Source of the DNA: Mesostigma viride
Lineage: Eukaryota > Streptophyta > Mesostigmatophyceae > Mesostigmatales > Mesostigmataceae
NCBI GenBank assembly: GCA_009746045.1
Contig: RPFO01000080.1
Span: 237,366-301,365 of the forward strand
Direction of reading: 5' to 3'
Length of the DNA stretch: 64,000 bases
In this document: in pieces, positions 1 to 64,000 of the stretch
Position numbering within the stretch: position 1 is the first letter of the stretch
Layout: every line of letters begins with the position of its first letter
Notes under the pieces: model-generated
What the model was told of the DNA's origin: nothing
The model's input: only the letters and a program-made list of their open reading frames with translations
Database searches by the model: none
Translations under genes and position numbers: made by a program

Positions 1-472
1 TGTTATGGATTGTCCCTTTTCATACAGCAGGCACCCTAACATAGAAAGGCTGTCTTTTGCCCTCCCACTTTTCCTTGCCACATCTGTCATCCACCCTCCA
101 GAAATGCCCTCTTGAGTCTAATCACCACTAGAGCCATAGTCCAAGCCTTGTTGAAGAAGCCTAGAGAAAGACACACCAGCCAGCAGCACTCAAGTATCAT
201 GCAGCATCTGCCAGGCGGTTTATACAAACTCCATCAGCAGTGCCACTCACCCAGTACCTGAACTCATTCAGCACTTGCGGCCCGACATGTGGACCTTGAC
301 CCGTCCCACCTTCCTTCATCTTGATGACAAAACTGAGCTTGAGTAGACGTCGTTCAGGAGGCAGTCCCATTGACGGTTCCACGCATTTCTTGGAGATCCA
401 GTCCTCCCCAGATTTTAATAGACCAGTGTTACTGGGACACATTAATGGGAGCGAGGGACCATGGAGCTTCAC
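1..472 (-). pseudogene. Reverse transcriptase remnant of copy A (partial)
   Basis: The peptide RRLLKLSFVIKMKEGG followed by a PHVGPQVLNEF stretch corresponds to the RT entry of copia-1 (FVLKRK...VPHVRPVLNEY) and copia-2. Further downstream on the minus strand, at about 80-200, out-of-frame pieces equal to MLHDT...LLQQG and to the nucleotides for DFKRAFL can be made out. Stops and indels interrupt it. The window starts before the catalytic part is reached. Confidence 0.65.
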
Positions 473-759
473 CAGGCCTTAGAGTAAGTTGATAGGGCTG
501 TGATCCAGCAAGTGAGTGAGGACCAATGCCAAATCTGCTGGTATGACTAGCAGCTGTCTGGCACAGTATGAGGTCCATCCAACCGAAGCGGCTCCTGGCC
601 CTCCTGGCACAGCTTGCACAGCATGTGCTTAACCGTCCTGGTTACTGCACTGATAGGAGGTGAGTGGTCCTGAATTAATCAGTGGGACCCTGGACCAGCC
701 CCCTTCCCTTAGTCAGGAGACGAGGACGTGATCACTTACCCCATCCTGGCATAGGATAA

Positions 760-1060
760 ATTCTGCCGCAAAGAAGAGCAGGTACCTTGATTAGCCCTCC
801 AAAGACACAAACAGCAGTTGTCCTGGTCCAAGGATAGGAGATGAATACACTCACCCCAGTATCCTTTCACGTGTTACCCCGCCACTTGAGTTAGACACAA
901 ACTGATAAGGCTGGGTTCAGACCATGCTGATACCCTGCTGGCAGCCCTCGTCACCATAATGGAGACTTGAGAATTAAGTGTCTACCTCTAAAGCAGTGTC
1001 CAGCCCCAGTTGCCCCATGCCAACCTGATCTGGTACCTTGGGCTGCTTCTTGGCCCTTTA
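760..1060 (-). pseudogene. Retropepsin-like remnant of copy A, between integrase and RT
   Basis: On the minus strand the peptide RAKKQPKV (about 1037-1060) matches RAKKEPKVSKL of copia-1. Next comes EVDT, then after a one-base slip NSQVSIM (about 950-990), matching the EVDTNSQVSVI protease motif of copia-2. A stretch at about 755-775 matches the nucleotides for GQNFLCMPG, the second conserved protease block. It lies between the integrase remnant and the RT remnant, so this third copy supports the unusual domain order. Confidence 0.6.
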
Positions 1061-1729
1061 GCTAGAGGCCCCAATCAACATCCAGCCAAATGGTCCCCTG
1101 GGCTGGTTTAGTGCCCTTGGGCTTGACAGTTGACTCCCACGCTGTTGACTTGCAGCCTGTTCAACACAAGTACCTCTGCAAACCTGGCCAGGGCTGACAG
1201 ATTCCCCTGCAACAGATTGTGGTCGTTGTCAGCAGTTAGATGTCACCTGGGACCTGAAATCCTGCAGATCCTGTGTAGCCTTGTGCCTGAACTTGCCCTC
1301 ATTCATTCAGGGTTAGGCTGACATATGACCAACTCAGCGGAGGAGTGTACATGCTTTTGGTTCGTCCCTCCATGCTGACCAAGCATGCGTGGCTAGCTTC
1401 ATCAACCCTGGGTAACCACCCCAGGAACTCCAGCTACCACGCTGTTTGCCATATAAGGCTAGGTTCCTTCCAGCTAGACCTTCTGACCCACTTGTGGCCC
1501 AGCATCTTTCCAACCCCGGATCCTTCTCCCTCAGCTTGGCAAATCAAAGGTGACATTGTGCAGCATTTTTCCAGCCTCCATGCACCATGTGGTGGCACAG
1601 GCCATGATATAGACCCATTGGGCTGACAGCAACTCCATCATAGTAGAAGTTAACCCTGCTGTTTCAAGCTGCTGCTCCACGTTCTCAGCCATGCACTCCT
1701 GACAAGTGCAGGTGCGACAAGGGTACCCA

Positions 1730-2260
1730 GTCTTCAGAGATGATCAATTTCTTGACCTCCTGGATTGCCCTCTCGATAGCACCCTGCTGCCCATGAGCTC
1801 CCTAGGTGTTAACCAGCAACTCAGGAGGTGGTAGGATCACCTTGAGATGCTGAAACTGCATGTCCACCTGGATCCTTGTGGTAGGAACTTGGCTCTTACA
1901 TTCTGCAGGGCAGCAGCAAGTACCGTTCTTCATAGAAGGTAAATGCTCCAGCACCTTGTATTTCGTGTAACCTGTCCACGCACACCAACAGTTGCATGCC
2001 CCTGATGTGTTTGGATATCACACTGCAGATCACCAATGCTCTGAGGTAGAGCTTTGGCATGTGATTTCCTGGGCTTGTTGGAGGACAACTGGCACTTACA
2101 CCGTGAGGCAGCTTGCTGACACGCCTTAAGAAGGGGTGCGCTCGTGCCCTGCCATACGGAAGGCAAAGTTGTTTGACAGAGAAGTGGCATGCCCAAACAT
2201 GTTGTGGATTCGGGCACCCAACTCCTGGTACACAGAGGAAGCAGTCCCTGGCACAGTCAG
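1730..2260 (-). pseudogene. Integrase remnant of copy A
   Basis: The minus strand encodes the pre-integrase zinc motif (HNMFGH, then CQQAASRCKC), a stretch matching the first catalytic Asp region (QCDIQ), and near 1750-1810 the peptide HGQQGAIERAIQEVK. The last corresponds to the catalytic Glu region of the copia-1 (GQQGVVERAIQEIK) and copia-2 (GQQGAVERSIREVK) integrases. The pieces lie in different frames with stops between them. It is recognisable only by comparison with the two better copies. Confidence 0.7.
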
Positions 2261-2489
2261 GACTGTGCTGTCAGATTGTCCAGCATCACCATGCTGACTT
2301 CCATCCTGTTCTGACTCAGAGCCTGAGTCACCCTGCTCATCCCAACACCGGACCGCCAGCAGGGACCACATGCATACCACCAGAGGCCTTCACACCCTCT
2401 GTGGTGTTGTACATTGGTTTCTCTCAAAATGAGAGTCCACCCTCGTGCCCAGCACGAGGATGCATAGGGTCAGACAACTTACAGCTGCA

Positions 2490-3359
2490 TCAGCTGTCAA
2501 GGACGTCTTCATAGGAACCTGTACCTCTCCAGGTGACTGGGGCCACACTGAACCTGGAGATCACCCTCTTGTTGCCCAGATATAAAATCTGCATTGGAGC
2601 ACCTGGTCCCCTTGGGTGAATTAAGGTGTGTAGGGGTTGCCTCAGACAGTCACTGCTCCTTGTTGTCTTCTTGCTGCGATGCCCTTTGAAGGCTGGCCTG
2701 CCTGGGACTTTTGTTGTTCTTCTTGTTGTTGTTGTTATTCTGTTTGCTGCCCTGCCTGGGACTTCTTGAAGCTGGGACACTCCTTCTTGATGTGGCCCCA
2801 CCCCTTGCACAGGTAGCATTGTATCTTGGACTTGCCCTGGCCACTGCCCCATTGTCAGACGCGTTGCCCTGCTTGGGCTGACCACCCACCCGCCTGAACA
2901 CCGACTTGGAGTGTGACCTCCTGTCAGAATCAGGTGAATGATCTCCCTTGCGCTTGTGATGGTTGCCCCTACGCCCTCCTTGGCTTCGGTCAGCCTCAGA
3001 CGTCTTGGAGCACCCTGGGTACGCCCGCCTGCCTGGGTAGCCTTCACTGCTGGCACTCCACCCTCAAACAGCTCCTCTGCCTCGAGAGCTTGTTTAATGA
3101 TGACCTTGTAGGCCTTCAGGGTAGGGTGTGGGGCACACATGACTTTTAAGGAGCCACGTGTCGCCTTATCCAGCCCAGAAACCTTGAGCCAGTTGGTTAG
3201 GGCTATGTTATCAGCGACATTAAAGCCGTGAGCCCTGCCCTCCTCAACCATCTTACAATAGTTGAGAAAGTTCTGGATCAGGTCCCCATCTTTACGTTTG
3301 TACATCCTGTGTCCGTTACCCTCACGCCTTACTTGTTCAAGTGGTATTTTAATTGTCAT
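2490..3359 (-). pseudogene. Gag remnant of copy A with zinc knuckle
   Basis: The N-terminal part (about residues 20-95) resembles the gag domains of copia-1 and copia-2, with the shared pattern of a G-F-x-VAD turn followed by a helix. A CCHC zinc knuckle (CYLCKGWGHIKKEC, C-x2-C-x4-H-x4-C) is encoded at 2777-2818 on the minus strand but lies in another frame from the gag N-terminus, so at least one frameshift separates them. A knuckle of this type binds RNA in retroelement Gag (family knowledge). A basic Gln/Asn-rich tail follows. I call it a pseudogene. Confidence 0.75.
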
Positions 3360-3749
3360 GGATTTATTGTACTTATATTGAATATGTACTGGTTTTATGG
3401 GATTAGTATCTGGGATTAATGTAACTCACCGCCAGAAGGTCATTGTACTGGAGGCTCTACCGAGGTGATGGGATTAATTCCTGGAGAAGACCTCATAGAA
3501 TTAACCTGTATGTATTTAATTTTGTGTGCTTCTAATATCTGGTGGTACTCTTGTAATTGCACTTCCATAGGTTTTTCTCCATTTCTCATGAAATGGTTTT
3601 CCTGTGGCAGATCTGTTTCTTTTCCAGTTCCTTAAAAGAAAGGGCTGGGGGAATGGCATTGGCCATTAAAGACATCTGTTCAAGCTTCAAGCTGGAGTGA
3701 AGGACATTTCAAGCTACTTCAAGGGTCCCTGGCAGGGGATGTGACCCCT
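3360..3749. other. Non-coding stretch between copy A gag and a polypurine tract
   Basis: No supported ORF is present. By position it is the 3' untranslated part of the plus-strand LTR element that ends at 4385, possibly mixed with 5' leader of copy A. The join between the two could not be placed, because I found no target duplication. Confidence 0.4.
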
Positions 3750-3763
3750 AAAGAAAAGAAGGG
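3750..3763 (+). promoter_or_regulatory. Polypurine tract (plus-strand primer site)
   Basis: AAAGAAAAGAAGGG followed by ATTGG lies immediately before the LTR start AGTTAAC at 3769. The same arrangement (purine run, RTTGG, AGTTARC) occurs before the copia-2 3' LTR at 26787 and, on the minus strand, before the copia-1 3' LTR at 4888. A purine run at this place primes plus-strand DNA synthesis in LTR retroelements (family knowledge). Confidence 0.65.
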
Positions 3764-3768
3764 ATTGG

Positions 3769-4385
3769 AGTTAACGTAAAGGATTTACGTTAGATGGATA
3801 GAGATTGTTACGCTCTTTCCAACGGCACCTTGAACGCCTCATTTGGTTAAGGAACGTAAAAGTTATGACGTTTCCTAGGCTGTGCCGACAGTACCCGGCG
3901 CGCCACTGTGGGCGCGTACGGACACAGGATGTACAAGTGTCACTTTGATAGTCCGCAGGACGTTGACAGGACTTGTACAGGACTTGATGGTCAATTGATA
4001 GGTAGGCGCACTGTAGCGCGCCAGGACCTATGAGACAATTGATGCTGACTAGTGTACGGATAGGTCCACAGGACTAGCCGTATGGACAATTGATAGATCT
4101 GCGCGCCAAAGGCGTGCCAGAGTCTGTGTAATCAATTGATTGACAGTTCAGCTGTGACAGTGCAGCTGAATACTTGGACGCGTCCCTAGTAAGCTATATG
4201 AGTGACTTGGTCACACCGGGACGCTAGTTCTTGCGTGCACGTTCTCTTGGCACTGCGACCCTGTCGTCTGTGCTGCGTGCAGTCTTGGAAGTGACGTGAC
4301 TTACGTCTTTGTTTCCTGATTATTAATAAAGGCAACTTCCTGCAAGAACCATGGCGGAATTTGTGGCATTCTTACCCTCACAACT
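3769..4385 (+). repeat. 3' LTR of a plus-strand LTR element inserted in the copia-1 3' LTR
   Basis: It starts AGTTAACG right after a polypurine tract and ends CACAACT, giving imperfect terminal inverted repeats. Positions 3771-3791 form a 9-bp stem hairpin (TAACGTAAA / TTTACGTTA). A block near the start (CTTTCCAACGGCACC, later AAGTTATGAC) also occurs in the LTRs of copia-1 and copia-2 in the same relative place, which fixes the orientation. An AATAAA lies near 4325. The copia-1 LTR stops at 4386 exactly where this one ends, while its twin at 33889 continues. A 5-bp duplication CTATT (4386-4390) is expected but its partner lies outside the window. Confidence 0.65.
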
Positions 4386-4888
4386 CTATTCTTTATATAC
4401 TTGTGCACTGTGCTTGCTAGTCCGGAGCAGCCTAGGAGGCCTGCTCAGTAATAACACTCCCGGTACAGTATTCACTACCTGTGCAGCGCCCAGATCCTAT
4501 ACAGTAGGTCTGCCATACAGGCACAGTGACTACAGAGTACAGTCACCACAGTGATTATTGCATCTGCACCTAGAAGTCCAGGACTAGGCCTGCGGTACCA
4601 CCAGACCACAGGTTAAGGTTCCTGTTTCCTGCGTACGACGTATTAACCCAATACCGTCGTAGGTTCAGCACCTAATTCCTGTCAGCCCAGGAATTACTGT
4701 CGACCCCATATGGCGTCGGCAAATATTCACGTCCGACTTAGAAGAACAGCCGGCTCGCGCTCGCGCGCGACCGGGAAGTCGGAACGCCATAACTTTCTTG
4801 ATACTTGTCGGAATGAACTCGTTCCGGTGCCGCTGGAATCGCAGAGAAATGCCGAATCAGGATCACGCCAATGCGCTTGGCGTTAACT
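4386..4888 (-). repeat. 3' LTR of copia-1 (truncated)
   Basis: 503 bp identical to 33889-34391 apart from one base (G against T near 4716). On the minus strand it begins AGTTAACG after a purine tract (4894-4906) and carries a terminal hairpin (ACGCCAA / TTGGCGT). The last 195 bp of the LTR, present at 33694-33888, are missing because the plus-strand LTR ending at 4385 interrupts it. Confidence 0.85.
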
Positions 4889-4893
4889 CCAAT

Positions 4894-4906
4894 CCTTTCT
4901 TTTCTT
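4894..4906 (-). promoter_or_regulatory. Polypurine tract of copia-1
   Basis: On the minus strand AAGAAAAGAAAGG is followed by ATTGG and then the LTR start AGTTAACG. It has the same layout as the tracts before the other two LTRs of this family. Confidence 0.7.
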
Positions 4907-5637
4907 GAGCTGTAGCAGCTCACACAAGTCTACATACAAACACACACAATGGGTACTGGACATCCTCCCTCGACTACAAGTCACAACCCGCTGGGCATGA
5001 CAGTCAGCTTGGATTCCTTATTATATGTACATAGCACCCATACTGGCTCAGGAGCACAAACAAATTACAATGAGTCCCTATCCCTTCACGGGAGGCTCGT
5101 TGTGTTACCCATGTACAAGAGGTTGGCCAACTGTGGCAGCCCATAGGTGTTCAGCTAAGAACTTGAGAAGTATGTACAACCTTCAGGACCTTAGGCGAAA
5201 CCCCACAGATCACCCACAACAGCTCATCAGAAAACATTGCTGACCCCCAGACGGGAGTCGGCGCCGGTCTGCTGCCCCTTATCGAACCAGACACAACATC
5301 TACGCGAAGTACATGCAAAACACAAGCTCCTATACTCGTTCCAACCGTGGAAAAATCAGGGGACCTGTCGCCACCTCACCAGCATGGTGGATGGGTCAGC
5401 CAGTCCGTGAAACTCCGCCTTAAGACGGCACCAGGGAATCGAACCCCGCCCACAAACCACAGATCTGGGGAAACCTCAGACTGAGATGAAAACCCCAGAT
5501 AGACATCTCTCCATCAGAGACAATGTCAGACATTCCCACACCAGAGACATGTCTCACCCCTCAAGGTGTGCTCAGGATTATGTACAATCAAGCTCCCAGC
5601 CTGATATCCAGAGACTTAAGCACCCAGCTCTCAGCTT
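4907..5637 (-). other. Copia-1 3' untranslated region
   Basis: No supported ORF lies between the end of pol (5638) and the 3' LTR. The sequence is C/A-rich on the plus strand. At about 5424-5440 the minus strand reads GGCGGGGTTCGATTCCC, a good match to a tRNA gene B box, but no complete tRNA fold is present. Confidence 0.5.
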
Positions 5638-6863
5638 TTAGACAGATAGACCGACTTGACAGTCAGCATTCATGAGCTTCCTCAGTACATTGTACTGGGC
5701 TGGGGCCTTGTGTGGCAGCTTTGTCAATGCATCAGCAGGGTTCTCCTCGCCAGGGATATGCTTCAAGTCAACCAAACTGGCCAACTCCTTCAGCAACAAA
5801 TAATCCAGGTCCCGGCTTCTGGCCAGCTGCTTGTGAACAAACTGGACCATACCCATGCTGTCTGTTAGCAACAACGTCTCCATCTGCAAGGTCCAAGGGG
5901 TAACTGAAGCCAGCTCCAGCATTAACTCCTTTATGTACAGGCTGGACTGGATCCCCTCGCATATGGCCCTGCATTCTGCCACATCTGAACTGATACAGAC
6001 CCTCTTCTGCAGTCTGCTGTACCAGCTGAACAAACTTGCCCTGCTCTGATAAAAAGCAAACAGAGCAGCAGATCTCCCCCTGACCTTGGTAACCTGGCGA
6101 GCATCCATGGAACTGTCAACAAAGATCTCCAAGGTGATAGGCTGGGCAAAGTCAATCCCAGACAAAATCAGATCAGGGGTACTCTCCACCAACCGGGCTA
6201 TGACTCGAGGCTTCTCATCCTCAAGCACTTCATCAGGCATTCTGCTATGGACCATCAAAGACGGACCACAGATGCTGGCAAACCAGGCCCACATGCCTCT
6301 CAACTCAGGTCCTGCAGCCTGGGTGATCTTCTCTGGCAAGGCCTTCACAATGGTCTGTTTATAATCTCCTCCAGCCTGAAGCCTGATACTCCACTCCCCA
6401 TCCCTCCTGAACAGGGTAGCCTGCATTCCACAGAACACTACAGGCTTGTTGGGCTCCTGCCACAGCTCCTTGCCCAGTGAAAACTTGCCACTGATGACAG
6501 GAATAAACCTCTTCAGCCAGGTCGTGGGGGCTAGCAAATGCAGATCATCTCCATGCAAACTAGCATACACTGGCAGACCCTCCCATTGGGCCAGCAGCAA
6601 ACAGGGATCAACTGAAGACACTCTCAAGCCACACTCACTGATCAGAGCTTCCTGCAGCGTGAGTCTCCAGATGATTGGGCTCGACCTGAGTCCTTCCAGG
6701 CCCTTCAGAATAACCAGGAATTGTTGATGCAGCTCCAGCTTCCAGATGGCAGGCACCTCAACACAGTAAGGCTCATCCTGCTTCCACACCCTCCTGGCCA
6801 CTTCTGGATCAGATTTTAAAAATGCCCTCTTGAAGTCCAGCAGCACTGATGACATAGCTGCTC
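5638..6863 (-). CDS. Copia-1 reverse transcriptase (C-terminal part) and RNase H
   Basis: This is the 3' part of copia-1 pol, cut off from its 5' part (16305 upward) by the 9.4-kb insertion. The RT portion shows LLDFKRAFLKSD, corresponding to the first catalytic Asp region of copia RT, then SSVDPCLLL, then YASLHGDDLHLL, where HGDD replaces the usual YVDD. The RNase H portion shows IFVDSSMD, DVAECRAICEG, LLTDSMGMVQFVH and IPGEENPADALTK, the standard copia RNase H series. The frame is open to a stop at 5638-5640, about 408 codons after the junction. Activities follow from the family: copying element RNA into DNA in virus-like particles and removing the RNA strand. Confidence 0.85.
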
Positions 6864-6868
6864 CCCTG

Positions 6869-6896
6869 GGTGGTTTTACCGGATTAGGATACATTT
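6869..6896 (+). repeat. Left TIR of the 9.4-kb element
   Basis: It begins GGTGGTTTTACCGG and is the exact reverse complement of 16272-16299. Immediately inside, 6883-6919 contains an inverted pair of TTAGGATACATTTG, so the end can also fold on itself. Confidence 0.85.
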
Positions 6897-6919
6897 GCAC
6901 GGCTTCAAATGTATCCTAA

Positions 6920-7720
6920 ATGCACCATTGGCAAACATGGTTTCTGGACATGGTCGATATCATTAATATGTTTGGCAAGCATGATATGATCATGCTTGCC
7001 AAAGATGTTGTCTCTTTTCATATTTCACACATATATTATCGGCCTCGGCGTGCCATGCTTCCACGTTTGTTGTCTCTTTTCATATATTGTAAGTATGATC
7101 AATAAAATTCCAAACATGACCATGTTGGAGACTTCAAGTGGAGCATCATGATTACTGTTTTCACTATTACGTAACCCATGGTTCATGTTAACATGGCATA
7201 ATGAGCAATCCTATTGACCCCATGACTAATGGTGAAGTTAATAAAGTTACATCGTGGCACGTCACTATAGCATCAAGTTGCATCATTGTGCATAAAGTAG
7301 TTTAGCACTGAGTTGGCATGCCAACACCAGGTACACTAAATAAATTAAAACCAGAATTGATAAACAACCCAGTATCCAAATACAGTATCCATATATATGC
7401 AGGTCGTACTACAGGTACAGCCACGGCTGCCACGCGGCTTCTGCAGCGATCACGCTCTTTCTCCTAGACAATTGCTCTACTGGTCCCTACAGGTCGGTCG
7501 ACTTGGACCATGATGCGTCAAGAACAGTTAATTGACCGACTTAAACAAGATGTTTGTCTACATGCAGCTGTCTGCACCTAACTAACGCGAAACCGCGTGC
7601 TACCAAATATAGGGGCAAATGCATGAGTAACACATGTCAACGCACAACCGGTGGAAATCACGCGATACCAACCGCGGCAACAGTGGTGTGAACATAGCGG
7701 GCACTGACATGCAAAAAAGC
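6920..7720. other. Non-coding left arm of the 9.4-kb element
   Basis: AT-rich sequence without a supported ORF. It contains two copies of TTGTCTCTTTTCATAT (about 7008 and 7073), which may be subterminal binding sites by position (inference). Confidence 0.4.
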
Positions 7721-8170
7721 ACCAGCAGCGGCATCAGTAGCAAATTGTAGTAGCGGAACAATAGCCACTACATCAATGCAACAACACATCAGCCCAGCAA
7801 CACAGCAGCAGCATGACCGTAGCACAGCAGCAGCACAACTGTAGCACATCAACACGGCCGCATAGCAGGAGCACAAGTCAGCGCAGCAGCAACTTAGTAT
7901 GCCGATTCCTGAATTTCCTATCAGTGGACTATAGTCCATTGATAGGAAATTCACTAATAGGCAGTACTAGCTCAGCAGCACGGCAGCAATGCAGCAGTGC
8001 ATCAACACAGCAGCACGACAGCAATACATCAGCGGCACGGCAGCAATGCAGCAACACATCAGCACAATAGCACAGCAGCAGCACGGCAGCAATGCAGCAG
8101 CAATAGCATGGCAGCACAGCAGCAGCAGCAGCACATGAGCAGCTCAATGACAACAACGCTGCTTGCGCTT
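7721..8170. repeat. CAGCA-rich degenerate triplet array around a 42-bp palindrome
   Basis: Runs of GCAGCA, CACAGCAGCA and CGGCAGCAATGCAG fill both sides of a near-perfect palindrome at 7911-7952, whose arms GAATTTCCTATCA and TGATAGGAAATTC meet through ACTATAGT with one mismatch. ORFs here are Cys- or Ser/Gln-repeat artefacts of the triplet sequence. Confidence 0.7.
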
Positions 8171-9720
8171 CAGCAGTCGTCGTCGTCGTCATCGTCATCG
8201 GCAAGGATGAGCGCTCGCTTCCGACGCCGGGAGGCGCCTGCGTTGTTGTTCTCCGCCACAACGTCGCTGGGTGGAACCATCTCGCGCAATCGAGCCTCGG
8301 CCAGGGTGATATCCGGCGCTTGCAACGCAGGGACGACCACACCGGGGCACCCGCAGATCTGTGCCTCCAGCTCGTGGAGAGGCACGCAAGAAACCGCGTC
8401 CTCCTCCCAACGGGCACCCCAGTACATGGCTACCATGTCGTTTTGCGTGTCGACAACAGCGACACGACCATGGTACCTGCCGTCCCGGCTTTCGGTGCGA
8501 CCGTCCGCGGATGTCACACGCTCCGACGCCCAATGACACACGACTTGCCCTACGAGGTTGCGGCTGCCACTCTTGACCTGCAGCGTTACGCCTTCCCAGC
8601 ATGCCTTCGCCATGCCGACGATGCCCTTCGAGCATTCAGCATCTTGCCACTTCACGACCGGGTGTTCCGCGTCATAGGGCACCTCCTTCAGCGCCTTTAG
8701 GCACTCCTTGGTGAGCTTTTTGTTCGCACCCAAGGAGACTCCATGGGGCGGCTGACCTCGCTTGCCCACCACTTGTGTCAAGACGAGGTCTGAGGCGGTG
8801 ATGATCACCGTGTGCGCCGCAGTGGTTGGCGGATGGGGCCATTGCGCAATGTCTGTATTCCACGGGTGCCACGTGTCATGCAAATGCTTAGCGCGGTATA
8901 CAAAGAGCTCAATAGAAGGTTGGCCGCCATCCTCCTTCGCAACCACCTCCTTGATGATGCCAACGAGGACTGGAGTCCACGTGAGCTTCGAGTTGCAGAG
9001 AATACCAGCTGAAGGGTGCCAGTATAGAACAGCGGAGCCTTTCTCAACGCCTTGCATGCGCTTCAAGTAAGCGACCTTGGCTGCCATGGCCCTGTCTTCT
9101 GCCGCCCATTCCTGCTGTGTGTGGCCATCATGACGAACTCGGTCTACCAGCGGGGTGACGCGCACCGCCTCTGCGTCGACCAACGCCATGAAGTGCTCTT
9201 CTTGCGTCGGTGGTGGTTCAGGCGCTGCATCGTGCTCACGCAGGGCGGAGATGTCCGCGCGAGATGGCCACGGCAAAGGGCGCCACTCCTCAGGCACCTC
9301 CTCAGGGGCATGTGGGACTTGACTTGCGAAAAAAGGCCTTGTTTGGCTTGATGGTGTCGGGCGGAAAGTACCACTGCCAGATGCCATGGGGCAACTTCTC
9401 GACCCTTGTTTTGATCGACTCCAGCTCCTTCCCCAGAAACTCCATGTTCAATGGTGCGAAGGCTGGGGTGTCCTGCAACATCGGAATGCGGTCTGGATCC
9501 ACAAGTCGGACGCCAAACAGCGGCCGCCCCTCCGCATCAAACCTGTATGGCTGTGTCATCGCCTTCCCGCACCGTGGCGCGCCTTCCTGTCGAGTCCCCG
9601 CGGGCTGCCACGGCGTCTTTTGGGACTCCGTGGTCCGGTAGGACAACCAGGTCTCTGTGTTGCCCTGTACCTGGAAGAAGACGGCGTGGTGCACCTTCAT
9701 TGAGCGACCGCGTTTTTCAG
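8170..9720 (-). CDS. Hypothetical protein of the 9.4-kb element, with one frameshift
   Basis: Two overlapping minus-strand frames appear to form one protein. The upstream frame (about 9720-9330) reads through VHHAVFFQVQGNTETWL... to IWQWYFPPDTIKPNKAFF. The downstream frame (about 9330-8170) continues ASQVPHAPEEVPEEWRPLP... to a C-terminal Asp run (DDDDDDDD) after a basic patch (SRRRKRALIL). The switch lies near the A6 run at about 9330, so one base is missing or extra. The protein has several Trp-rich stretches but no motif I recognise. Upstream the frame runs into the GC-rich repeat at 9720-10720, which is probably not coding. The function is unknown. Its position in the left arm pointing outward matches the transposase arm of the 20.7-kb element. 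Confidence 0.5.
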
Positions 9721-10720
9721 GCACCGGCTGTGCCGCTCCGCCGCTCCGCTGCCCGCCGGCTGCGCCGCCGGCCCGCCGCGCGCCGGCTGCCCCGCCCCGT
9801 AGCCCGTCGACAGGCTGCCCCGCCCCGCCGCATGCCAGCTGCGCCGGCCCGCCGCCCACGCGCGCCGGCAGCGCCGTTGGCCCCCCGCGTGCCGACGGCC
9901 CTGCCCCGCCGCCCGTTGACAGCCCCGCCCCGCCGCATGCCAGCTGCGCCGGCCCGCCGCCCATGCGCGCCGGCAGCGCCGCTGGCCCCCGCGCGCCGAC
10001 GGCCCTGCCCCGCCGCCCGTCGACTGCCCCGCCCCGCCGCCCGTCGACAGCCCTGCCCCGCCGCATGCAGGCTGCGCCGCCGCTGCCACCTCGCTGCGCG
10101 CTGGCTGCGCCACCTCGCCGCCCGCCGACGGCGCCGCCCCGCCGCGCACCGGCTGCCCCGCCCCGCCGCCCGTCGACTGCCCCGCCCCGCCGCATGCCAG
10201 CTGCGCCGGCCCGCCGCCCACGCGCGCCGGCAGCGCCGCTGGCCCCCCGCGCGCTGACGGCCCTGCCCCGCCGCCCGTCGACTGCCCCGCCCCGCCGCCC
10301 GTCGACAGCCCCGACCCACCGCATGCCAGGTGCGCCGGCCCGCCGCCCGCGCGCGCCGGCAGCGCCGCTGGCCCCCCGCGCGCCGACGGCCCTGCCCCGC
10401 CGCCCGTCGACAGCCCTGCCCCGCCGCCCGTCGACAGCCCCGCCCCGCCGCATGCCAGCTGCGCCGGCCCGCCGCCCACGCGCGCCGGCAGCGCCGCTGG
10501 CCCTGCCCCGCCGCCCGTCGACTGCCCCGCCCCGCCGCCCGTCGACAGCCCTGCCCCGCCGCATGCCAGGTGCGCCGGCCCGCCGCCCGCGCGCACCGGC
10601 AGCGCCGCTGGCCCCCCGCGCGCCGACGGCCCTGCCCCGCCGCCCGTCGACAGCCCCGCCCCGCCGCATGCCAGCTGCGCCGGCCGGCCGCCCATGCGCG
10701 CCATGCGCTTCGCAGGTCCA
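9720..10720. repeat. Extremely GC-rich tandem repeat
   Basis: Irregular units of about 105-130 bp built from shorter CCGCCGCCCGTCGAC and CGCATGCCAGCTGCG modules. All six frames stay open, giving Ala/Arg/Pro-rich or Gly/Arg-rich ORFs that I treat as artefacts of composition. Confidence 0.75.
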
Positions 10721-11800
10721 TTGGGATCATGAGGCCTGCGCAAAATCTCACCTCGGAGGCCCGTGCTACTTCTAGTAAGATGCTTGCATTTTCAATGCGT
10801 CACCTATATGCAGGCATAGAGGGTGGTACATGGCGCTAGACTCATCAGGGATAGGAGCCATGCCCTCAGCAATTACTCACCTCCTGGCCCTTGCTGTTGC
10901 GGTCTCGGATGAAGATGATGGTCTACACGCCGCCGCATGCAAACAAGGAATGAGAGACAAAGCCGTGCGAGGCCAATATGGGCACAGTGAGAGAAACAAG
11001 TCGACGCGAACCTACATCACGAGTGTCAGCGAAGGGGACCCATGGGAGAAGTCTCCCTCCCATGGTATCATTCACGGACACACGCAGCGGCCATGGGAAC
11101 AGCCAAAACAGCAGGTTCACACACGCAAGGGCAACGACCTGCAGTGCCTGACCAGCATGTCGGTCAGTTGTGATTGGCAAGGCAGAGCCACACACACCAG
11201 GTACACGCTGCATGGGCAGGGAAGACGCTCTTACATGAGAAAAAGCGAGGAAACGTGCGCGAGAAGGATATTAAGAGCGATCCGCGCTAGAAGGATGCTA
11301 CAATAGCATCATATATTCAAGAATTAGCAAAGAAAGATGTAGAAAAGAGACAAAAGAAAGAAATACGAGAGAAAGCAAAGACAGGGAGCTGCCAAACCGG
11401 GCAGACAAAAGGTTACGAGCGGCAAGAGTTGTGAACGCTGCACTTGATTGCTTTCTCTGACTTGTCAACTGCGAAGAGTGACTGACTTACCTCTCTGGAA
11501 ATGGTATGCTCAGCATCCCATGGTAATGAAATGGTGAGCTATGCTGTCAGACATGCCTATATAACATAGCTACCCTAGGGTCCTAATACAAAACTAGAAA
11601 TCAAACCATACCGTGAGTTTCCCGGCTCGCACGGCCTCCTCCCTTTGTGCCAACGCCTGCAAACACAACGGGCCGTGGAGGAGGTGGAAAGGTGGGCAAG
11701 TGTGGAGGAGTTTGGGGGGGACCGGGTTGAGCAGCGGTGGGGGAAAGATGTGCCGGTCATGATGTTGTCAACTACAGCTGTTGTATCGTGATTCACCTTC
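10721..11800. other. Non-coding spacer of the 9.4-kb element
   Basis: Only short overlapping ORFs without recognisable content are present. I see no gene here. Confidence 0.4.
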
Positions 11801-11805
11801 AATAA

Positions 11806-12110
11806 GTCTACTGTTCTACATCCGGTGGTGGATGGACACAAGCAATAAAGGCCCCGCCCACAACTCAGATTTCTTTAGAAAATCTACTGATCTACATTCC
11901 ATGGCGCCTTCACAGAAGCAGGAAACTCCGCCCACCGGTCAAATGTGACGCCCAACAAAGCCCCAACTTATTTCTTCAAGAAGTATACTGTTTTACATCC
12001 GGTAGTGCTTGGACAGAAGCAATATGTAAAGCCCGCCCACGAATCGGATTTCTTTACGAAAAACCTGTTTTACATTCGATGGGGTCTTGACAGATTCAAG
12101 CAGCAATACT
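11806..12110. repeat. Four diverged tandem units of about 80-90 bp
   Basis: Four successive blocks each carry a TCTACTGTTCTACATCCGGTG-like start, cut short here, and where complete a CCCGCCCAC box and GATTTCTTTA. They start at about 11806, 11880, 11980 and 12063. The units are clearly related but differ at many bases. Confidence 0.6.
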
Positions 12111-12189
12111 CGTTTCTACCTGCGTGCGACTGCAGCGGCCGAGTGCTGCAACTTGCCTTCACGTCCCAGTCTTCACGTGACAGTCCTGG

Positions 12190-13290
12190 TCTTCACGTCT
12201 TCACGTCTTCACGTCTTCACGTCTTCACGTCTTCACGTCTTCACGTCTTCACGTCTTCACGACTTCACCTGAACTTGCGGCGTATCGTATCTTTGATACC
12301 TTGCATGCACGTCTTCACGTCTTCACGTCTTCACCGCGTCTTCACCTGTCTTCACCACGTCTTCACGGCTTCACGTCTTCACGTCTTCACGGCTTCACCT
12401 GAACACCTGAACTTCACCTGAACTTGCCGTATCGTGTCTTCACGTCTTCACGTCTTCACGTCTTCACGTCTTCACGTCTTCACCGCGTCTTCACCTGTCT
12501 TCACCACGTCTTCACGGCTTCACGGCTTCACGGCTTCACGGCTTCACCTGAACACCTGAACTTCACCTGAACTTGCCGTATCGTGTCTTCACGTCTTCAC
12601 GTCTTCACGTCTTCACGTCTTCACGTCTTCACCGCGTCTTCACCTGTCTTCACCACGTCTTCACGTCTTCGCGTCTTCACGTCTTCACGGCTTCACCTGA
12701 ACACCTGAACTTCACCTGAACTTGCCGTATCGTGTCTTCACGTCTTCACGTCTTCACGTCTTCACGTCTTCACGTCTTCACCGCGTCTTCACCTGTCTTC
12801 ACCACGTCTTCACGGCTTCACGTCTTCACGTCTTCACGGCTTCACCTGAACACCTGAACTTCACCTGAACTTGCCGTATCGTGTCTTCACGTCTTCACGT
12901 CTTCACGTCTTCACGTCTTCACGTCTTCACCGCGTCTTCACCTGTCTTCACCACGTCTTCACGTCTTCGCGTCTTCACGTCTTCACGGCTTCACCTGAAC
13001 ACCTGAACTTCACCTGAACTTGCCGTATCGTGTCTTCACGTCTTCACGTCTTCACGTCTTCACGTCTTCACGTCTTCACCGCGTCTTCACCTGTCTTCAC
13101 CACGTCTTCACGGCTTCACGTCTTCACGTCTTCACGGCTTCACCTGAACACCTGAACTTCACCTGAACTTGCCGTATCGTGTCTTCACGTCTTCACGTCT
13201 TCACGTCTTCACGTCTTCACGTCTTCACCGCGTCTTCACCTGTCTTCACCACGTCTTCACGGCTTCACCTGAACACCTGAACTTTGCGTA
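12190..13290. repeat. TCTTCACG satellite with 149-bp higher-order period
   Basis: A 9-bp unit (GTCTTCAC plus one base) is organised in higher-order repeats. The marker GCCGTATCGTG recurs at 12426, 12575, 12724, 12873, 13022 and 13171, exactly 149 bp apart each time. Within each unit, blocks of CGTCTTCAC, CGGCTTCAC and CACCTGAACTT come in the same order. Confidence 0.9.
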
Positions 13291-13519
13291 TCGTATCTTT
13301 TGCATCATTTGCATGCCTTGGAGCTGCACGTCTTCAAGGAGTGTCACCCAGTTCCCGCTTGATTCAAATGCACTTCGCGCTTGAATTCGTGACTTCGCCC
13401 CGCTCAAGGTGGAAAGAATGATGGGCACTAGCCACGGGAACTATGCCCGATGCTGATAGCCGAAGCGATGACATGGACGAATTGATTGATTTGTGTTATG
13501 CCGGGGACGATTGTAGAAA

Positions 13520-13790
13520 ATGGGTGCTAGGAAAGAAATCTGGTGCCATGAAAGTAGATTTTTTGGCCGGTGCAAACCACCAATGCGCCGGCCGATGTGG
13601 CAAGGTCCTGCACGGCAGCCAGAGCGCACCCAGCCAGAGCGTACCCAGCCGCTGCCGCCGCCGACCCCCGTACTGGTGGGCGTGGAACAGACGATGAGAG
13701 AGATGCAACGAGCTATGGAGAACCAAAGCAAGAAGGTTGAAGAGCTTGGTTTGCAGCTGCGTCAAGAGGTGCAGAAACAAGTGGTCCAGC

Positions 13791-13829
<39 letters not shown>

Positions 13830-13866
13830 TGCAGCAGCAACTGCAGCAGCAACTGCAGCAACAACT

Positions 13867-13941
<75 letters not shown>

Positions 13942-14077
13942 CTTCAGTTCCCGCAGGCAGCGTCGGCAATGTCGCAGTTTCCACAGGCATTGTCGGCACT
14001 GCAGCAGTTTTCGCAGGGACCGTCGGCAGCAGAGCAGTTCCCGCAGGGATCATCGGTGGTGCAGCAGTTCTTTGTGA
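13520..14077 (+). CDS. Gln-rich coiled-coil hypothetical protein
   Basis: A 185-codon ORF from ATG at 13520. Residues about 55-95 (MREMQRAMENQSKKVEELG then LQLRQEVQKQVVQLE) form a convincing coiled coil. It runs into a long poly-Gln tract, encoded by (CAG)n at about 13794-13938 with CTG interruptions, then an Arg/Ser-rich tail. The non-repetitive coiled coil suggests real coding sequence; the tail may be frame-shifted or spliced away. An exon-like piece further right (about 15660-15740, after CACATGCAG) could belong to it. No known function. It lies in the right arm of the 9.4-kb element and points outward. Confidence 0.45.
13794..13938 (+). repeat. (CAG)n microsatellite
   Basis: About 48 CAG or CAR triplets with a few CTG and CAA interruptions, coding for Gln in the 13520 frame. 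Confidence 0.9.
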
Positions 14078-14149
14078 GTCATTCGTGTAGTGTTGAGTGG
14101 GTGGGGTGGGGGTGTGTGTGGGGGGGGGGTGTAGGGGGGATTTGACTGT

Positions 14150-15560
14150 GTGACTGCGTGGCTGCTTGGCTGGAAAGGAGGGTGCGTGGCTGTGTGGCTG
14201 CGTGGCTGCGCTGCTGCGTGGCTGCGTGGCTGCTTGGCTGGAAAGGAGGGTGCGTGGCTGTGTGGCTGCGTGGCTGCGCTGCTGCGTGGCTGCGTGGCTG
14301 CGCTGCTGCGTGGCTGCGTGGCTGCGTGGCTGCGTGGCTGCGTGGCTGCGTGGCTGCGTGGCTGCGTGGCTGCGTGGCTGCGTGGCTGCGTGGCTGCTTG
14401 GCTGGAAAGGAGGGTGCGTGGCTGTGTGGCTGCGTGGCTGCGCTGCTGCGTGGCTGCGTGGCTGCGTGGCTGCTTGGCTGGAAAGGAGGGTGCGTGGCTG
14501 TGTGGCTGCGTGGCTGCGCTGCTGCGTGGCTGCGTGGCTGCGTGGCTGCGTGGCTGCGTGGCTGCGTGGCTGGAAAGGAGGGTGCGTGGCTGTGTGGCTG
14601 CGTGGCTGCGCTGCTGCGTGGCTGCGTGGCTGCATGGCTGCGTGGCTGCGTGGCTGCGTGGCTGCGTGGCTGCGTGGCTGCGTGGCTGCGTGGCTGTGTG
14701 GCTGCGTGGCTGCGCTGCTGCGTGGCTGCGTGGCTGCGTGGCTGCGTGGCTGCGTGGCTGCTTGGCTGGAAAGGAGGGTGCGTGGCTGTGTGGCTGCGTG
14801 GCTGCGCTGCTGCGTGGCTGCGTGGCTGCGTGGCTGCGTGGCTGCGTGGCTGCGTGGCTGCGTGGCTGCGTGGCTGGAAAGGAGGGTGCGTGGCTGTGTG
14901 GCTGCGTGGCTGCGCTGCTGCGTGGCTGCGCTGCTGCGTGGCTGCGTGGCTGCGTGGCTGCGTGGCTGCGCTGCTGCGTGGCTGCGTGGCTGCGTGGCTG
15001 TGTGGCTGCGTGGCTGCGCTGCTGCGTGGCTGCGTGGCTGCGTGGCTGTGTGGCTGCGTGGCTGCGTGGCTGCTTGGCTGGAAAGGAGGGTGCGTGGCTG
15101 TGTGGCTGCGTGGCTGCGCTGCTGCGTGGCTGCGTGGCTGCGTGGCTGGAAAGGAGGGTGCGTGGCTGTGTGGCTGCGTGGCTGCGCTGCTGCGTGGCTG
15201 CGTGGCTGCGTGGCTGCTTGGCTGGAAAGGAGGGTGCGTGGCTGTGTGGCTGCGTAGCTGCGCTGCTGCGTGGCTGCGTGGCTGCGTGGCTGCGTGGCTG
15301 CGTGGCTGCGTGGCTGCGTGGCTGCGTGGCTGCGTGGCTGCGTGGCTGCGTGGCTGCGTGGCTGCGTGGCTGCGTGGCTGCGTGGCTGGAAAGGAGGGTG
15401 CGTGGCTGTGTGGCTGCGTGGCTGCGCTGCTGCGTGGCTGCGTGGCTGCGTGGCTGCGTGGCTGGCTGGGGGGGGGGGGGGTGCCGGGTGCGTGGATGCG
15501 TGGATGTGTGGCTGGGTGGGTGCGTCACTGCGTGGCTGGCTGGCTCTGTGGCTGCGTGGG
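14150..15560. repeat. GTGGCTGC octamer satellite
   Basis: An 8-bp unit repeated for 1.4 kb with the variant blocks CTTGGCTGGAAAGGAGGG and GCTGCGCTGCTGCG recurring in a mosaic, irregularly spaced order. Because 8 is not a multiple of 3, each frame cycles through the same peptides, which produces long open frames on both strands. I reject these as genes. Confidence 0.9.
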
Positions 15561-16271
15561 CGGCTGGATGGCCGGGTCAGCGTGGCTGCGTGTTCAATGG
15601 GATGCTAATATGTTGTTGCCTTTGGATGCCACAGTTCATGGATTCTTTTGTTCACATGCAGGTGCTGCCGTCTTCCCCATCGACGTCGTCAAGACCGATG
15701 TCGCCAAGAAGGATGATGCAATCACTCTCGGCCATGTTTAACTCATGTGGGCCTTCATGGCCATACGGGAAATATTATTGAATCAGTTCTTTGACACTGA
15801 GTTGGCACTACGCAACACCTTTGATGCACATGAGTGCAGGGCGCATGTGTTGAAACCATGCAACCGTGGCGATCCCTCAAAAAGTTTGGTTATGTAATAA
15901 GTGACACAATTATTCCGGACGTATGATGGCCCAGCGTCCTGTAAGGTTGAGTTGTCTTGGAGGAGGAGCGTGATGACCGCGGAAGCCGCGTGGGTGTCTG
16001 TAGTGCTATATCTTGAAGATGTACGGTCTTGGAAGAGTTATGGTCTTGGAATCATATAATAATGAGCTTGGAATAAAGTTGCGGGCAGCCTTCAATTGGC
16101 ATATGTTGTCTCATTGATGTTGTCTCATTGCGTTAATGGGTCAATTGTCTTAGTTTATATAATGTATATCTTGGGAAACTCATTGCTTCAATAAAATGCA
16201 TGCTAGGCGCAATCAACCCCCACAAACACATCTGAAAACTGCACACTGCATCAAATGTATCCTAGACAAAA
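15561..16271. other. Right arm of the 9.4-kb element
   Basis: No supported ORF apart from a possible short exon at about 15660-15740. The segment becomes AT-rich towards the right TIR. Confidence 0.4.
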
Positions 16272-16299
16272 AAATGTATCCTAATCCGGTAAAACCACC
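16272..16299 (-). repeat. Right TIR of the 9.4-kb element
   Basis: Exact reverse complement of 6869-6896, ending GGTAAAACCACC. A second AAATGTATCCTA copy lies just inside at about 16255-16266. GTTGTCTC motifs occur a little further in at both ends (about 7006, 7070, 16104, 16118). Confidence 0.85.
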
Positions 16300-16304
16300 C
16301 CCTG

Positions 16305-17563
16305 TTCAGCAACCCCACGTAGAGACATAGCAAAATTCTCCATGTGTCGTGTAGCATCCCTGGCGTGTACAGCTCCTCTCCTGGCAGACTCCCCGTGCAT
16401 ACAGCTCCTCTCCTGGCATACTCATTCAGGACAGGCCTGACATGGGGCACTGATACCTCATCCACAACCTTCCTCTTCAGCACAAATCTCAAAGCAAGCT
16501 TCCTTGATGCTGGGGGACGTCTGTCTGTTGGTGCAGCACACTCAAACTGCAACCACTCCTCCAATGCCTTGGAGAAGGCGAGCTTCCAAGCCTCAAACAA
16601 AGTAGGCGAGCTCATCTCTTGGACCAGCTGGTCATATGTCAAAGGAGAGTGTGCAGCAAGGCTCCTGTGAGTTATGCCAATACTGCTGGGGTGCAACACC
16701 GCTGGAATCACCAAACTGGCTGCTGGGGGCACCTCCCCTTCATCCCATTTTACACCCTTGACCGGCTTGACCCTGCACCTGATTGGAAATGTTGTCCTGA
16801 AATTTTCTAGGGGAATCATCCCCCAGCCATCTCTTTTCAGAGCTGTAGCTCTGATAGAAATCCCAGGATTGCCCAGAAAATTCTGACCCAAAATCACAGG
16901 GCCATCATAGTCCTCTAGGACAAGGAAGGTCACATCCACACCCATGACAGGGGCAGTAACCTCTCCCAACACCCTTAGATGCGTCCTACCACTGAAATCA
17001 GACACCCAGGGGCAACTTGGTTCTCCGACCAGCAGTTCTCCTGTATGCTGAGGTCCCATGACAGAAACCTGTGCATTGGTATCTATCTCCATGGCAGCTA
17101 CCTCAGGTTCATCCAACTGGACAAGCTTGGACACCTTAGGCTCCTTCTTGGCTCTTTGCAAAGCCTGTACAATATCTGATAGACGCACACCCCTAGGCCT
17201 GGTGTCGGGCCGTTCCGGAGGTGCAGCCTGTCCGCCTGCTTGCCCAACCACCGTATGTGAAGGTACCCCAGGGGCCGGGCCAGGGTCACCCTGAGGGCTC
17301 GATACAGCTGTAGCACCCTGATCAGGAAGTTCCACGTCACCCCCGCCTTGTACACCAGCGGGCACCTGGAAGAGGTCTCCTTGATTACCTCCCCGGGGAC
17401 GGATCTTTGACCAGGACAGACGGTGCACTGCTTGGGAGCCATCAATGGCCACCCAGCACTTATGGCCAGCGGCTTCTACTCGGGTCACCACCCCATCATG
17501 CCAGCTGCCACGTTTCCCTGGAAAGCTTGGTTCCTTCCATGCACACAACAACCTGTTGTCCAA
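16305..17563 (-). CDS. Copia-1 integrase C-terminus, retropepsin-like domain and start of RT
   Basis: The frame opens with the end of integrase (WKEPSFPGKRGSWHDGVVTRV ends a basic block, then HRLSWSKIRPR). After a Pro/Gly-rich linker comes a retropepsin-like domain: MEIDTNAQVSVM (about 17057-17095) holds the catalytic Asp in D-T-N instead of D-T/S-G, and VILGQNFLG (about 16876-16900) is the second conserved block. RT begins with FVLKRK and VPHVRPVLNEY near 16410-16490 and breaks at the 9.4-kb insertion after LLNRG. Copia-2 and copy A have the same order. If active, the protease would process the polyprotein from inside pol rather than from upstream of integrase (inference). Confidence 0.8.
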
Positions 17564-18650
17564 CGTTAGGTTCTAGGACACTCCAGCCCTTGTCTTTCTG
17601 CCTCAGCTTGAGGAACTTGGCCTCTAGCTTCTCCTTCCATGCCTGCTCAGCATCAGCTGGCAGCATCCTGGTATGCAGCATAAGAGGATTGATGGCAATG
17701 TCACCAAAGAACATGGGAGTCCTGAGGTTCAGCCTATCCTCCACAGAACGTAGCCATGCAGATGTCACAATGGCAGATGACGTCCTTGGAATCCTCTCCA
17801 CCAGCAGCACAGTCTTGATCTCTTGGATGGCTCTCTCCACCACCCCTTGCTGGCCGTGGCTCTCCCTGGGTGTAATCAGCAACTCTGGAAACTCTGGCAG
17901 GTTCTCACAGCACTCAAACTGAATGTCACACTGCAACAACTCCAACCCAGGGTATCTGCTCCTTGTCAACTTCAGAGCAGCAATCAATGTAGGCTTCTCC
18001 ATGTCAGGCAGGATCTCTAGGGTCTTGTACTTGGTATATCTGTCCACTGCCACCAGCAGCTTCAAACCCCTGATTCTCTGAATATCTACCTGTACATGGC
18101 CTGGCTGCAAAATAGGAGTCCTGGCATGAGACTGCTTGGGCTTTCTAGCAACTAGCCTGCACTTGCAAGCTTGAGCAACCTGTTGGCAGATGGAGTACAA
18201 CTCACTTCCTCCCAGCCGTCTAGCAACTTGCAAAGACTGAGCTGCATGGCCAAACATGGTATGCAACCTTGAGGCAATGTCATACAAGAGAGAAAATCTT
18301 TTATTGTCATTATTAGCACTCAAGGTATGTACAGATCCCTTATGTACAGGAGGCACCAGGGTCGTGCCTGTCAGACTGTCTCCAGCCCTATCCTCATCCT
18401 GACCATCCTGTGCCAGTCCTGCACGGTCAGAATGCTTCTGAGATCCACCTGGGTCCACATCACCAGGTCCTACCTCAGGCTCAGCACCGCCATGGCGGGC
18501 ACGTTGGCGAGTAACCACTGCAGCTATAGCTGGCATACTCTCTGTGATAACCAAGCTTGCCCCATCGTGTCCAATAGGCTCTGTCACTAGAGCATGGGGC
18601 TGCCCCTCACTGCCGTCACTAGCAGCTACATTACACACCCCTGGGGGCAC
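17496..18650 (-). CDS. Copia-1 integrase
   Basis: An N-terminal spacer with no protease motif leads to the pre-integrase zinc motif (LHTMFGHAAQS, later CQQVAQACKC). The catalytic core follows: QVDIQRIRG with VAVDRYTKYK (first Asp, about 18066-18098), LLQCDIQFEC (second Asp) and ESHGQQGVVERAIQEIK (Glu, about 17813-17863). Spacing and order fit the D,D-35-E integrases of LTR retroelements. The end overlaps by a frameshift with the next frame (17563), which carries the C-terminal domain. The enzyme joins element DNA ends to the genome (family knowledge). Confidence 0.8.
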   Translation of the reverse strand: MPPGVCNVAASDGSEGQPHALVTEPIGHDGASLVITESMPAIAAVVTRQRARHGGAEPEVGPGDVDPGGSQKHSDRAGLAQDGQDEDRAGDSLTGTTLVPPVHKGSVHTLSANNDNKRFSLLYDIASRLHTMFGHAAQSLQVARRLGGSELYSICQQVAQACKCRLVARKPKQSHARTPILQPGHVQVDIQRIRGLKLLVAVDRYTKYKTLEILPDMEKPTLIAALKLTRSRYPGLELLQCDIQFECCENLPEFPELLITPRESHGQQGVVERAIQEIKTVLLVERIPRTSSAIVTSAWLRSVEDRLNLRTPMFFGDIAINPLMLHTRMLPADAEQAWKEKLEAKFLKLRQKDKGWSVLEPNVGQQVVVCMEGTKLSRETWQLA

Positions 18651-18990
18651 CCTCCAGGGTTCAGGGATGTGTGCAGGCTCAAGTCAATGATCAGCAGCCT
18701 TGCCCTTGCCCTTATCCTGGGATGGACCAGCCTTGTCCTTGTGCCACCCTGAGCTGGCTTGCTCTGACCTTCCTGCCTCAGGTACGAGGGACACTCATTC
18801 CTGAAGTGACCCTTCCCTTGGCAGAAATAACATTCCACCTGACAGTGATGTCCCGTGAGGTCCCACTGCTGGGCCCAGCCTTGGGAGGACCACCCACCCT
18901 CTTGAAGTCAAACTGGGACTGTGGATGTCCCGACTTCGGCGGGGTCGCCCGTCCAGCCCTTCTGTCACGCCCCCTCCTGGACCTTCCTCG
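18626..18990 (-). CDS. Copia-1 gag C-terminal part with zinc knuckle
   Basis: This is the 3' end of copia-1 gag after the copia-2 insertion. At the junction the frame continues GRSRRGRDRRAGRAT directly from SSRGRG at 27439 once one CCTCG copy is removed. The zinc knuckle CYFCQGKGHFRNEC (C-x2-C-x4-H-x4-C) lies at about 18790-18832 in a neighbouring frame, so one base slip occurs between. The Arg/Gly-rich stretch and knuckle suggest RNA binding. Confidence 0.75.
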
Positions 18991-19638
18991 AGTTAGCATT
19001 TTGGGCAACCAATATGCTAAGTGGACGCAGTTTGGAAAGACCTTTCCAACGCCGTGCTGACCGCCTGAAACAGACAAGGGACGAGAAAGATATGAGGTCC
19101 CGAAGTCCTAGCCGTCCGTGGCCGACTAAGGTACAGTCCTCTGGTATAGTGGACAGGACACGTGGCAGGCCGTGCCTGCACAGGCTTAGCCTGACTATCA
19201 CGTGACTGTGGTCCACGTAGACCAGAGGAGCAGCAGCCTGTGACTGGTGGACTACAGGAACTGGCACAGGTCTGCAAGGATACTAGGCCTTGCAGGCTTG
19301 TGACAGGTCCTGTACTTCCTAGGTTGCAGAGTCTAGGCAAATCCAGTTCGTCCTGGCTTTGCACTGATGCCAGTGGACGTTGAGGATTTGCTTGCCTGCC
19401 TGCACGTGCCTCGTCACGCCGATGGGAACGAGGAACAACGCAAAGGATATAGCTTGGTCATGGGGGATGACCAGCTATCTTGGCAAGCACGAACCGAGGC
19501 TCCCACATTGGACGTGGAACCGCTCACCGTGGTCGTGGCTTGGTGCACGGGTTAAAAGGTTGCTGCCTTGCAACTTTGGCTCATCCCGTTGTGTGGCGTG
19601 AGAGACCAGGAACTCACAGTTCTGGCTGCTCGCTAACT
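18991..19638 (+). repeat. 5' LTR of copia-2
   Basis: 648 bp, AGTTAGC...GCTAACT, with a terminal hairpin (TTAGCAT / ATGCTAA) at 18993-19020. It contains the block CTTTCCAACGCCGTG and a later GAGAAAGATATGAGG that are also found in the LTRs of copia-1 and at 3769. TG...CA ends are absent. Confidence 0.92.
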
Positions 19639-19669
19639 CGTACTATTGCATTTCTGTTTGCAAGGTTTC

Positions 19670-20520
19670 ATGTCGGCCGAGGCTCGGGTTACGATACCTG
19701 AGTCATCTCCCAGGCGCGAAGCAGCTCCAGAGTTGCCGGCGCGCGAAGACGCATTCTACCCCTATAATCACCCGTCCAACGCTTCTACATTTGTGCAAGC
19801 GGCCCACGTTGCGAGGGGCCTTGCGGAAGGAGGTTGGGTCGCTGTGTTCGGTAACGCAGCAGGGCCGTCGGCAAACGACCCTGTGGTGATGAGGATAGGG
19901 CGACGACGTCGCCAGGGGAAACAGGACGGGTCTGCACGGAGCGCCTCGTCGCCATTCGCGACGAAATTGCTTCGTTGATCTACAGTTTAGAAGTTGCGTA
20001 CCAGGGCGGGCACGTAACCATCCAGGCGCTGGACTTAGCGCGTGAAACGCTGGGCCAACTGGTGGCCATCTGTTTAGGTGGAACCAGATTGTATAATCAC
20101 TGGGTGGCGACAAGCTCGCTGGGGGAGGGGACCGACGCGTCACATATCATACGGGACGCGCAGACGCGCGAGGCCGATAGCCCGTGGGATTCGGCCGAGG
20201 TGGTGGCTCAAACGTGTGAGCACCTGGTCAACATTCTGATCCAAGAGGCGCGTGGTCACGCCGATCACTGGGTGATCACTACGCGGCCGCCGGGATTTGG
20301 TCGACCTTGGACACTCCGAGGTTGCAGAGCAGGCCAGGGGCGACTGGGCCGACGGTGACAGTCATCACCGGTCGAGACGTCCGACGAGGAGTTCCACGAT
20401 CAGTTCGTGGACCGCCAACGGGAATCATAGCCCGCTCGTCACAACAGATTGACGAGGGTGACGGCACAAACGAGGGATACTCGGCCGGCGCAGGGCAGAG
20501 TTAAACATCCCTTTGAGCCG
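19670..20520 (+). CDS. Copia-2 leader ORF (pre-gag), frameshifted
   Basis: It starts at ATG 19670, 32 bp after the LTR (MSAEARVTIPESSPR). It shifts frame near 19915 into TERLVAIRDEIASLIYSLEVA, a helical stretch, then LARETLGQLVAICLGG and further helices, ending near 20358 or continuing by another slip to about 20520. No known domain. Copia-1 has a leader ORF of similar size at the same place (32677-33600), with a helical N-terminal half and an Arg-rich middle. Ty1/copia elements do not usually have an ORF here. Confidence 0.5.
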
Positions 20521-20862
20521 GAACACGATTTTGGGGAGATTGGTCGGGGCTCGCGGAACGACCGGCGAGGTGGTGGTAGTCGGTGGGTCAGAAATCTTCA
20601 GTGGTATCGCCGTGGCAGTGCGCCTAGACTGCCGGTAGAGCAGACAGCAGCCGGGAGGCCGGTGAGCCGTGTGCTAGGTCCTTACAACGCGGAGGAGGTC
20701 CGCTCAGTTCCACGCGTGGGGACACCGGTGGCACGCACAGCGCAGGAGCGTGAGGAGGAGGCCATAGCTGAGAGCAGCCAGCGGCTTCTTCCGGCAGCAC
20801 CAGCGCTTGAGCCTGTTTTCCTTGTCTATCGCCTGTTTTGTTTTGCCATCCCACTGTATATA

Positions 20863-22211
20863 ATGCCTCGTGGCAAACCGGGAGACGGCGACAAGGGCGA
20901 GATGGAGGCACCGGCTGGAGCAAGCCAGGAGCCTCGGCAAGACAAGGAGCAGCTGGTGGGGGAGGCGATCCCAGCCAGCGAGGGCGATGGGGGAAAGAGA
21001 CCAGGCAGCAAGAGACGGCACGAAGACTCGGTGGAGGAGGCGCGCAAGGCGCGGGCGCTAGGAGCATCTGATGCAATAACGGTGGCGAATGGGCAACCTG
21101 CCGTGGAGAAGCGTAAGAGGGACACCTCCGCTGACGGCAATGGTAAGAGGCCTCACGTGGATGTGCTCTCCCCTGTGCTTGCTGGCCCAAGTGGCGTTGT
21201 TGCTGTGACACCCACTGTGGTGGAGCCGGTGAAGGCGCTGCCAGGGTCGAGACCTCACATGAGTGCAGTCACGCTTATGAATGGACAAAAGCCTCTTAAC
21301 CCACCACTAGCACAGGAAGCCTAGACAAGTGGCTAGAGGACATGGAGCTGGTTGTGCTCTCCGTGGACCCCACTGTCAACCTAGTGCAAGTGTTTCACTC
21401 GTCCACGTGCAACAGGGACTCGTCAGAGCGTGTCAGGGAAAAGGCTAGGACTGGTGTCAAGGATAAGCTAACCTGGGCACAGTTCCTGGATGGGTTGAGG
21501 GAGGAGTTCTCTGACAAGGTTCTCAACCTCACCAACTACTATAAACATCAGTATGACACCTTTGAGATAGTGGGTCCTGTGGCAGAGGAATGGGCTAGGC
21601 TCAACCGTATCAGGGACAAGGGGGCCAAGTATGGCTTCCTGGTCACAGATAGGGCCTTGGCAGACTATTTCCTGGACCGTATGGGTTTGAGTGTGGATGG
21701 GAGGAACAGTGCCCGCATGTTTCTTAACCAGACTGATGGCTCCTTGCGTGCTCTGGAGCTTGTAATCCTCAGCATAAGGAAGCCAGATCCTGCCTGCAAA
21801 GCTATCCAGTCCCATGGCAGCAATGCCACCTCCGCTGTGCAGGGCCAAGGTGATGTCCCCAGCCCGTGATGGGGCAAGGCCCAACAAGCGTAAGCGCTTC
21901 AGGCGCCAGAGGCAGGGGGCTCAGGGTGGCAAGGGTGCAGGTTCCCAAGGAGGGGTTGGGAGCCAGCAAGCTGGTGGTCAGCAGGGTAAGGGTGGCCAAG
22001 GGCAAGGCAAGGGCCAAGCTCAAGGCAACCAGGGCAAGCAGGGTGGACAGTCTCAGGGAGGCCAGGGAAGCCTGGCAAGGGTGGGGCTGGGTCTGGGAAG
22101 AAGGGTGGAGCATGCTTTGTGTGTGGCAAGGAAGGTCACTGGCGTCGTGAGTGTCCTGACAGGAAGGCCAAGCCTGCTGGGGCAGGGGGCCAGTCGGGGC
22201 AGCAGTGACTA
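20863..22211 (+). CDS. Copia-2 gag with zinc knuckle, frameshifted
   Basis: The likely start is ATG 20863 (MPRGKPGDGDKGEMEAPAG), shortly after a TATATAATG stretch. The hydrophilic N-terminal part shifts frame near 21290 into TSTGSLDKWLEDMELVV and the helical gag domain, with the G-F-LVTD-x-ALADYFL pattern (about residues 245-320 overall) shared with copia-1 and copy A. A stop at 21867 ends that frame. A Gln/Gly-rich stretch is in the next frame, and the zinc knuckle CFVCGKEGHWRREC is at 22113-22154. Gag packages the element RNA (family knowledge). Confidence 0.7.
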
Positions 22212-22215
22212 GCTA

Positions 22216-23560
22216 CATCATCCCCTGTAAATAGTCAATCACCCCTTGGGGAAGGTGTGTTGGATGTACATAAGGATGGGGGTGTGCCCCTTGTGCAGCA
22301 CCAAGGGTGTAAAGATGTTGTTCTTCCACTGGATTGCAATAACAATGCTGCAGCTGAATTCCCTATGCCTCATGCAGGTGGTGGGTCTCCAGCAGGTGCT
22401 GGCCTGGAGGGCCAAGGACCTTGCTGGAAGGGCCTGGAGCGGTCCAGGGAGCAGGACCTGGCTTGGGGAGTCAGGATGGCCTGCAGGAAGCCCTGGAACC
22501 TCAGGAGTGGATCATGTGTCCCCACACACGGTTCAGACGTCTCGCCAGGTCAGTACTGACAGAGTGCTGAGCTATGCTGAGGCTGGCCATAGATTGCATC
22601 ATATGTTTGGGCATTCTGGGCAGGCAGCAATGTTTGCTTGGAAGCTAGGTAGGGAGCCTTTGTGGGAGGCATGCCAGGCTGCTGCTGAGAACTGTGGTTG
22701 CCAGGAGAATGCTGTTCACCCACCTCAGTCCCATGCTAGGGAGCCTGCTAGGGAGCGTGGCGACATCCAGATGGATATCCAGCATATCAGGGGCTTGTAT
22801 ATATTGGTGGCAGTGGACAGGTTCAGCAGATATAGGCTGATAGACGTTCTGCCTGGTATGCAGGAGCACCACTTGTTGTTGGGTATGAAGGCCCTGATCC
22901 CAGGCTTTGGGGTGTGCAAGAGTGTGCAGGCAGACTTGCAGTTTGACTGTTTGCTCAAGCATCAGGACCAGCTGCCTTGTAAGCTGGTAGTAGTCCCCAG
23001 GGAGAGTCATGGGCAGCAAGGGGCTGTAGAGAGATCCATACGTGAAGTGAAGACAGTGGTGCTAGCAGCAGAGTCAGTGCCACTTGTGGCATCTGCCTTA
23101 GAGAGGGCAGCCTGGTGTAAGGGGATAGAAGAGCAGCTGAACCACAGGGTTAACTATTACTTTGATGGTGTGGCTGTCTCTCCCCTGGCCCTGCAGTATA
23201 GCTTGTTACCTGAGAACGTGGTGCAGGCCAGTCTTAGGAAGGCAGATAGGTTATTTGCCCAGCTGAGACGTAAGGACAAGAACTGGAATGTGCTGAGGCC
23301 TCAGGTGGGGCTGAAGGTCAGGATGTGGAAGGAACCATCTATTCCAGGCAAGCGGGGGAAGTGGCAGGATGGGGTTGTCACTCGTGTGGAAGAAGCTAAC
23401 AGATCTTGCCTGGTGGCTTTGGAAAAGGATCCAAGGCACGTGTACAGGTTGTCCTGGGCTCATGTCAAGGAAAGAAGGCCACATGCAATCTGGCCTGCAG
23501 ACGGGCCAGGCCCTCCCAGCTGGGTTGAGGAGCCAGGCCAGAGCCAGGCAGCAGCAGCTA
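22216..23560 (+). CDS. Copia-2 integrase
   Basis: After a spacer of about 110 codons without any D-T/S-G protease motif, the pre-integrase zinc motif LHHMFGHSG ... CQAAAENCGC appears at about 22590-22700. The core has QMDIQHIRG (Asp codon near 22773), QADLQFDC (second Asp, about 22930) and ESHGQQGAVERSIREVK (Glu 23029-23031). The C-terminal block WKEPSIPGKRGKWQDGVVTRV is shared with copia-1. The reading frame is open from 22246 to beyond the end of the domain. Confidence 0.82.
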
Positions 23561-23573
23561 ACAATCCTCTGGT

Positions 23574-24830
23574 GTGGATGATGGTCTGTCCCTGCTGGAA
23601 GATGACGAGCAGGAGGAGGCTGCTGAAGCAACTGTCACAAGGCCAGAGGGGACGGGGCAGCCACCTAAGGCCCGGGGGCCTCTCATGGCGGACGTCATCC
23701 GAGCACTCATGCGCAGCAAACATGATCCCAAGGTATCCAAGCTCACGGGGTGGGGGTCGTGCTGGGCAGCTACAATGGAGGTAGATACCAACTCACAGGT
23801 GTCTGTCATCAGGGAAGAGGATGCTGTAGGCTTACAGATGTCCCATCCCAGTTGCCTTGCTGTGTCTGATTTCTCAGGAAAGGTGTCCATGAAGATCCTT
23901 GGGGAAGTGAGTGTGCCTATCTTAGGGGTGCCCACCACGTTCTGTGTGGTAGAGGGCTATAAGGGGCCTGCCATTCTGGGACAGAACTTCTTGTGCATGC
24001 CAGGGGTTACTTTGACCTCTGATGAGTTGGCACTAGAAGGCAGGGGCAGCCTCCCCCTTGAAAGATATCACTATTCCCAGGGTCTTGCAGTGGCGGTGAA
24101 GGCTGTTAGGAGTCAGCCAGCTGAGGGTCCTCAGAGTCAGGAGCCCATAGCTGAGGACTTGTTGATAATCCCAACCACCTTTGATCCAAGGCAGTTAGGG
24201 GTAAACAGGTACCAGATAGCTGCTCACAGTCCTATTCCCTGGCGCCAGCTAGTCGAGATGATGCAGAGCCCCAAGATGGCTAAGGCATGGACTCTTGGCT
24301 TTGTTGCTTCTGGGCATGAGTGGATAGTTTCCAACTGTGCAGAACCTGTGGATGAGCTGCCAGAAGTTCACCAGCTGCTCAGATTGATGTTTGTCCTCAA
24401 GCTCAAGGAGGTTGATGGTGTCCAGGTGCCACATGTCAGACCAGTTGTAACCGAGTATCATGGCACTGGCCAGTTGTTAGATGAGGAGCTCTATACTCCA
24501 GGGATGCTGCATGACACGTGGAGGATTCTGCTGTGTATATTTCTGTCTTTTCTGGTTAAGGGTGTGCCCTATAGCTCTGTGCTGATTGATTTCAAGAGGG
24601 CTTTTCTCAAGGGTGACCAAGATCAGGCTAGGCAGACTTGGAGAGATATCCCTCCTTTCTTTGTGACTGTACCTGCTGTATGGAGAGCAGAGATAAAGGC
24701 CAGGTACCTGAGAATTCTGAAAGGGTTGGAAGGTCTCAGGTCCAGTCCCATTATCTGGAGAAAGAGCCTAGAGAAATTCTTGAAGAATACTTGTGGGTTC
24801 TGTGTCTCCAGTGGATCCCTGTTTGTTCCA
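23574..24830 (+). CDS. Copia-2 retropepsin-like domain and N-terminal RT
   Basis: An acidic linker leads to MADVIRALMRSKHDPKVSKL, then MEVDTNSQVSVI (Asp-Thr-Asn at 23784-23792) and PAILGQNFLCMPG (about 23970-24003), the two conserved blocks of a retropepsin fold separated by about 60 residues. RT follows with LMFVLKLKEVDGVQVPHVRP, LYTPGMLHDTWRILLC, VLIDFKRAFLKGD (first RT Asp near 24588) and GLEGLRSSPIIW. The frame slips near 24805. There is no second protease candidate anywhere between gag and integrase. Confidence 0.82.
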
Positions 24831-25776
24831 AGGGTCCTACAATGGCCTTCCTGTCTTTGCCTCACTGCATGGTGATGACCTGCATCTCATAGGTCCACCA
24901 GACTGGGTTGAGGCTGTCTTGGCTAAGATCCAGAAGCGGTTTGAGCTGGGTAAGATACAGCACATGGTGGAGAATGAGCCTATGGTCTTCTGTGGCATGC
25001 AGGCTACGTTGTTCCAAGCCAAGGGCTCGTGGTTCATCAGGATGGAGGGTGGTAAGGACTACCCACAGCAGATTGTAGATGCATTGCAGGAGCCCATCAC
25101 GCAGGCTAGGTGTGCTACCATCAGGGGCATGCTGGCATGGCTTGCAAGTATATGTGCCCCTGACTTGCTGGTTCTGAGTCGACTTACTGATTCCCAGCTG
25201 GTTGAGGTGGGTGCTGAGAGTGTGGTGCAGGCTGTCATGATGTCTCCCCCTCTCATACTGGGTCCTGTGGATTTGTACAAGCCCCTTGACATGGTTCTCT
25301 ATGTAGACAGTTCTATGGACAATAGGAAGGTCACAGAGGTCAGGGGCCGGGCAGCAGCATTAGTTACCCTGGAGCAAGATCACACCTCACTTGTTACCTG
25401 GTACAGTCGGTTGCAGAACAGGGTTACACCCAGCAGTGATATTGCTGAGTGCAGGGCAATCTGTGAAGGGCTGCATACTGCTCTTTACTTGAGGGAGCTC
25501 TTCTACCAGCTATGTCAAGTGGCTTCCTGTAGGTTGCAGCTGCACACACTGGTGAGGACTGATAGCATGGGCATGGTGCAATTTGTGCACAGGCAGCTGG
25601 CCAGGAGCAGGGACCTTGACTACTTGTTGCTCAAGGAGATGTCCTACCTAGCTCACATTGAACATGTGCCTGGTGTGGACAACCCTGCAGATGCCCTCAC
25701 CAAGCTGGAGGAGAAGGCGGAGAGGCAGTACCCCCTGCTCCGTGGGCTCATGGACCCCTTACACGGGCGGCCATAG
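24793..25776 (+). CDS. Copia-2 RT catalytic C-terminus and RNase H
   Basis: It continues RT after the slip: PVDPCLFQGS, then VFASLHGDDLHLIG with the catalytic GDD codons near 24871-24879. RNase H shows VLYVDSSMDNRKVTEVRG, SSDIAECRAICEG, RTDSMGMVQFVH and GVDNPADALTKLEEK, matching copia RNase H motifs. It ends at the stop 25774-25776. HGDD in place of YVDD agrees with copia-1 and so is a lineage character. Confidence 0.85.
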   Translation: MGSVSPVDPCLFQGSYNGLPVFASLHGDDLHLIGPPDWVEAVLAKIQKRFELGKIQHMVENEPMVFCGMQATLFQAKGSWFIRMEGGKDYPQQIVDALQEPITQARCATIRGMLAWLASICAPDLLVLSRLTDSQLVEVGAESVVQAVMMSPPLILGPVDLYKPLDMVLYVDSSMDNRKVTEVRGRAAALVTLEQDHTSLVTWYSRLQNRVTPSSDIAECRAICEGLHTALYLRELFYQLCQVASCRLQLHTLVRTDSMGMVQFVHRQLARSRDLDYLLLKEMSYLAHIEHVPGVDNPADALTKLEEKAERQYPLLRGLMDPLHGRP

Positions 25777-26768
25777 AGACCAGGCCTTGCTTCAGCTTGG
25801 GTGCCCCCAGTGGGCTGCTTGACCAAAGTACCAAGTGGTGACTGGTGCTTACTGGTTGACAGCCGGTCCTTCAGGGTTAGGTACACCCTCCTGGACAGGA
25901 GTTGGTGTGGAATGTCACTCCTACCAGCTGAGAATCATGCCTGGCCCTCCCCATGGGGTTCAGAAGAGTCGCCAGGACTTAAGTCGACGCCTTTGGCCTC
26001 AAACAGTTAGGCCATGCAAGGGCAACCCGAATGTTGGTTCTTACAGGTTGCTGTACATATGTTTTCTAGTGCTTGTTTCCAACCTGTTGCTAATAAAGAA
26101 CCTGGTTGTGTGACCATGTGGAACATGGTTGCCAGGGGGCCACATTCTGGGTTATATAATGCTTGAATAAAACATAATCATGTCATGTCATTCTCATGTT
26201 GTTCCATGGTTGTAATGTTTCTCTTGTGTAAAGTTCCAGGTCACCTATAAACCTGGAGGTTGGGGTGGGGTTCAATTCCCCAGCAGAGCCACAGCCTGGC
26301 ATGAGTGATTCCTGGGCTTAACACCCAGTGAAGACATGGGCTCCCCAATGAGGCAGTATTTGTATAGGTGCTACCTGAGTCTCTTTGAGCATAAAAGGGA
26401 AAGGCTGGCCAAGGCGGGCGCCATAAGAACGGGCGCCTGTGATAACTGTGAAAGATCAGGAACTCACAATAGTACGTTCTTGGCATCCTGTAATCCCAGC
26501 CATTGGACTAGGTAATGTGCCTTGACTTTAATCTAGCACCAAGTTCCCAAGGAAAGGTTGGGAGCTGACCAAGGGGTCAGGGGATAACCTGGGGTGACCT
26601 CTGATTCACTGGCCAGTACACCTAGCCTGGTCCAAGGGCAGATATGTTGTTACCCAAAGGAGGCAGGAACCTGGGCCCTCAAAGGTCTGATCAACCTCAA
26701 GGGACCAAGCGGTCTGTGGCTGAGTGGGCACAAGCAAGGTTAGGTTTGTTTCAAGCTGGTCCAGCTCC
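25777..26768 (+). other. Copia-2 3' untranslated region
   Basis: No supported ORF. There is an AATAAA at about 26092 and TTGAATAAAACA at about 26164. The segment between RNase H and the polypurine tract is about 1 kb, long for a copia element. Confidence 0.6.
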
Positions 26769-26782
26769 AAAAGAAGAAAGGG
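26769..26782 (+). promoter_or_regulatory. Polypurine tract of copia-2
   Basis: AAAAGAAGAAAGGG followed by TTGG directly precedes the 3' LTR start AGTTAGC at 26787. Confidence 0.85.
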
Positions 26783-26786
26783 TTGG

Positions 26787-27433
26787 AGTTAGCATTTTGG
26801 GCAACCAATATGCTAAGTGGATGCAGTTTGGAAAGACCTTTCCAACGCCGTGCTGACCGCCTGAAACAGACAAGGGACGAGAAAGATATGAGGTCCCGAA
26901 GTCCTAGCCGTCCGTGGCCGACTAGGTACAGTCCTCTGGTATAGTGGACAGGACACGTGGCAGGCCGTGCCTGCACAGGCTTAGCCTGACTATCACGTGA
27001 CTGTGGTCCACGTAGACCAGAGGAGCAGCAGCCTGTGACTGGTGGACTACAGGAACTGGCACAGGTCTGCAAGGATACTAGGCCTTGCAGGCTTGTGACA
27101 GGTCCTGTACTTCCTAGGTTGCAGAGTCTAGGCAAATCCAGTTCGTCCTGGCTTTGCACTGATGCCAGTGGACGTTGAGGATTTGCTTGCCTGCCTGCAC
27201 GTGCCTCGTCACGCCGATGGGAACGAGGAACAACGCAAAGGATATAGCTTGGTCATGGGGGATGACCAGCTATCTTGGCAAGCACGAACCGAGGCTCCCA
27301 CATTGGACGTGGAACCGCTCACCGTGGTCGTGGCTTGGTGCACGGGTTAAAAGGTTGCTGCCTTGCAACTTTGGCTCATCCCGTTGTGTGGCGTGAGAGA
27401 CCAGGAACTCACAGTTCTGGCTGCTCGCTAACT
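26787..27433 (+). repeat. 3' LTR of copia-2
   Basis: 647 bp. It differs from the 5' LTR by GTGGATGCAG against GTGGACGCAG and by one A in GACTAAGGTAC. It is followed directly by the target duplication CCTCG. Confidence 0.92.
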
Positions 27434-27438
27434 CCTCG

Positions 27439-28320
27439 ACCCCTTGAAGAGGTCTCAGGCCCTCTCGAGGGCGCTGGGCCCCCGTGGCCCGATCCCCTCA
27501 TGGACTTAACCGCAGGTTCAGCGGCCTCCTCGTCCCCTTGACGAGGGCGCTTACCACCTACGTACTTGCCGCTGAAACACTCATACAACTGGTCCGTCAT
27601 GGCTGCCCAGCCATGGACCTGTCGCATGTGGATGGTCACATTATCCATGGTGACCGGATCCAACTGCAGCGACTTGAGAAAGTCGCCCATGGCCATCCGA
27701 TCTGCCACGAAGAATCCCTTGGCCATGGCGTCCTCCCTCAGCTTGACGAAGTCTTCAAAGGCGTGGACCACTAGCTGCCCCTTGATGGGTTTGTAGTCCA
27801 GGTATTCTTGCTTCAGGTGGGACCCATCTATGGTCCTCTTGTCACTCAGGAACACCCTGAGTCGCGTCATAAACGCCGCCCAGGTGTCCCCCGCCGCGTG
27901 TCGCTCCCGAACAAACTTGAACAGCCGCCTCGCCGACTGCCTTATGTAGGCACTAGACGCCAGGATGCGAAGCTTGTCACCGGTGTATATCTCCGTGTAC
28001 AAGTTCATGTCCTCTAACATCCTCTCAGCGTCCCGGGGCTGCCAATTGTCCTTGATGGACTGAAACTGGCCTAGCACCGCGTACCCCTCAGCCACGGTCG
28101 GTCGCTTAGGTGCCGCTTGATCTGCGGCTGGCGCGTTCTGACCGCCCTGCGATCCTTGGCTCTGATCATCTGGCAGCGCAGCCTGGTCTCCCAGCGCCTG
28201 GCCGTCACCGTGTCCATCGCGTCCACCGCGTCCATCGCGTCCATCTCGTCCATCCATCCCAGCGCCGCGCCGCGCAAAGCCCATAAGGCGCGCTTGTTGG
28301 TCAATAGCTCCCTCACTCAT
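27439..28320 (-). CDS. Copia-1 gag, N-terminal part
   Basis: Starts at ATG 28320 (MSEGAIDQQARLMGFARRG). An Asp/Gly/Arg-rich N-terminal region (GRDGRDGRGGRDGHGDG) precedes the helical gag domain (about residues 75-245), which contains GFFVADRMAMGDFLKSLQL, equivalent to the same stretch in copia-2 and copy A. The frame reaches the target duplication at 27434-27438 and resumes at 18985. Upstream, the TTAA element separates it from the leader ORF. Translation may depend on read-through or an internal start, as nothing links it to the leader ORF in frame. Confidence 0.78.
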
Positions 28321-28390
28321 GATGGCCTCTGTTCAGATCTGCTACAGCCAGCCAAGTGGCCAAGCAGCAATTAAGGGGAGGGGACACCCC

Positions 28391-30290
28391 TAAAGGGCAC
28401 TTTTCTGGAAACCATACCTATGCATGTGCTAAAAATCCAATTATGATTGGGGACCATAAATATGATTAAAAAAAAAAATTCCAACCACTTGGGGGGGGTA
28501 CTAGCCCCCACCAGATGCCGGTTACGCGCTAAAAATAGAAAAAGACGCTACTTTTGGCATATTTTCCCTATGACAATGGGCAAACATATTTGGACCAAAT
28601 CATATATTTCCATATAGTTCCCCCACTTTTGAGAAAGTCTGCCTAATTTTGAGCACAAAACAATGATGTTTAGACACATTGATGGATTTTCCCGCAAAAA
28701 GGGTACTTTTTTTCACCAAAAAAAATAAAACAAATCATAAACACATGGGATCATGCCATATCTTATATTTTCAAATACTAGAGAGGGGGGGACATGCAGC
28801 CCCAAATTTTCAGGTCATTCTGACAAGCGCAGCCCTATTTGATGGATATTCCTAGATTGCCACCTGTGACGAAGCTAAGGGAGGTTTTAGCTAGTATTTA
28901 ACCACACCAACACCCCTTTATACATCTAAGCCTCATGAAAACTGGCCAAACCACATACTACCATTCTCTGCACGTATGGTACCTCCTATGTTCAAGGTTT
29001 GACGCCATTCTGACAAGAACTGCCCAAGTTACAACCACTCCAAGACGGCCACCCATGTAGACGCTACAAGGAAATTAGAGTAACCATTTAGCCACACTAG
29101 CACCTCCTTCTTCATCAAAGACATCTGCAAACTGACCAAAGCACACATAATCAACTCTTGCACGCTGACGGCAACGCATGCTCAATGTGGGGGGTCATTG
29201 CGACAAGAACTGCTCAAGTTGATGGGTTTCCTATATGACCACATGACAAGGCGCTAAGGACCACTCAGTAAGTTAGTAGCCCCACAGTGCCACTTCATAT
29301 GCCATCCAACATGCACCAAAACCATGCTGAGTATGTTTACAATGTACAAAGGGGTGGCCACGCACCTCATATGTCTTCATCATCCCTCCAGCATGGCCAG
29401 CCTTGTAAATATGTGCATAGCCTTGACGATGGTAGCCCTAACATGCCTAAGCAGTATTTCCTATGTTTCTCCCAGGTTAGAGTGTAAGGTTGATGCCAAC
29501 CAAGCTAATCAACACAACAACACCTCCTAAACTGTCCTCCCCGGCATGGATGACAAACTGGGACTATGGAGGGCAAGGAACCAAGTAGGAACATGGTATA
29601 TATAGCTTGCATGCAGTCATGCATGTCAACCATGGTTGGCTCAGCACATTGTAGTCTTGTCACATCATCATCACAAAGGAAAGCTCAAACAACCATTGGT
29701 GCCAGCTATCTACATGCAGTCACACAAATGCAATATCTCCAACATCATCATCACTATAACACTTCCATCCCTGCACGATAAAATGCAAAGAAACCATTGG
29801 CGGCCCTTCACCGCATGAGCGCTGTGATGCCGCTGCGGCCTGCGAAGAGAGGGTGCGTCACTCTCAAACAACAAGAAGCGTCCATACGCACAACATCCTT
29901 GCCAGAACACGTTTCATGAAATGCCTTATACCTTCCCGAAGAGCTATAGGCTGCGACTGAAGCGGCTCTGATCACGACATCAACGAAAACAATCTAAAGC
30001 TGCCAGGTATTCGACAACACAACGGCAAGCGACGGCGAGCTAGCTGGCGGAAACTGCCCAAAAAGAACGCAAAAAACCTCGAACGATGAGCTCATAGAAG
30101 AAAGCACCGATAGCAGATAACATTCGCGACAAAGCTGTACCTTGCCCTCGTAAATCCCTCGCCCAGGCGCGCAACAACAGCCGTTCTTCCATGGACAGGT
30201 CAGACACGCACTGCGCAGGTCTGAACAATTACTTACCGATAATGGCCGAAAATCTGGCAAAAAGCACCAGCTCGGTTAAGAATTCGATGC
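28391..30290. other. Non-coding interior of the TTAA element
   Basis: AT-rich sequence with only short ORFs. Loosely repeated phrases (CTGACAAGAACTGC, GCCACACTAGCACC, ACTGACCAAA) recur at about 100-200 bp intervals between 28900 and 29270, suggesting an old tandem repeat. I see no gene. Confidence 0.45.
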
Positions 30291-32255
30291 AATCGGGGTT
30301 CTTTGAACGGAGTTTCTTCTATACGTGAATGCGGGAACAAGAGGCCGCTGGATGAGCGGCTTATAGGTCGTAGTGTTTACTCGTAGCTGTTTGGCTAGAG
30401 CTTTTGTGATTAGTAGATGCAATATAGTGCATGGTTGAAAAATGAATTAAATAAAATGTGCGTTCCGCGCTTGGGTTGATTATACCCGGGCGGAACGGGG
30501 CGTGAGGTGCAGTGCCCCTGAAAAGAACAACCTACGCATTATTTAATACTAGCCGTGCAGATTCGGGATATTCTACCCCCGGTCTGTACGGTTAGCGTCT
30601 TACTAGCATCCACTAAACATAAGGGTTTAATGACGTCAGTTAGCTAGGGATAAGGGAGGTTTTGCGACTAAAAGCCGCTCTGGCTGGTTTTGTCGGCCTC
30701 TTTCTTTGCTCGTTGTCGTTGCGGCGGCAGCCGCAGCTATGGGTGCTGCGGAGCAAAATCCCAAAAGCACTGGTTGCACTGGCCACTTGGCCAGTGGTGA
30801 GACTTCCAGTTGTTAACCGGCCAGGCGTAGTTCCTCGCTCGGTTAACTAAAAGAAAAGAAAATGATTACCTCCGGTCCGCACCTTTTCCCCAGCTTGGGG
30901 TCTTTGGTGGGCCGGATGCCGTGACAGGTGCTCAACTGTCGCTTGGTCGGCCCAGTGCGCGAGCTGGTGCTCCGTACCTGGGGATGCTTGCACCCCGGGT
31001 TGGAGCCGGATGGCTGGCACTGGCGACCCGTGTCTCGGTCCGCGGCCTGCGGCTTTTTCTTCGGAAATTGCTGCTGGCCAGCAAACTTTGCAATTGCCTT
31101 CCGCCGAGGGGGGGTGGTTGGGGCTGGGGACGGCGATGGGAAAAGCGCCTAAGCTAGAAATTTTTTCCCCACGCATAGAAACCTCGGGGGGGAATGCGGT
31201 CTTGGCTGAACGGACTCTCGTTCAGCCAGGTGCCTGGGGCTGTGGCCTCGGGCATCCGGGCTGGCGGGGCCTGGGCTAGGTCCACGTTTTTTCTCGAAGC
31301 ACCCCGGGTCTATGGGGAGACGGCCATAGCGGTACCGACTCGGGGCCCCGAGAGGGGTCATGATAGGCTGGCCGTGCGCAATCGCAGTGCAAATGCGCTG
31401 GGCCTTTTTGGGCCTGGCCATGCATCCACAGCCGCCGGGCACACGCCTCCCGATGTGGGGGGGCTCCCGTTTTGCGGCAGGGCGGTCACTTGTGACAACG
31501 AGCAAGGTGGAGTGCGGCTTCAAGGGAAAGCCAGGGCGGGGGTGATTGGGCAACGTACTTCATGAAGGGCCTTGAACGGCGTGCCTCCGGGCATGTCAAT
31601 TAGTGTCACATGTATGCTTCCACTTATTGTTTTAATGAAGATGCTGGTTTTTGTGGGAGCTACGTGGGACATGAATCGGGGTTCTTTGAACGGAGTTTCT
31701 TCTATACGTGAATGCGGGAACAAGAGGCCGCTGGATGAGCGGCTTATAGGTCGTAGTGTTTACTCGTAGCTGTTTGGCTAGAGCTTTTGTGATTAGTAGA
31801 TGCAATATAGTGCATGGTTGAAAAATGAATTAAATAAAATGTGCGTTCCGCGCTTGGGTTGATTATACCCGGGCGGAACGGGGCGTGAGGTGCAGTGCCC
31901 CTGAAAAGAACAACCTACGCATTATTTAATACTAGCCGTGCAGATTCGGGATATTCTACCCCCGGTCTGTACGGTTAGCGTCTTACTAGCATCCACTAAA
32001 CATAAGGGTTTAATGACGTCAGTTAGCTAGGGATAAGGGAGGTTTTGCGACTAAAAGCCGCTCTGGCTGGTTTTGTCGGCCTCTTTCTTTGCTCCCCACC
32101 CACCCACCCGTGTCTTGGTTGCCTCTAGGGCAACGTACTTCATGAAGGGCCTTGAACGGCGTGCCTCCGGGCATGTCAATTAGTGTCACATGTATGCTTC
32201 CACTTATTGTTTTAATGAAGATGCTGGTTTTTGTGGGAGCTACGTGGGACATGAA
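30291..32255 (+). repeat. Tandem modular repeat A-X-B-A-Y-B
   Basis: Module A (421 bp) is at 30291-30711 and again at 31674-32094. Module B (128 bp) is at 31548-31675 and 32128-32255. By eye the copies appear identical. Between A and B the first unit has 836 bp (X) and the second only 33 bp (Y), unrelated to X. This looks like two head-to-tail copies of one unit with exchanged interiors. Module A contains AATTAAATAAAATG and two small hairpins. Confidence 0.8.
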
Positions 32256-32582
32256 CCGATATTAATGCCTGCTTCACGGTCAGAACAGCCCCCCAAACCG
32301 CTATTTTACAGCCGCTATCATGAATTCTATTTCATTCCGCGCGACCAAAAAATTCAGATTACCCCCCATGCCGATGGCATAAAAAAACAACAGCGATATT
32401 GTAAACCAGCTGATTTCCGCCGCAAACTAACATCATAAACTCATCTCCTTTTAGATTCGAGTAAAATTTTTGCATTTCGCCTGCCCTAGTGTGGTAGTTT
32501 CGCCTGAACGCAGTCGCCATGGCCACTTCCGCAAGGGGTGCGCGCACCGTGCACGTGAAATTTGTGACCTTCGGCTCCGGCG

Positions 32583-32608
32583 CGAATTTTTTGGCGCCAA
32601 AAAATTCG
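32583..32608. repeat. Perfect 26-bp palindrome at the right end of the TTAA element
   Basis: Arms CGAATTTTTTGGC and GCCAAAAAATTCG meet at GGCGCC. It directly abuts the right TIR and has no counterpart at the left end. Confidence 0.85.
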
Positions 32609-32676
32609 GGGGTGTCCCGTCCCCTTAAAGCAATATAAGCTACTGAACAAGAAAGGAAAATGCCAAGTGTTACCAC

Positions 32677-33600
32677 TCAGGCAAGACCACCACGGTCGCC
32701 CGCAGGCGCGTCCTGGTTCTCCTTGTCGCTGTCGCTGTCGCTGTCGCTCACCACAATCAGCTCTGGCACCCTGCTACCCGCTGCGCCGTCGTCGACCCGC
32801 TGTCGGCCCGCGATGACAGAATCGTCACCGTTAGTATAGTAGACAGGTGACAACCCGTCGTTGGCACCCCGCGGATTGTATCTTGGCACCTCGTGGTCGC
32901 CAAGTGCCTCGTCGCCTAGCCCAGCGACGCCCACTGCTCCCACCTCAAGGTCACTATCGTAACCAAGAGGGGCAAACTCTTCCCAACGCGTCACACGAAC
33001 GCGAAGGGGTTGGGGCAGTTCCTGAAAAGGAACCCTTGCTCGCTCCGGAAACCTGCCGACTCGTGCCGCACGCTGTCCTCCGGTGATGGCTTCCGCTGTC
33101 GCCCCGACCTCTGCAAGCCGCCTGTAGTGCTCCGCTCCGCGTCGTTCACGTCGAACTGGTCCCGCTGCAACACCCTCGTCGCCGATTACGCCTGCGAAAG
33201 TACGTGGTACACCCGCACCCGCTGCTGCCGGCACGAACTCGTGTCGCACTGCACCAGCTGCCTCCGCAGCCTCTCCTCGCCTAGCCGCCAACTCCGCACG
33301 CACCCGGCGCTCAGCTACTGCTGTAATCACCGTCTGGATGCCGACCAAACCGTGAAGCTCTTGCTCGAAGTCGTCGATGCTCCGGTGCTCCGAAATGACG
33401 ATGGTTTGGACGTGCCGCAGAATTCGCTCCCAATCTTCGACCTGGTCGTCGACGAATTGCACGAAGCTGCGATTAACAGGCAGACGATCTGCAAGCAATA
33501 ACGATAAATCTCGAACGACACGACGCAATTCAGGCGAAATTGAACCCCCAGCAGACTGCCGAAACCGGAAATCCTGCTGCCGTTGTTCTTCCTGCACCAT
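32677..33600 (-). CDS. Copia-1 leader ORF (pre-gag)
   Basis: An intact 307-codon ORF from ATG 33600. Residues 1-110 are helical (ELRRVVRDLSLLLADRL ... ISEHRSIDDFEQELHGLVG). Residues 110-150 are Ala/Arg-rich, and the C-terminus has ELIVVSDSDSDSDKENQD, a hydrophobic-acidic string resembling a SUMO-interacting motif (inference). No known domain. It lies between the 5' LTR end (33694) and gag, at the same place as the copia-2 leader ORF. Its uninterrupted length in an otherwise frameshifted element argues that it is under selection or simply short. Confidence 0.6.
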   Translation of the reverse strand: MVQEEQRQQDFRFRQSAGGSISPELRRVVRDLSLLLADRLPVNRSFVQFVDDQVEDWERILRHVQTIVISEHRSIDDFEQELHGLVGIQTVITAVAERRVRAELAARRGEAAEAAGAVRHEFVPAAAGAGVPRTFAGVIGDEGVAAGPVRRERRGAEHYRRLAEVGATAEAITGGQRAARVGRFPERARVPFQELPQPLRVRVTRWEEFAPLGYDSDLEVGAVGVAGLGDEALGDHEVPRYNPRGANDGLSPVYYTNGDDSVIAGRQRVDDGAAGSRVPELIVVSDSDSDSDKENQDAPAGDRGGLA

Positions 33601-33693
33601 TCACCACCGGACGAGCTCCTCGCGTCGTCAACGCTGCACACCGCAACCAGCAACGACCCTCCTGGCCGTTCCGCTGAGACTGTTTGTAATTTG

Positions 33694-34391
33694 AGTTAAC
33701 GTTCTTAGCAAACGCAATGTGAAGGATATGGTTGCAATGCAGCAATGTGTGAATATGGTTGGAAACGGAGCTTTGTTAAAATTGGATAATGTTACAGCGC
33801 TCACACACTTGAGGCTTGTACACGAGTTTGCCAAGTCAAGGCAACACACGTGAGGCGGGCTCGCAAGAGATGCCCAATTGGCACTGGCCTATTCTTTATA
33901 TACTTGTGCACTGTGCTTGCTAGTCCGGAGCAGCCTAGGAGGCCTGCTCAGTAATAACACTCCCGGTACAGTATTCACTACCTGTGCAGCGCCCAGATCC
34001 TATACAGTAGGTCTGCCATACAGGCACAGTGACTACAGAGTACAGTCACCACAGTGATTATTGCATCTGCACCTAGAAGTCCAGGACTAGGCCTGCGGTA
34101 CCACCAGACCACAGGTTAAGGTTCCTGTTTCCTGCGTACGACGTATTAACCCAATACCGTCGTAGGTTCAGCACCTAATTCCTGTCAGCCCAGGAATTAC
34201 TGTCGACCCCATATGTCGTCGGCAAATATTCACGTCCGACTTAGAAGAACAGCCGGCTCGCGCTCGCGCGCGACCGGGAAGTCGGAACGCCATAACTTTC
34301 TTGATACTTGTCGGAATGAACTCGTTCCGGTGCCGCTGGAATCGCAGAGAAATGCCGAATCAGGATCACGCCAATGCGCTTGGCGTTAACT
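33694..34391 (-). repeat. 5' LTR of copia-1
   Basis: 698 bp. On the minus strand it begins AGTTAACG (34391) and ends CGTTAACT (33694), giving 8-bp terminal inverted repeats. Bases 33889-34391 are the copy shared with 4386-4888. The start has a hairpin (ACGCCAA / TTGGCGT). The gypsy-like RT sequence meets its start directly at 34392. Confidence 0.82.
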
Positions 34392-35394
34392 TCTCGAGCT
34401 CTGCCAACTCCACGGGCCCCATGCGAAAAATGGGTGAGGTGGTAGGTGGGTACCCCTCCTGCAAATGAATGCGGTGGAGCACCGGTCTGGCCGGGGGAAA
34501 CGTAGGTGTTTTCTCCTCAAACACGGCTGAATACTGATCGAGCACTGCGTTGAGTCGTTTCACCTCGTCTTCCGACAAGTCCATGCCAAGCGAGTTTAAC
34601 GGAACTCCAGCCTGTGCATGCTGGGCGCTGGGCCCGCGCGCGTGGGCAAGGGCGTCCAGACGAATGGAGTAAACGGGAGGAGGCTGCCGGGCTCTCATCA
34701 TCCGCTTGAACTCCCTTTTGGACATGAGAATGTCCGCAAGGCGACGACGGTCACTCTTGAGGGCAGGCGTGTCATCTGTGATGGTCATGCCGTTGGCCGC
34801 ATACTGCCGCTCAGGTAACCAGAATGACCCATCTGGGAAGTGGGTAACCATGGTACCAAAAGAGACGGTCACCTTGGATATGTGCAGCCAGTCAATCCCT
34901 AGGATGATATCAGCCGCTTGTAAGGGAATGACCGTGGCGCGAATGGGCACGCTGGTGCCTTGTACGATAGGGGCCAAGTCCGCATAGCCCGGGGATGGCT
35001 GAGTGTAGCCATCCGAGTATCGCACGCGCCGAGCAATGGTATGGGGAGTCGGGGTTACTCCCAGGCGCTGCACTATGGCCTCACTGACGAAGGTGGTAGC
35101 CGCACCACTGTCAATGAGGACCTTGATGCCCTCCAAACAACGCCCAGAGCCCTGGGGGTCTGGTAGGCTTCCAGTGAAGAGGAGTAGTTGCCGCGGGCCT
35201 TCGCTAGGCTCCGCTTGCCATTCCTGGGTCTCTGTCACCACATTACATGGTAACAAAACTTGGGCGACTTGTTCATGGCCGGGTAAGGTGTCGCCCGGAG
35301 TGCCCTCCCGGCCTCTCAGTCCAACGCCTCTCCTGCAGGCCCCTCGTCCACCGGTGTGCCTCGCAGGTGGCCGGATGCGGCCGCGGAAGAGCAA
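34392..35394 (-). CDS. Gypsy-like aspartic protease and start of RT (truncated)
   Basis: The protease shows KVLIDSGAATTFVSEAIV (Asp-Ser-Gly at about 35101-35112) and ADIILGIDWLHISKV, the two hallmark blocks of a gypsy retropepsin. After a linker the typical pre-RT sequence LNAVLDQYSAVFEEKTPTFPP ends a motif, then PVLHRIHLQEG and GPVELAELEK. The RT then stops at 34392 where copia-1 is inserted. The remaining RT is absent from the window. Confidence 0.85.
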
Positions 35395-35759
35395 TCATCA
35401 GGCTCGGCCGCGTCGGCGGCATCCAGTTGGTTGAGGGCATGCCCAGCTTGCTGGTAGGCGCTTGGGGGCGCCTTGGGTTGTTGGTACAGCCGGGGCTGTT
35501 GGCGCGCTTGTTGCAAGCGTCGGGCACGCTCACCCGCACTGGGAGCTGTGCGCATATTTCGCGCCGGTGGTGGCCTCGAGGCCATTTGCGGGGAGGCCGC
35601 TTGGAAGTTGTTGCGTTGCACAGGCGGGGCCTGGTCCAACGGAGGGAGATCAGGGCACTCGCGTTTGATGTGCCCCACGCGGTTGCAGTGGTGGCACTGA
35701 ATCCGGGAAGTGTCCAAGGCATTAATGTCCAGGACCTCGCACTGTAGCTCATCCACCCA
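35316..35759 (-). CDS. Gypsy-like gag C-terminal part with zinc knuckle
   Basis: VWVDELQCEVLDINALDTSR leads to the knuckle CHHCNRVGHIKREC (35655-35696), C-x2-C-x4-H-x4-C, then a Pro/Gln/Ala-rich tail. It joins the upstream gag across the CACTA element: removing 35760-39462 and one CA gives FAPV-WVDELQ in a single frame. The protease frame overlaps its end. Confidence 0.82.
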   Translation of the reverse strand, partial: WVDELQCEVLDINALDTSRIQCHHCNRVGHIKRECPDLPPLDQAPPVQRNNFQAASPQMASRPPPARNMRTAPSAGERARRLQQARQQPRLYQQPKAPPSAYQQAGHALNQLDAADAAEPDDCSSAAASGHLRGTPVDEGPAGEALD

Positions 35760-35774
35760 CACTAGGAAGAGGGG

Positions 35775-36080
35775 GTTGAGAAATTTCTCACTTTTTTCTC
35801 AGTTTTTCTCAATTTGGGCGTTTTTCTGAGATTTTTCTCAGCAAATTGAGAAGAACTGAGAAAAATCTCAGTTTTTCTCAGGACGATTGAGAAGAACTGA
35901 GAAAATTCTCAGATTGGTCTCAGTTTTTGAGAAAATTTTCACGAAACCTGAGAAATGGCCTGAGAAGTGCTGAGAAGAATTGAGAATCATTCTCAATTTT
36001 CTCAAACAAGTCCAAGGCCACAACTGAGAAAACCGCAAGAACTGAGAAAGCAGAGAAAACCACAAGGACTGAGAACGAGG
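35775..36080. repeat. Left subterminal TGAGAA/TTCTCA cluster
   Basis: Dozens of TTCTCAG, CTGAGAA and TTGAGAA heptamers occur in both orientations. The matching cluster is at the right end. In CACTA elements, arrays of short subterminal motifs are transposase binding sites (family knowledge). Confidence 0.75.
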
Positions 36081-37842
36081 AGATTCACACACTTGATACA
36101 AACGCATCACATTGCAAGCGGTGAGCATGGTAGAGATGGAATGTGAAAAATATAGGGTTATCATACAATATAGCCAATGTACCATCCAAGCCACGAGCCA
36201 CGAGGTAGCCATGGCTGACAACGGAGCTCATAACTTTCACGTTTGGGCACCCAATTCGGCTGTGAATATCACAATCACTTCGTCTTTCTAAGACGCACAC
36301 GCTGATATACTTTTCCGAAGCTATTGCGCAATATATGACGAGCAAACGCTCCTCGACGCAACGCAGCCTGGCAGCTGCGCTAAGCCCTGAAAGTACGTCT
36401 GCAGCTCCGGCTGCAGCCTCGCCCTCAGGTCCGGAAAGAAGTGGCGACACTAGTCGTGCACTGGTGGTCGCCCAGATCCCTCATTTCATGCCCAGCACGT
36501 TGAACGCGTTGTGTCGGCACATTGATCCCCCCTGCATTCAAACAGAGGCACACCGATAACCAAGAAAAGCGTATGCAAATGTGTAGCCTTGTTCCTTGAA
36601 ATTATGGCTGGCTTACGCAAAGAGCGACTGTAAGATGACCTGTACAGTGGGGCCGGAAACAGCTTGCTTGATCAGGGCGTGTTTTTGGAGCTTCACTGGC
36701 CGGGAGTGTCTAGTGGTGAGAACGATTTCTGCGATCGCTTTCCCACCATTTACGAGGAAATACCCGCAAATGAAAAACCACTGAAACGGTCTAGCTAGTC
36801 AGTCATTACATTCGCCATATGCCATGCATGTTTCCAAGAACTGCACACGGTCCAAATGCAAAAATCCGGAGGACACGACTTCATTGCTTCATTGTCGTCA
36901 GAAAGCAACAAACGTGAAAACGCTAGCTGCCCAAATCTGAGATTCCGCGGAGCACAGAAAGTAAGAAAGCCTAGAAGCTACCAGCAAGGAATCGAACATA
37001 GGACTTCATTGCTTCATATTTGTATGCACAAGAATAAATAAGTAACATGCATTGAGGGCCCGCCTGCATAAAGGGCCTGCAGTCTGATGCGGGCTCAACG
37101 GCAGCACCGCCATAGCAGATAAGGGCCCCCAGTCTGATGCGGGCCCCACAGCACCACCGCCATAGCAGAGCTCAAAGGGGTCGTGGTGCGCATGAAACGT
37201 ATGTATTTGTCGGTAGGTGCTGTTGGGGTCAAATTGGGTGCCGCCAAAATCGGGCCGAACTGAGGCCGTCGATGAGTGCCATCATGCGGCTTGGGTCATT
37301 TCTGTTGGAGAACTTCAGGTAAGTTAACTTAATGCAAACCACTGGTCGCCCGCGTCGGGAACCGGCCCAACGGCTCTTCCGCAACAGAAAATTACGCGGC
37401 ATACTGCAGAAGTCGTCGGATCGTTACATTTCGACGGTCAAGATTTCAAGATGTCAGAGGCTTGCGTTCAATTTGCCGCAGTTTGCCGCCCAGAGAAAGT
37501 AGTCGTTGGACTCGTTCCCCACGAGAAACACAATCAAGCAAGCTGTTTCCGGCCCCACCGTCTAGGTCATCTCGTCGCCCTACACGTCAGCCAGCCATAA
37601 TTTCAATGCACAAGGCTACACATTTCCATCTCCATTCATATTCATAATCCTGCACGACTCGAAAACGCGGACAAGATAACGGCAGGCTCGAGCTACCATG
37701 GTCCGGATTCTCCCGATTTCTGGCCTGCGCTGGTTGTCTCCTTGATATTGGCGACTCCCTCCGGTAAGAGGTTTTTCGCAGTTTGGCTGTTTCGAAACGT
37801 TCATTAAGTGAGATGCCTTCGGATCTGGAGACTCACACAGCC
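36081..37842. other. Interior of the CACTA element, left half
   Basis: No supported gene. A 74-codon ORF at 36335-36559 is Ser/Ala/Pro-rich without known features. At about 36860-37005 lies an inverted copy of part of the 246-bp repeat found at 37846-38575. Confidence 0.45.
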
Positions 37843-37845
37843 GCG

Positions 37846-38575
37846 AAATCATGCCAAAGGTCCTATGTTCGATCCCTTGCTGGTAGCTTCTGAGCTTTCT
37901 TATTTTCTGTGTTCCGCGGAATCTCAGATTTGGGCCGCTATCGTTTTCACGTTTATTGCTTTCTGATCCGACGACAATGTCGTGGCTTGCTCGTGTGACA
38001 TCTGGTGCATGGTGTTGTTCATGTGTATGGGTTGCTCTGCCATAAGAGTGAGTGTTGGGTCATGAATCGTGTTCTACACATTTGCTGCATGAAATCATGC
38101 CTAAGGTCCTATGTTCGATCCCTTGCTGGTAGCTTCTGAGCTTTCTTATTTTCTGTGTTCCGCGGAATCTCAGATTTGGGCCGCTATCGTTTTCACGTTT
38201 ATTGCTTTCTGATCCGACGACAATGTCGTGGCTTGCTCGTGTGACATCTGGTGCATGGTGTGATTCATGTGTATGGGCTGCTTTGCCATAAGAGTGAGTG
38301 TTGGGTCATAAATCGTGTTCTACACATTTGCTGCATGAAATCATGCCTAAGGTCCTATGTTCGATCCCTTGCTGGTAGCTTCTGAGCCTTCTTATTTTCT
38401 GTGTGCCGCGGAATCTCAGATTCGGGCCGCTATCGTTTTCACGTTTGTTGCTTTATGATCCGACGACCATGTTGTGGCTTGCTCGCGTGACATCTGGTGC
38501 ATGGTGTGATTCATGTGTATGGGCTGCTTTGCCATAAAAGTGAGTATTGGGTCATAAATCGTGTTCTACACATTA
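37846..38575 (+). repeat. Three tandem 246-bp units
   Basis: Units start at 37846, 38092 and 38338 (AAATCATGCC) and are about 95% alike. Each includes GTCCTATGTTCGATCCC, a tRNA B-box-like string, and TTCCGCGGAATCTCAGATT. The last unit is followed by non-repetitive sequence ending at the TTCTCAG cluster. Confidence 0.85.
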
Positions 38576-39179
38576 GCCTTATTATGCTATTTCATGCATG
38601 TTCTGGTTGCACAACGGATTCTTTTTTTTGCAGAAGTACAGGACACCGGCAATGCGTCAAGCGACTCATTAAGGTATGTTTTGAGATGTGGATTTTAAAT
38701 GCATGTTCATCTTGTGATGTGCACCACAGTGCTGGTCTGGCCGTTTAATGCCACCATGTAGTCAGACCTAGGTGGATGTCGTGCCGGTATTTTTTCAAGT
38801 TGTGGCTTCTGTGACTGCACATAAAATGCTTTCTTATGTATGGTGCTGATTTTCCATTCCTGTGTTCTGCTTTTGTTTTGCATTCTTTTCAGTTTGTGGC
38901 GCATACAAACGGCACCGACATCTTCAATTCGGGGCATCAAGCTATGCAAGCGGCCTTGTGAAAGACAGCCATGGCAACATAGTTGTAGCCATCTTCTTTG
39001 AAAAATTTGCAGCAAGCTAAAGAATTAGACGAGTTTATGGCAGGGCCATGTCAAGAAATACATGCACAAAAGGACGGCTTTCATACGTAAATAAATTATT
39101 TTTTAATAAAAAAAACCTGTTGCCTTGATTGCCTTGCTGAAATTATGTTGGCAGTGCTTGCTGCTATCATAATCTGTTT

Positions 39180-39450
39180 TTCACTCTCTCGTGGTTTTTC
39201 ATTTTTCTCAGTTCTTGTGATTTCTCACTTTTCTCAGTCCGAGTGAAGTCTCACTTTTCTCAGATTTTCAAATTCTCAATTTCTTCTCAGCTCTTCTCAA
39301 TTTTTCTCACCCCCTTTTCTCAGGTTTTTCTCAGCTCTTCTCAGGTTTTTCTCAGCTCTTCTCAGCTCTTCTCAGTCACTTCTCAATTTTTCTCGGCTCT
39401 TCTCAGGTTTTTCTCAATTTTTCTCAGGGTTTCTCAGTTTTCTCAATCCT
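39180..39450. repeat. Right subterminal TTCTCAG cluster
   Basis: Dense TTTTCTCAG, TTCTCAGCTC and TTTTTCTCAA copies, the counterpart of the left cluster. Confidence 0.75.
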
Positions 39451-39464
39451 GACTTCCTAGTGCA

Positions 39465-40897
39465 CACGGGGGCGAATCCCAGCTCATTGAGTTCCAGTGC
39501 ATTCACGCGGGGTTTTGGGGTCCGCTGCACCAAGGGAGCTATCTCCGCTAGGTAGGTCTTGATGTCCTGCAGGTTCCATTGAGCCCAGGAGAGGTGGGCG
39601 AATTTCCGCTTCACCTCATCCCGGAATTCGGGTTGCAAGCCCTCATAGAACCTTGCCAAGGCTTCTGGGCCCATCAGGTCATCAACCCGCCCAGCTAGAA
39701 GCTCGAACTTGGTCATATATTCCCGATAGCTCAGGTTCCCCTGCTTGAACGCCCCAAAAGCCTCCCGGTCCAGCTTGTCTTGGTCGGGTGGCAGGTACTT
39801 GGCCCGTGCTCGCCGAAATAATTCAGCCAAGCTGCTGGGGAAGCCATTGGCCAGGGCGCTTTCGCAATGGAGAGCTTGTCTCACATCGGGAGCCAGTGCC
39901 TCGCTGGACACCAGCTTGACCTTGATATCCTCGTCCAAGAGCTTGCGATTGTATGTCTCCCAGATGTCGATCTTCTGAGGCACTGCAATCTCCCAAGCCT
40001 CAAACTCTTGGTACGAGCAGTCGGGTTTAAACTTGGGAATATCCGACAGCTTGGGCAAGGGTGGTAGTCGCCCTGCATTGTGAGTATCATCGTCATGATG
40101 GCCCATGATACTCGCGGGTCTCCCGGGTCTGGCCACACCTTGCGAGGTGTGCCCACGCGGGTAACCTGCCGGGGGGCTGCACTCATCCTCACCCGGGTGC
40201 TCATACCCATGTGGGTAGTGGGCGCGGCTTGCATAATGATGGGCGGCGGTGGCCGCTGGGTGCTGCGCTCGTGGGTCACCCGGAGCCAGGCGGTCGTATG
40301 CTGAGTTGGGGAGGGGAATCGCCTCCCCTGCGACCCCGAAGGAAGACCGACCGGTCCGTGCGGTGCCCTGGCCCTGCCCAGCCATATTTGGCGAGGCATG
40401 GCCGAAGGGGCTAGCCCCAAGGGGTCCGGGCGCATGATAGGACGCCCGATTCGCAGCGCGGCGAGACCGCGATCGGCTATCATACAAGGGTGGCGCCGGG
40501 GCGCTGCTGGGCCAAGTGGCCAATGTACGGGTTGCGGCAGCACCGTAGGCAGGGCCCCACTCCTACCGTAGTGCAGGGTAACATTATTCCCCTGCGCCCC
40601 CGCGCCGGCTCCTACACCAAGGGCCGGACCCGCCGACAATCCCGCGATGGATGTTCCACTAGGTGGTCCATTAAGGGGATTCACTACAGGGCTATCAGGT
40701 GGTGCACCGGCAGCCGCCGAGGAATTCCCTCCCAAACGTGGGGTTTGTGCTGGGGATGACCCCCTAGAGCCACGCTCACTACTCGGGCGTGAGTGATTTT
40801 GGGTAGCTCTCTCTGCCGCCTCGAGTGCTGCCACGAGGGAAGGGGCAGGAGAGAAACGATGGGCCTCTCGTCGCCCTCGCTCAATACCGTCAGCCAT
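39465..40897 (-). CDS. Gypsy-like gag, N-terminal and capsid part, one frameshift
   Basis: Starts at ATG 40897 (MADGIERGRREAHRF), Pro/Gly/Ala-rich for about 110 codons, then shifts frame near 40560 into the long frame ending at the CACTA insertion. The capsid-like domain has FKPDCSYQEFEAWEIAVP, LAELFRRARAKYLPPDQDKL and a helical block with FKQGNLSYREYMTKFELLA, the usual retrotransposon gag pattern (Tyr-x4-F, hydrophobic repeats). It ends ELNELGFAPV at the junction. Confidence 0.82.
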
Positions 40898-41156
40898 CGC
40901 GTGGTGGCTGGTACAGTGTGAAACAATGTGCCTTTAGTCTTGGCAGGGTGATAAATTAATAATAGTCCTCACACACACCCACAGCTTCCAAACAGGTTAC
41001 ACAATGCTCTAACAAGGGGGGTAGGGCATGTTCCTTGTTAGCCTACAATGTACCTGGTTGTCCATGTGGATCCGCTGGAAGCGCAGTCCCTTGAACGACC
41101 GGTGCTGGAATAGATCCGTGGAAGCGTCCTCTCGGCACTGTCACGCGAACCGGGTC

Positions 41157-41175
41157 ACGGGGACCAAGCACCAAA
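41157..41175 (-). promoter_or_regulatory. Candidate primer binding site of the gypsy-like element
   Basis: On the minus strand TGGTGCTTGGTCCCCGTGA lies 2-3 bases after the LTR end CGTAACA (41177-41183). A site starting TGG this close to the LTR is typical of tRNA primer binding. The cognate tRNA was not identified. Confidence 0.5.
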
Positions 41176-41176
41176 A

Positions 41177-42623
41177 TGTTACGCCCAGGCTCTACTCGAT
41201 CCCAAACCCCGCGCCTAACCTTACCTAAACTAGTGAGGGTACCTAGCGATGAGGAGCTGTATTGGCTATAAGACCTAGGACGCGACGACTCTGCTCTCAA
41301 TGCATTCCGATACATGCGGTTACTGTACGCCATATACCAAATAATGCCGGGACACTACGAAGTAAACACTGGTAAATTCACGACCCAAAACGATGTATTA
41401 CAATTCCATAATACACGCCGAGTGCGATTCACGAAGGACAACCGCTGCATAAATGATCGCCGACATGCGTGTATGCTCGGGCCGACACCGACCCTCGCCT
41501 ACAGGACCAACGCATGTCCACAAGGTTCAAACGGAGGATAAAGGACCACTACTAAAGTACGCAGCGCGGCGCGACTGCACCAAGCCACCATACTGTACGA
41601 TTGCCACGTCACAAGGCCCGGTACCAACCGGCCAAAAAGGTCCTAACTACACGTAAGCTTAGGAAAGTCAACGGACTGTCTCGAAATGGCTGAGGCACAA
41701 AGGACCTAATTTACGTCCGTAACAACAACAAAAGTTACGCGACGTAACACAAAATACGTCAATCAAGGGACGTGAGATTTTCATGCAGCTTGCCGGAGCT
41801 GACCGTATATATCCCAGATATAGGGTGTGAGTCAATATCCAAGACGCCAAATAATGCGTGAAATCGCAACCCACGAAGCGTTTCCTTATAAAGCACGCAA
41901 TATAAGGAGATTCGTTTCCGGACGAATCCCTTAGGTCAACCGGACAAGGCCAGGTTGGGGCATGCAAGAACCGCAATATGGGTAACGGGTATGGACAGAT
42001 AGGATTGTGGGGATCCGACCCCCACAATGAATTACTGCAAGCGGAATTAGTAAGGGTTCCGGCCCTTATATAATTCCGTTGCTGATCCGGATCAGATTAC
42101 AGAGAAACGGGACGGGATAGAGGCCACTAGGAAAGTTTCCTCCGAGTCCAGTTTAACACGTATGGCTATTTAGAATAGCGCCTTAATGATTGAGAATGAA
42201 TGCGAAAGACCTTTGACTTCCTATGCGTCACAGCGCACGATGGTGGCTTAAGAATACTTATCACACAATACGAATAAGCTCAAACCCGGAAAACCGGTTT
42301 CGTATATTACAATGTCACCACACAGATTAAAACACTCAATGCGGGAAGACTTACACCCAGTAGGCGAGGGATTCACACTCGAGCCCACAGGAGATTTACA
42401 CTCCAGGATTAAGCGATGGTAAATAATCTGTAGAGCAACGTGGTAAATTACGATACAAGGTCCGGACTTCTGGCATAGCTCGTGCCTTCCTATTTTGTCC
42501 CTTCGTCCCCGTTGGTGGCTGCACCTGGCGCTGCCAACCAGGCATGACGTGAGGTCCGCGGGGACGGGCTTCTCGAACCGTCTAGAACACAAATGGTGCC
42601 AGTACGGCTAGAGGCCTCTCCTG
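41177..42623 (-). repeat. Candidate 5' LTR and upstream sequence of the gypsy-like element
   Basis: The 3' end of the LTR is taken as CGTAACA on the minus strand at 41177. The minus strand contains ATTATATAAGGG at about 42062-42074, a good TATA box for the LTR promoter. No second LTR is in the window, so the 5' limit is unknown, and part of the segment may be older flanking DNA. Confidence 0.45.
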
Positions 42624-42686
42624 GGTGGTCCCACGCGGAATGGGGTAGATTTTTGCAAGAAAAAAACGCTAATTTCAATCGTCCGA
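42624..42686 (+). repeat. Left TIR of the 20.7-kb element
   Basis: Reverse complement of 63296-63367 apart from an 11-bp gap and two mismatches. Further in, GCGCCGAAAT-like motifs recur (about 42700-42770), possibly subterminal binding sites. Confidence 0.85.
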
Positions 42687-43092
42687 AAACCGGACATTGC
42701 GCCGAAATTCTTGCCGAAAATTTGGCAGCCGAGCGAATTTTTCGCCGGACGGACTTTGCGCCGAAATTTTTTGTCTGCCGTGCTTCGAACTCAACCGACT
42801 CCTGCTTTTGCGTGCACTTTGTCCGATGCCTGCAGGCCACGCACGAATTTTGCGAATTTTGCGACCGAAATATGACGACTAGACAAGTTTAGCGACGACC
42901 TACATCGATCTATTGCCACTTTTGAAGTCCTTGGCTTGCTAGCAGCTTTTGATTATCAATGCCGGGAACAAAATTGCCGAAATTTTTTATTGAATCAGTA
43001 TATATATGTGCACATGTCCGTAATTTTATCATTCTCAATGAATTGCACATAAAGTCGACATTGTCGAGTATTTGACAACTTAGGCATTGCGC

Positions 43093-43695
43093 CTAGAAAA
43101 AGGTGCCCCATCCGTCGATGTCAAAATCGCCGAAGGAGTACACTCCCTGGTACTGGTCTCCCCTGTAGTTGGGAGGCTCGCCTGTATACATTTTGGTGTT
43201 CCACTTGGCCCCGCCGTTCTCCGCAGCAGCCAGGAACTCCTGCTGGGCCTCGGCCCTCAGGCGCATCATTGATACATTGGGAGAGCCCGGAATTTCCGTG
43301 CTCTCCACCACCACTCTCGCCTGATTGTCAGGCACGCATTGGTAAGCAGGGTTCAAATCTGAATCGGGTGGCACCAGATCGATCATGCCATTGCCGAACG
43401 CAATGACACCTGCACCCCACTGTGCAGAAGGTCCGAGCAACTCTACATCAATTCTGATGTTTGCAGCGTGCTCATTTTTGTCGACCATCACATAGGTATG
43501 CTGAGAACCGAAAATATTGCTCTGCTCCATTTGTGACAGTGTTAAATTTCGGCAAGGTTGGCTGCTTGCAATCGACAGGAAATTGGTGACCCCGACAGCC
43601 AGACGCGCAAGGGTTATAACTGCAGGTAGAACCCAAAATTTGTCGATAAGGAGTAATGGAAGGGCACGACCACCAGTCACTAGTATTCGCTTCAC
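43093..43695 (-). CDS. Hypothetical protein, left end of the 20.7-kb element
   Basis: A 200-codon open frame ending at 43093. The N-terminal 45 residues are hydrophobic (LPLLLIDKFWVLPAVITLA), but the true start may be a splice junction near 43545, since similarity-like sequence starts at NLTLSQMEQSNIFG. The rest (ANIRIDVELLGPSAQWGAG ... FGDFDIDGWGTFF) has a regular beta-rich look and an aromatic-acidic tail. I do not recognise the family. It is the outermost gene, pointing at the left TIR, downstream of the transposase-like gene. Confidence 0.5.
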   Translation of the reverse strand: MKRILVTGGRALPLLLIDKFWVLPAVITLARLAVGVTNFLSIASSQPCRNLTLSQMEQSNIFGSQHTYVMVDKNEHAANIRIDVELLGPSAQWGAGVIAFGNGMIDLVPPDSDLNPAYQCVPDNQARVVVESTEIPGSPNVSMMRLRAEAQQEFLAAAENGGAKWNTKMYTGEPPNYRGDQYQGVYSFGDFDIDGWGTFF

Positions 43696-43848
43696 CGGAC
43701 ACCTTTTTCAGCTTCCGGATAAAATTCAGCAAGAGCAGCGGCGATTAGATACTAAATATTGCGTTATTGGTTCGTACCGTACCCAGACAAAAATTGTACT
43801 AGTGACGCAATTGTACTAGGCGGAATGACAACTGCGCCCGGCAAATAA

Positions 43849-44063
43849 GTATTTATTGCTCCAACCCCACAAACTTGTTCCGGAGCTGTTCGAAGCGAAG
43901 AGCAATGGAAGGGATCGGACCCGAGCCAGATTTGAGTGCGGAACATGATGGCTGGCCTACCTCACTCCGAACATTAATGTGGACCCGGGTTCGAATCCTG
44001 TCAGTGCTATTCGCTTCGAACAGTTCCGGAACGATTTTTTTTGTGGGGGTGGAGCAATAAATT
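43849..44063. mobile_element. Foldback MITE-like element of about 215 bp
   Basis: Inverted arms 43849-43910 and 43985-44063 pair over about 60 bp (ATTTATTGCTCCA...CCCCACAAA..., then GTTCCGGARCTGTTCGAAGC). The loop carries CCCGGGTTCGAATCC, a perfect tRNA B-box string. No coding capacity. A target duplication was not clear. Confidence 0.65.
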
Positions 44064-44349
44064 CTCGACATGCAGAAACAAATGTCGAATAGATTGTGCA
44101 AAAAAATATCGAAATCCTTATCATTATTTAAATATACAGCATAAAATTATGTTGCAGTAAAAAATAACTGTTAATTGAAGGCCGCAAAAAATTATCAACT
44201 ACCCTTAAACTTGACCACAGAAAGATCTCGAAAAATATATACAATATATGCGGCCACCTTTTTACACCCTACTGAAGCCCCACTCTAAAGATATAATACG
44301 AGCCGAAACTAGGGCGTCGTCTACCCGCAGCGAGACCCCAATTTCTTGT

Positions 44350-45096
44350 TTAAGTCGGTGCCGGCCCCTCCGGGGCTTCATCCTTGATCACCAGCGCAGT
44401 AAGCCACTTGTCGAGCTCCTTGCTCATCCTGATGTCGGCACACATTCCGTCGCTGCGCACGCGTGCTTCTAGCCGGAGAGCCGGAGCGACGCAGAGATAG
44501 CAATTCACAAGCTCGGGCTGGCGTGACGGTGGCCAATCCTCAACGTTGAGCGTGAAATGCAGGGGGTCATGCTTATCCCGCTTCCAAATCCGAACGGGAA
44601 GAATGCCGTTCCCGGCGAGGAACAGCTCCTTCTCCCGTCCGTTCCGGCCCTCGACCCACCTCTCGAAGTTCTCGTCTAACACGATCGGCCCGGCTTCGCT
44701 TACAACCTCAGCCAACCAGAACGGGTGGATGGGATCGTGATCCGTGTCCTTGTCCGATGGAACTGCCACATAGTCGTGGAGTCTCATCTGCCGGCCCATC
44801 GCCTCCCGCTTGTCCTTCAGCTGCTCCCCCCGCGTCACCATGCGAACCGGAGGGTTGGGCTGGCTCGGTGGCAGCAAACGGACAGTTTTCATCGAGCTTC
44901 CTGCATCATTGAACTCGATGATAAACGACCACTCGCTTAGACATCCCTCAAACCGCCCAGCCAAACAGGGCGGACAGTAGCAGGAATAGCGCCTAATCAT
45001 CAAAAGGCCAGGGTCGGACTTGTCCAGTCGCCACCAATGCGCCTTCTTGATGCCAGGCACCTCCTCCACCTCCGCGCGTCGGCCGGACTCGACGTC
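44350..45096 (-). CDS. Transposase-like protein, C-terminal exon with Cys cluster
   Basis: This exon starts after an acceptor (TTGATGACAG / GACGTC) at 45096 in the phase that continues the DDE/D exon (AAG / GAC). It reads GIKKAHWWRLDKSDPGL, then a Cys cluster YSCYCPPCLAGRFEGC (C-x-C-x2-C-x7-C, likely zinc binding), then LHDYVAVPSDKDTD and a beta-rich region (HPFWLAEVVSEAG ... VRIWKRDK) that resembles a small barrel domain, and ends at 44350. The same DDE core followed by a short Cys cluster is something I recall from uncharacterised transposase-like proteins of cnidarians and arthropods (memory, not searched). Confidence 0.68.
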   Translation of the reverse strand, partial: DVESGRRAEVEEVPGIKKAHWWRLDKSDPGLLMIRRYSCYCPPCLAGRFEGCLSEWSFIIEFNDAGSSMKTVRLLPPSQPNPPVRMVTRGEQLKDKREAMGRQMRLHDYVAVPSDKDTDHDPIHPFWLAEVVSEAGPIVLDENFERWVEGRNGREKELFLAGNGILPVRIWKRDKHDPLHFTLNVEDWPPSRQPELVNCYLCVAPALRLEARVRSDGMCADIRMSKELDKWLTALVIKDEAPEGPAPT

Positions 45097-45506
45097 CTGT
45101 CATCAAATAGTTAGGACAAAAAGAATACCGTTCAAGTTAGCAAAATTGACCAAAAATCAATAAAACAGGGTATAGCTGCAGAGAGACCCCTTACAAAAAA
45201 AAAATTAACGACAAGACATCAAGTGATCAAAATTCGACACAGGGTATAGCTGCAGAGAGACCCCATTCGAATCATAATAACAACGTACGACAAGATATCA
45301 AGTGATCGAAATTCGACACAGGGTATAGCTGCAGAGAGACCCCATTCGAATCATAATAACAACGTACGACAAGATATCAAGTGATCGAAATTCGACACAG
45401 GGTATAGCTGCAGAGAGACCCCTTCATACCGATAGAACAAGCGAAATTTCATACCTAAAAGAAAAGCAACCCATTGACAGTATATAGGGTCTCTCTGCAG
45501 AGATAC
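45097..45506 (-). repeat. Intron with five hairpin copies, four in 74-79-bp tandem units
   Basis: Between the DDE/D exon and the C-terminal exon. Hairpins begin at 45168, 45242, 45321, 45400 and 45488. The first four share surrounding sequence (CAAGATATCAAGTGATCGAA, CGACACAGGGTATAGCTGC), so that segment was duplicated with its hairpin. The fifth is in the opposite form and supplies the splice donor. Confidence 0.75.
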
Positions 45507-46358
45507 CTTTATTGGGTTTGAATTTTTATAGAACAGCGGCAGTTGACGTCTTAAAACCTGAAATAACACAAAATTCCGTACCGGGGGTAAAAGGAAGAAG
45601 TGGCGAGTGACGTTCTCGGCCCGCGCGCGGGCCGACTCCCTGCTCGATGTCTTGCCGCCCTGCCAGTTCTGGTTCAAGTAGGCGACTAGCTGGTGGGTCT
45701 CAAGTATGTGCTGGTTTTCGGGAATCCTCTGCATTTCCCTCAAGACGCACTTGCACTTCGCTCCTTGACCATCCACCTCCCCCTTCCCATGCTGCTCCCC
45801 CATGTAGTGGAACTCAAAGGCCTGCAGGTCGGGATCCCCCATGAGCAGACCGTTAATCTGGTTAATCACGTACCTGGACTTAAACTGCACCGCGCAGTTG
45901 TCCGAGCACATGTACAGGTTTCGCACCTCTACCCCTACTTCTACCCGCAGGGTTTCCAGAATCTTGCGAAGAGCGTATACGAGTGCGCGCTCGCCCCGCT
46001 TGATACTGGAATCCCCCAGGAAAAAGAAGACGCGCTTTTCCAGCTCGCCGTTGAGCCGATAACGCACGATCATGGGCATCAGGATGTGGCTGCGCTTGTG
46101 GAAGTACTGCGACTGCAGTTGGACGTAGCTGCTGTTCTCGTAGTTCTCGGCCCAGTCGCCGTGCACGAGCACGTCCCCCTCTCTCAGATTCTTCTCCCGA
46201 TCCTTGATTGTATCCGCCTGCGACCAGGCCGTAAAGCAGTGCACGGTGAACTTGTCCCACCTCTTAAGAATCTCGTCCCGCAGCTCAGCTGGGGTGGACC
46301 TCATTTGGACTTGCTCGGGCCGCTTCACCTTCTTCGCCGCCCTGCCATCGGTCTCGCC
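45507..46358 (-). CDS. Transposase-like protein, DDE/D catalytic exon
   Basis: Bounded by an acceptor (GCGAAACAG / GGCGAG) and a donor (AATAAAG / GTATCT). The RNase H-like core shows VHGDWAENYENSSYV (Asp codon at 46155-46157), a beta strand FFFLGDSS, LYMCSDNCAVQFKS (second Asp, 85 residues later), and YMGEQHGKGEVDGQGAK (Glu or Asp, 41-43 residues later). DFAENY / SDGCAGQFK / HGKG-x-CDG is the motif series of a transposase-like family known mainly from animal genomes (recalled). It is open throughout. The intron after it begins with a hairpin element. Confidence 0.78.
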
Positions 46359-46519
46359 CTGTTTCGCAAAGGTCCGCAGACAGTTTCGATTTGCAATAAA
46401 ATCGCATTTCGATCAGATAACTGCAACTCACAAAGGGTCTCGCTGCAGCTATAGGTCACAAAAAAAAAAGTCAACAACATTTAACGGAGAAATAAAATCG
46501 AAACCTACTCACCCTCACC

Positions 46520-47935
46520 CTCGGGTCACAGTCTGCTCCACCATCTCGAACTTGAACCAATTCAGAATCTCCGTGGAATTCTTGTCCCGATCACACTGCA
46601 CCCAGTTATTATGGATGCCGCATGATTCCTCAGGACAGAACCCCTCCACACACGCCATCTTCAGTATGCGGTGAACCCTCTCCGTCCTCGGCACCCCATC
46701 TTCGTCCTCCACCAGCCTCTCAGAAATGTCGAGGTCTTCCAGGTCCCGTCCCCGCCATTCATCTTCCCCCTCCCCCTCTTCCATCCCCCCGCCCATTCCG
46801 CCCCCTTCACGCAGCCCGTTATCCCTGCCGTCAGTCTCGGCGGACACCGGGCAGTGAAAGTGCTTGATCCAGTCCGTCGAGTGAATGGCTTTCCACATTC
46901 CGCAAGTACCGTCCGGCTCTGTACTTGGAGCATCCCGCACACTCCGCGCCACACTTGCAGTTCTTGCCGTGGTTCGCATTGCAGTGCTTGGTCCACGCCC
47001 CCATGGCCGACTGCATGGTGACGTGCTTCTCACACGCGCACAGGTTCCTCTCCTTCCACTTGCCCTTGATGCAATCGGGCGCGTATTTGCAGAAGGTCGT
47101 GTAGCCCACGTGAATGCCCACGTCCTTATCATACTGGTTACTCCTTTTGTTCCAGTACGCATGCTTTTCGAGAAAGTGATTGTACATGTCCTCCTTGGAG
47201 GTCATGTAATAGCGCGCTCCCTCAACGGCGACGAGCACCCCGCGATTGCCATGACCCTCCCTGCTGTAAGTGCGCTTGACATCCTTCATCTGGGAGGAGG
47301 CGCGCGACTCATCATCGTGCATCCACGCGTCCACTATCGCGTCAATCACGAATTGCGGCAAAGGGCGCCCCTTGCGAGCCTGCGCGTGTCTGAGGTAGTC
47401 CAACTTCTGCTGCCTTCGTATCGCGCGAATTCCGCGAATCTTCTTGGCGTCCATCCCCGTCAGGTTCTCCAACTCCGCGGCCGAAAACTCCTTCTCCAAG
47501 TCGTCACCACAGTAAAGCGTGGACATCAGCACCATCCTGACGTCTCTGTCTGCGTCGCTTTTGGTCAGACCATCAAAAAAGCCGTTAATCCGAGCCACCC
47601 AGAACCTGTTCAGTTCTGCCATCCGCTCCTGATTGTAAAGCTTTTTCGCCTCCTCATGATACTTCCCGTGACCTAGTTCAGCGGCCCTAGAGTTAAAGCC
47701 AGCAATCATCTGGTCGAAAGCCGGCCCCCGCCCCTCGGGTTTTGTCATCGCCTGAGCCGCTTCAAACGCCTGGTCAGCGAAATATTCCCCAATAACCCTC
47801 TTTGATTTCGAGTATTCTCCCGGCCGCTTGACTTCCTTGGCTTCAGGCTGCGCTGGATTCTGGTTCTCATCTCCGAAAACCCTTTTTGCGCCAGTTGACT
47901 GCTTCGTCCCGGTGTTCAACTTAATTGCACTGAAT
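46520..47935 (-). CDS. Transposase-like protein, N-terminal exon, one frameshift
   Basis: The frame opens inside an intron and becomes coding near 47935 (LNTGTKQSTGAKRVFGDENQN). It contains a helical region with ENLTGMDAKKIRGIRAIRR, possibly a DNA-binding helix-turn-helix, then MHDDESRASSQMKDVKRTY, VGYTTFCKYAPDCIKGKW and CACEKHVTMQSAMGAWTKH with later CKCGAECAGC, a Cys/His-rich section that may bind zinc. A one-base slip near 46905 moves it to the frame reading WKAIHSTDWIKHFHCPVSAE and on to WFKFEMVEQTVTRG at the donor near 46520. The order N-terminal KFxxxxP / Cys-His region before the DDE exon matches the recalled family. Confidence 0.68.
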
Positions 47936-48383
47936 CCTGGACGACCGGACGCAAGGGCGAAAACTCCCACCCGTTCGCGTGCTGCATGCCATGACGACCG
48001 GCACAACGAAATCCATGCAAATCGAGTATCGTTGGGAAAAGCGACAATTACAGACAAAGTTCGAAAGTGTATCATTTTTTACCACGATTGGGGTCTAGCT
48101 GCAGCTAGACCCTTAGAGGGGCTTTTTCCGTTAGACGAAAAGATTACCTGATGTGGTGAACTTAGCATACCCCGACCAAGATTGGGGTCTCGCTGCAGCT
48201 AGACCCTTCATTGCGGCGTGCGATTGTTAAATCACAGACTTCTGATTCATTAATTTTATAGCAACCATAAAGAGGGTCTAGCTGCAGCGAGACCCTTGAA
48301 TTTAAGCTATTGCTTGTGGTTATAAATGGTCTAGCTGCAGAGAGACCCCAATAAGGACGAAAAGATTTCAGGTTTTCCTCACC

Positions 48384-48434
48384 TTCGCGGCTCATTCTCT
48401 TATTAGTTCTCCCAGAACACTCAGATACCTGCAT
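48384..48434 (-). CDS. Possible first exon of the transposase-like gene
   Basis: ATG at 48434 gives MQVSECSGRTNKRMSRE and reaches a donor GAAG / GTGAGG. The following 450 bp to 47935 would be an intron and carries four hairpin copies (48090, 48184, 48273, 48330). It is short, so this is tentative. Confidence 0.4.
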
Positions 48435-48849
48435 GGCGAGAATAACAAAAATAACACAGTAGCATTGATAAAATTGTTTATCAGAAAATATATATACTAA
48501 TTACAGTATATTTTGCAAAAGATTTTATAATATATTGTGAATAGCATGGTTAAATTCCACATACTTTAATAATATGGTATGTTAAAGTATATAGAATCAT
48601 TATTTAGTAAATCATTTACAAGAAAAAGTGGTATAGACTATTATTATTATATAGTTCGGCAATCTATGATAGTAAGACATACCGGATGTCAGGTTTATCA
48701 GCGGCCTCCAGGGCTATAGCGTCTCGCTGCAGCGTGACCGTTTGGTGCTATGACTGATTTCAGTAGATGTGCAGAAAAAAATTTATTTCCATGACCACAC
48801 CAGGAATCGAACCCAGAACCTCATTGTACATTTCTGCATGGTAACGATG
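48435..48849. other. AT-rich non-coding segment
   Basis: No gene. It contains a degenerate hairpin copy (48719) and, at about 48800-48820 on the minus strand, CTGGGTTCGATTCCTGG, a B-box-like string within a weak tRNA-like segment. Confidence 0.45.
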
Positions 48850-49120
48850 TCAGCCAAACATCCGAATGTTCCCAGGTAAATGGGCTGGAGGTCGTCTCTT
48901 TTTATACCTGCGGCCACAAGCACGGGTGACGGCATATTGGATGTCGTCCAATCCGCTAGCTTGGTTCCAAAAGATGGGATCGAGCTTTTGCACCAGCGCC
49001 GCGCTTCCAGTTTTCAGTTCCGTGGGGAGGAACGAGGATGCCACGTTTCCAATTTTTTCAATACCGTTCAGCCCTGTGACGCCGCGTCCGGTTTGCGAAT
49101 TGCGACCGTCCCATCGCCCA
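48850..49120 (-). CDS. Possible exon of unknown function
   Basis: A minus-strand open frame with DGRWDGRNSQTGRGVTGL, then IGNVASSFLPTELKTGSAAL and WNQASGLDDIQYAVTRACG, ending at 48850. Its 5' side starts just after a degenerate hairpin copy (49135), as other exons of this element do. No family is recognised and it may be an upstream gene piece. Confidence 0.35.
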
Positions 49121-49177
49121 TCGAAAAAGAAGCGCAGCCGCAGAGAGACCCCATAGCTAATAGTAACCAGCTGCAAC

Positions 49178-49905
49178 CGTTTGCATGCTACCTGCTTTTT
49201 TACAACATCGCTTTGCTACCTGTGCATAACGAAAGGAAATCGGTCTTCAAGCAATTAAGGCAATCGGTCTTCATTTTCCCGCATAAAGAAAAAAGGTGAG
49301 CTTTTGCCGCATCGTGGATGGTAGGCTGACAAATTGTTCTATCAAAAACGGCAACTAAACAGCGCATGCACGCCGACGACACAGTTAGCCAGCTGGGCGA
49401 AGACATGTCCTTGCTGCCATCGCAAGAAACTCTATGTTGCAGCAAGAGTGATAAAAATGTCTGGCTTCCTTCTTTTCGTTGCTAGCTAAACCCTGCAGAC
49501 ATCTCGGTAGAGTCAGCTAAGCCGATCCTAATCCACATCTGGCATCCATCCCTTTAGTCTAGTTGCCATGGAGCGTTTCTTGGTCTCGCACATGTCGATC
49601 ATGGTGGTGCTAGGCTTTCACTTGGGTCACCCTTTCCATGTTTGCTATGCCTTTGGTCTGGTTAGGTTATAGGTGTAGATGTGCACATACTGCATTTGCT
49701 GCGTTTCTAATCGGTGCTCCTGTTTGATGCTTTTTTTCCCCTTCATATCGTTTCGACGTTTGCATGCTACCTGCCGGATTATAACATCGGACGTTGCTAC
49801 CTGCCTGCATAACGATAGTTTGCAAGAAATCTTCATTTTGCCGAAACACAAAAAAAGGTGATCTTTTGCCGCAACGTGGATGGTAGGCTGACTAAAATTG
49901 TGCTG
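49178..49905 (+). repeat. Diverged direct duplication of about 150 bp
   Basis: Bases 49178-49345 and 49756-49905 share GTTTGCATGCTACCTGC, GCATAACGA, TCTTCATTTT, AAAAAAGGTGA and TGGATGGTAGGCTGAC in the same order. The second copy runs straight into the satellite. Confidence 0.75.
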
Positions 49906-49908
49906 CTA

Positions 49909-52900
49909 CGTATCAATACATGTGGGGGGGTGCTGCTACGTATCAATACATGTGGGGGGGTGCTGCTACGTATCAATACATGTGGGGGGGTGCTGCTACG
50001 TATCAATACATGTGGGGGGGTGCTGCTACGTATCAATACATGTGGGGGGGTGCTGCTACGTATCAATACATGTGGGGGGGTGCTGCTACGTATCAATACA
50101 TGTGGGGGGGTGCTGCTACGTATCAATACATGTGGGGGGGTGCTGCTACGTATCAATACATGTGGGGGGGTGCTGCTACGTATCAATACATGTGGGGGGG
50201 TGCTGCTACGTATCAATACATGTGGGGGGGTGCTGCTACGTATCAATACATGTGGGGGGGTGCTGCTACGTATCAATACATGTGGGGGGGTGCTGCTACG
50301 TATCAATACATGTGGGGGGGTGCTGCTACGTATCAATACATGTGGGGGGGTGCTGCTACGTATCAATACATGTGGGGGGGTGCTGCTACGTATCAATACA
50401 TGTGGGGGGGTGCTGCTACGTATCAATACATGTGGGGGGGTGCTGCTACGTATCAATACATGTGGGGGGTGCTGCTACGTATCAATACATGTGGGGGGTG
50501 CTGCTACGTATCAATACATGTGGGGGGGTGCTGCTACGTATCAATACATGTGGGGGGGTGCTGCTACGTATCAATACATGTGGGGGGGTGCTGCTACGTA
50601 TCAATACATGTGGGGGGGTGCTGCTACGTATCAATACATGTGGGGGGGTGCTGCTACGTATCAATACATGTGGGGGGGTGCTGCTACGTATCAATACATG
50701 TGGGGGGGTGCTGCTACGTATCAATACATGTGGGGGGGTGCTGCTACGTATCAATACATGTGGGGGGGTGCTGCTACGTATCAATACATGTGGGGGGGTG
50801 CTGCTACGTATCAATACATGTGGGGGGGTGCTGCTACGTATCAATACATGTGGGGGGGTGCTGCTACGTATCAATACATGTGGGGGGTGCTGCTACGTAT
50901 CAATACATGTGGGGGGGTGCTGCTACGTATCAATACATGTGGGGGGGTGCTGCTACGTATCAATACATGTGGGGGGGTGCTGCTACGTATCAATACATGT
51001 GGGGGGTGCTGCTACGTATCAATACATGTGGGGGGGTGCTGCTACGTATCAATACATGTGGGGGGGTGCTGCTACGTATCAATACATGTGGGGGGGTGCT
51101 GCTACGTATCAATACATGTGGGGGGGTGCTGCTACGTATCAATACATGTGGGGGGGTGCTGCTACGTATCAATACATGTGGGGGGGTGCTGCTACGTATC
51201 AATACATGTGGGGGGGTGCTGCTACGTATCAATACATGTGGGGGGGTGCTGCTACGTATCAATACATGTGGGGGGTGCTGCTACGTATCAATACATGTGG
51301 GGGGGTGCTGCTACGTATCAATACATGTGGGGGGGTGCTGCTACGTATCAATACATGTGGGGGGGTGCTGCTACGTATCAATACATGTGGGGGGGTGCTG
51401 CTACGTATCAATACATGTGGGGGGGTGCTGCTACGTATCAATACATGTGGGGGGGTGCTGCTACGTATCAATACATGTGGGGGGGTGCTGCTACGTATCA
51501 ATACATGTGGGGGGGTGCTGCTACGTATCAATACATGTGGGGGGTGCTGCTACGTATCAATACATGTGGGGGGTGCTGCTACGTATCAATACATGTGGGG
51601 GGGTGCTGCTACGTATCAATACATGTGGGGGGGTGCTGCTACGTATCAATACATGTGGGGGGTGCTGCTACGTATCAATACATGTGGGGGGGTGCTGCTA
51701 CGTATCAATACATGTGGGGGGGTGCTGCTACGTATCAATACATGTGGGGGGGTGCTGCTACGTATCAATACATGTGGGGGGTGCTGCTACGTATCAATAC
51801 ATGTGGGGGGGTGCTGCTACGTATCAATACATGTGGGGGGGTGCTGCTACGTATCAATACATGTGGGGGGGTGCTGCTACGTATCAATACATGTGGGGGG
51901 TGCTGCTACGTATCAATACATGTGGGGGGGTGCTGCTACGTATCAATACATGTGGGGGGGTGCTGCTACGTATCAATACATGTGGGGGGTGCTGCTACGT
52001 ATCAATACATGTGGGGGGGTGCTGCTACGTATCAATACATGTGGGGGGGTGCTGCTACGTATCAATACATGTGGGGGGTGCTGCTACGTATCAATACATG
52101 TGGGGGGGTGCTGCTACGTATCAATACATGTGGGGGGGTGCTGCTACGTATCAATACATGTGGGGGGTGCTGCTACGTATCAATACATGTGGGGGGGTGC
52201 TGCTACGTATCAATACATGTGGGGGGGTGCTGCTACGTATCAATACATGTGGGGGGGTGCTGCTACGTATCAATACATGTGGGGGGGTGCTGCTACGTAT
52301 CAATACATGTGGGGGGGTGCTGCTACGTATCAATACATGTGGGGGGTGATGCTACGTATCAATACATGTGGGGGGGTGCTGCTACGTATCAATACATGTG
52401 GGGGGGTGCTGCTACGTATCAATACATGTGGGGGGTGCTGCTACGTATCAATACATGTGGGGGGGTGCTGCTACGTATCAATACATGTGGGGGGGTGCTG
52501 CTACGTATCAATACATGTGGGGGGGTGCTGCTACGTATCAATACATGTGGGGGGGTGCTGCTACGTATCAATACATGTGGGGGGGTTCTGCTACGTATCA
52601 ATACATGTGGGGGGGTGCTGCTACGTATCAATACATGTGGGGGGGTGCTGCTACGTATCAATACATGTGGGGGGTGCTGCTACGTATCAATACATGTGGG
52701 GGGTGCTGCTACGTATCAATACATGTGGGGGGGTGCTGCTACGTATCAATACATGTGGGGGGTGCTGCTACGTATCAATACATGTGGGGGGTGATGCTAC
52801 GTATCAATACATGTGGGGGGTTCTGCTACGTATCAATACATGTGGGGGGGTGCTGCTACGTATCAATACATGTGGGGGGTCTGCTACGTATCAATACATG

Positions 52901-53215
52901 TGGGGGGTGCTGCTACGTATCAATACATGTGGGGGGTGATGCTACGTATCAATACATGTGGGGGGTGCTGCTACGTATCAATACATGTGGGGGGTTCTGC
53001 TACGTATCAATACATGTGGGGGGTGCTGCTACGTATCAATACATGTGGGGGGGTGCTGCTACGTATCAATACATGTGGGGGGTGCTGCTACGTATCAATA
53101 CATGTGGGGGGGTGCTGCTACGTATCAATACATGTGGGGGGTGCTGCTACGTATCAATACATGTGGGGGGTGATGCTACGTATCAATACATGTGGGGGGT
53201 GATGCTACGTATCAT
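49909..53215 (+). repeat. 30-bp satellite, about 110 units
   Basis: The unit is TGCTGCTACGTATCAATACA then TGTGGGGGGG (30 bp with seven G, 29 bp with six). The first 18 or so units (to 50460) are identical; G6 units and base changes (GATGCTACG, TTCTGCTACG) increase towards 53200. The 30-bp period keeps all three forward frames open, giving false ORFs of up to 1000 codons. Confidence 0.97.
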
Positions 53216-53995
53216 TTAATAATTCATGCCATCACCCCCCCACATTTAATTTTTAATGCCAGCACCCCCCAACATTCATTTATTCATGCCATCACACCCC
53301 CACATTCTTTTATTCATGGCAGCACCCCCCACATTTATTTATTCATGCCATCACCCCCCCACATTTAATTATTAATGCCAGCACCCCCCAACATTCATTT
53401 ATTCATGCCATCACACCCCCACATTCTTTTATTCATGGCAGCACCCCCCCACATTTATTTATTCATGCCATCACCCCCCACATTTAATTATTAATGCCAG
53501 CACCCCCCAACATTCATTTATTCATGCCATCACACCCCCACATTCTTTTATTCATGGCAGCACCCCCCCACATTTATTTATTCATGCCATCACCCCCCAC
53601 ATTTAATTATTCATGCCAGCACCCCCCAACATTTATTTATACGTAGCAGCACCCCCCACATTTAATAATTCATGCCATCATCCCCCCACATTTAATTATT
53701 CATGACAGCACCCCCCACATGTATTGATACGTAGCAGCACCCCCCACATTTATTTATTCATGCCATCACACCCCCACATTCATTTATTCAGGCCAGCCCC
53801 CCCACATTCATTTATTCATGCCAGCACCCCCCACATTCATTTATTCATGCCATCACCCCCCCACATGTAATTATTCATGCCAGCAACCCCCCACATTAAT
53901 TTCTTCATGCCAGCACCCCCCCACATGCATTTATACATAGCATCCCCCCCCACATGTATTTATACGTAGCTTCCCCCCCCACATGTATTTATTCG
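53216..53995 (-). repeat. Inverted, diverged satellite arm
   Basis: From 53216 the array runs in the opposite orientation: CCCCCCACAT then TTATTTATTCATGCCATCAC, alternating with TTAATGCCAGCAC forms at about 29-bp intervals. A few units (about 53720-53745) are exact reverse complements of the left unit (CACATGTATTGATACGTAGC). Three higher-order blocks near 53250-53600 are nearly identical. Confidence 0.9.
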
Positions 53996-54540
53996 TGGTC
54001 GTAAGGGTCTCGCTGCGGGTAGACCCTCGGAATTTTGTTTTTGTATTGACGTTAGGGTCTCGCTGCAGCGAGACCCCAAGGAATGTCAATTTTTCATGTT
54101 TTCATGATGGGGGGTCTTTCTTTTCTCACCCTTAAAATGATTTGTTTTTGTATCGGTGTTAGGGTCTCGCTGCAGCGAGACCCCTACGAATGTCGACTTT
54201 TAATGTTTGCAAGATGGGAGGGGGCTTTCTTCGCTCACCCTAAAAATGATTTGTTTTTGTTTGACGTTAGGGTCTCGCTGCAGCGAGACCCCAAGGAATG
54301 TATACTTTTTTATGTTTGCATGATGGGAGGTTGCTTTTTTTCGCTCACCTTAAAAATGATTTGTTTTTGCTTGAAGTGAGGGTCTCGCTGCAGCGAGACG
54401 CCAAAGTTTTGCATTAAAGTAAATGTCCCTTTTAGAATCCACGAAAGGGTCTAGCTGCAGCGAGACCCTCCCCATCGTTTTTCTGCCGGCGATTCAGATT
54501 CTGAATGACATTTGTGAAACTTGCTTTTTTGATATTGTTC
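53996..54540 (+). promoter_or_regulatory. Leader region of the right-arm gene with six hairpins
   Basis: Six hairpin copies at 54006, 54054, 54162, 54269, 54381 and 54447, several in related units of about 107-112 bp (TTTGTTTTTG, then GGGTCTCGCTG, then AATGTATAC or AATGTCGAC, then AAAATGATTTG). An acceptor TTCTGCAG sits directly before the ATG at 54541, so this is probably a 5' leader intron (inference). Confidence 0.6.
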
Positions 54541-55744
54541 TGCAGATGTCGTCCTCCTATTCCGATTCTGTCAAGGCCACTCCCGTTTCACCCAAGATGA
54601 CGTCGAACACCTCGCCGGACCGAACGGCAACAGAGGCGTTTCCTCCGTTGCCGGTCGGTCCCGTAAATGCTCTGGCGAGGTCCCCCCCACCGAGTCCCCC
54701 TCGCCCTCCAAGTCCAACTTGCCCCCCAGCGAGTTGGACAGAATTTTACCCCCCAACTCTCTCGCTGCTGCGTCTCGCGCTCCGTCCCGCTCTCCGCCCC
54801 GTAAGTCTCCATCGCCGCCCCCCAAGTCGGCCGGAGCTACTGCGTCCCGCTCGCCGCCCCGCAAGTCCCCCAAGTCCCCCGCAACTGCGACCCGTTCGCC
54901 GAACCGCAAGTCCCCCTCTCCGCCCAAAGTTCCCCCCGCTACCGCGTCCCGCTCTCCTTCTCGCAAGTCCCCCTCGCCGTCAACCAAGAACCCCGCAACT
55001 GCGTCCCGCTCGCCGTCCCGCTCTCCTTCCCCCAAGTCCCGCTCGCCGCCACCCAAGTCCCCCGCTTCTGCGTCCCGCTCGCCGCCACCCAAGTCCCCCG
55101 CTTCTGCGTCCCGCTCGCCGTCCCCCAAGCATTCCAGTTCTAAGCGTAAGCCTGCCCGAGTGGGTAGAGGAAGACGACCGCACCAAAGAGCTCAGGAAGC
55201 TGAGGAAGTCTATCAATGAGCTTGTTGAGGAGGACGAGCGCGATAAGACTAACGGGAGGCCTGAAGACCCGGACTCGCCGGTTCGGGAGTCGCGTCGGCA
55301 GCGGTTGTCCGATTTGTTAGCAATGGCCGCAACATTTGCTGACGACTACGCGGCTCTCGACAAGAAGGACAAGGAGAAGGAGAAGGCGGAGAGGGAGGCC
55401 ATCGAGAAGGCGGAGAGGGAGAGGGTGGAGAGGGAGGAGAAGGAGAGGCTGGAGAAGGCGGAGAGGGAGGAGGAGGAGAGGGAGTACAAGGAGAAAAAGG
55501 CTGCCCAGGAGAAGGAGCACAGGATCCTGGTGGCGAAGCAGAAGGAGGAGGCGAAGAAGAAGACGGAGGCGGCAGCGAAGGAGCTTCGTGCGGAGGAGGC
55601 TGCTTTTTTGCAGATGCGACAGGAGAGGATGAAGGCGGACGAGGCTGCGAGGAAGGAGGAGGAGGCTGCGAAGGCGGTTGAGGGGGAGAAGGACGGAACG
55701 TGAAGAAGGGGTGGGCTCCCGAAGGATGTTCAGTCGATTATCAG
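54541..55744 (+). CDS. Right-arm gene, exon 1: Pro/Arg/Ser-rich region and Glu/Lys coiled coil
   Basis: Starts MSSSYSDSVKATPVSPKM. Bases 54650-55150 are repeats of about 30 bp that read as Pro/Arg-rich in this frame and as SR-type (SRSPPRKSPSPPPKS) in the next frame, both open. From about 55150 the frame reads VEEDDRTKELRKLRKSINEL, then a coiled coil of about 110 residues (EKAEREAIEKAERERVEREE-like). A TGA closes the frame at about 55703, but another frame carries VKKGWAPEGCSVDYQ to the donor at 55745 in phase with exon 2, so a base slip near 55695 is likely. Confidence 0.55.
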
Positions 55745-58700
55745 GTATGTTTATTATGTGAGACGTACATTTCTCAGATGGCTTTTGAACGGTGTGTGTG
55801 TATCGTAGAAAGGGTGGGATTTTATGTCATACTTTGATCGTAAGGGTCTATCTGCGGAGAGACGTTGACCTAGGAGTTAAGGTTGTTGACGACGACGACG
55901 ACGATGTGTGGCCTTTTTTTTACTCTTGTTGTCTGCAGCCCTCCACGGTGGCCATTCTGAAACAGTACCTGGCTCAGGCTGAGTCTGAGTCTGGGGCGAG
56001 TCGTAAAGCCGAAAAGGGCTTGATCGGCTTGATCCGCTTTCTTTCGGCCGAGATAGCGTTTGCAGAGAAGTCCGGTGTCGTCGTGGACCGTCCGGAGTCG
56101 CCAGACATAATTTGGAAGAACGACCGCCTGGGCCGTCTTGCATTGTTCGAAGCCACACAGCGAGCCATTCATGGGAAGAGGGTCGTTGGTGACGACATTT
56201 ATGAGGTTTTGAAGATCGCGCAGTCGTGCATCCTTAATCTGAAGGAGGATGTCGGACGTTACTTTCCCCGTCGTGCTTTAATATGGTCGACGCTCTTTGA
56301 TGAGGTTGAAAAGTTCGAGGTCCACATGGGCTTCACATGTATCGAGGCTTCCTATATGGAAACCTTGAAAATCACTGCGTTGCATCAGCTCTTTAAACTC
56401 ATGACTGGAGATATGAAAGCGGATTCGAGGGCTTCACTGTCGGAAGATGAAGTGTTTGATATTGTCAGGAAAGGATTTGTTGACATGTCCAACAGTGACT
56501 TTATCGTAATTGTGCCGGGAAGAATGAATGACGTAGGAGGATTGGAGGAGCGCGCACATGAAGTGATCGCGCATTTGGACATGACAAGAGACCACTTACT
56601 GCAATCTTTTGTTAAGTGGCGGACCGACTTTCTTGTCAGCCCGGACGCCAGCCTTTCGCGGGAAGCGGTCGCTTTCTTTTTGGATTGGGCTGGACAGGTG
56701 ATCCAAAGTTTCCGGCACCGGGAGGACTTCCATGTTATTCAGACATATAAGCCACACCGGGAAGTCGTCCAGGAATGGTTGGATCAAATCTCGTTGGTTG
56801 ATTGTCTCCAGAGTATCCGAACCAAGAGACACGGAGTGGTCTGATTTAGAGGCGGGAGGCCATTGGCAGTCCCTCGAGTTGTTCTTCGAGGCGGAATTGA
56901 GGCGTAATCTGGAAAAGGAGAGAGCCCATCAAGTGCCGATATGGCCTTTGGGGAAGATTTTGAGGAGGTGGAAGTTCTACGTTTCGGTACGTTAACTTGC
57001 CGATATCGTTTATCGATTTGGTTTGTTTCCATTCCCTGAATAGGGCTCTATATGCTGACCAACCTTCATGGTTTGTCCTGTCATATCATGCAGGGGGGCT
57101 CCATGCCAGGGGACGTATCGGAGGATGTAACGAATTTGTCAGACTTGGTTGATAAGGTGGGTGCTTGTCCGTCGAGTTTCCACGAGCATCTTACATGGGG
57201 TCTAGCTGCAGGTAGACCCTCACCCTTTTATTGAGACTGACATCTTCGGCTAATTTCAACGGTGCCCCCAACCAATCTGTTGTCTTTTTTCAGGGGGCGG
57301 CTGCGGCGATGGCTGTTGACAGTGCTGGTATTTGGTCTGGACTCGAGATGGAAATGGTAAGCATTAAACGATATCCGGATGTCTGCATTTCGCCTGAAGT
57401 TTTAGTGAGCGCATTATGCGAAATATACAAATGTCGACTAATTTTGATTTCCAATGAGCTGTCGTATTCGGTGTTGACAGGCGGGGGGTTTGGCCTCAGC
57501 AGGCGCTGCCGGAGAGGAAGAAAACGCTGGAGGAGATGAGGATGGGGGGGATGAAAACGCTGGAGGAGATGAGGATGGGGGAGACGCTGAGGGAGAAGTG
57601 GCTGTGCAGGTACGTTCATCCGCCGCGAGTTCGTGTGATTTTTTTCGTGCTGAGGGGTATCTCCGCAGAGAGACGATGGTGCAACAATCGAACTGAGGTC
57701 AAGTCCCTTCTTGTTCGTTTTTTTTTGTCATGCAGGCGGGGGCTGTCGCTGGGGGTACTGCGGGGGGGAAGGCGGCGAAGCCCGCATTGACTGAGCATGA
57801 AAGGGAAAAGCTGGATTCCCGCAAGAAGGTTGCGAAGGATCATATTATTGCTGTTGGCCTGATCATGCTTAAGTCTCCGCCCGATGGCGTCGATTCGGAG
57901 GGACCTGCGGGGTCCGAGTTTCGCAAGTACCTGACACGACTTGAGGCGGAAGTCGATGCCGATTTCGATACGGAGGTGTTGGGTGCCGCTACCTTTAGAG
58001 TGAATTGGCATATGAATTTGTAAATCTGGTGAAGTCGAAAGCCACCAAGAATTTCAAGTGGCAGCCTAAGGAGTACTCAGAGGCAAAGGTTGACAAGATC
58101 GAGAAATTCATGAAGGCTGATTTTCGTCGTCGGGCCGCTGAGGGAAAAAGGGCGCTGAATGCGGTGGCAAAGGCCAACAGTAAGAAGAACGCGGAGGCGA
58201 AGGCGGCGGAGAAGGAGGCGAAGAAGGCGGAGAAGGAGAAGGCTAAGGAGGCCAAGAAGCAGCAGAAAACTGGACAGGTACGATTGTTGTGAAAATTTAG
58301 ACCTCTCGCTGCGGGTAGACGCTGACTGGCTGCGGGACTTGGTGTTTAGTGTCAGTAAGGTATTATTCCAACAGAACTTTGTTCGTCCCTGAACAGGATG
58401 TCGTGGTCGGCCTAAATATTACTGACTTGAGCAAATCCTGCGGTCCTTTTCGATTTTTTACTTCAGGATGACGGGGGGGACGAAGACGCCACGGTGGAGA
58501 AGAAGTTACCTGGTCATGACGCCGTGTTCGCGCTGGTGAAGGATATGCTCAAGTACTGCTCGAGTAGGCGGATGGCGGACGTCGATGACCTGCCAAACTG
58601 GCCCGAGTTCTCCCCCTTTCTTGAGCTGCTCCGGTCACTCAACAAGCTTTTTAAGGAGGGGGTGCTCACGAGCAGTGGGAACCCGGACACCGACCCTATC

Positions 58701-61700
58701 ATTGAAAGCTGGAAGCCTTCGAAAAAGGTCGACTCGAACAAGGAGGTCAGGGACCAGAACATCCGGAAGGCCAATTCTCTCAGGGAAACGCGTTGGATTC
58801 GGCCGGCCGATTTTAAGCAGACCGGATGTTTCAGTATGCGGATCCAGACGGTCAACGCGCTTATTTTGCCAGAGGCTTTGAGGCAGCGGCGTTTAAACCT
58901 TGAAACCATTAAGGAGAACGGCCGCATTCTCCTCAATGCGCGGGACAACGCCTTGCACTTCAAGGTTGTTGTCCCGGTCTGGCAGTTCCCTTTCCAGGCG
59001 CTTGCCGAATCTCAACCTGACCTGTTCGACAAGCAAATCTTGTGCATGCCGGATTTCGTCAAGTGGCTGAAGATTCACCACGGCGCCAAGATTGACGCGG
59101 AGGATGTGGGGTCCAGGTACTTCCGGCCCCTTTCGGATACTGAAGTCGACGTGTGGCTTAACACGGAGTCCACCACCTCTTTCCTCGCGAGAGGACTTGA
59201 GTGGCGTACCTACGCCAGGGTGGACGAGGTGGAAGCAGTTTTGCCTCAGGAGATCAGGGCAGTCGGGATGTTTTCAACCTGCTGTGCAATACTGCGATGA
59301 AGTCCTACGATCCGAAATTTTTTGAGGAACGGGTACCGGTACCGTATCTGGTTCTCCGGTACGCGGTGGTGGATGGGAACCACTACTTTAAGGGGTTAAA
59401 GTCGTTTCTCAGGGGGCCGGATGGCGGGTGGGGAGAGGTTCGGGCAATGATGTGCGAGGGTGGGGCGGAGTCCAATTTCGCAAATACTCCTAAGGAGGCG
59501 GAGCACGCCTTCCAGGACCTGTTGCGGAAATTCCGTGGTGGTTACATGGGTACGAACGTCATTCTTCTCAAGGGTGGCGACCTGCTCCCGTCGTGGAGTG
59601 AGCTGCGAAATCTACCTAAGGCAAAAGAAGATGTAAGCTATCTATTTTGGCAGGGTCTAGCTGCGGGTAGACCCTCGGAATTTTCGTGGTTGTTTTTTGT
59701 GTGCGCTTCAAGTTTTTTGCGAGGGTCTCGCTGCAGCTAGACCCTCTCCTTTTTTTTGTTGGAATTTTCGTTGCGTATTGTCGGCCGTTTCTTTTTCGAA
59801 TTTTGTTAGGGTCTATCCGCAGCTATACCCCTCGCCTTTTATGACTGAGTTTTGTCGTTGCTCGCTCGATGTTAATTGATGTCGCAGGCGGTGCTGACCG
59901 GCAAGCTGGAGAAGCTGTTCGACATCGCCAAGGGGGCGAATTCGGAGGACTTAGCCGTGGCGGATCGTACGCTGGGCCAGGCGTTGCTTGACGTGTGGAA
60001 CTACAACAAGCTATATCTATACGGCAAAGTCACGCGTGGGAAGGGCCACTATATTGCGGATGGCCACTATACCAATCTGCTCACGTACATCCTCCCGGCT
60101 ATGCGGCAAGCGGGGGGAAGGGAAGGGAATGTGGAGCCGGCAGCGGTGGATGTACACGAGGAGGAAGCAGAAGGAAAGAAAAAGCCGGCCCACAGCATTG
60201 CTTCAGTGCATTCCGCTTACAGTCGCACGCTGGCCAACACGTTTCTCCGTCTGACACAGGAGCAGACTGATGATCCTGCCTCAACGAAACCCGCGCCTGA
60301 GGAGGTGATGATGCAAAGGTGCAAATTCGCGAATGCAGAGGGGGAGAAGAAAGGCCAGAAGGTCTCTTGGACTTCTTTCAGGAACTTGGCCAGCCTTCCT
60401 ATGATGGACGCCGTGATCGATTGCATCATGAGCTGCCAGGTTGGACCGGAAAAGCTCACCAAGTTGGTGGAGATCGCCAAGGATGTGCTGGAGTGCCTGC
60501 GGCTGACCATTTGCGCCAGATTCAAGGAGGATGTGACGCTGGAAGCGCGATGCAAGGACGCAAATGGCAAGGAGTTTGTGGCGTCTCATATTTTCGAACT
60601 CGTCTTCAATCTCCATCCTCTCCTCGGCCGGTCGGCAGGAAGGAGATTGTGGCCAGATACCGGGAATTTTGGGATGTGGCCGTCATCATAACGAGGAACA
60701 TCGCCTACCTTCTTAAAGCCAAAAAACACGCCGCACATCTGAGGATTCCGAGAAAGGATCTCAGTAATGGCAAGATCGACTTTCAGGAGATTCTGCTAAA
60801 AGAGAGCGAGGACAAGACGGTGGGTTTGGCACTTTTGGCTCCGGAAGCGTTCAGGAAGTACGCTCCAAAAGTTGGATTACTCGAAGGGGGGGAAGGAGGC
60901 GGCGATGAAGGGGCCGGTGAAGGGGCTGGAGAAGGGGAAGGGGAAGGGGAAGGGGAAGGAGACGGAGGCGAAGAAGGAGGAGGAGGCGAAGGAGGAGGAG
61001 GAGTGGGACGTGAAGTATGAGTGGCAGAGTGTGGACTGGGGCCGTCGCCGGGTCTGGTTTTGCTGTCAGGAACTAGACGGTGATGATGATGACAAGTCGC
61101 TCGTCAAGCAGGTGGCAGGCGAGGTTGCCTCAGCTTCAGCCCGCCCCTTTCCCTTGGGCAGGTCCCTTCCGTGCCTGAGCCTGCTGAACTTGGCGAACAT
61201 TTGGGGTGATAAGTGGAGTAACTTTCAGAGAGGGTGGTGGGCGTTCGGTCCTTGCCCGACAGCTTCGGACATTCCCCAACCGGGCGGGATGTACGATCAT
61301 GTGCTGAAGGCTTGCGCCCACGAGTTTTTCTCCAGGTTCGAACCGATGGTGATCGTGTTTGGTACCGAGACGGAGATTAAGGGGTTTCAAGAGATAGTGG
61401 AAAGGATCGGGAAAGGGAGTGAATTGTGGGAGCGGCTTGAACAGGGGGAAGGTGATGGGGGGCCTAGGCTCGGAAGGGCGAAGAAGCGAAAAGCTTCCCA
61501 CGAAGCTGGGGGATTGTCCGCCGTGGTGGAGAGGGATGACCAACAGTTGTTGGAGGGAGGGGATGGAGGGGATGGAGGTCCGGCAGGAGGGTCTAACCGC
61601 GGAGAGACCCCCGTCGAGGTCAGAACGCAGCAGGCCGAACAGATGACGGGGCCTGAAGGTGATTCGGATCCGCCTGCGGCGAAGAAGCCCGCTTCTCAAG

Positions 61701-63074
61701 TGACTCGACGGGCAGTCGTGTCACTTGTTGAGGATGATGGAGGTGGGCCTTCCAAGCCTGCCGCGTCGCAGCCCGTTTTTCAGGTTCCGAAGAAGCAGCT
61801 TCGGGTTCCCGCCGACTCTGCCCACCCCGGCGCCTCTGCCCAGTTCTCAGGTACCGAAGAAGCAGCTTCGGGTTCCCCCGCCGACTCTGGCCATTTCTCA
61901 GGTACCGAAGAAGCAGCTTCGTAAGCCAGTTGTGGCAGTGGCTGATTCGGACGACGATGCTGAGGAGGAGGAGGAGGAGGAGGACGACGATGCTGAGGAG
62001 GAGGAGGAGGAGGAGGAGGAGGAGGAGGAGGAGGAGGAGGAGCAGCACGTTGCTACCAAGAAATCCGCCAAGGGTGGGAAGGCTGCGGAGCACGTTGCTT
62101 CCAAGAAATCGGCCAAGGTGGGGAAGCCTCCCAAGCCTGCCCTGCCTCAGAAACGGCGTCGAAAAGCAGTTGTGCTTTCAGATTCGGACGATGAGGAGGA
62201 GAAGGAGGAGGAGGATGGCGGCGGAGAGGAGGAGGACGGGGGAAAGGAGCGCGTTGCTTCCAAGAAGTTACCCAAGACCGCGAAGACTGCCAAGGTTGCC
62301 GAGCCCGCCAAACCCGCCCCGGCGCCTGCCCCCCACCCCCAGACGGGGTCTACCTGCGAGCAGAGGTCGAAGGAAAAGGCCAAAAAGGGTAAGAAAAAAT
62401 CTGCGAGTGAATTCTGGTATGTAGAGTGTTTTGATTTTTTACGGTTGGCAGTCCGATTTCTACTAACTCGATTTTAGTCATGCGTTGATGGCATGATCGG
62501 TTTGCTCGCAGGTAATGAGGATGTGGAGCAGTTACTTCGCTTGGCTAATGTGGCGGTGGGCTTCGGACCAGCGGCTGTACATGCTGACACTTCCGGACGG
62601 GAGGAGCCTAAGGGGGCGGAAGACAGTCAGGCGGGCGATGAGGATGATGACAAGCCCACGTTGGAAATGAGACTTATGGACGGGGAAATGGGGTTCGGAG
62701 CACCAGAGGCCTTTTGGTGTGATGGGTGGACTGCAGCCATTATGCAAGCAGGGAACAAGGATACGGCTACGCCAATGTATGCCAAGCTAGAAGACGTCAT
62801 GCTTTATGGGCAGGTGTCTGGATACGACACCAAGTGGAGGGACGTCGCATTTAAGTTTTTCGCTGAGGGGGAGAAGGGAGGGAAGTTGAAGAACAAGTTG
62901 TGGTGGATGCCGCTGGACTACGCGATGAAGGTGGTAAAGCTGACGGATGGCAAGAGCTGGAAGGATGTGGAAGTCTGGGCGCCTGCAAAGGAGATCGATA
63001 AGAAGAGGAGGAACTCGACAACGGAACAGCAGATCGCGGAAGCGAAATTACGGAAGAGGCCCTCGAAAGTGTGA
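54541..63074 (+). CDS. Giant multi-exon protein of the 20.7-kb element (outer limits of gene model)
   Basis: Nine exons are proposed from GT-AG junctions with matching open frames: 54541-55744, 55939-56996, 57094-57156, 57294-57356, 57481-57609, 57736-58275, 58467-59632, 59888-62416 and 62512-63074. That totals about 2,400 codons. Frameshifts are needed near 55700, 56820, 58010, 59270, 60635, 60870 and 61825, and the last splice does not keep phase. Composition runs from a Pro/Arg/Ser-rich N-terminus, through a charged coiled coil, globular regions with no known motif, and acidic/basic low-complexity tracts to a globular C-terminus. No enzyme motif is seen. It could be two or more genes. It lies opposite the transposase-like gene, pointing at the right TIR. 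Confidence 0.5.
55939..56996 (+). CDS. Right-arm gene, exon 2: globular region
   Basis: Begins PSTVAILKQYLAQAESES after a TCTGCAG acceptor. About 300 residues of mixed helical sequence include IIWKNDRLGRLALFEATQR, GDDIYEVLKIAQSCILNL, FGFT-like VHMGFTCIEASYMETLK and DFIVIVPGRMNDVGG. A slip near 56820 leads into EWSDLEAGGHWQSLELFFEA and the donor TCG / GTACGT. No family is recognised. Confidence 0.6.
57736..58275 (+). CDS. Right-arm gene, exon 6: Lys/Ala-rich region
   Basis: AGAVAGGTAGGKAAKPALTE, then a segment with HIIAVGLIMLKSPP and FRKYLTRLEAEVDADFD, a slip near 58010, then FVNLVKSKATKNFKWQPKEY and a Lys/Ala/Glu-rich helical tail (EAKAAEKEAKKAEKEKAKEA). It ends at a donor CAG / GTACGA. The next intron contains one hairpin. 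Exons 3-5 before it are short and Gly/Asp/Glu-rich. Confidence 0.55.
58467..59632 (+). CDS. Right-arm gene, exon 7: globular region
   Basis: Reads DDGGDEDATVEKKLPGHDAV, then LPNWPEFSPFLELLRSLNKL, RETRWIRPADFKQTGCFSMR, VVVPVWQFPFQALAESQPDL and MPDFVKWLKIHHGAKI. A slip near 59270 continues SRDVFNLLCNTAMKSYDPKF, PVPYLVLRYAVVDGNHYFKG and LLPSWSELRNLPKAKED at the donor. This is well-folded looking sequence of about 385 residues without a recognised motif. Confidence 0.6.
59633..59887 (+). other. Intron with three hairpins
   Basis: Donor GAT / GTAAGC and acceptor GTCGCAG / GCG. Hairpin copies at 59654, 59723 and 59809 are separated by about 70-85 bp of T-rich sequence, and each resembles the leader units upstream of exon 1. 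Confidence 0.7.
59888..62416 (+). CDS. Right-arm gene, exon 8: globular then low-complexity region
   Basis: AVLTGKLEKLFDIAKGANSE, then YNKLYLYGKVTRGKGHY and a helical part to FELVFNLHPLLGRSAGR. Slips near 60635 and 60870 lead through EIVARYREFWDVAVIITRNI and a Lys/Gly/Glu repeat to VKYEWQSVDWGRRRVWFCCQ and NIWGDKWSNFQRGWWAFGP, a Trp-rich globular stretch. After about 61450 it is low complexity: three QVPKKQLR repeats, a Glu run (61966-62042), AEHVASKKSAKVGKP-type repeats and a second acidic block. Hairpin sequences at 61590 and 62343 are read here as GGSNRGETPV and TGSTCEQRSK. Confidence 0.55.
62512..63074 (+). CDS. Right-arm gene, exon 9: C-terminal globular region
   Basis: After the acceptor GCTCGCAG the frame reads GNEDVEQLLRLANVAVGFGP, then LMDGEMGFGAPEAFWCDGW, MYAKLEDVMLYGQVSGYDTK, KLKNKLWWMPLDYAMKVVKL and ends AEAKLRKRPSKV at 63074. 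The upstream exon ends in a phase that would create a stop, so the splice or one base is not as drawn. If the ATG at 62493 is used it could be a separate 193-codon protein. No family is recognised. Confidence 0.55.
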
Positions 63075-63295
63075 GGGAAAGTTAGCACTTGGACATGCGC
63101 TGGCAATGCTCGTCCTATGGTTAATACAAAGGTTAGGATGATGTCGAGTCTCTCCACGTAAAATTTACATGAATTACTAACTTTCAAGCCTCTCGATGTG
63201 GAATGTACGCTCAAATTGACATGAATTAAGCATTATGACACCAAATTAGCTCGAAAATACGCGATCGGACGCCAAATTCGCGCGAAAAAAAGATA
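63075..63295. other. Right subterminal non-coding region of the 20.7-kb element
   Basis: AT-rich 3' flank of the last exon. It contains repeated short strings (GGACGCCAAATT, ATATCGGACG, CTCTCCACGT / CTCTCGATGT) that may be subterminal sites. Confidence 0.45.
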
Positions 63296-63367
63296 TCGGA
63301 CGATTGAAACTAGCGTTTTTTTCTTGCAAAATGCGCCAAAAATGACCCCATTCCGCGTGGGACCACC
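63296..63367 (-). repeat. Right TIR of the 20.7-kb element
   Basis: Counterpart of 42624-42686, ending CCGCGTGGGACCACC and followed by CTCCTG, the target duplication. Confidence 0.85.
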
Positions 63368-63373
63368 CTCCTG

Positions 63374-64000
63374 AAAAATATCCAAATGTCCGTAGGAACC
63401 ATCATAACGCATGTGCAGTGCCACTTGGCTGTCCCGTAACTCCCGTTCAGGCGCTAGGTCTGCCTACGGCGCAAAGGCCAAGTTCGTCAGCAAAACTTCT
63501 ATGCACTTACTTCCACACGGATTGCCTCGGCTGTAAACTATACTATGGCCTCGGCGCCGATCGACCGGGACGGATAATTTATATTTACCACAAACGGCAT
63601 GTTGCATCCGTGCAACATACAGCCTGCTGGATAGTGGCCACTGGCGTACGGCACTGTCCTACCGGTGGCGGGGGCAGCCTAACCACATCAACGTCAAGGA
63701 GGCGATTGCTGCGACGCAGGGGGTTGAGTGCGCGTCGTGCCGGACCATGGTGCCGGACCATGGTCGTGCCGGACCAAGGCGTGTCGAGGTAAGCGAGTCG
63801 TCCGGCTCGTAGACTCCAGTGCTGTGGTGGGGGCGTTTGTCATGCAGAGGGCGGTCGTCTTCCTACCGCCTCAACCAGCTGGTTCGGCGCTACTGCGCTC
63901 TGTCACTGGCTGGCGACATGCAGAGCCACTGGGTCTGGGTGGCTACCGACCACAACCCAGCTGACAAGGCCAGTCGGCGTACGTGGCGCTTGGATTCCTG
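63374..64000. other. Flank to the right of the 20.7-kb element
   Basis: No supported gene. Small features only: an 8-bp hairpin ATGTTGCA / TGCAACAT at about 63600-63620 and three GCCGGACCAnGG units at about 63738-63780. I could not link it to the gypsy-like LTR on the other side of the element. Confidence 0.4.

Follow-up and report, generated by a model that had tools for sequence, protein, structure and literature searches.

The window analysed here, a 64,000-nucleotide stretch of the genome of the alga Mesostigma viride, holds two matching TIRs that lie 20.7 kb apart, which raises the question of whether they bound a mobile element and, if so, of what kind. The favoured answer, to which a probability of roughly 0.8 is assigned, is a family of TIR-flanked DNA transposons with a predicted DDD transposase, partner genes and putative cut-and-paste movement (Table 1). 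The element apparently belongs to an undescribed superfamily, its novelty being judged against Pfam and family descriptions. A transposase type otherwise encountered here as an insect orphan and on a single contig of uncultured DNA thereby gains element ends, a target duplication, derivatives that lack genes, and partner genes, in a host placed near the base of the streptophytes.

Table 1. Features of the Mesostigma viride element (positions within the window)
Feature	Position	Strand	Remarks
Whole transposon	42623..63368		20,746 bp; defined by TIRs, 4-bp duplication and full-length relatives
Target-site duplication TCCT, left copy	42619..42622		4-bp length from comparison of 23 pairs
Target-site duplication TCCT, right copy	63369..63372
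Left TIR	42623..42646	+	24 bp, GGGTGGTCCCACGCGGAATGGGGT
Right TIR	63345..63368	-	exact inverted match of left TIR
Inner block common to both ends, left	42648..42686	+
Inner block common to both ends, right	63296-63334
Third gene	43093..43530	-	145 aa; no known family matched
Transposase gene	44350..48395	-	exons 48383-48395, 46519-47981, 45582-46341, 44350-45096
Predicted RNase H-fold DDD core exon	45582..46341	-	GDWAENY / SDNCAVQFK / HGKGEVDG
Giant gene	54549..63074	+	~10 exons
Five 22-bp palindromes	45168..45508		third transposase intron
Four 22-bp palindromes	48091..48348		first transposase intron
Six 22-bp palindromes	54005..54468		presumed leader of giant gene
Three 22-bp palindromes	59653..59830		giant-gene intron
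Single 22-bp palindromes	43612, 44317, 48719, 55844, 57198, 61589
30-bp G-rich tandem array	49900..53214	+	~111 copies
Related 30-bp array, opposite direction	53213..53994	-	~26 copies

Element ends and genomic copies

The outer 24 bases of the two TIRs are identical, and alignment of the ends including the inner block yields a score of 89, against a maximum of 26 in 50 shuffles. The preliminary description had reported these matching ends with their shared inner block, together with a 6-bp target duplication, CTCCTG. The ends are upheld, while the 6-bp duplication was ruled out by reading 23 TIR pairs across the genome, 20 of which carry an exact 4-bp duplication (TCCT in the window) and just three a 6-bp match; the pairs without the 4-bp duplication are C100, C310 and C382. 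Since a G precedes GGTGG at every end read, this base belongs to the TIR; the element termini read GGGTGG..CCACCC, and the outer C and G that complete the six letters are chance matches. The comparison with Polintons and IS3EU that had been drawn from a 6-bp duplication falls with this result.

Genome-wide, the TIR was matched 479 times (242 forward and 237 reverse), compared with a single match (1 forward and 0 reverse) for a control. Among the matches listed (100 places), 26 facing pairs less than 50 kb apart were counted, including the 23 read for duplications. In 14 of these 26, according to the match lists, both large genes lie between the TIRs in the divergent arrangement of the window, and in copy C446 this layout was seen by alignment. 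In their main blocks, five fetched copies are 93.6–99.5 % identical to the window element, and the presence of such near-identical copies at separate sites indicates that the family has moved recently. Matching TIRs with a duplication of fixed length were thus found at several sites, as is characteristic of a TIR DNA transposon. The full-length copies anticipated in the preliminary description do exist, with 4-bp rather than 6-bp duplications, and these similar TIR-ended units at other loci support its reading that this family of DNA transposons has been described poorly or not at all.

The transposase and its relatives

The split minus-strand gene, already recognized from its three motifs, agrees in its exons with gene models P0001 and P0002, against which the boundaries of the first intron were read by eye; one frame jump lies near 46930, within exon 46519-47981. 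Its product is a predicted RNase H-fold DDD transposase. The structure model of the core (m32c36c02cdfc; mean pLDDT 73.7, pTM 0.74) is RNase H-like, a call made from five sequences and the model itself, and three invariant Asp residues occupy the expected places. Glu694 of P0002 is likewise invariant, so that the third catalytic residue is uncertain.

Pfam searches with E values up to 10 returned no match for P0001 and only TniQ (0.11) and DUF7869 (0.12), neither significant, for P0002. The core is 26 % identical (E 6e-9) to P0005, a stick insect orphan protein of the HGKG kind, which lends support, from this one protein, to the link to animal orphan HGKG proteins suggested earlier. Apart from sequences of algae and of uncultured DNA, the latter represented by one contig, it is the only relative found; no relatives were confirmed in the IMG/VR and prokaryote contigs searched. 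P0005 in turn matches DUF7869 with 21.4 bits, under the Pfam cut-off of 26 bits. The core pattern D..D..HGKGxVD and Cys residues upstream of it are common to P0005/DUF7869 and the Mesostigma transposase, whereas P0005, the one animal protein found, is known here without element ends or partner genes. The transposase and this insect orphan, which lies near DUF7869, can be regarded as distantly related. On a wider reading, modestly favoured as a whole, the HGKG orphans of animals would also fall within the superfamily of the Mesostigma element, as members or as remnants.

Duplications of 4 bp, as found in Mesostigma, are also known from Sola, Chapaev, Academ and Ginger. The element could be a very divergent member of one of these superfamilies, too distant for Pfam, as would agree with the shared duplication length, the RNase H-like core and the fact that Pfam covers only part of the content of Repbase. 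Such membership is nevertheless rather unlikely in view of the Pfam results for P0001 and P0002 and of the GGGTGG termini, which differ from the termini known for these groups; within Pfam, no match indicated homology to their transposases.

Partner genes and a sister family

The large plus-strand gene previously noted in the other arm is multi-exon, as judged from a codon-usage scan, splice motifs, genome copies and a sister family. The latter carries all three genes at about 59–68 % identity to the window family (giant exon 61 %, transposase core 68 %, third gene 59 %), with the divergent layout in 10 of 13 cases, a related TIR (14 of 20 positions; 0 of 20,000 shuffles) and an imperfect duplication, ATTA/ACTA, in the one pair read. 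The recurrent layout places the small gene and the transposase gene on one strand and the giant gene on the other. The third gene is intact and 100 % identical in four of the five fetched copies. No homologue of the giant gene was found beyond the sister family, and nothing known matched; its product contains the motif VVDGNHYFKGL, which has some resemblance to ParB, but searches of Pfam, NCBIfam and PHROGs did not back a ParB-like reading. That both families have kept the giant partner suggests a need for it, and a required partner protein of this size would be unusual among cut-and-paste elements.

Palindromes and gene-less derivatives

A 22-bp palindrome occurs 24 times, against 0.07 occurrences expected, and within the window is confined to the element. 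Of the 24 copies, one is located in an exon and 20 in predicted introns or in what is presumably the giant gene's leader, a distribution that would fit intron or splicing devices, such as introner-like sequences or RNA hairpins, rather than DNA sites for mobility, although exons may simply be intolerant of palindromes. A splicing function becomes less likely, and is considered improbable, because two gene-less 10.3-kb elements carry 22 palindromes each. These elements, which are found at different places with different duplications, are 99.98–100 % identical and have kept their TIRs, with no transposase match. The retention of palindromes in gene-less elements suggests a DNA site for mobility and opens the way to a direct binding test. 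Neither the TIR nor the palindrome had an exact match in IMG/VR, and the palindrome was not found in 12.5 kb of fragments of a sister-family contig (C68).

Comparison with other transposons

Kyakuja-Dileera-Zisupton (KDZ) elements are large eukaryotic elements with Cys-rich transposases, in both of which respects they resemble the Mesostigma element, and Pfam includes a KDZ model, which neither P0001 nor P0002 matched at E values up to 10. Zisupton duplications are given as 8 bp in PMC12730594. Membership in KDZ is rejected on this difference in duplication length and on the absent KDZ match. IS3EU and GingerRoot, likewise DDE/D transposons with TIRs, usually have 6-bp duplications and TA..TA termini, the latter always in complete IS3EU families and mostly in GingerRoot, according to PMC10045372 and PMC12730594. 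Membership is rejected here as well, on the 4-bp duplication and the GGGTGG..CCACCC termini.

Polinton duplications are 6 bp long. In PMC6431247, Polinton/Maverick elements are described as 15–25 kb with TIRs, a size range and end structure shared by the Mesostigma element. Membership is rejected on the 4-bp duplication and on absent domain matches, as DNA polymerase, integrase, packaging ATPase and capsid found no match among the element ORFs scanned (Pfam, NCBIfam and PHROGs; not every frame), consistent with the earlier remark that no DNA polymerase B, packaging ATPase or capsid gene is visible. A virus-like element, Polinton or similar, whose replication and capsid genes are lost or hidden is hardly credible, its ~20 kb, TIRs, several genes and internal arrays being outweighed by these same two points and by a giant gene without any homologue found. 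The element fits no transposon family among those it could be tested against.

Proposed mechanism

Spm/CACTA and MuDR combine a transposase, a second protein and internal sites. The Mesostigma element would work like them, while differing in duplication length, termini, sequences and the far larger size of its second protein. The DDD transposase would bind the TIRs and mobilize the element through a cut-and-paste reaction with a stagger of 4 bp. The giant protein may be a partner that the reaction requires, perhaps as a factor for DNA-binding assembly or for regulation, with the 22-bp palindromes as internal sites for it or for the transposase, a tentative proposal with the odds somewhat against it. 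Having kept TIRs and palindromes, the gene-less 10.3-kb elements would be mobilized in trans.

Frame jumps and minisatellites

The third gene, the palindromes, the frame jumps and the facing minisatellites are additional to the preliminary description. Several frame jumps interrupt the giant gene in the window copy; in most of the copies sampled, the majority of the points that could be tested are open, for which reason a dead family is rejected, and near 56830 an in-frame stop lies between the anchors in two other copies. The assembly is PacBio-based, as stated in PMC6947507, and the frame jumps of the window copy are either sequencing indels or real decay, which are indistinguishable here. 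The two 30-bp arrays form minisatellites that face each other.

Termini and target-site duplication

The element is bounded by exact 24-bp terminal inverted repeats (TIRs; GGGTGGTCCCACGCGGAATGGGGT), with a second block common to both ends further inward (alignment score 89, as opposed to at most 26 in 50 shuffles), which bears out the matching TIRs and shared inner block of the preliminary description. The 6-bp duplication CTCCTG claimed there has to be revised. Both flanks of the window copy read CTCCTG when the outer G is excluded from the repeat, but the base preceding GGTGG is G in all end rows read, including both ends of 20 out of 20 pairs compared by place; the outer G is therefore part of the TIR and the duplication is 4 bp. 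Exact 4-bp duplications were found at 20 of 23 TIR pairs (17 of 20 by place and all three from 3-kb loci; the exceptions lie on contigs C100, C310 and C382), whereas six letters fit only C36, C446 and C580 among the 23, printed flanks being compared for the 3-kb-locus pairs. The 23 were drawn from 26 facing pairs at most 50 kb apart among 100 TIR places listed, two C224 pairs and C225 being left out of this reading. All 20 pairs typed combine one left-type and one right-type end.

Features of the element and its neighbourhood in the window
Feature	Position	Strand	Remarks
Left TIR	42623-42646
Third gene	43093-43530	minus	145 aa
Transposase exons	48383-48395, 46519-47981, 45582-46341, 44350-45096	minus	reproduce gene models P0001 and P0002 down to the tiny first exon
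Giant gene	~54549-63074	plus	splice motifs, codon-usage scan, genome copies
Right TIR	63345-63368
Retrotransposon-like ORFs, outside element	22231-25776, 34366-35394		overlapping pol-like frames; rve integrase match E 0.004 (weak, below cut-off); aspartyl protease match E 4.2e-9
Long tandem arrays, outside element	12210-13268, 14183-15559		149-bp unit and 8-bp unit (TGCGTGGC)
Tandem GC-rich repeats	9727-10702		~105-258 bp

Copies in the genome

In the 439.9-Mb assembly, where the window is G000:C1106:237366-301365, the TIRs gave 242 + 237 matches with up to three mismatches, while the reversed control gave 1 + 0. Full-length copies, which the preliminary description had proposed to seek, are present, with duplications of 4 rather than 6 bp. 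Five of them (C1, C85, C407, C446 and C557; 20.6-25.4 kb) are 93.6-99.5% identical to the window element in their main blocks, arrays excluded. Among the matches listed, at least 14 of the 26 facing pairs contain both large genes, always divergent and inside the TIRs, and C446 is a further pair that has both by alignment; one large gene appears in C100, C580 and C224:6164045, and neither in C2:5423874, C69:197574 or six pairs of 10.3-10.7 kb. Two right-type ends on G000:C16 (15427, minus; 28872, plus) face outward with 13.4 kb between them and are perhaps two adjacent or rearranged copies. On the minus strand of G000:C1, left-type ends lie at 7892889 and 7893574; their like orientation and the 685 bp between them suggest an adjacent partial or second copy.

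No description of the element was found in literature on IS3EU, GingerRoot, KDZ, DUF7869, HGKG DDE proteins, Mesostigma and algal giant transposons, including PMC10045372, PMC12730594, PMC6431247, PMC7027972 and PMC6947507, with Repbase outside the scope of this comparison.

The transposase

The four exons confirm the minus-strand split gene. Among the relatives found, the gene model P0001 (Mesvir1) is 96% identical to the window transposase, followed by P0002 (60%) and P0004 (48%, nine member sequences) from Mesostigma. P0003, from a contig of uncultured origin, is 48% identical, and the insect orphan P0005, which has a DUF7869 match below cut-off, reaches 26% (E 6e-9); the best 7,999 candidates were scored in the first search for relatives. 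The predicted model of the P0002 core with four relatives (mean pLDDT 73.7, pTM 0.74) displays RNase H order, with Asp581 directly past the first strand, Asp665 directly past the strand after a long helix and Asp708 starting a later helix. As modelled, these residues occupy the expected DDE/D positions, and all three, like Glu694, are invariant in 5/5 sequences. This fits the predicted DDE/D-like assignment, for which DDD is the better label, since the D of HGKGEVDG is invariant and its E variable among the five sequences. The Pfam comparison proposed earlier yielded no match for P0001 and only TniQ (0.11) and DUF7869 (0.12) for P0002. No PDB sequence matched P0002, and the single match in a PDB profile search, a tRNA synthetase (E 0.18), was taken as chance.

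The giant and third genes

The giant gene was located in the other arm, as previously described, but its open frame is interrupted by jumps in the window copy. Its predicted introns show donor and acceptor motifs, some boundaries being good to a few bases, and a scan using codon usage learned from the transposase gene gave moderate coding support, with frame jumps, in most exons and no clear coding frame in the remainder. For the 711-residue middle part of the protein, the best 8,000 word-sharing candidates contained no homologue (E up to 10), and nothing convincing emerged from Pfam, NCBIfam or PHROGs. One exon has at least 142 genome matches (141 of 821 candidates scored), including 37 complete or near-complete rows open and stop-free over 435-436 aa; the window copy reaches 289.

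In the window copy the reading frame of the transposase jumps once and that of the giant gene several times, which may reflect either sequencing errors or decay. Transposase exon 2 is open in four of five other copies, and all six copies, window included, have an open catalytic stretch. The giant gene is open in 5/5 other copies near 59255 and near 60640, in 3/5 near 60880, and in three copies near 57995 (one jumped, two fragments outside judgement); near 56830, the two copies judged have an in-frame stop between anchors. Further jumps lie near 55150 and 61780. The third gene is intact and identical in four of five fetched window-type copies, the C1 copy being split.

A sister family

Thirteen of the 142 giant-exon rows, 61% identical and with open frames of 349-444 aa, represent a sister family. 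With the P0002 core as query, the 150 matches scored of 716 candidates comprise 65 rows at 94% or above and 85 window-type rows at 68-69%. Ten of the 13 exons share a contig with a P0002-type transposase, in divergent layout at ~12-34 kb; those at C1:14096505, C129 and C228 have no such partner among the matches listed. C68 holds two additional giant pieces (51% and 59% identity). The third gene recurs at 59% in sister ends of C1 and C551, and as two pieces on C435. The sister element C1:2457890-2478263 has perfect 25-bp TIRs (GGCCGGGCCCACTTCGAATGTTCCG) and flanks ATTA/ACTA; its TIR equals that of the window at 14 of the first 20 positions, which none of 20,000 shuffles reached. One sister end apiece was found on C1801, C113, C87 and C148, and two on C57, 42 kb apart with no duplication. 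As giant exon, transposase, third gene and TIR are all related, comparison of the sequences indicates that the whole set recurs jointly across ~40% protein divergence.

Internal repeats and proposed mobilisation

Within the window, the 22-bp palindrome GGGTCTNNCTGCAGNNAGACCC occurs 24 times with up to three mismatches (0.07 expected), never outside the element; 20 copies lie in predicted introns or the presumed giant-gene leader, one in an exon and three elsewhere. Two 30-bp G-rich arrays between the genes face each other. Of the six short pairs, the interiors of two, C36 and C280 (10.3 kb; 99.98-100% identical), were read. Their duplications are GGAG and AGGC, neither has a tblastn match to P0001-P0005 (E 1e-5), and C36 has none to the third gene; at the thresholds used, they share with the window part of the right-end region 62458-63368, plus the ends. 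Each nevertheless keeps 22 palindromes and its own inverted arrays, so the palindromes are better read as candidate DNA sites for mobilisation. Such a site would not be common to the sister family at C68, where the 12.5 kb fetched around the giant-gene pieces contains none.

For the observed ends, duplications, copies and layout, we propose that the DDD protein moves the element by cut-and-paste, with cuts staggered by 4 bp. The gene-less elements would be mobilised in trans, and the giant protein might, tentatively, be a partner working on the palindromes. The 10.3-kb elements are also near-palindromic at large scale, the inverted arrays of their two halves matching at 82-93%.
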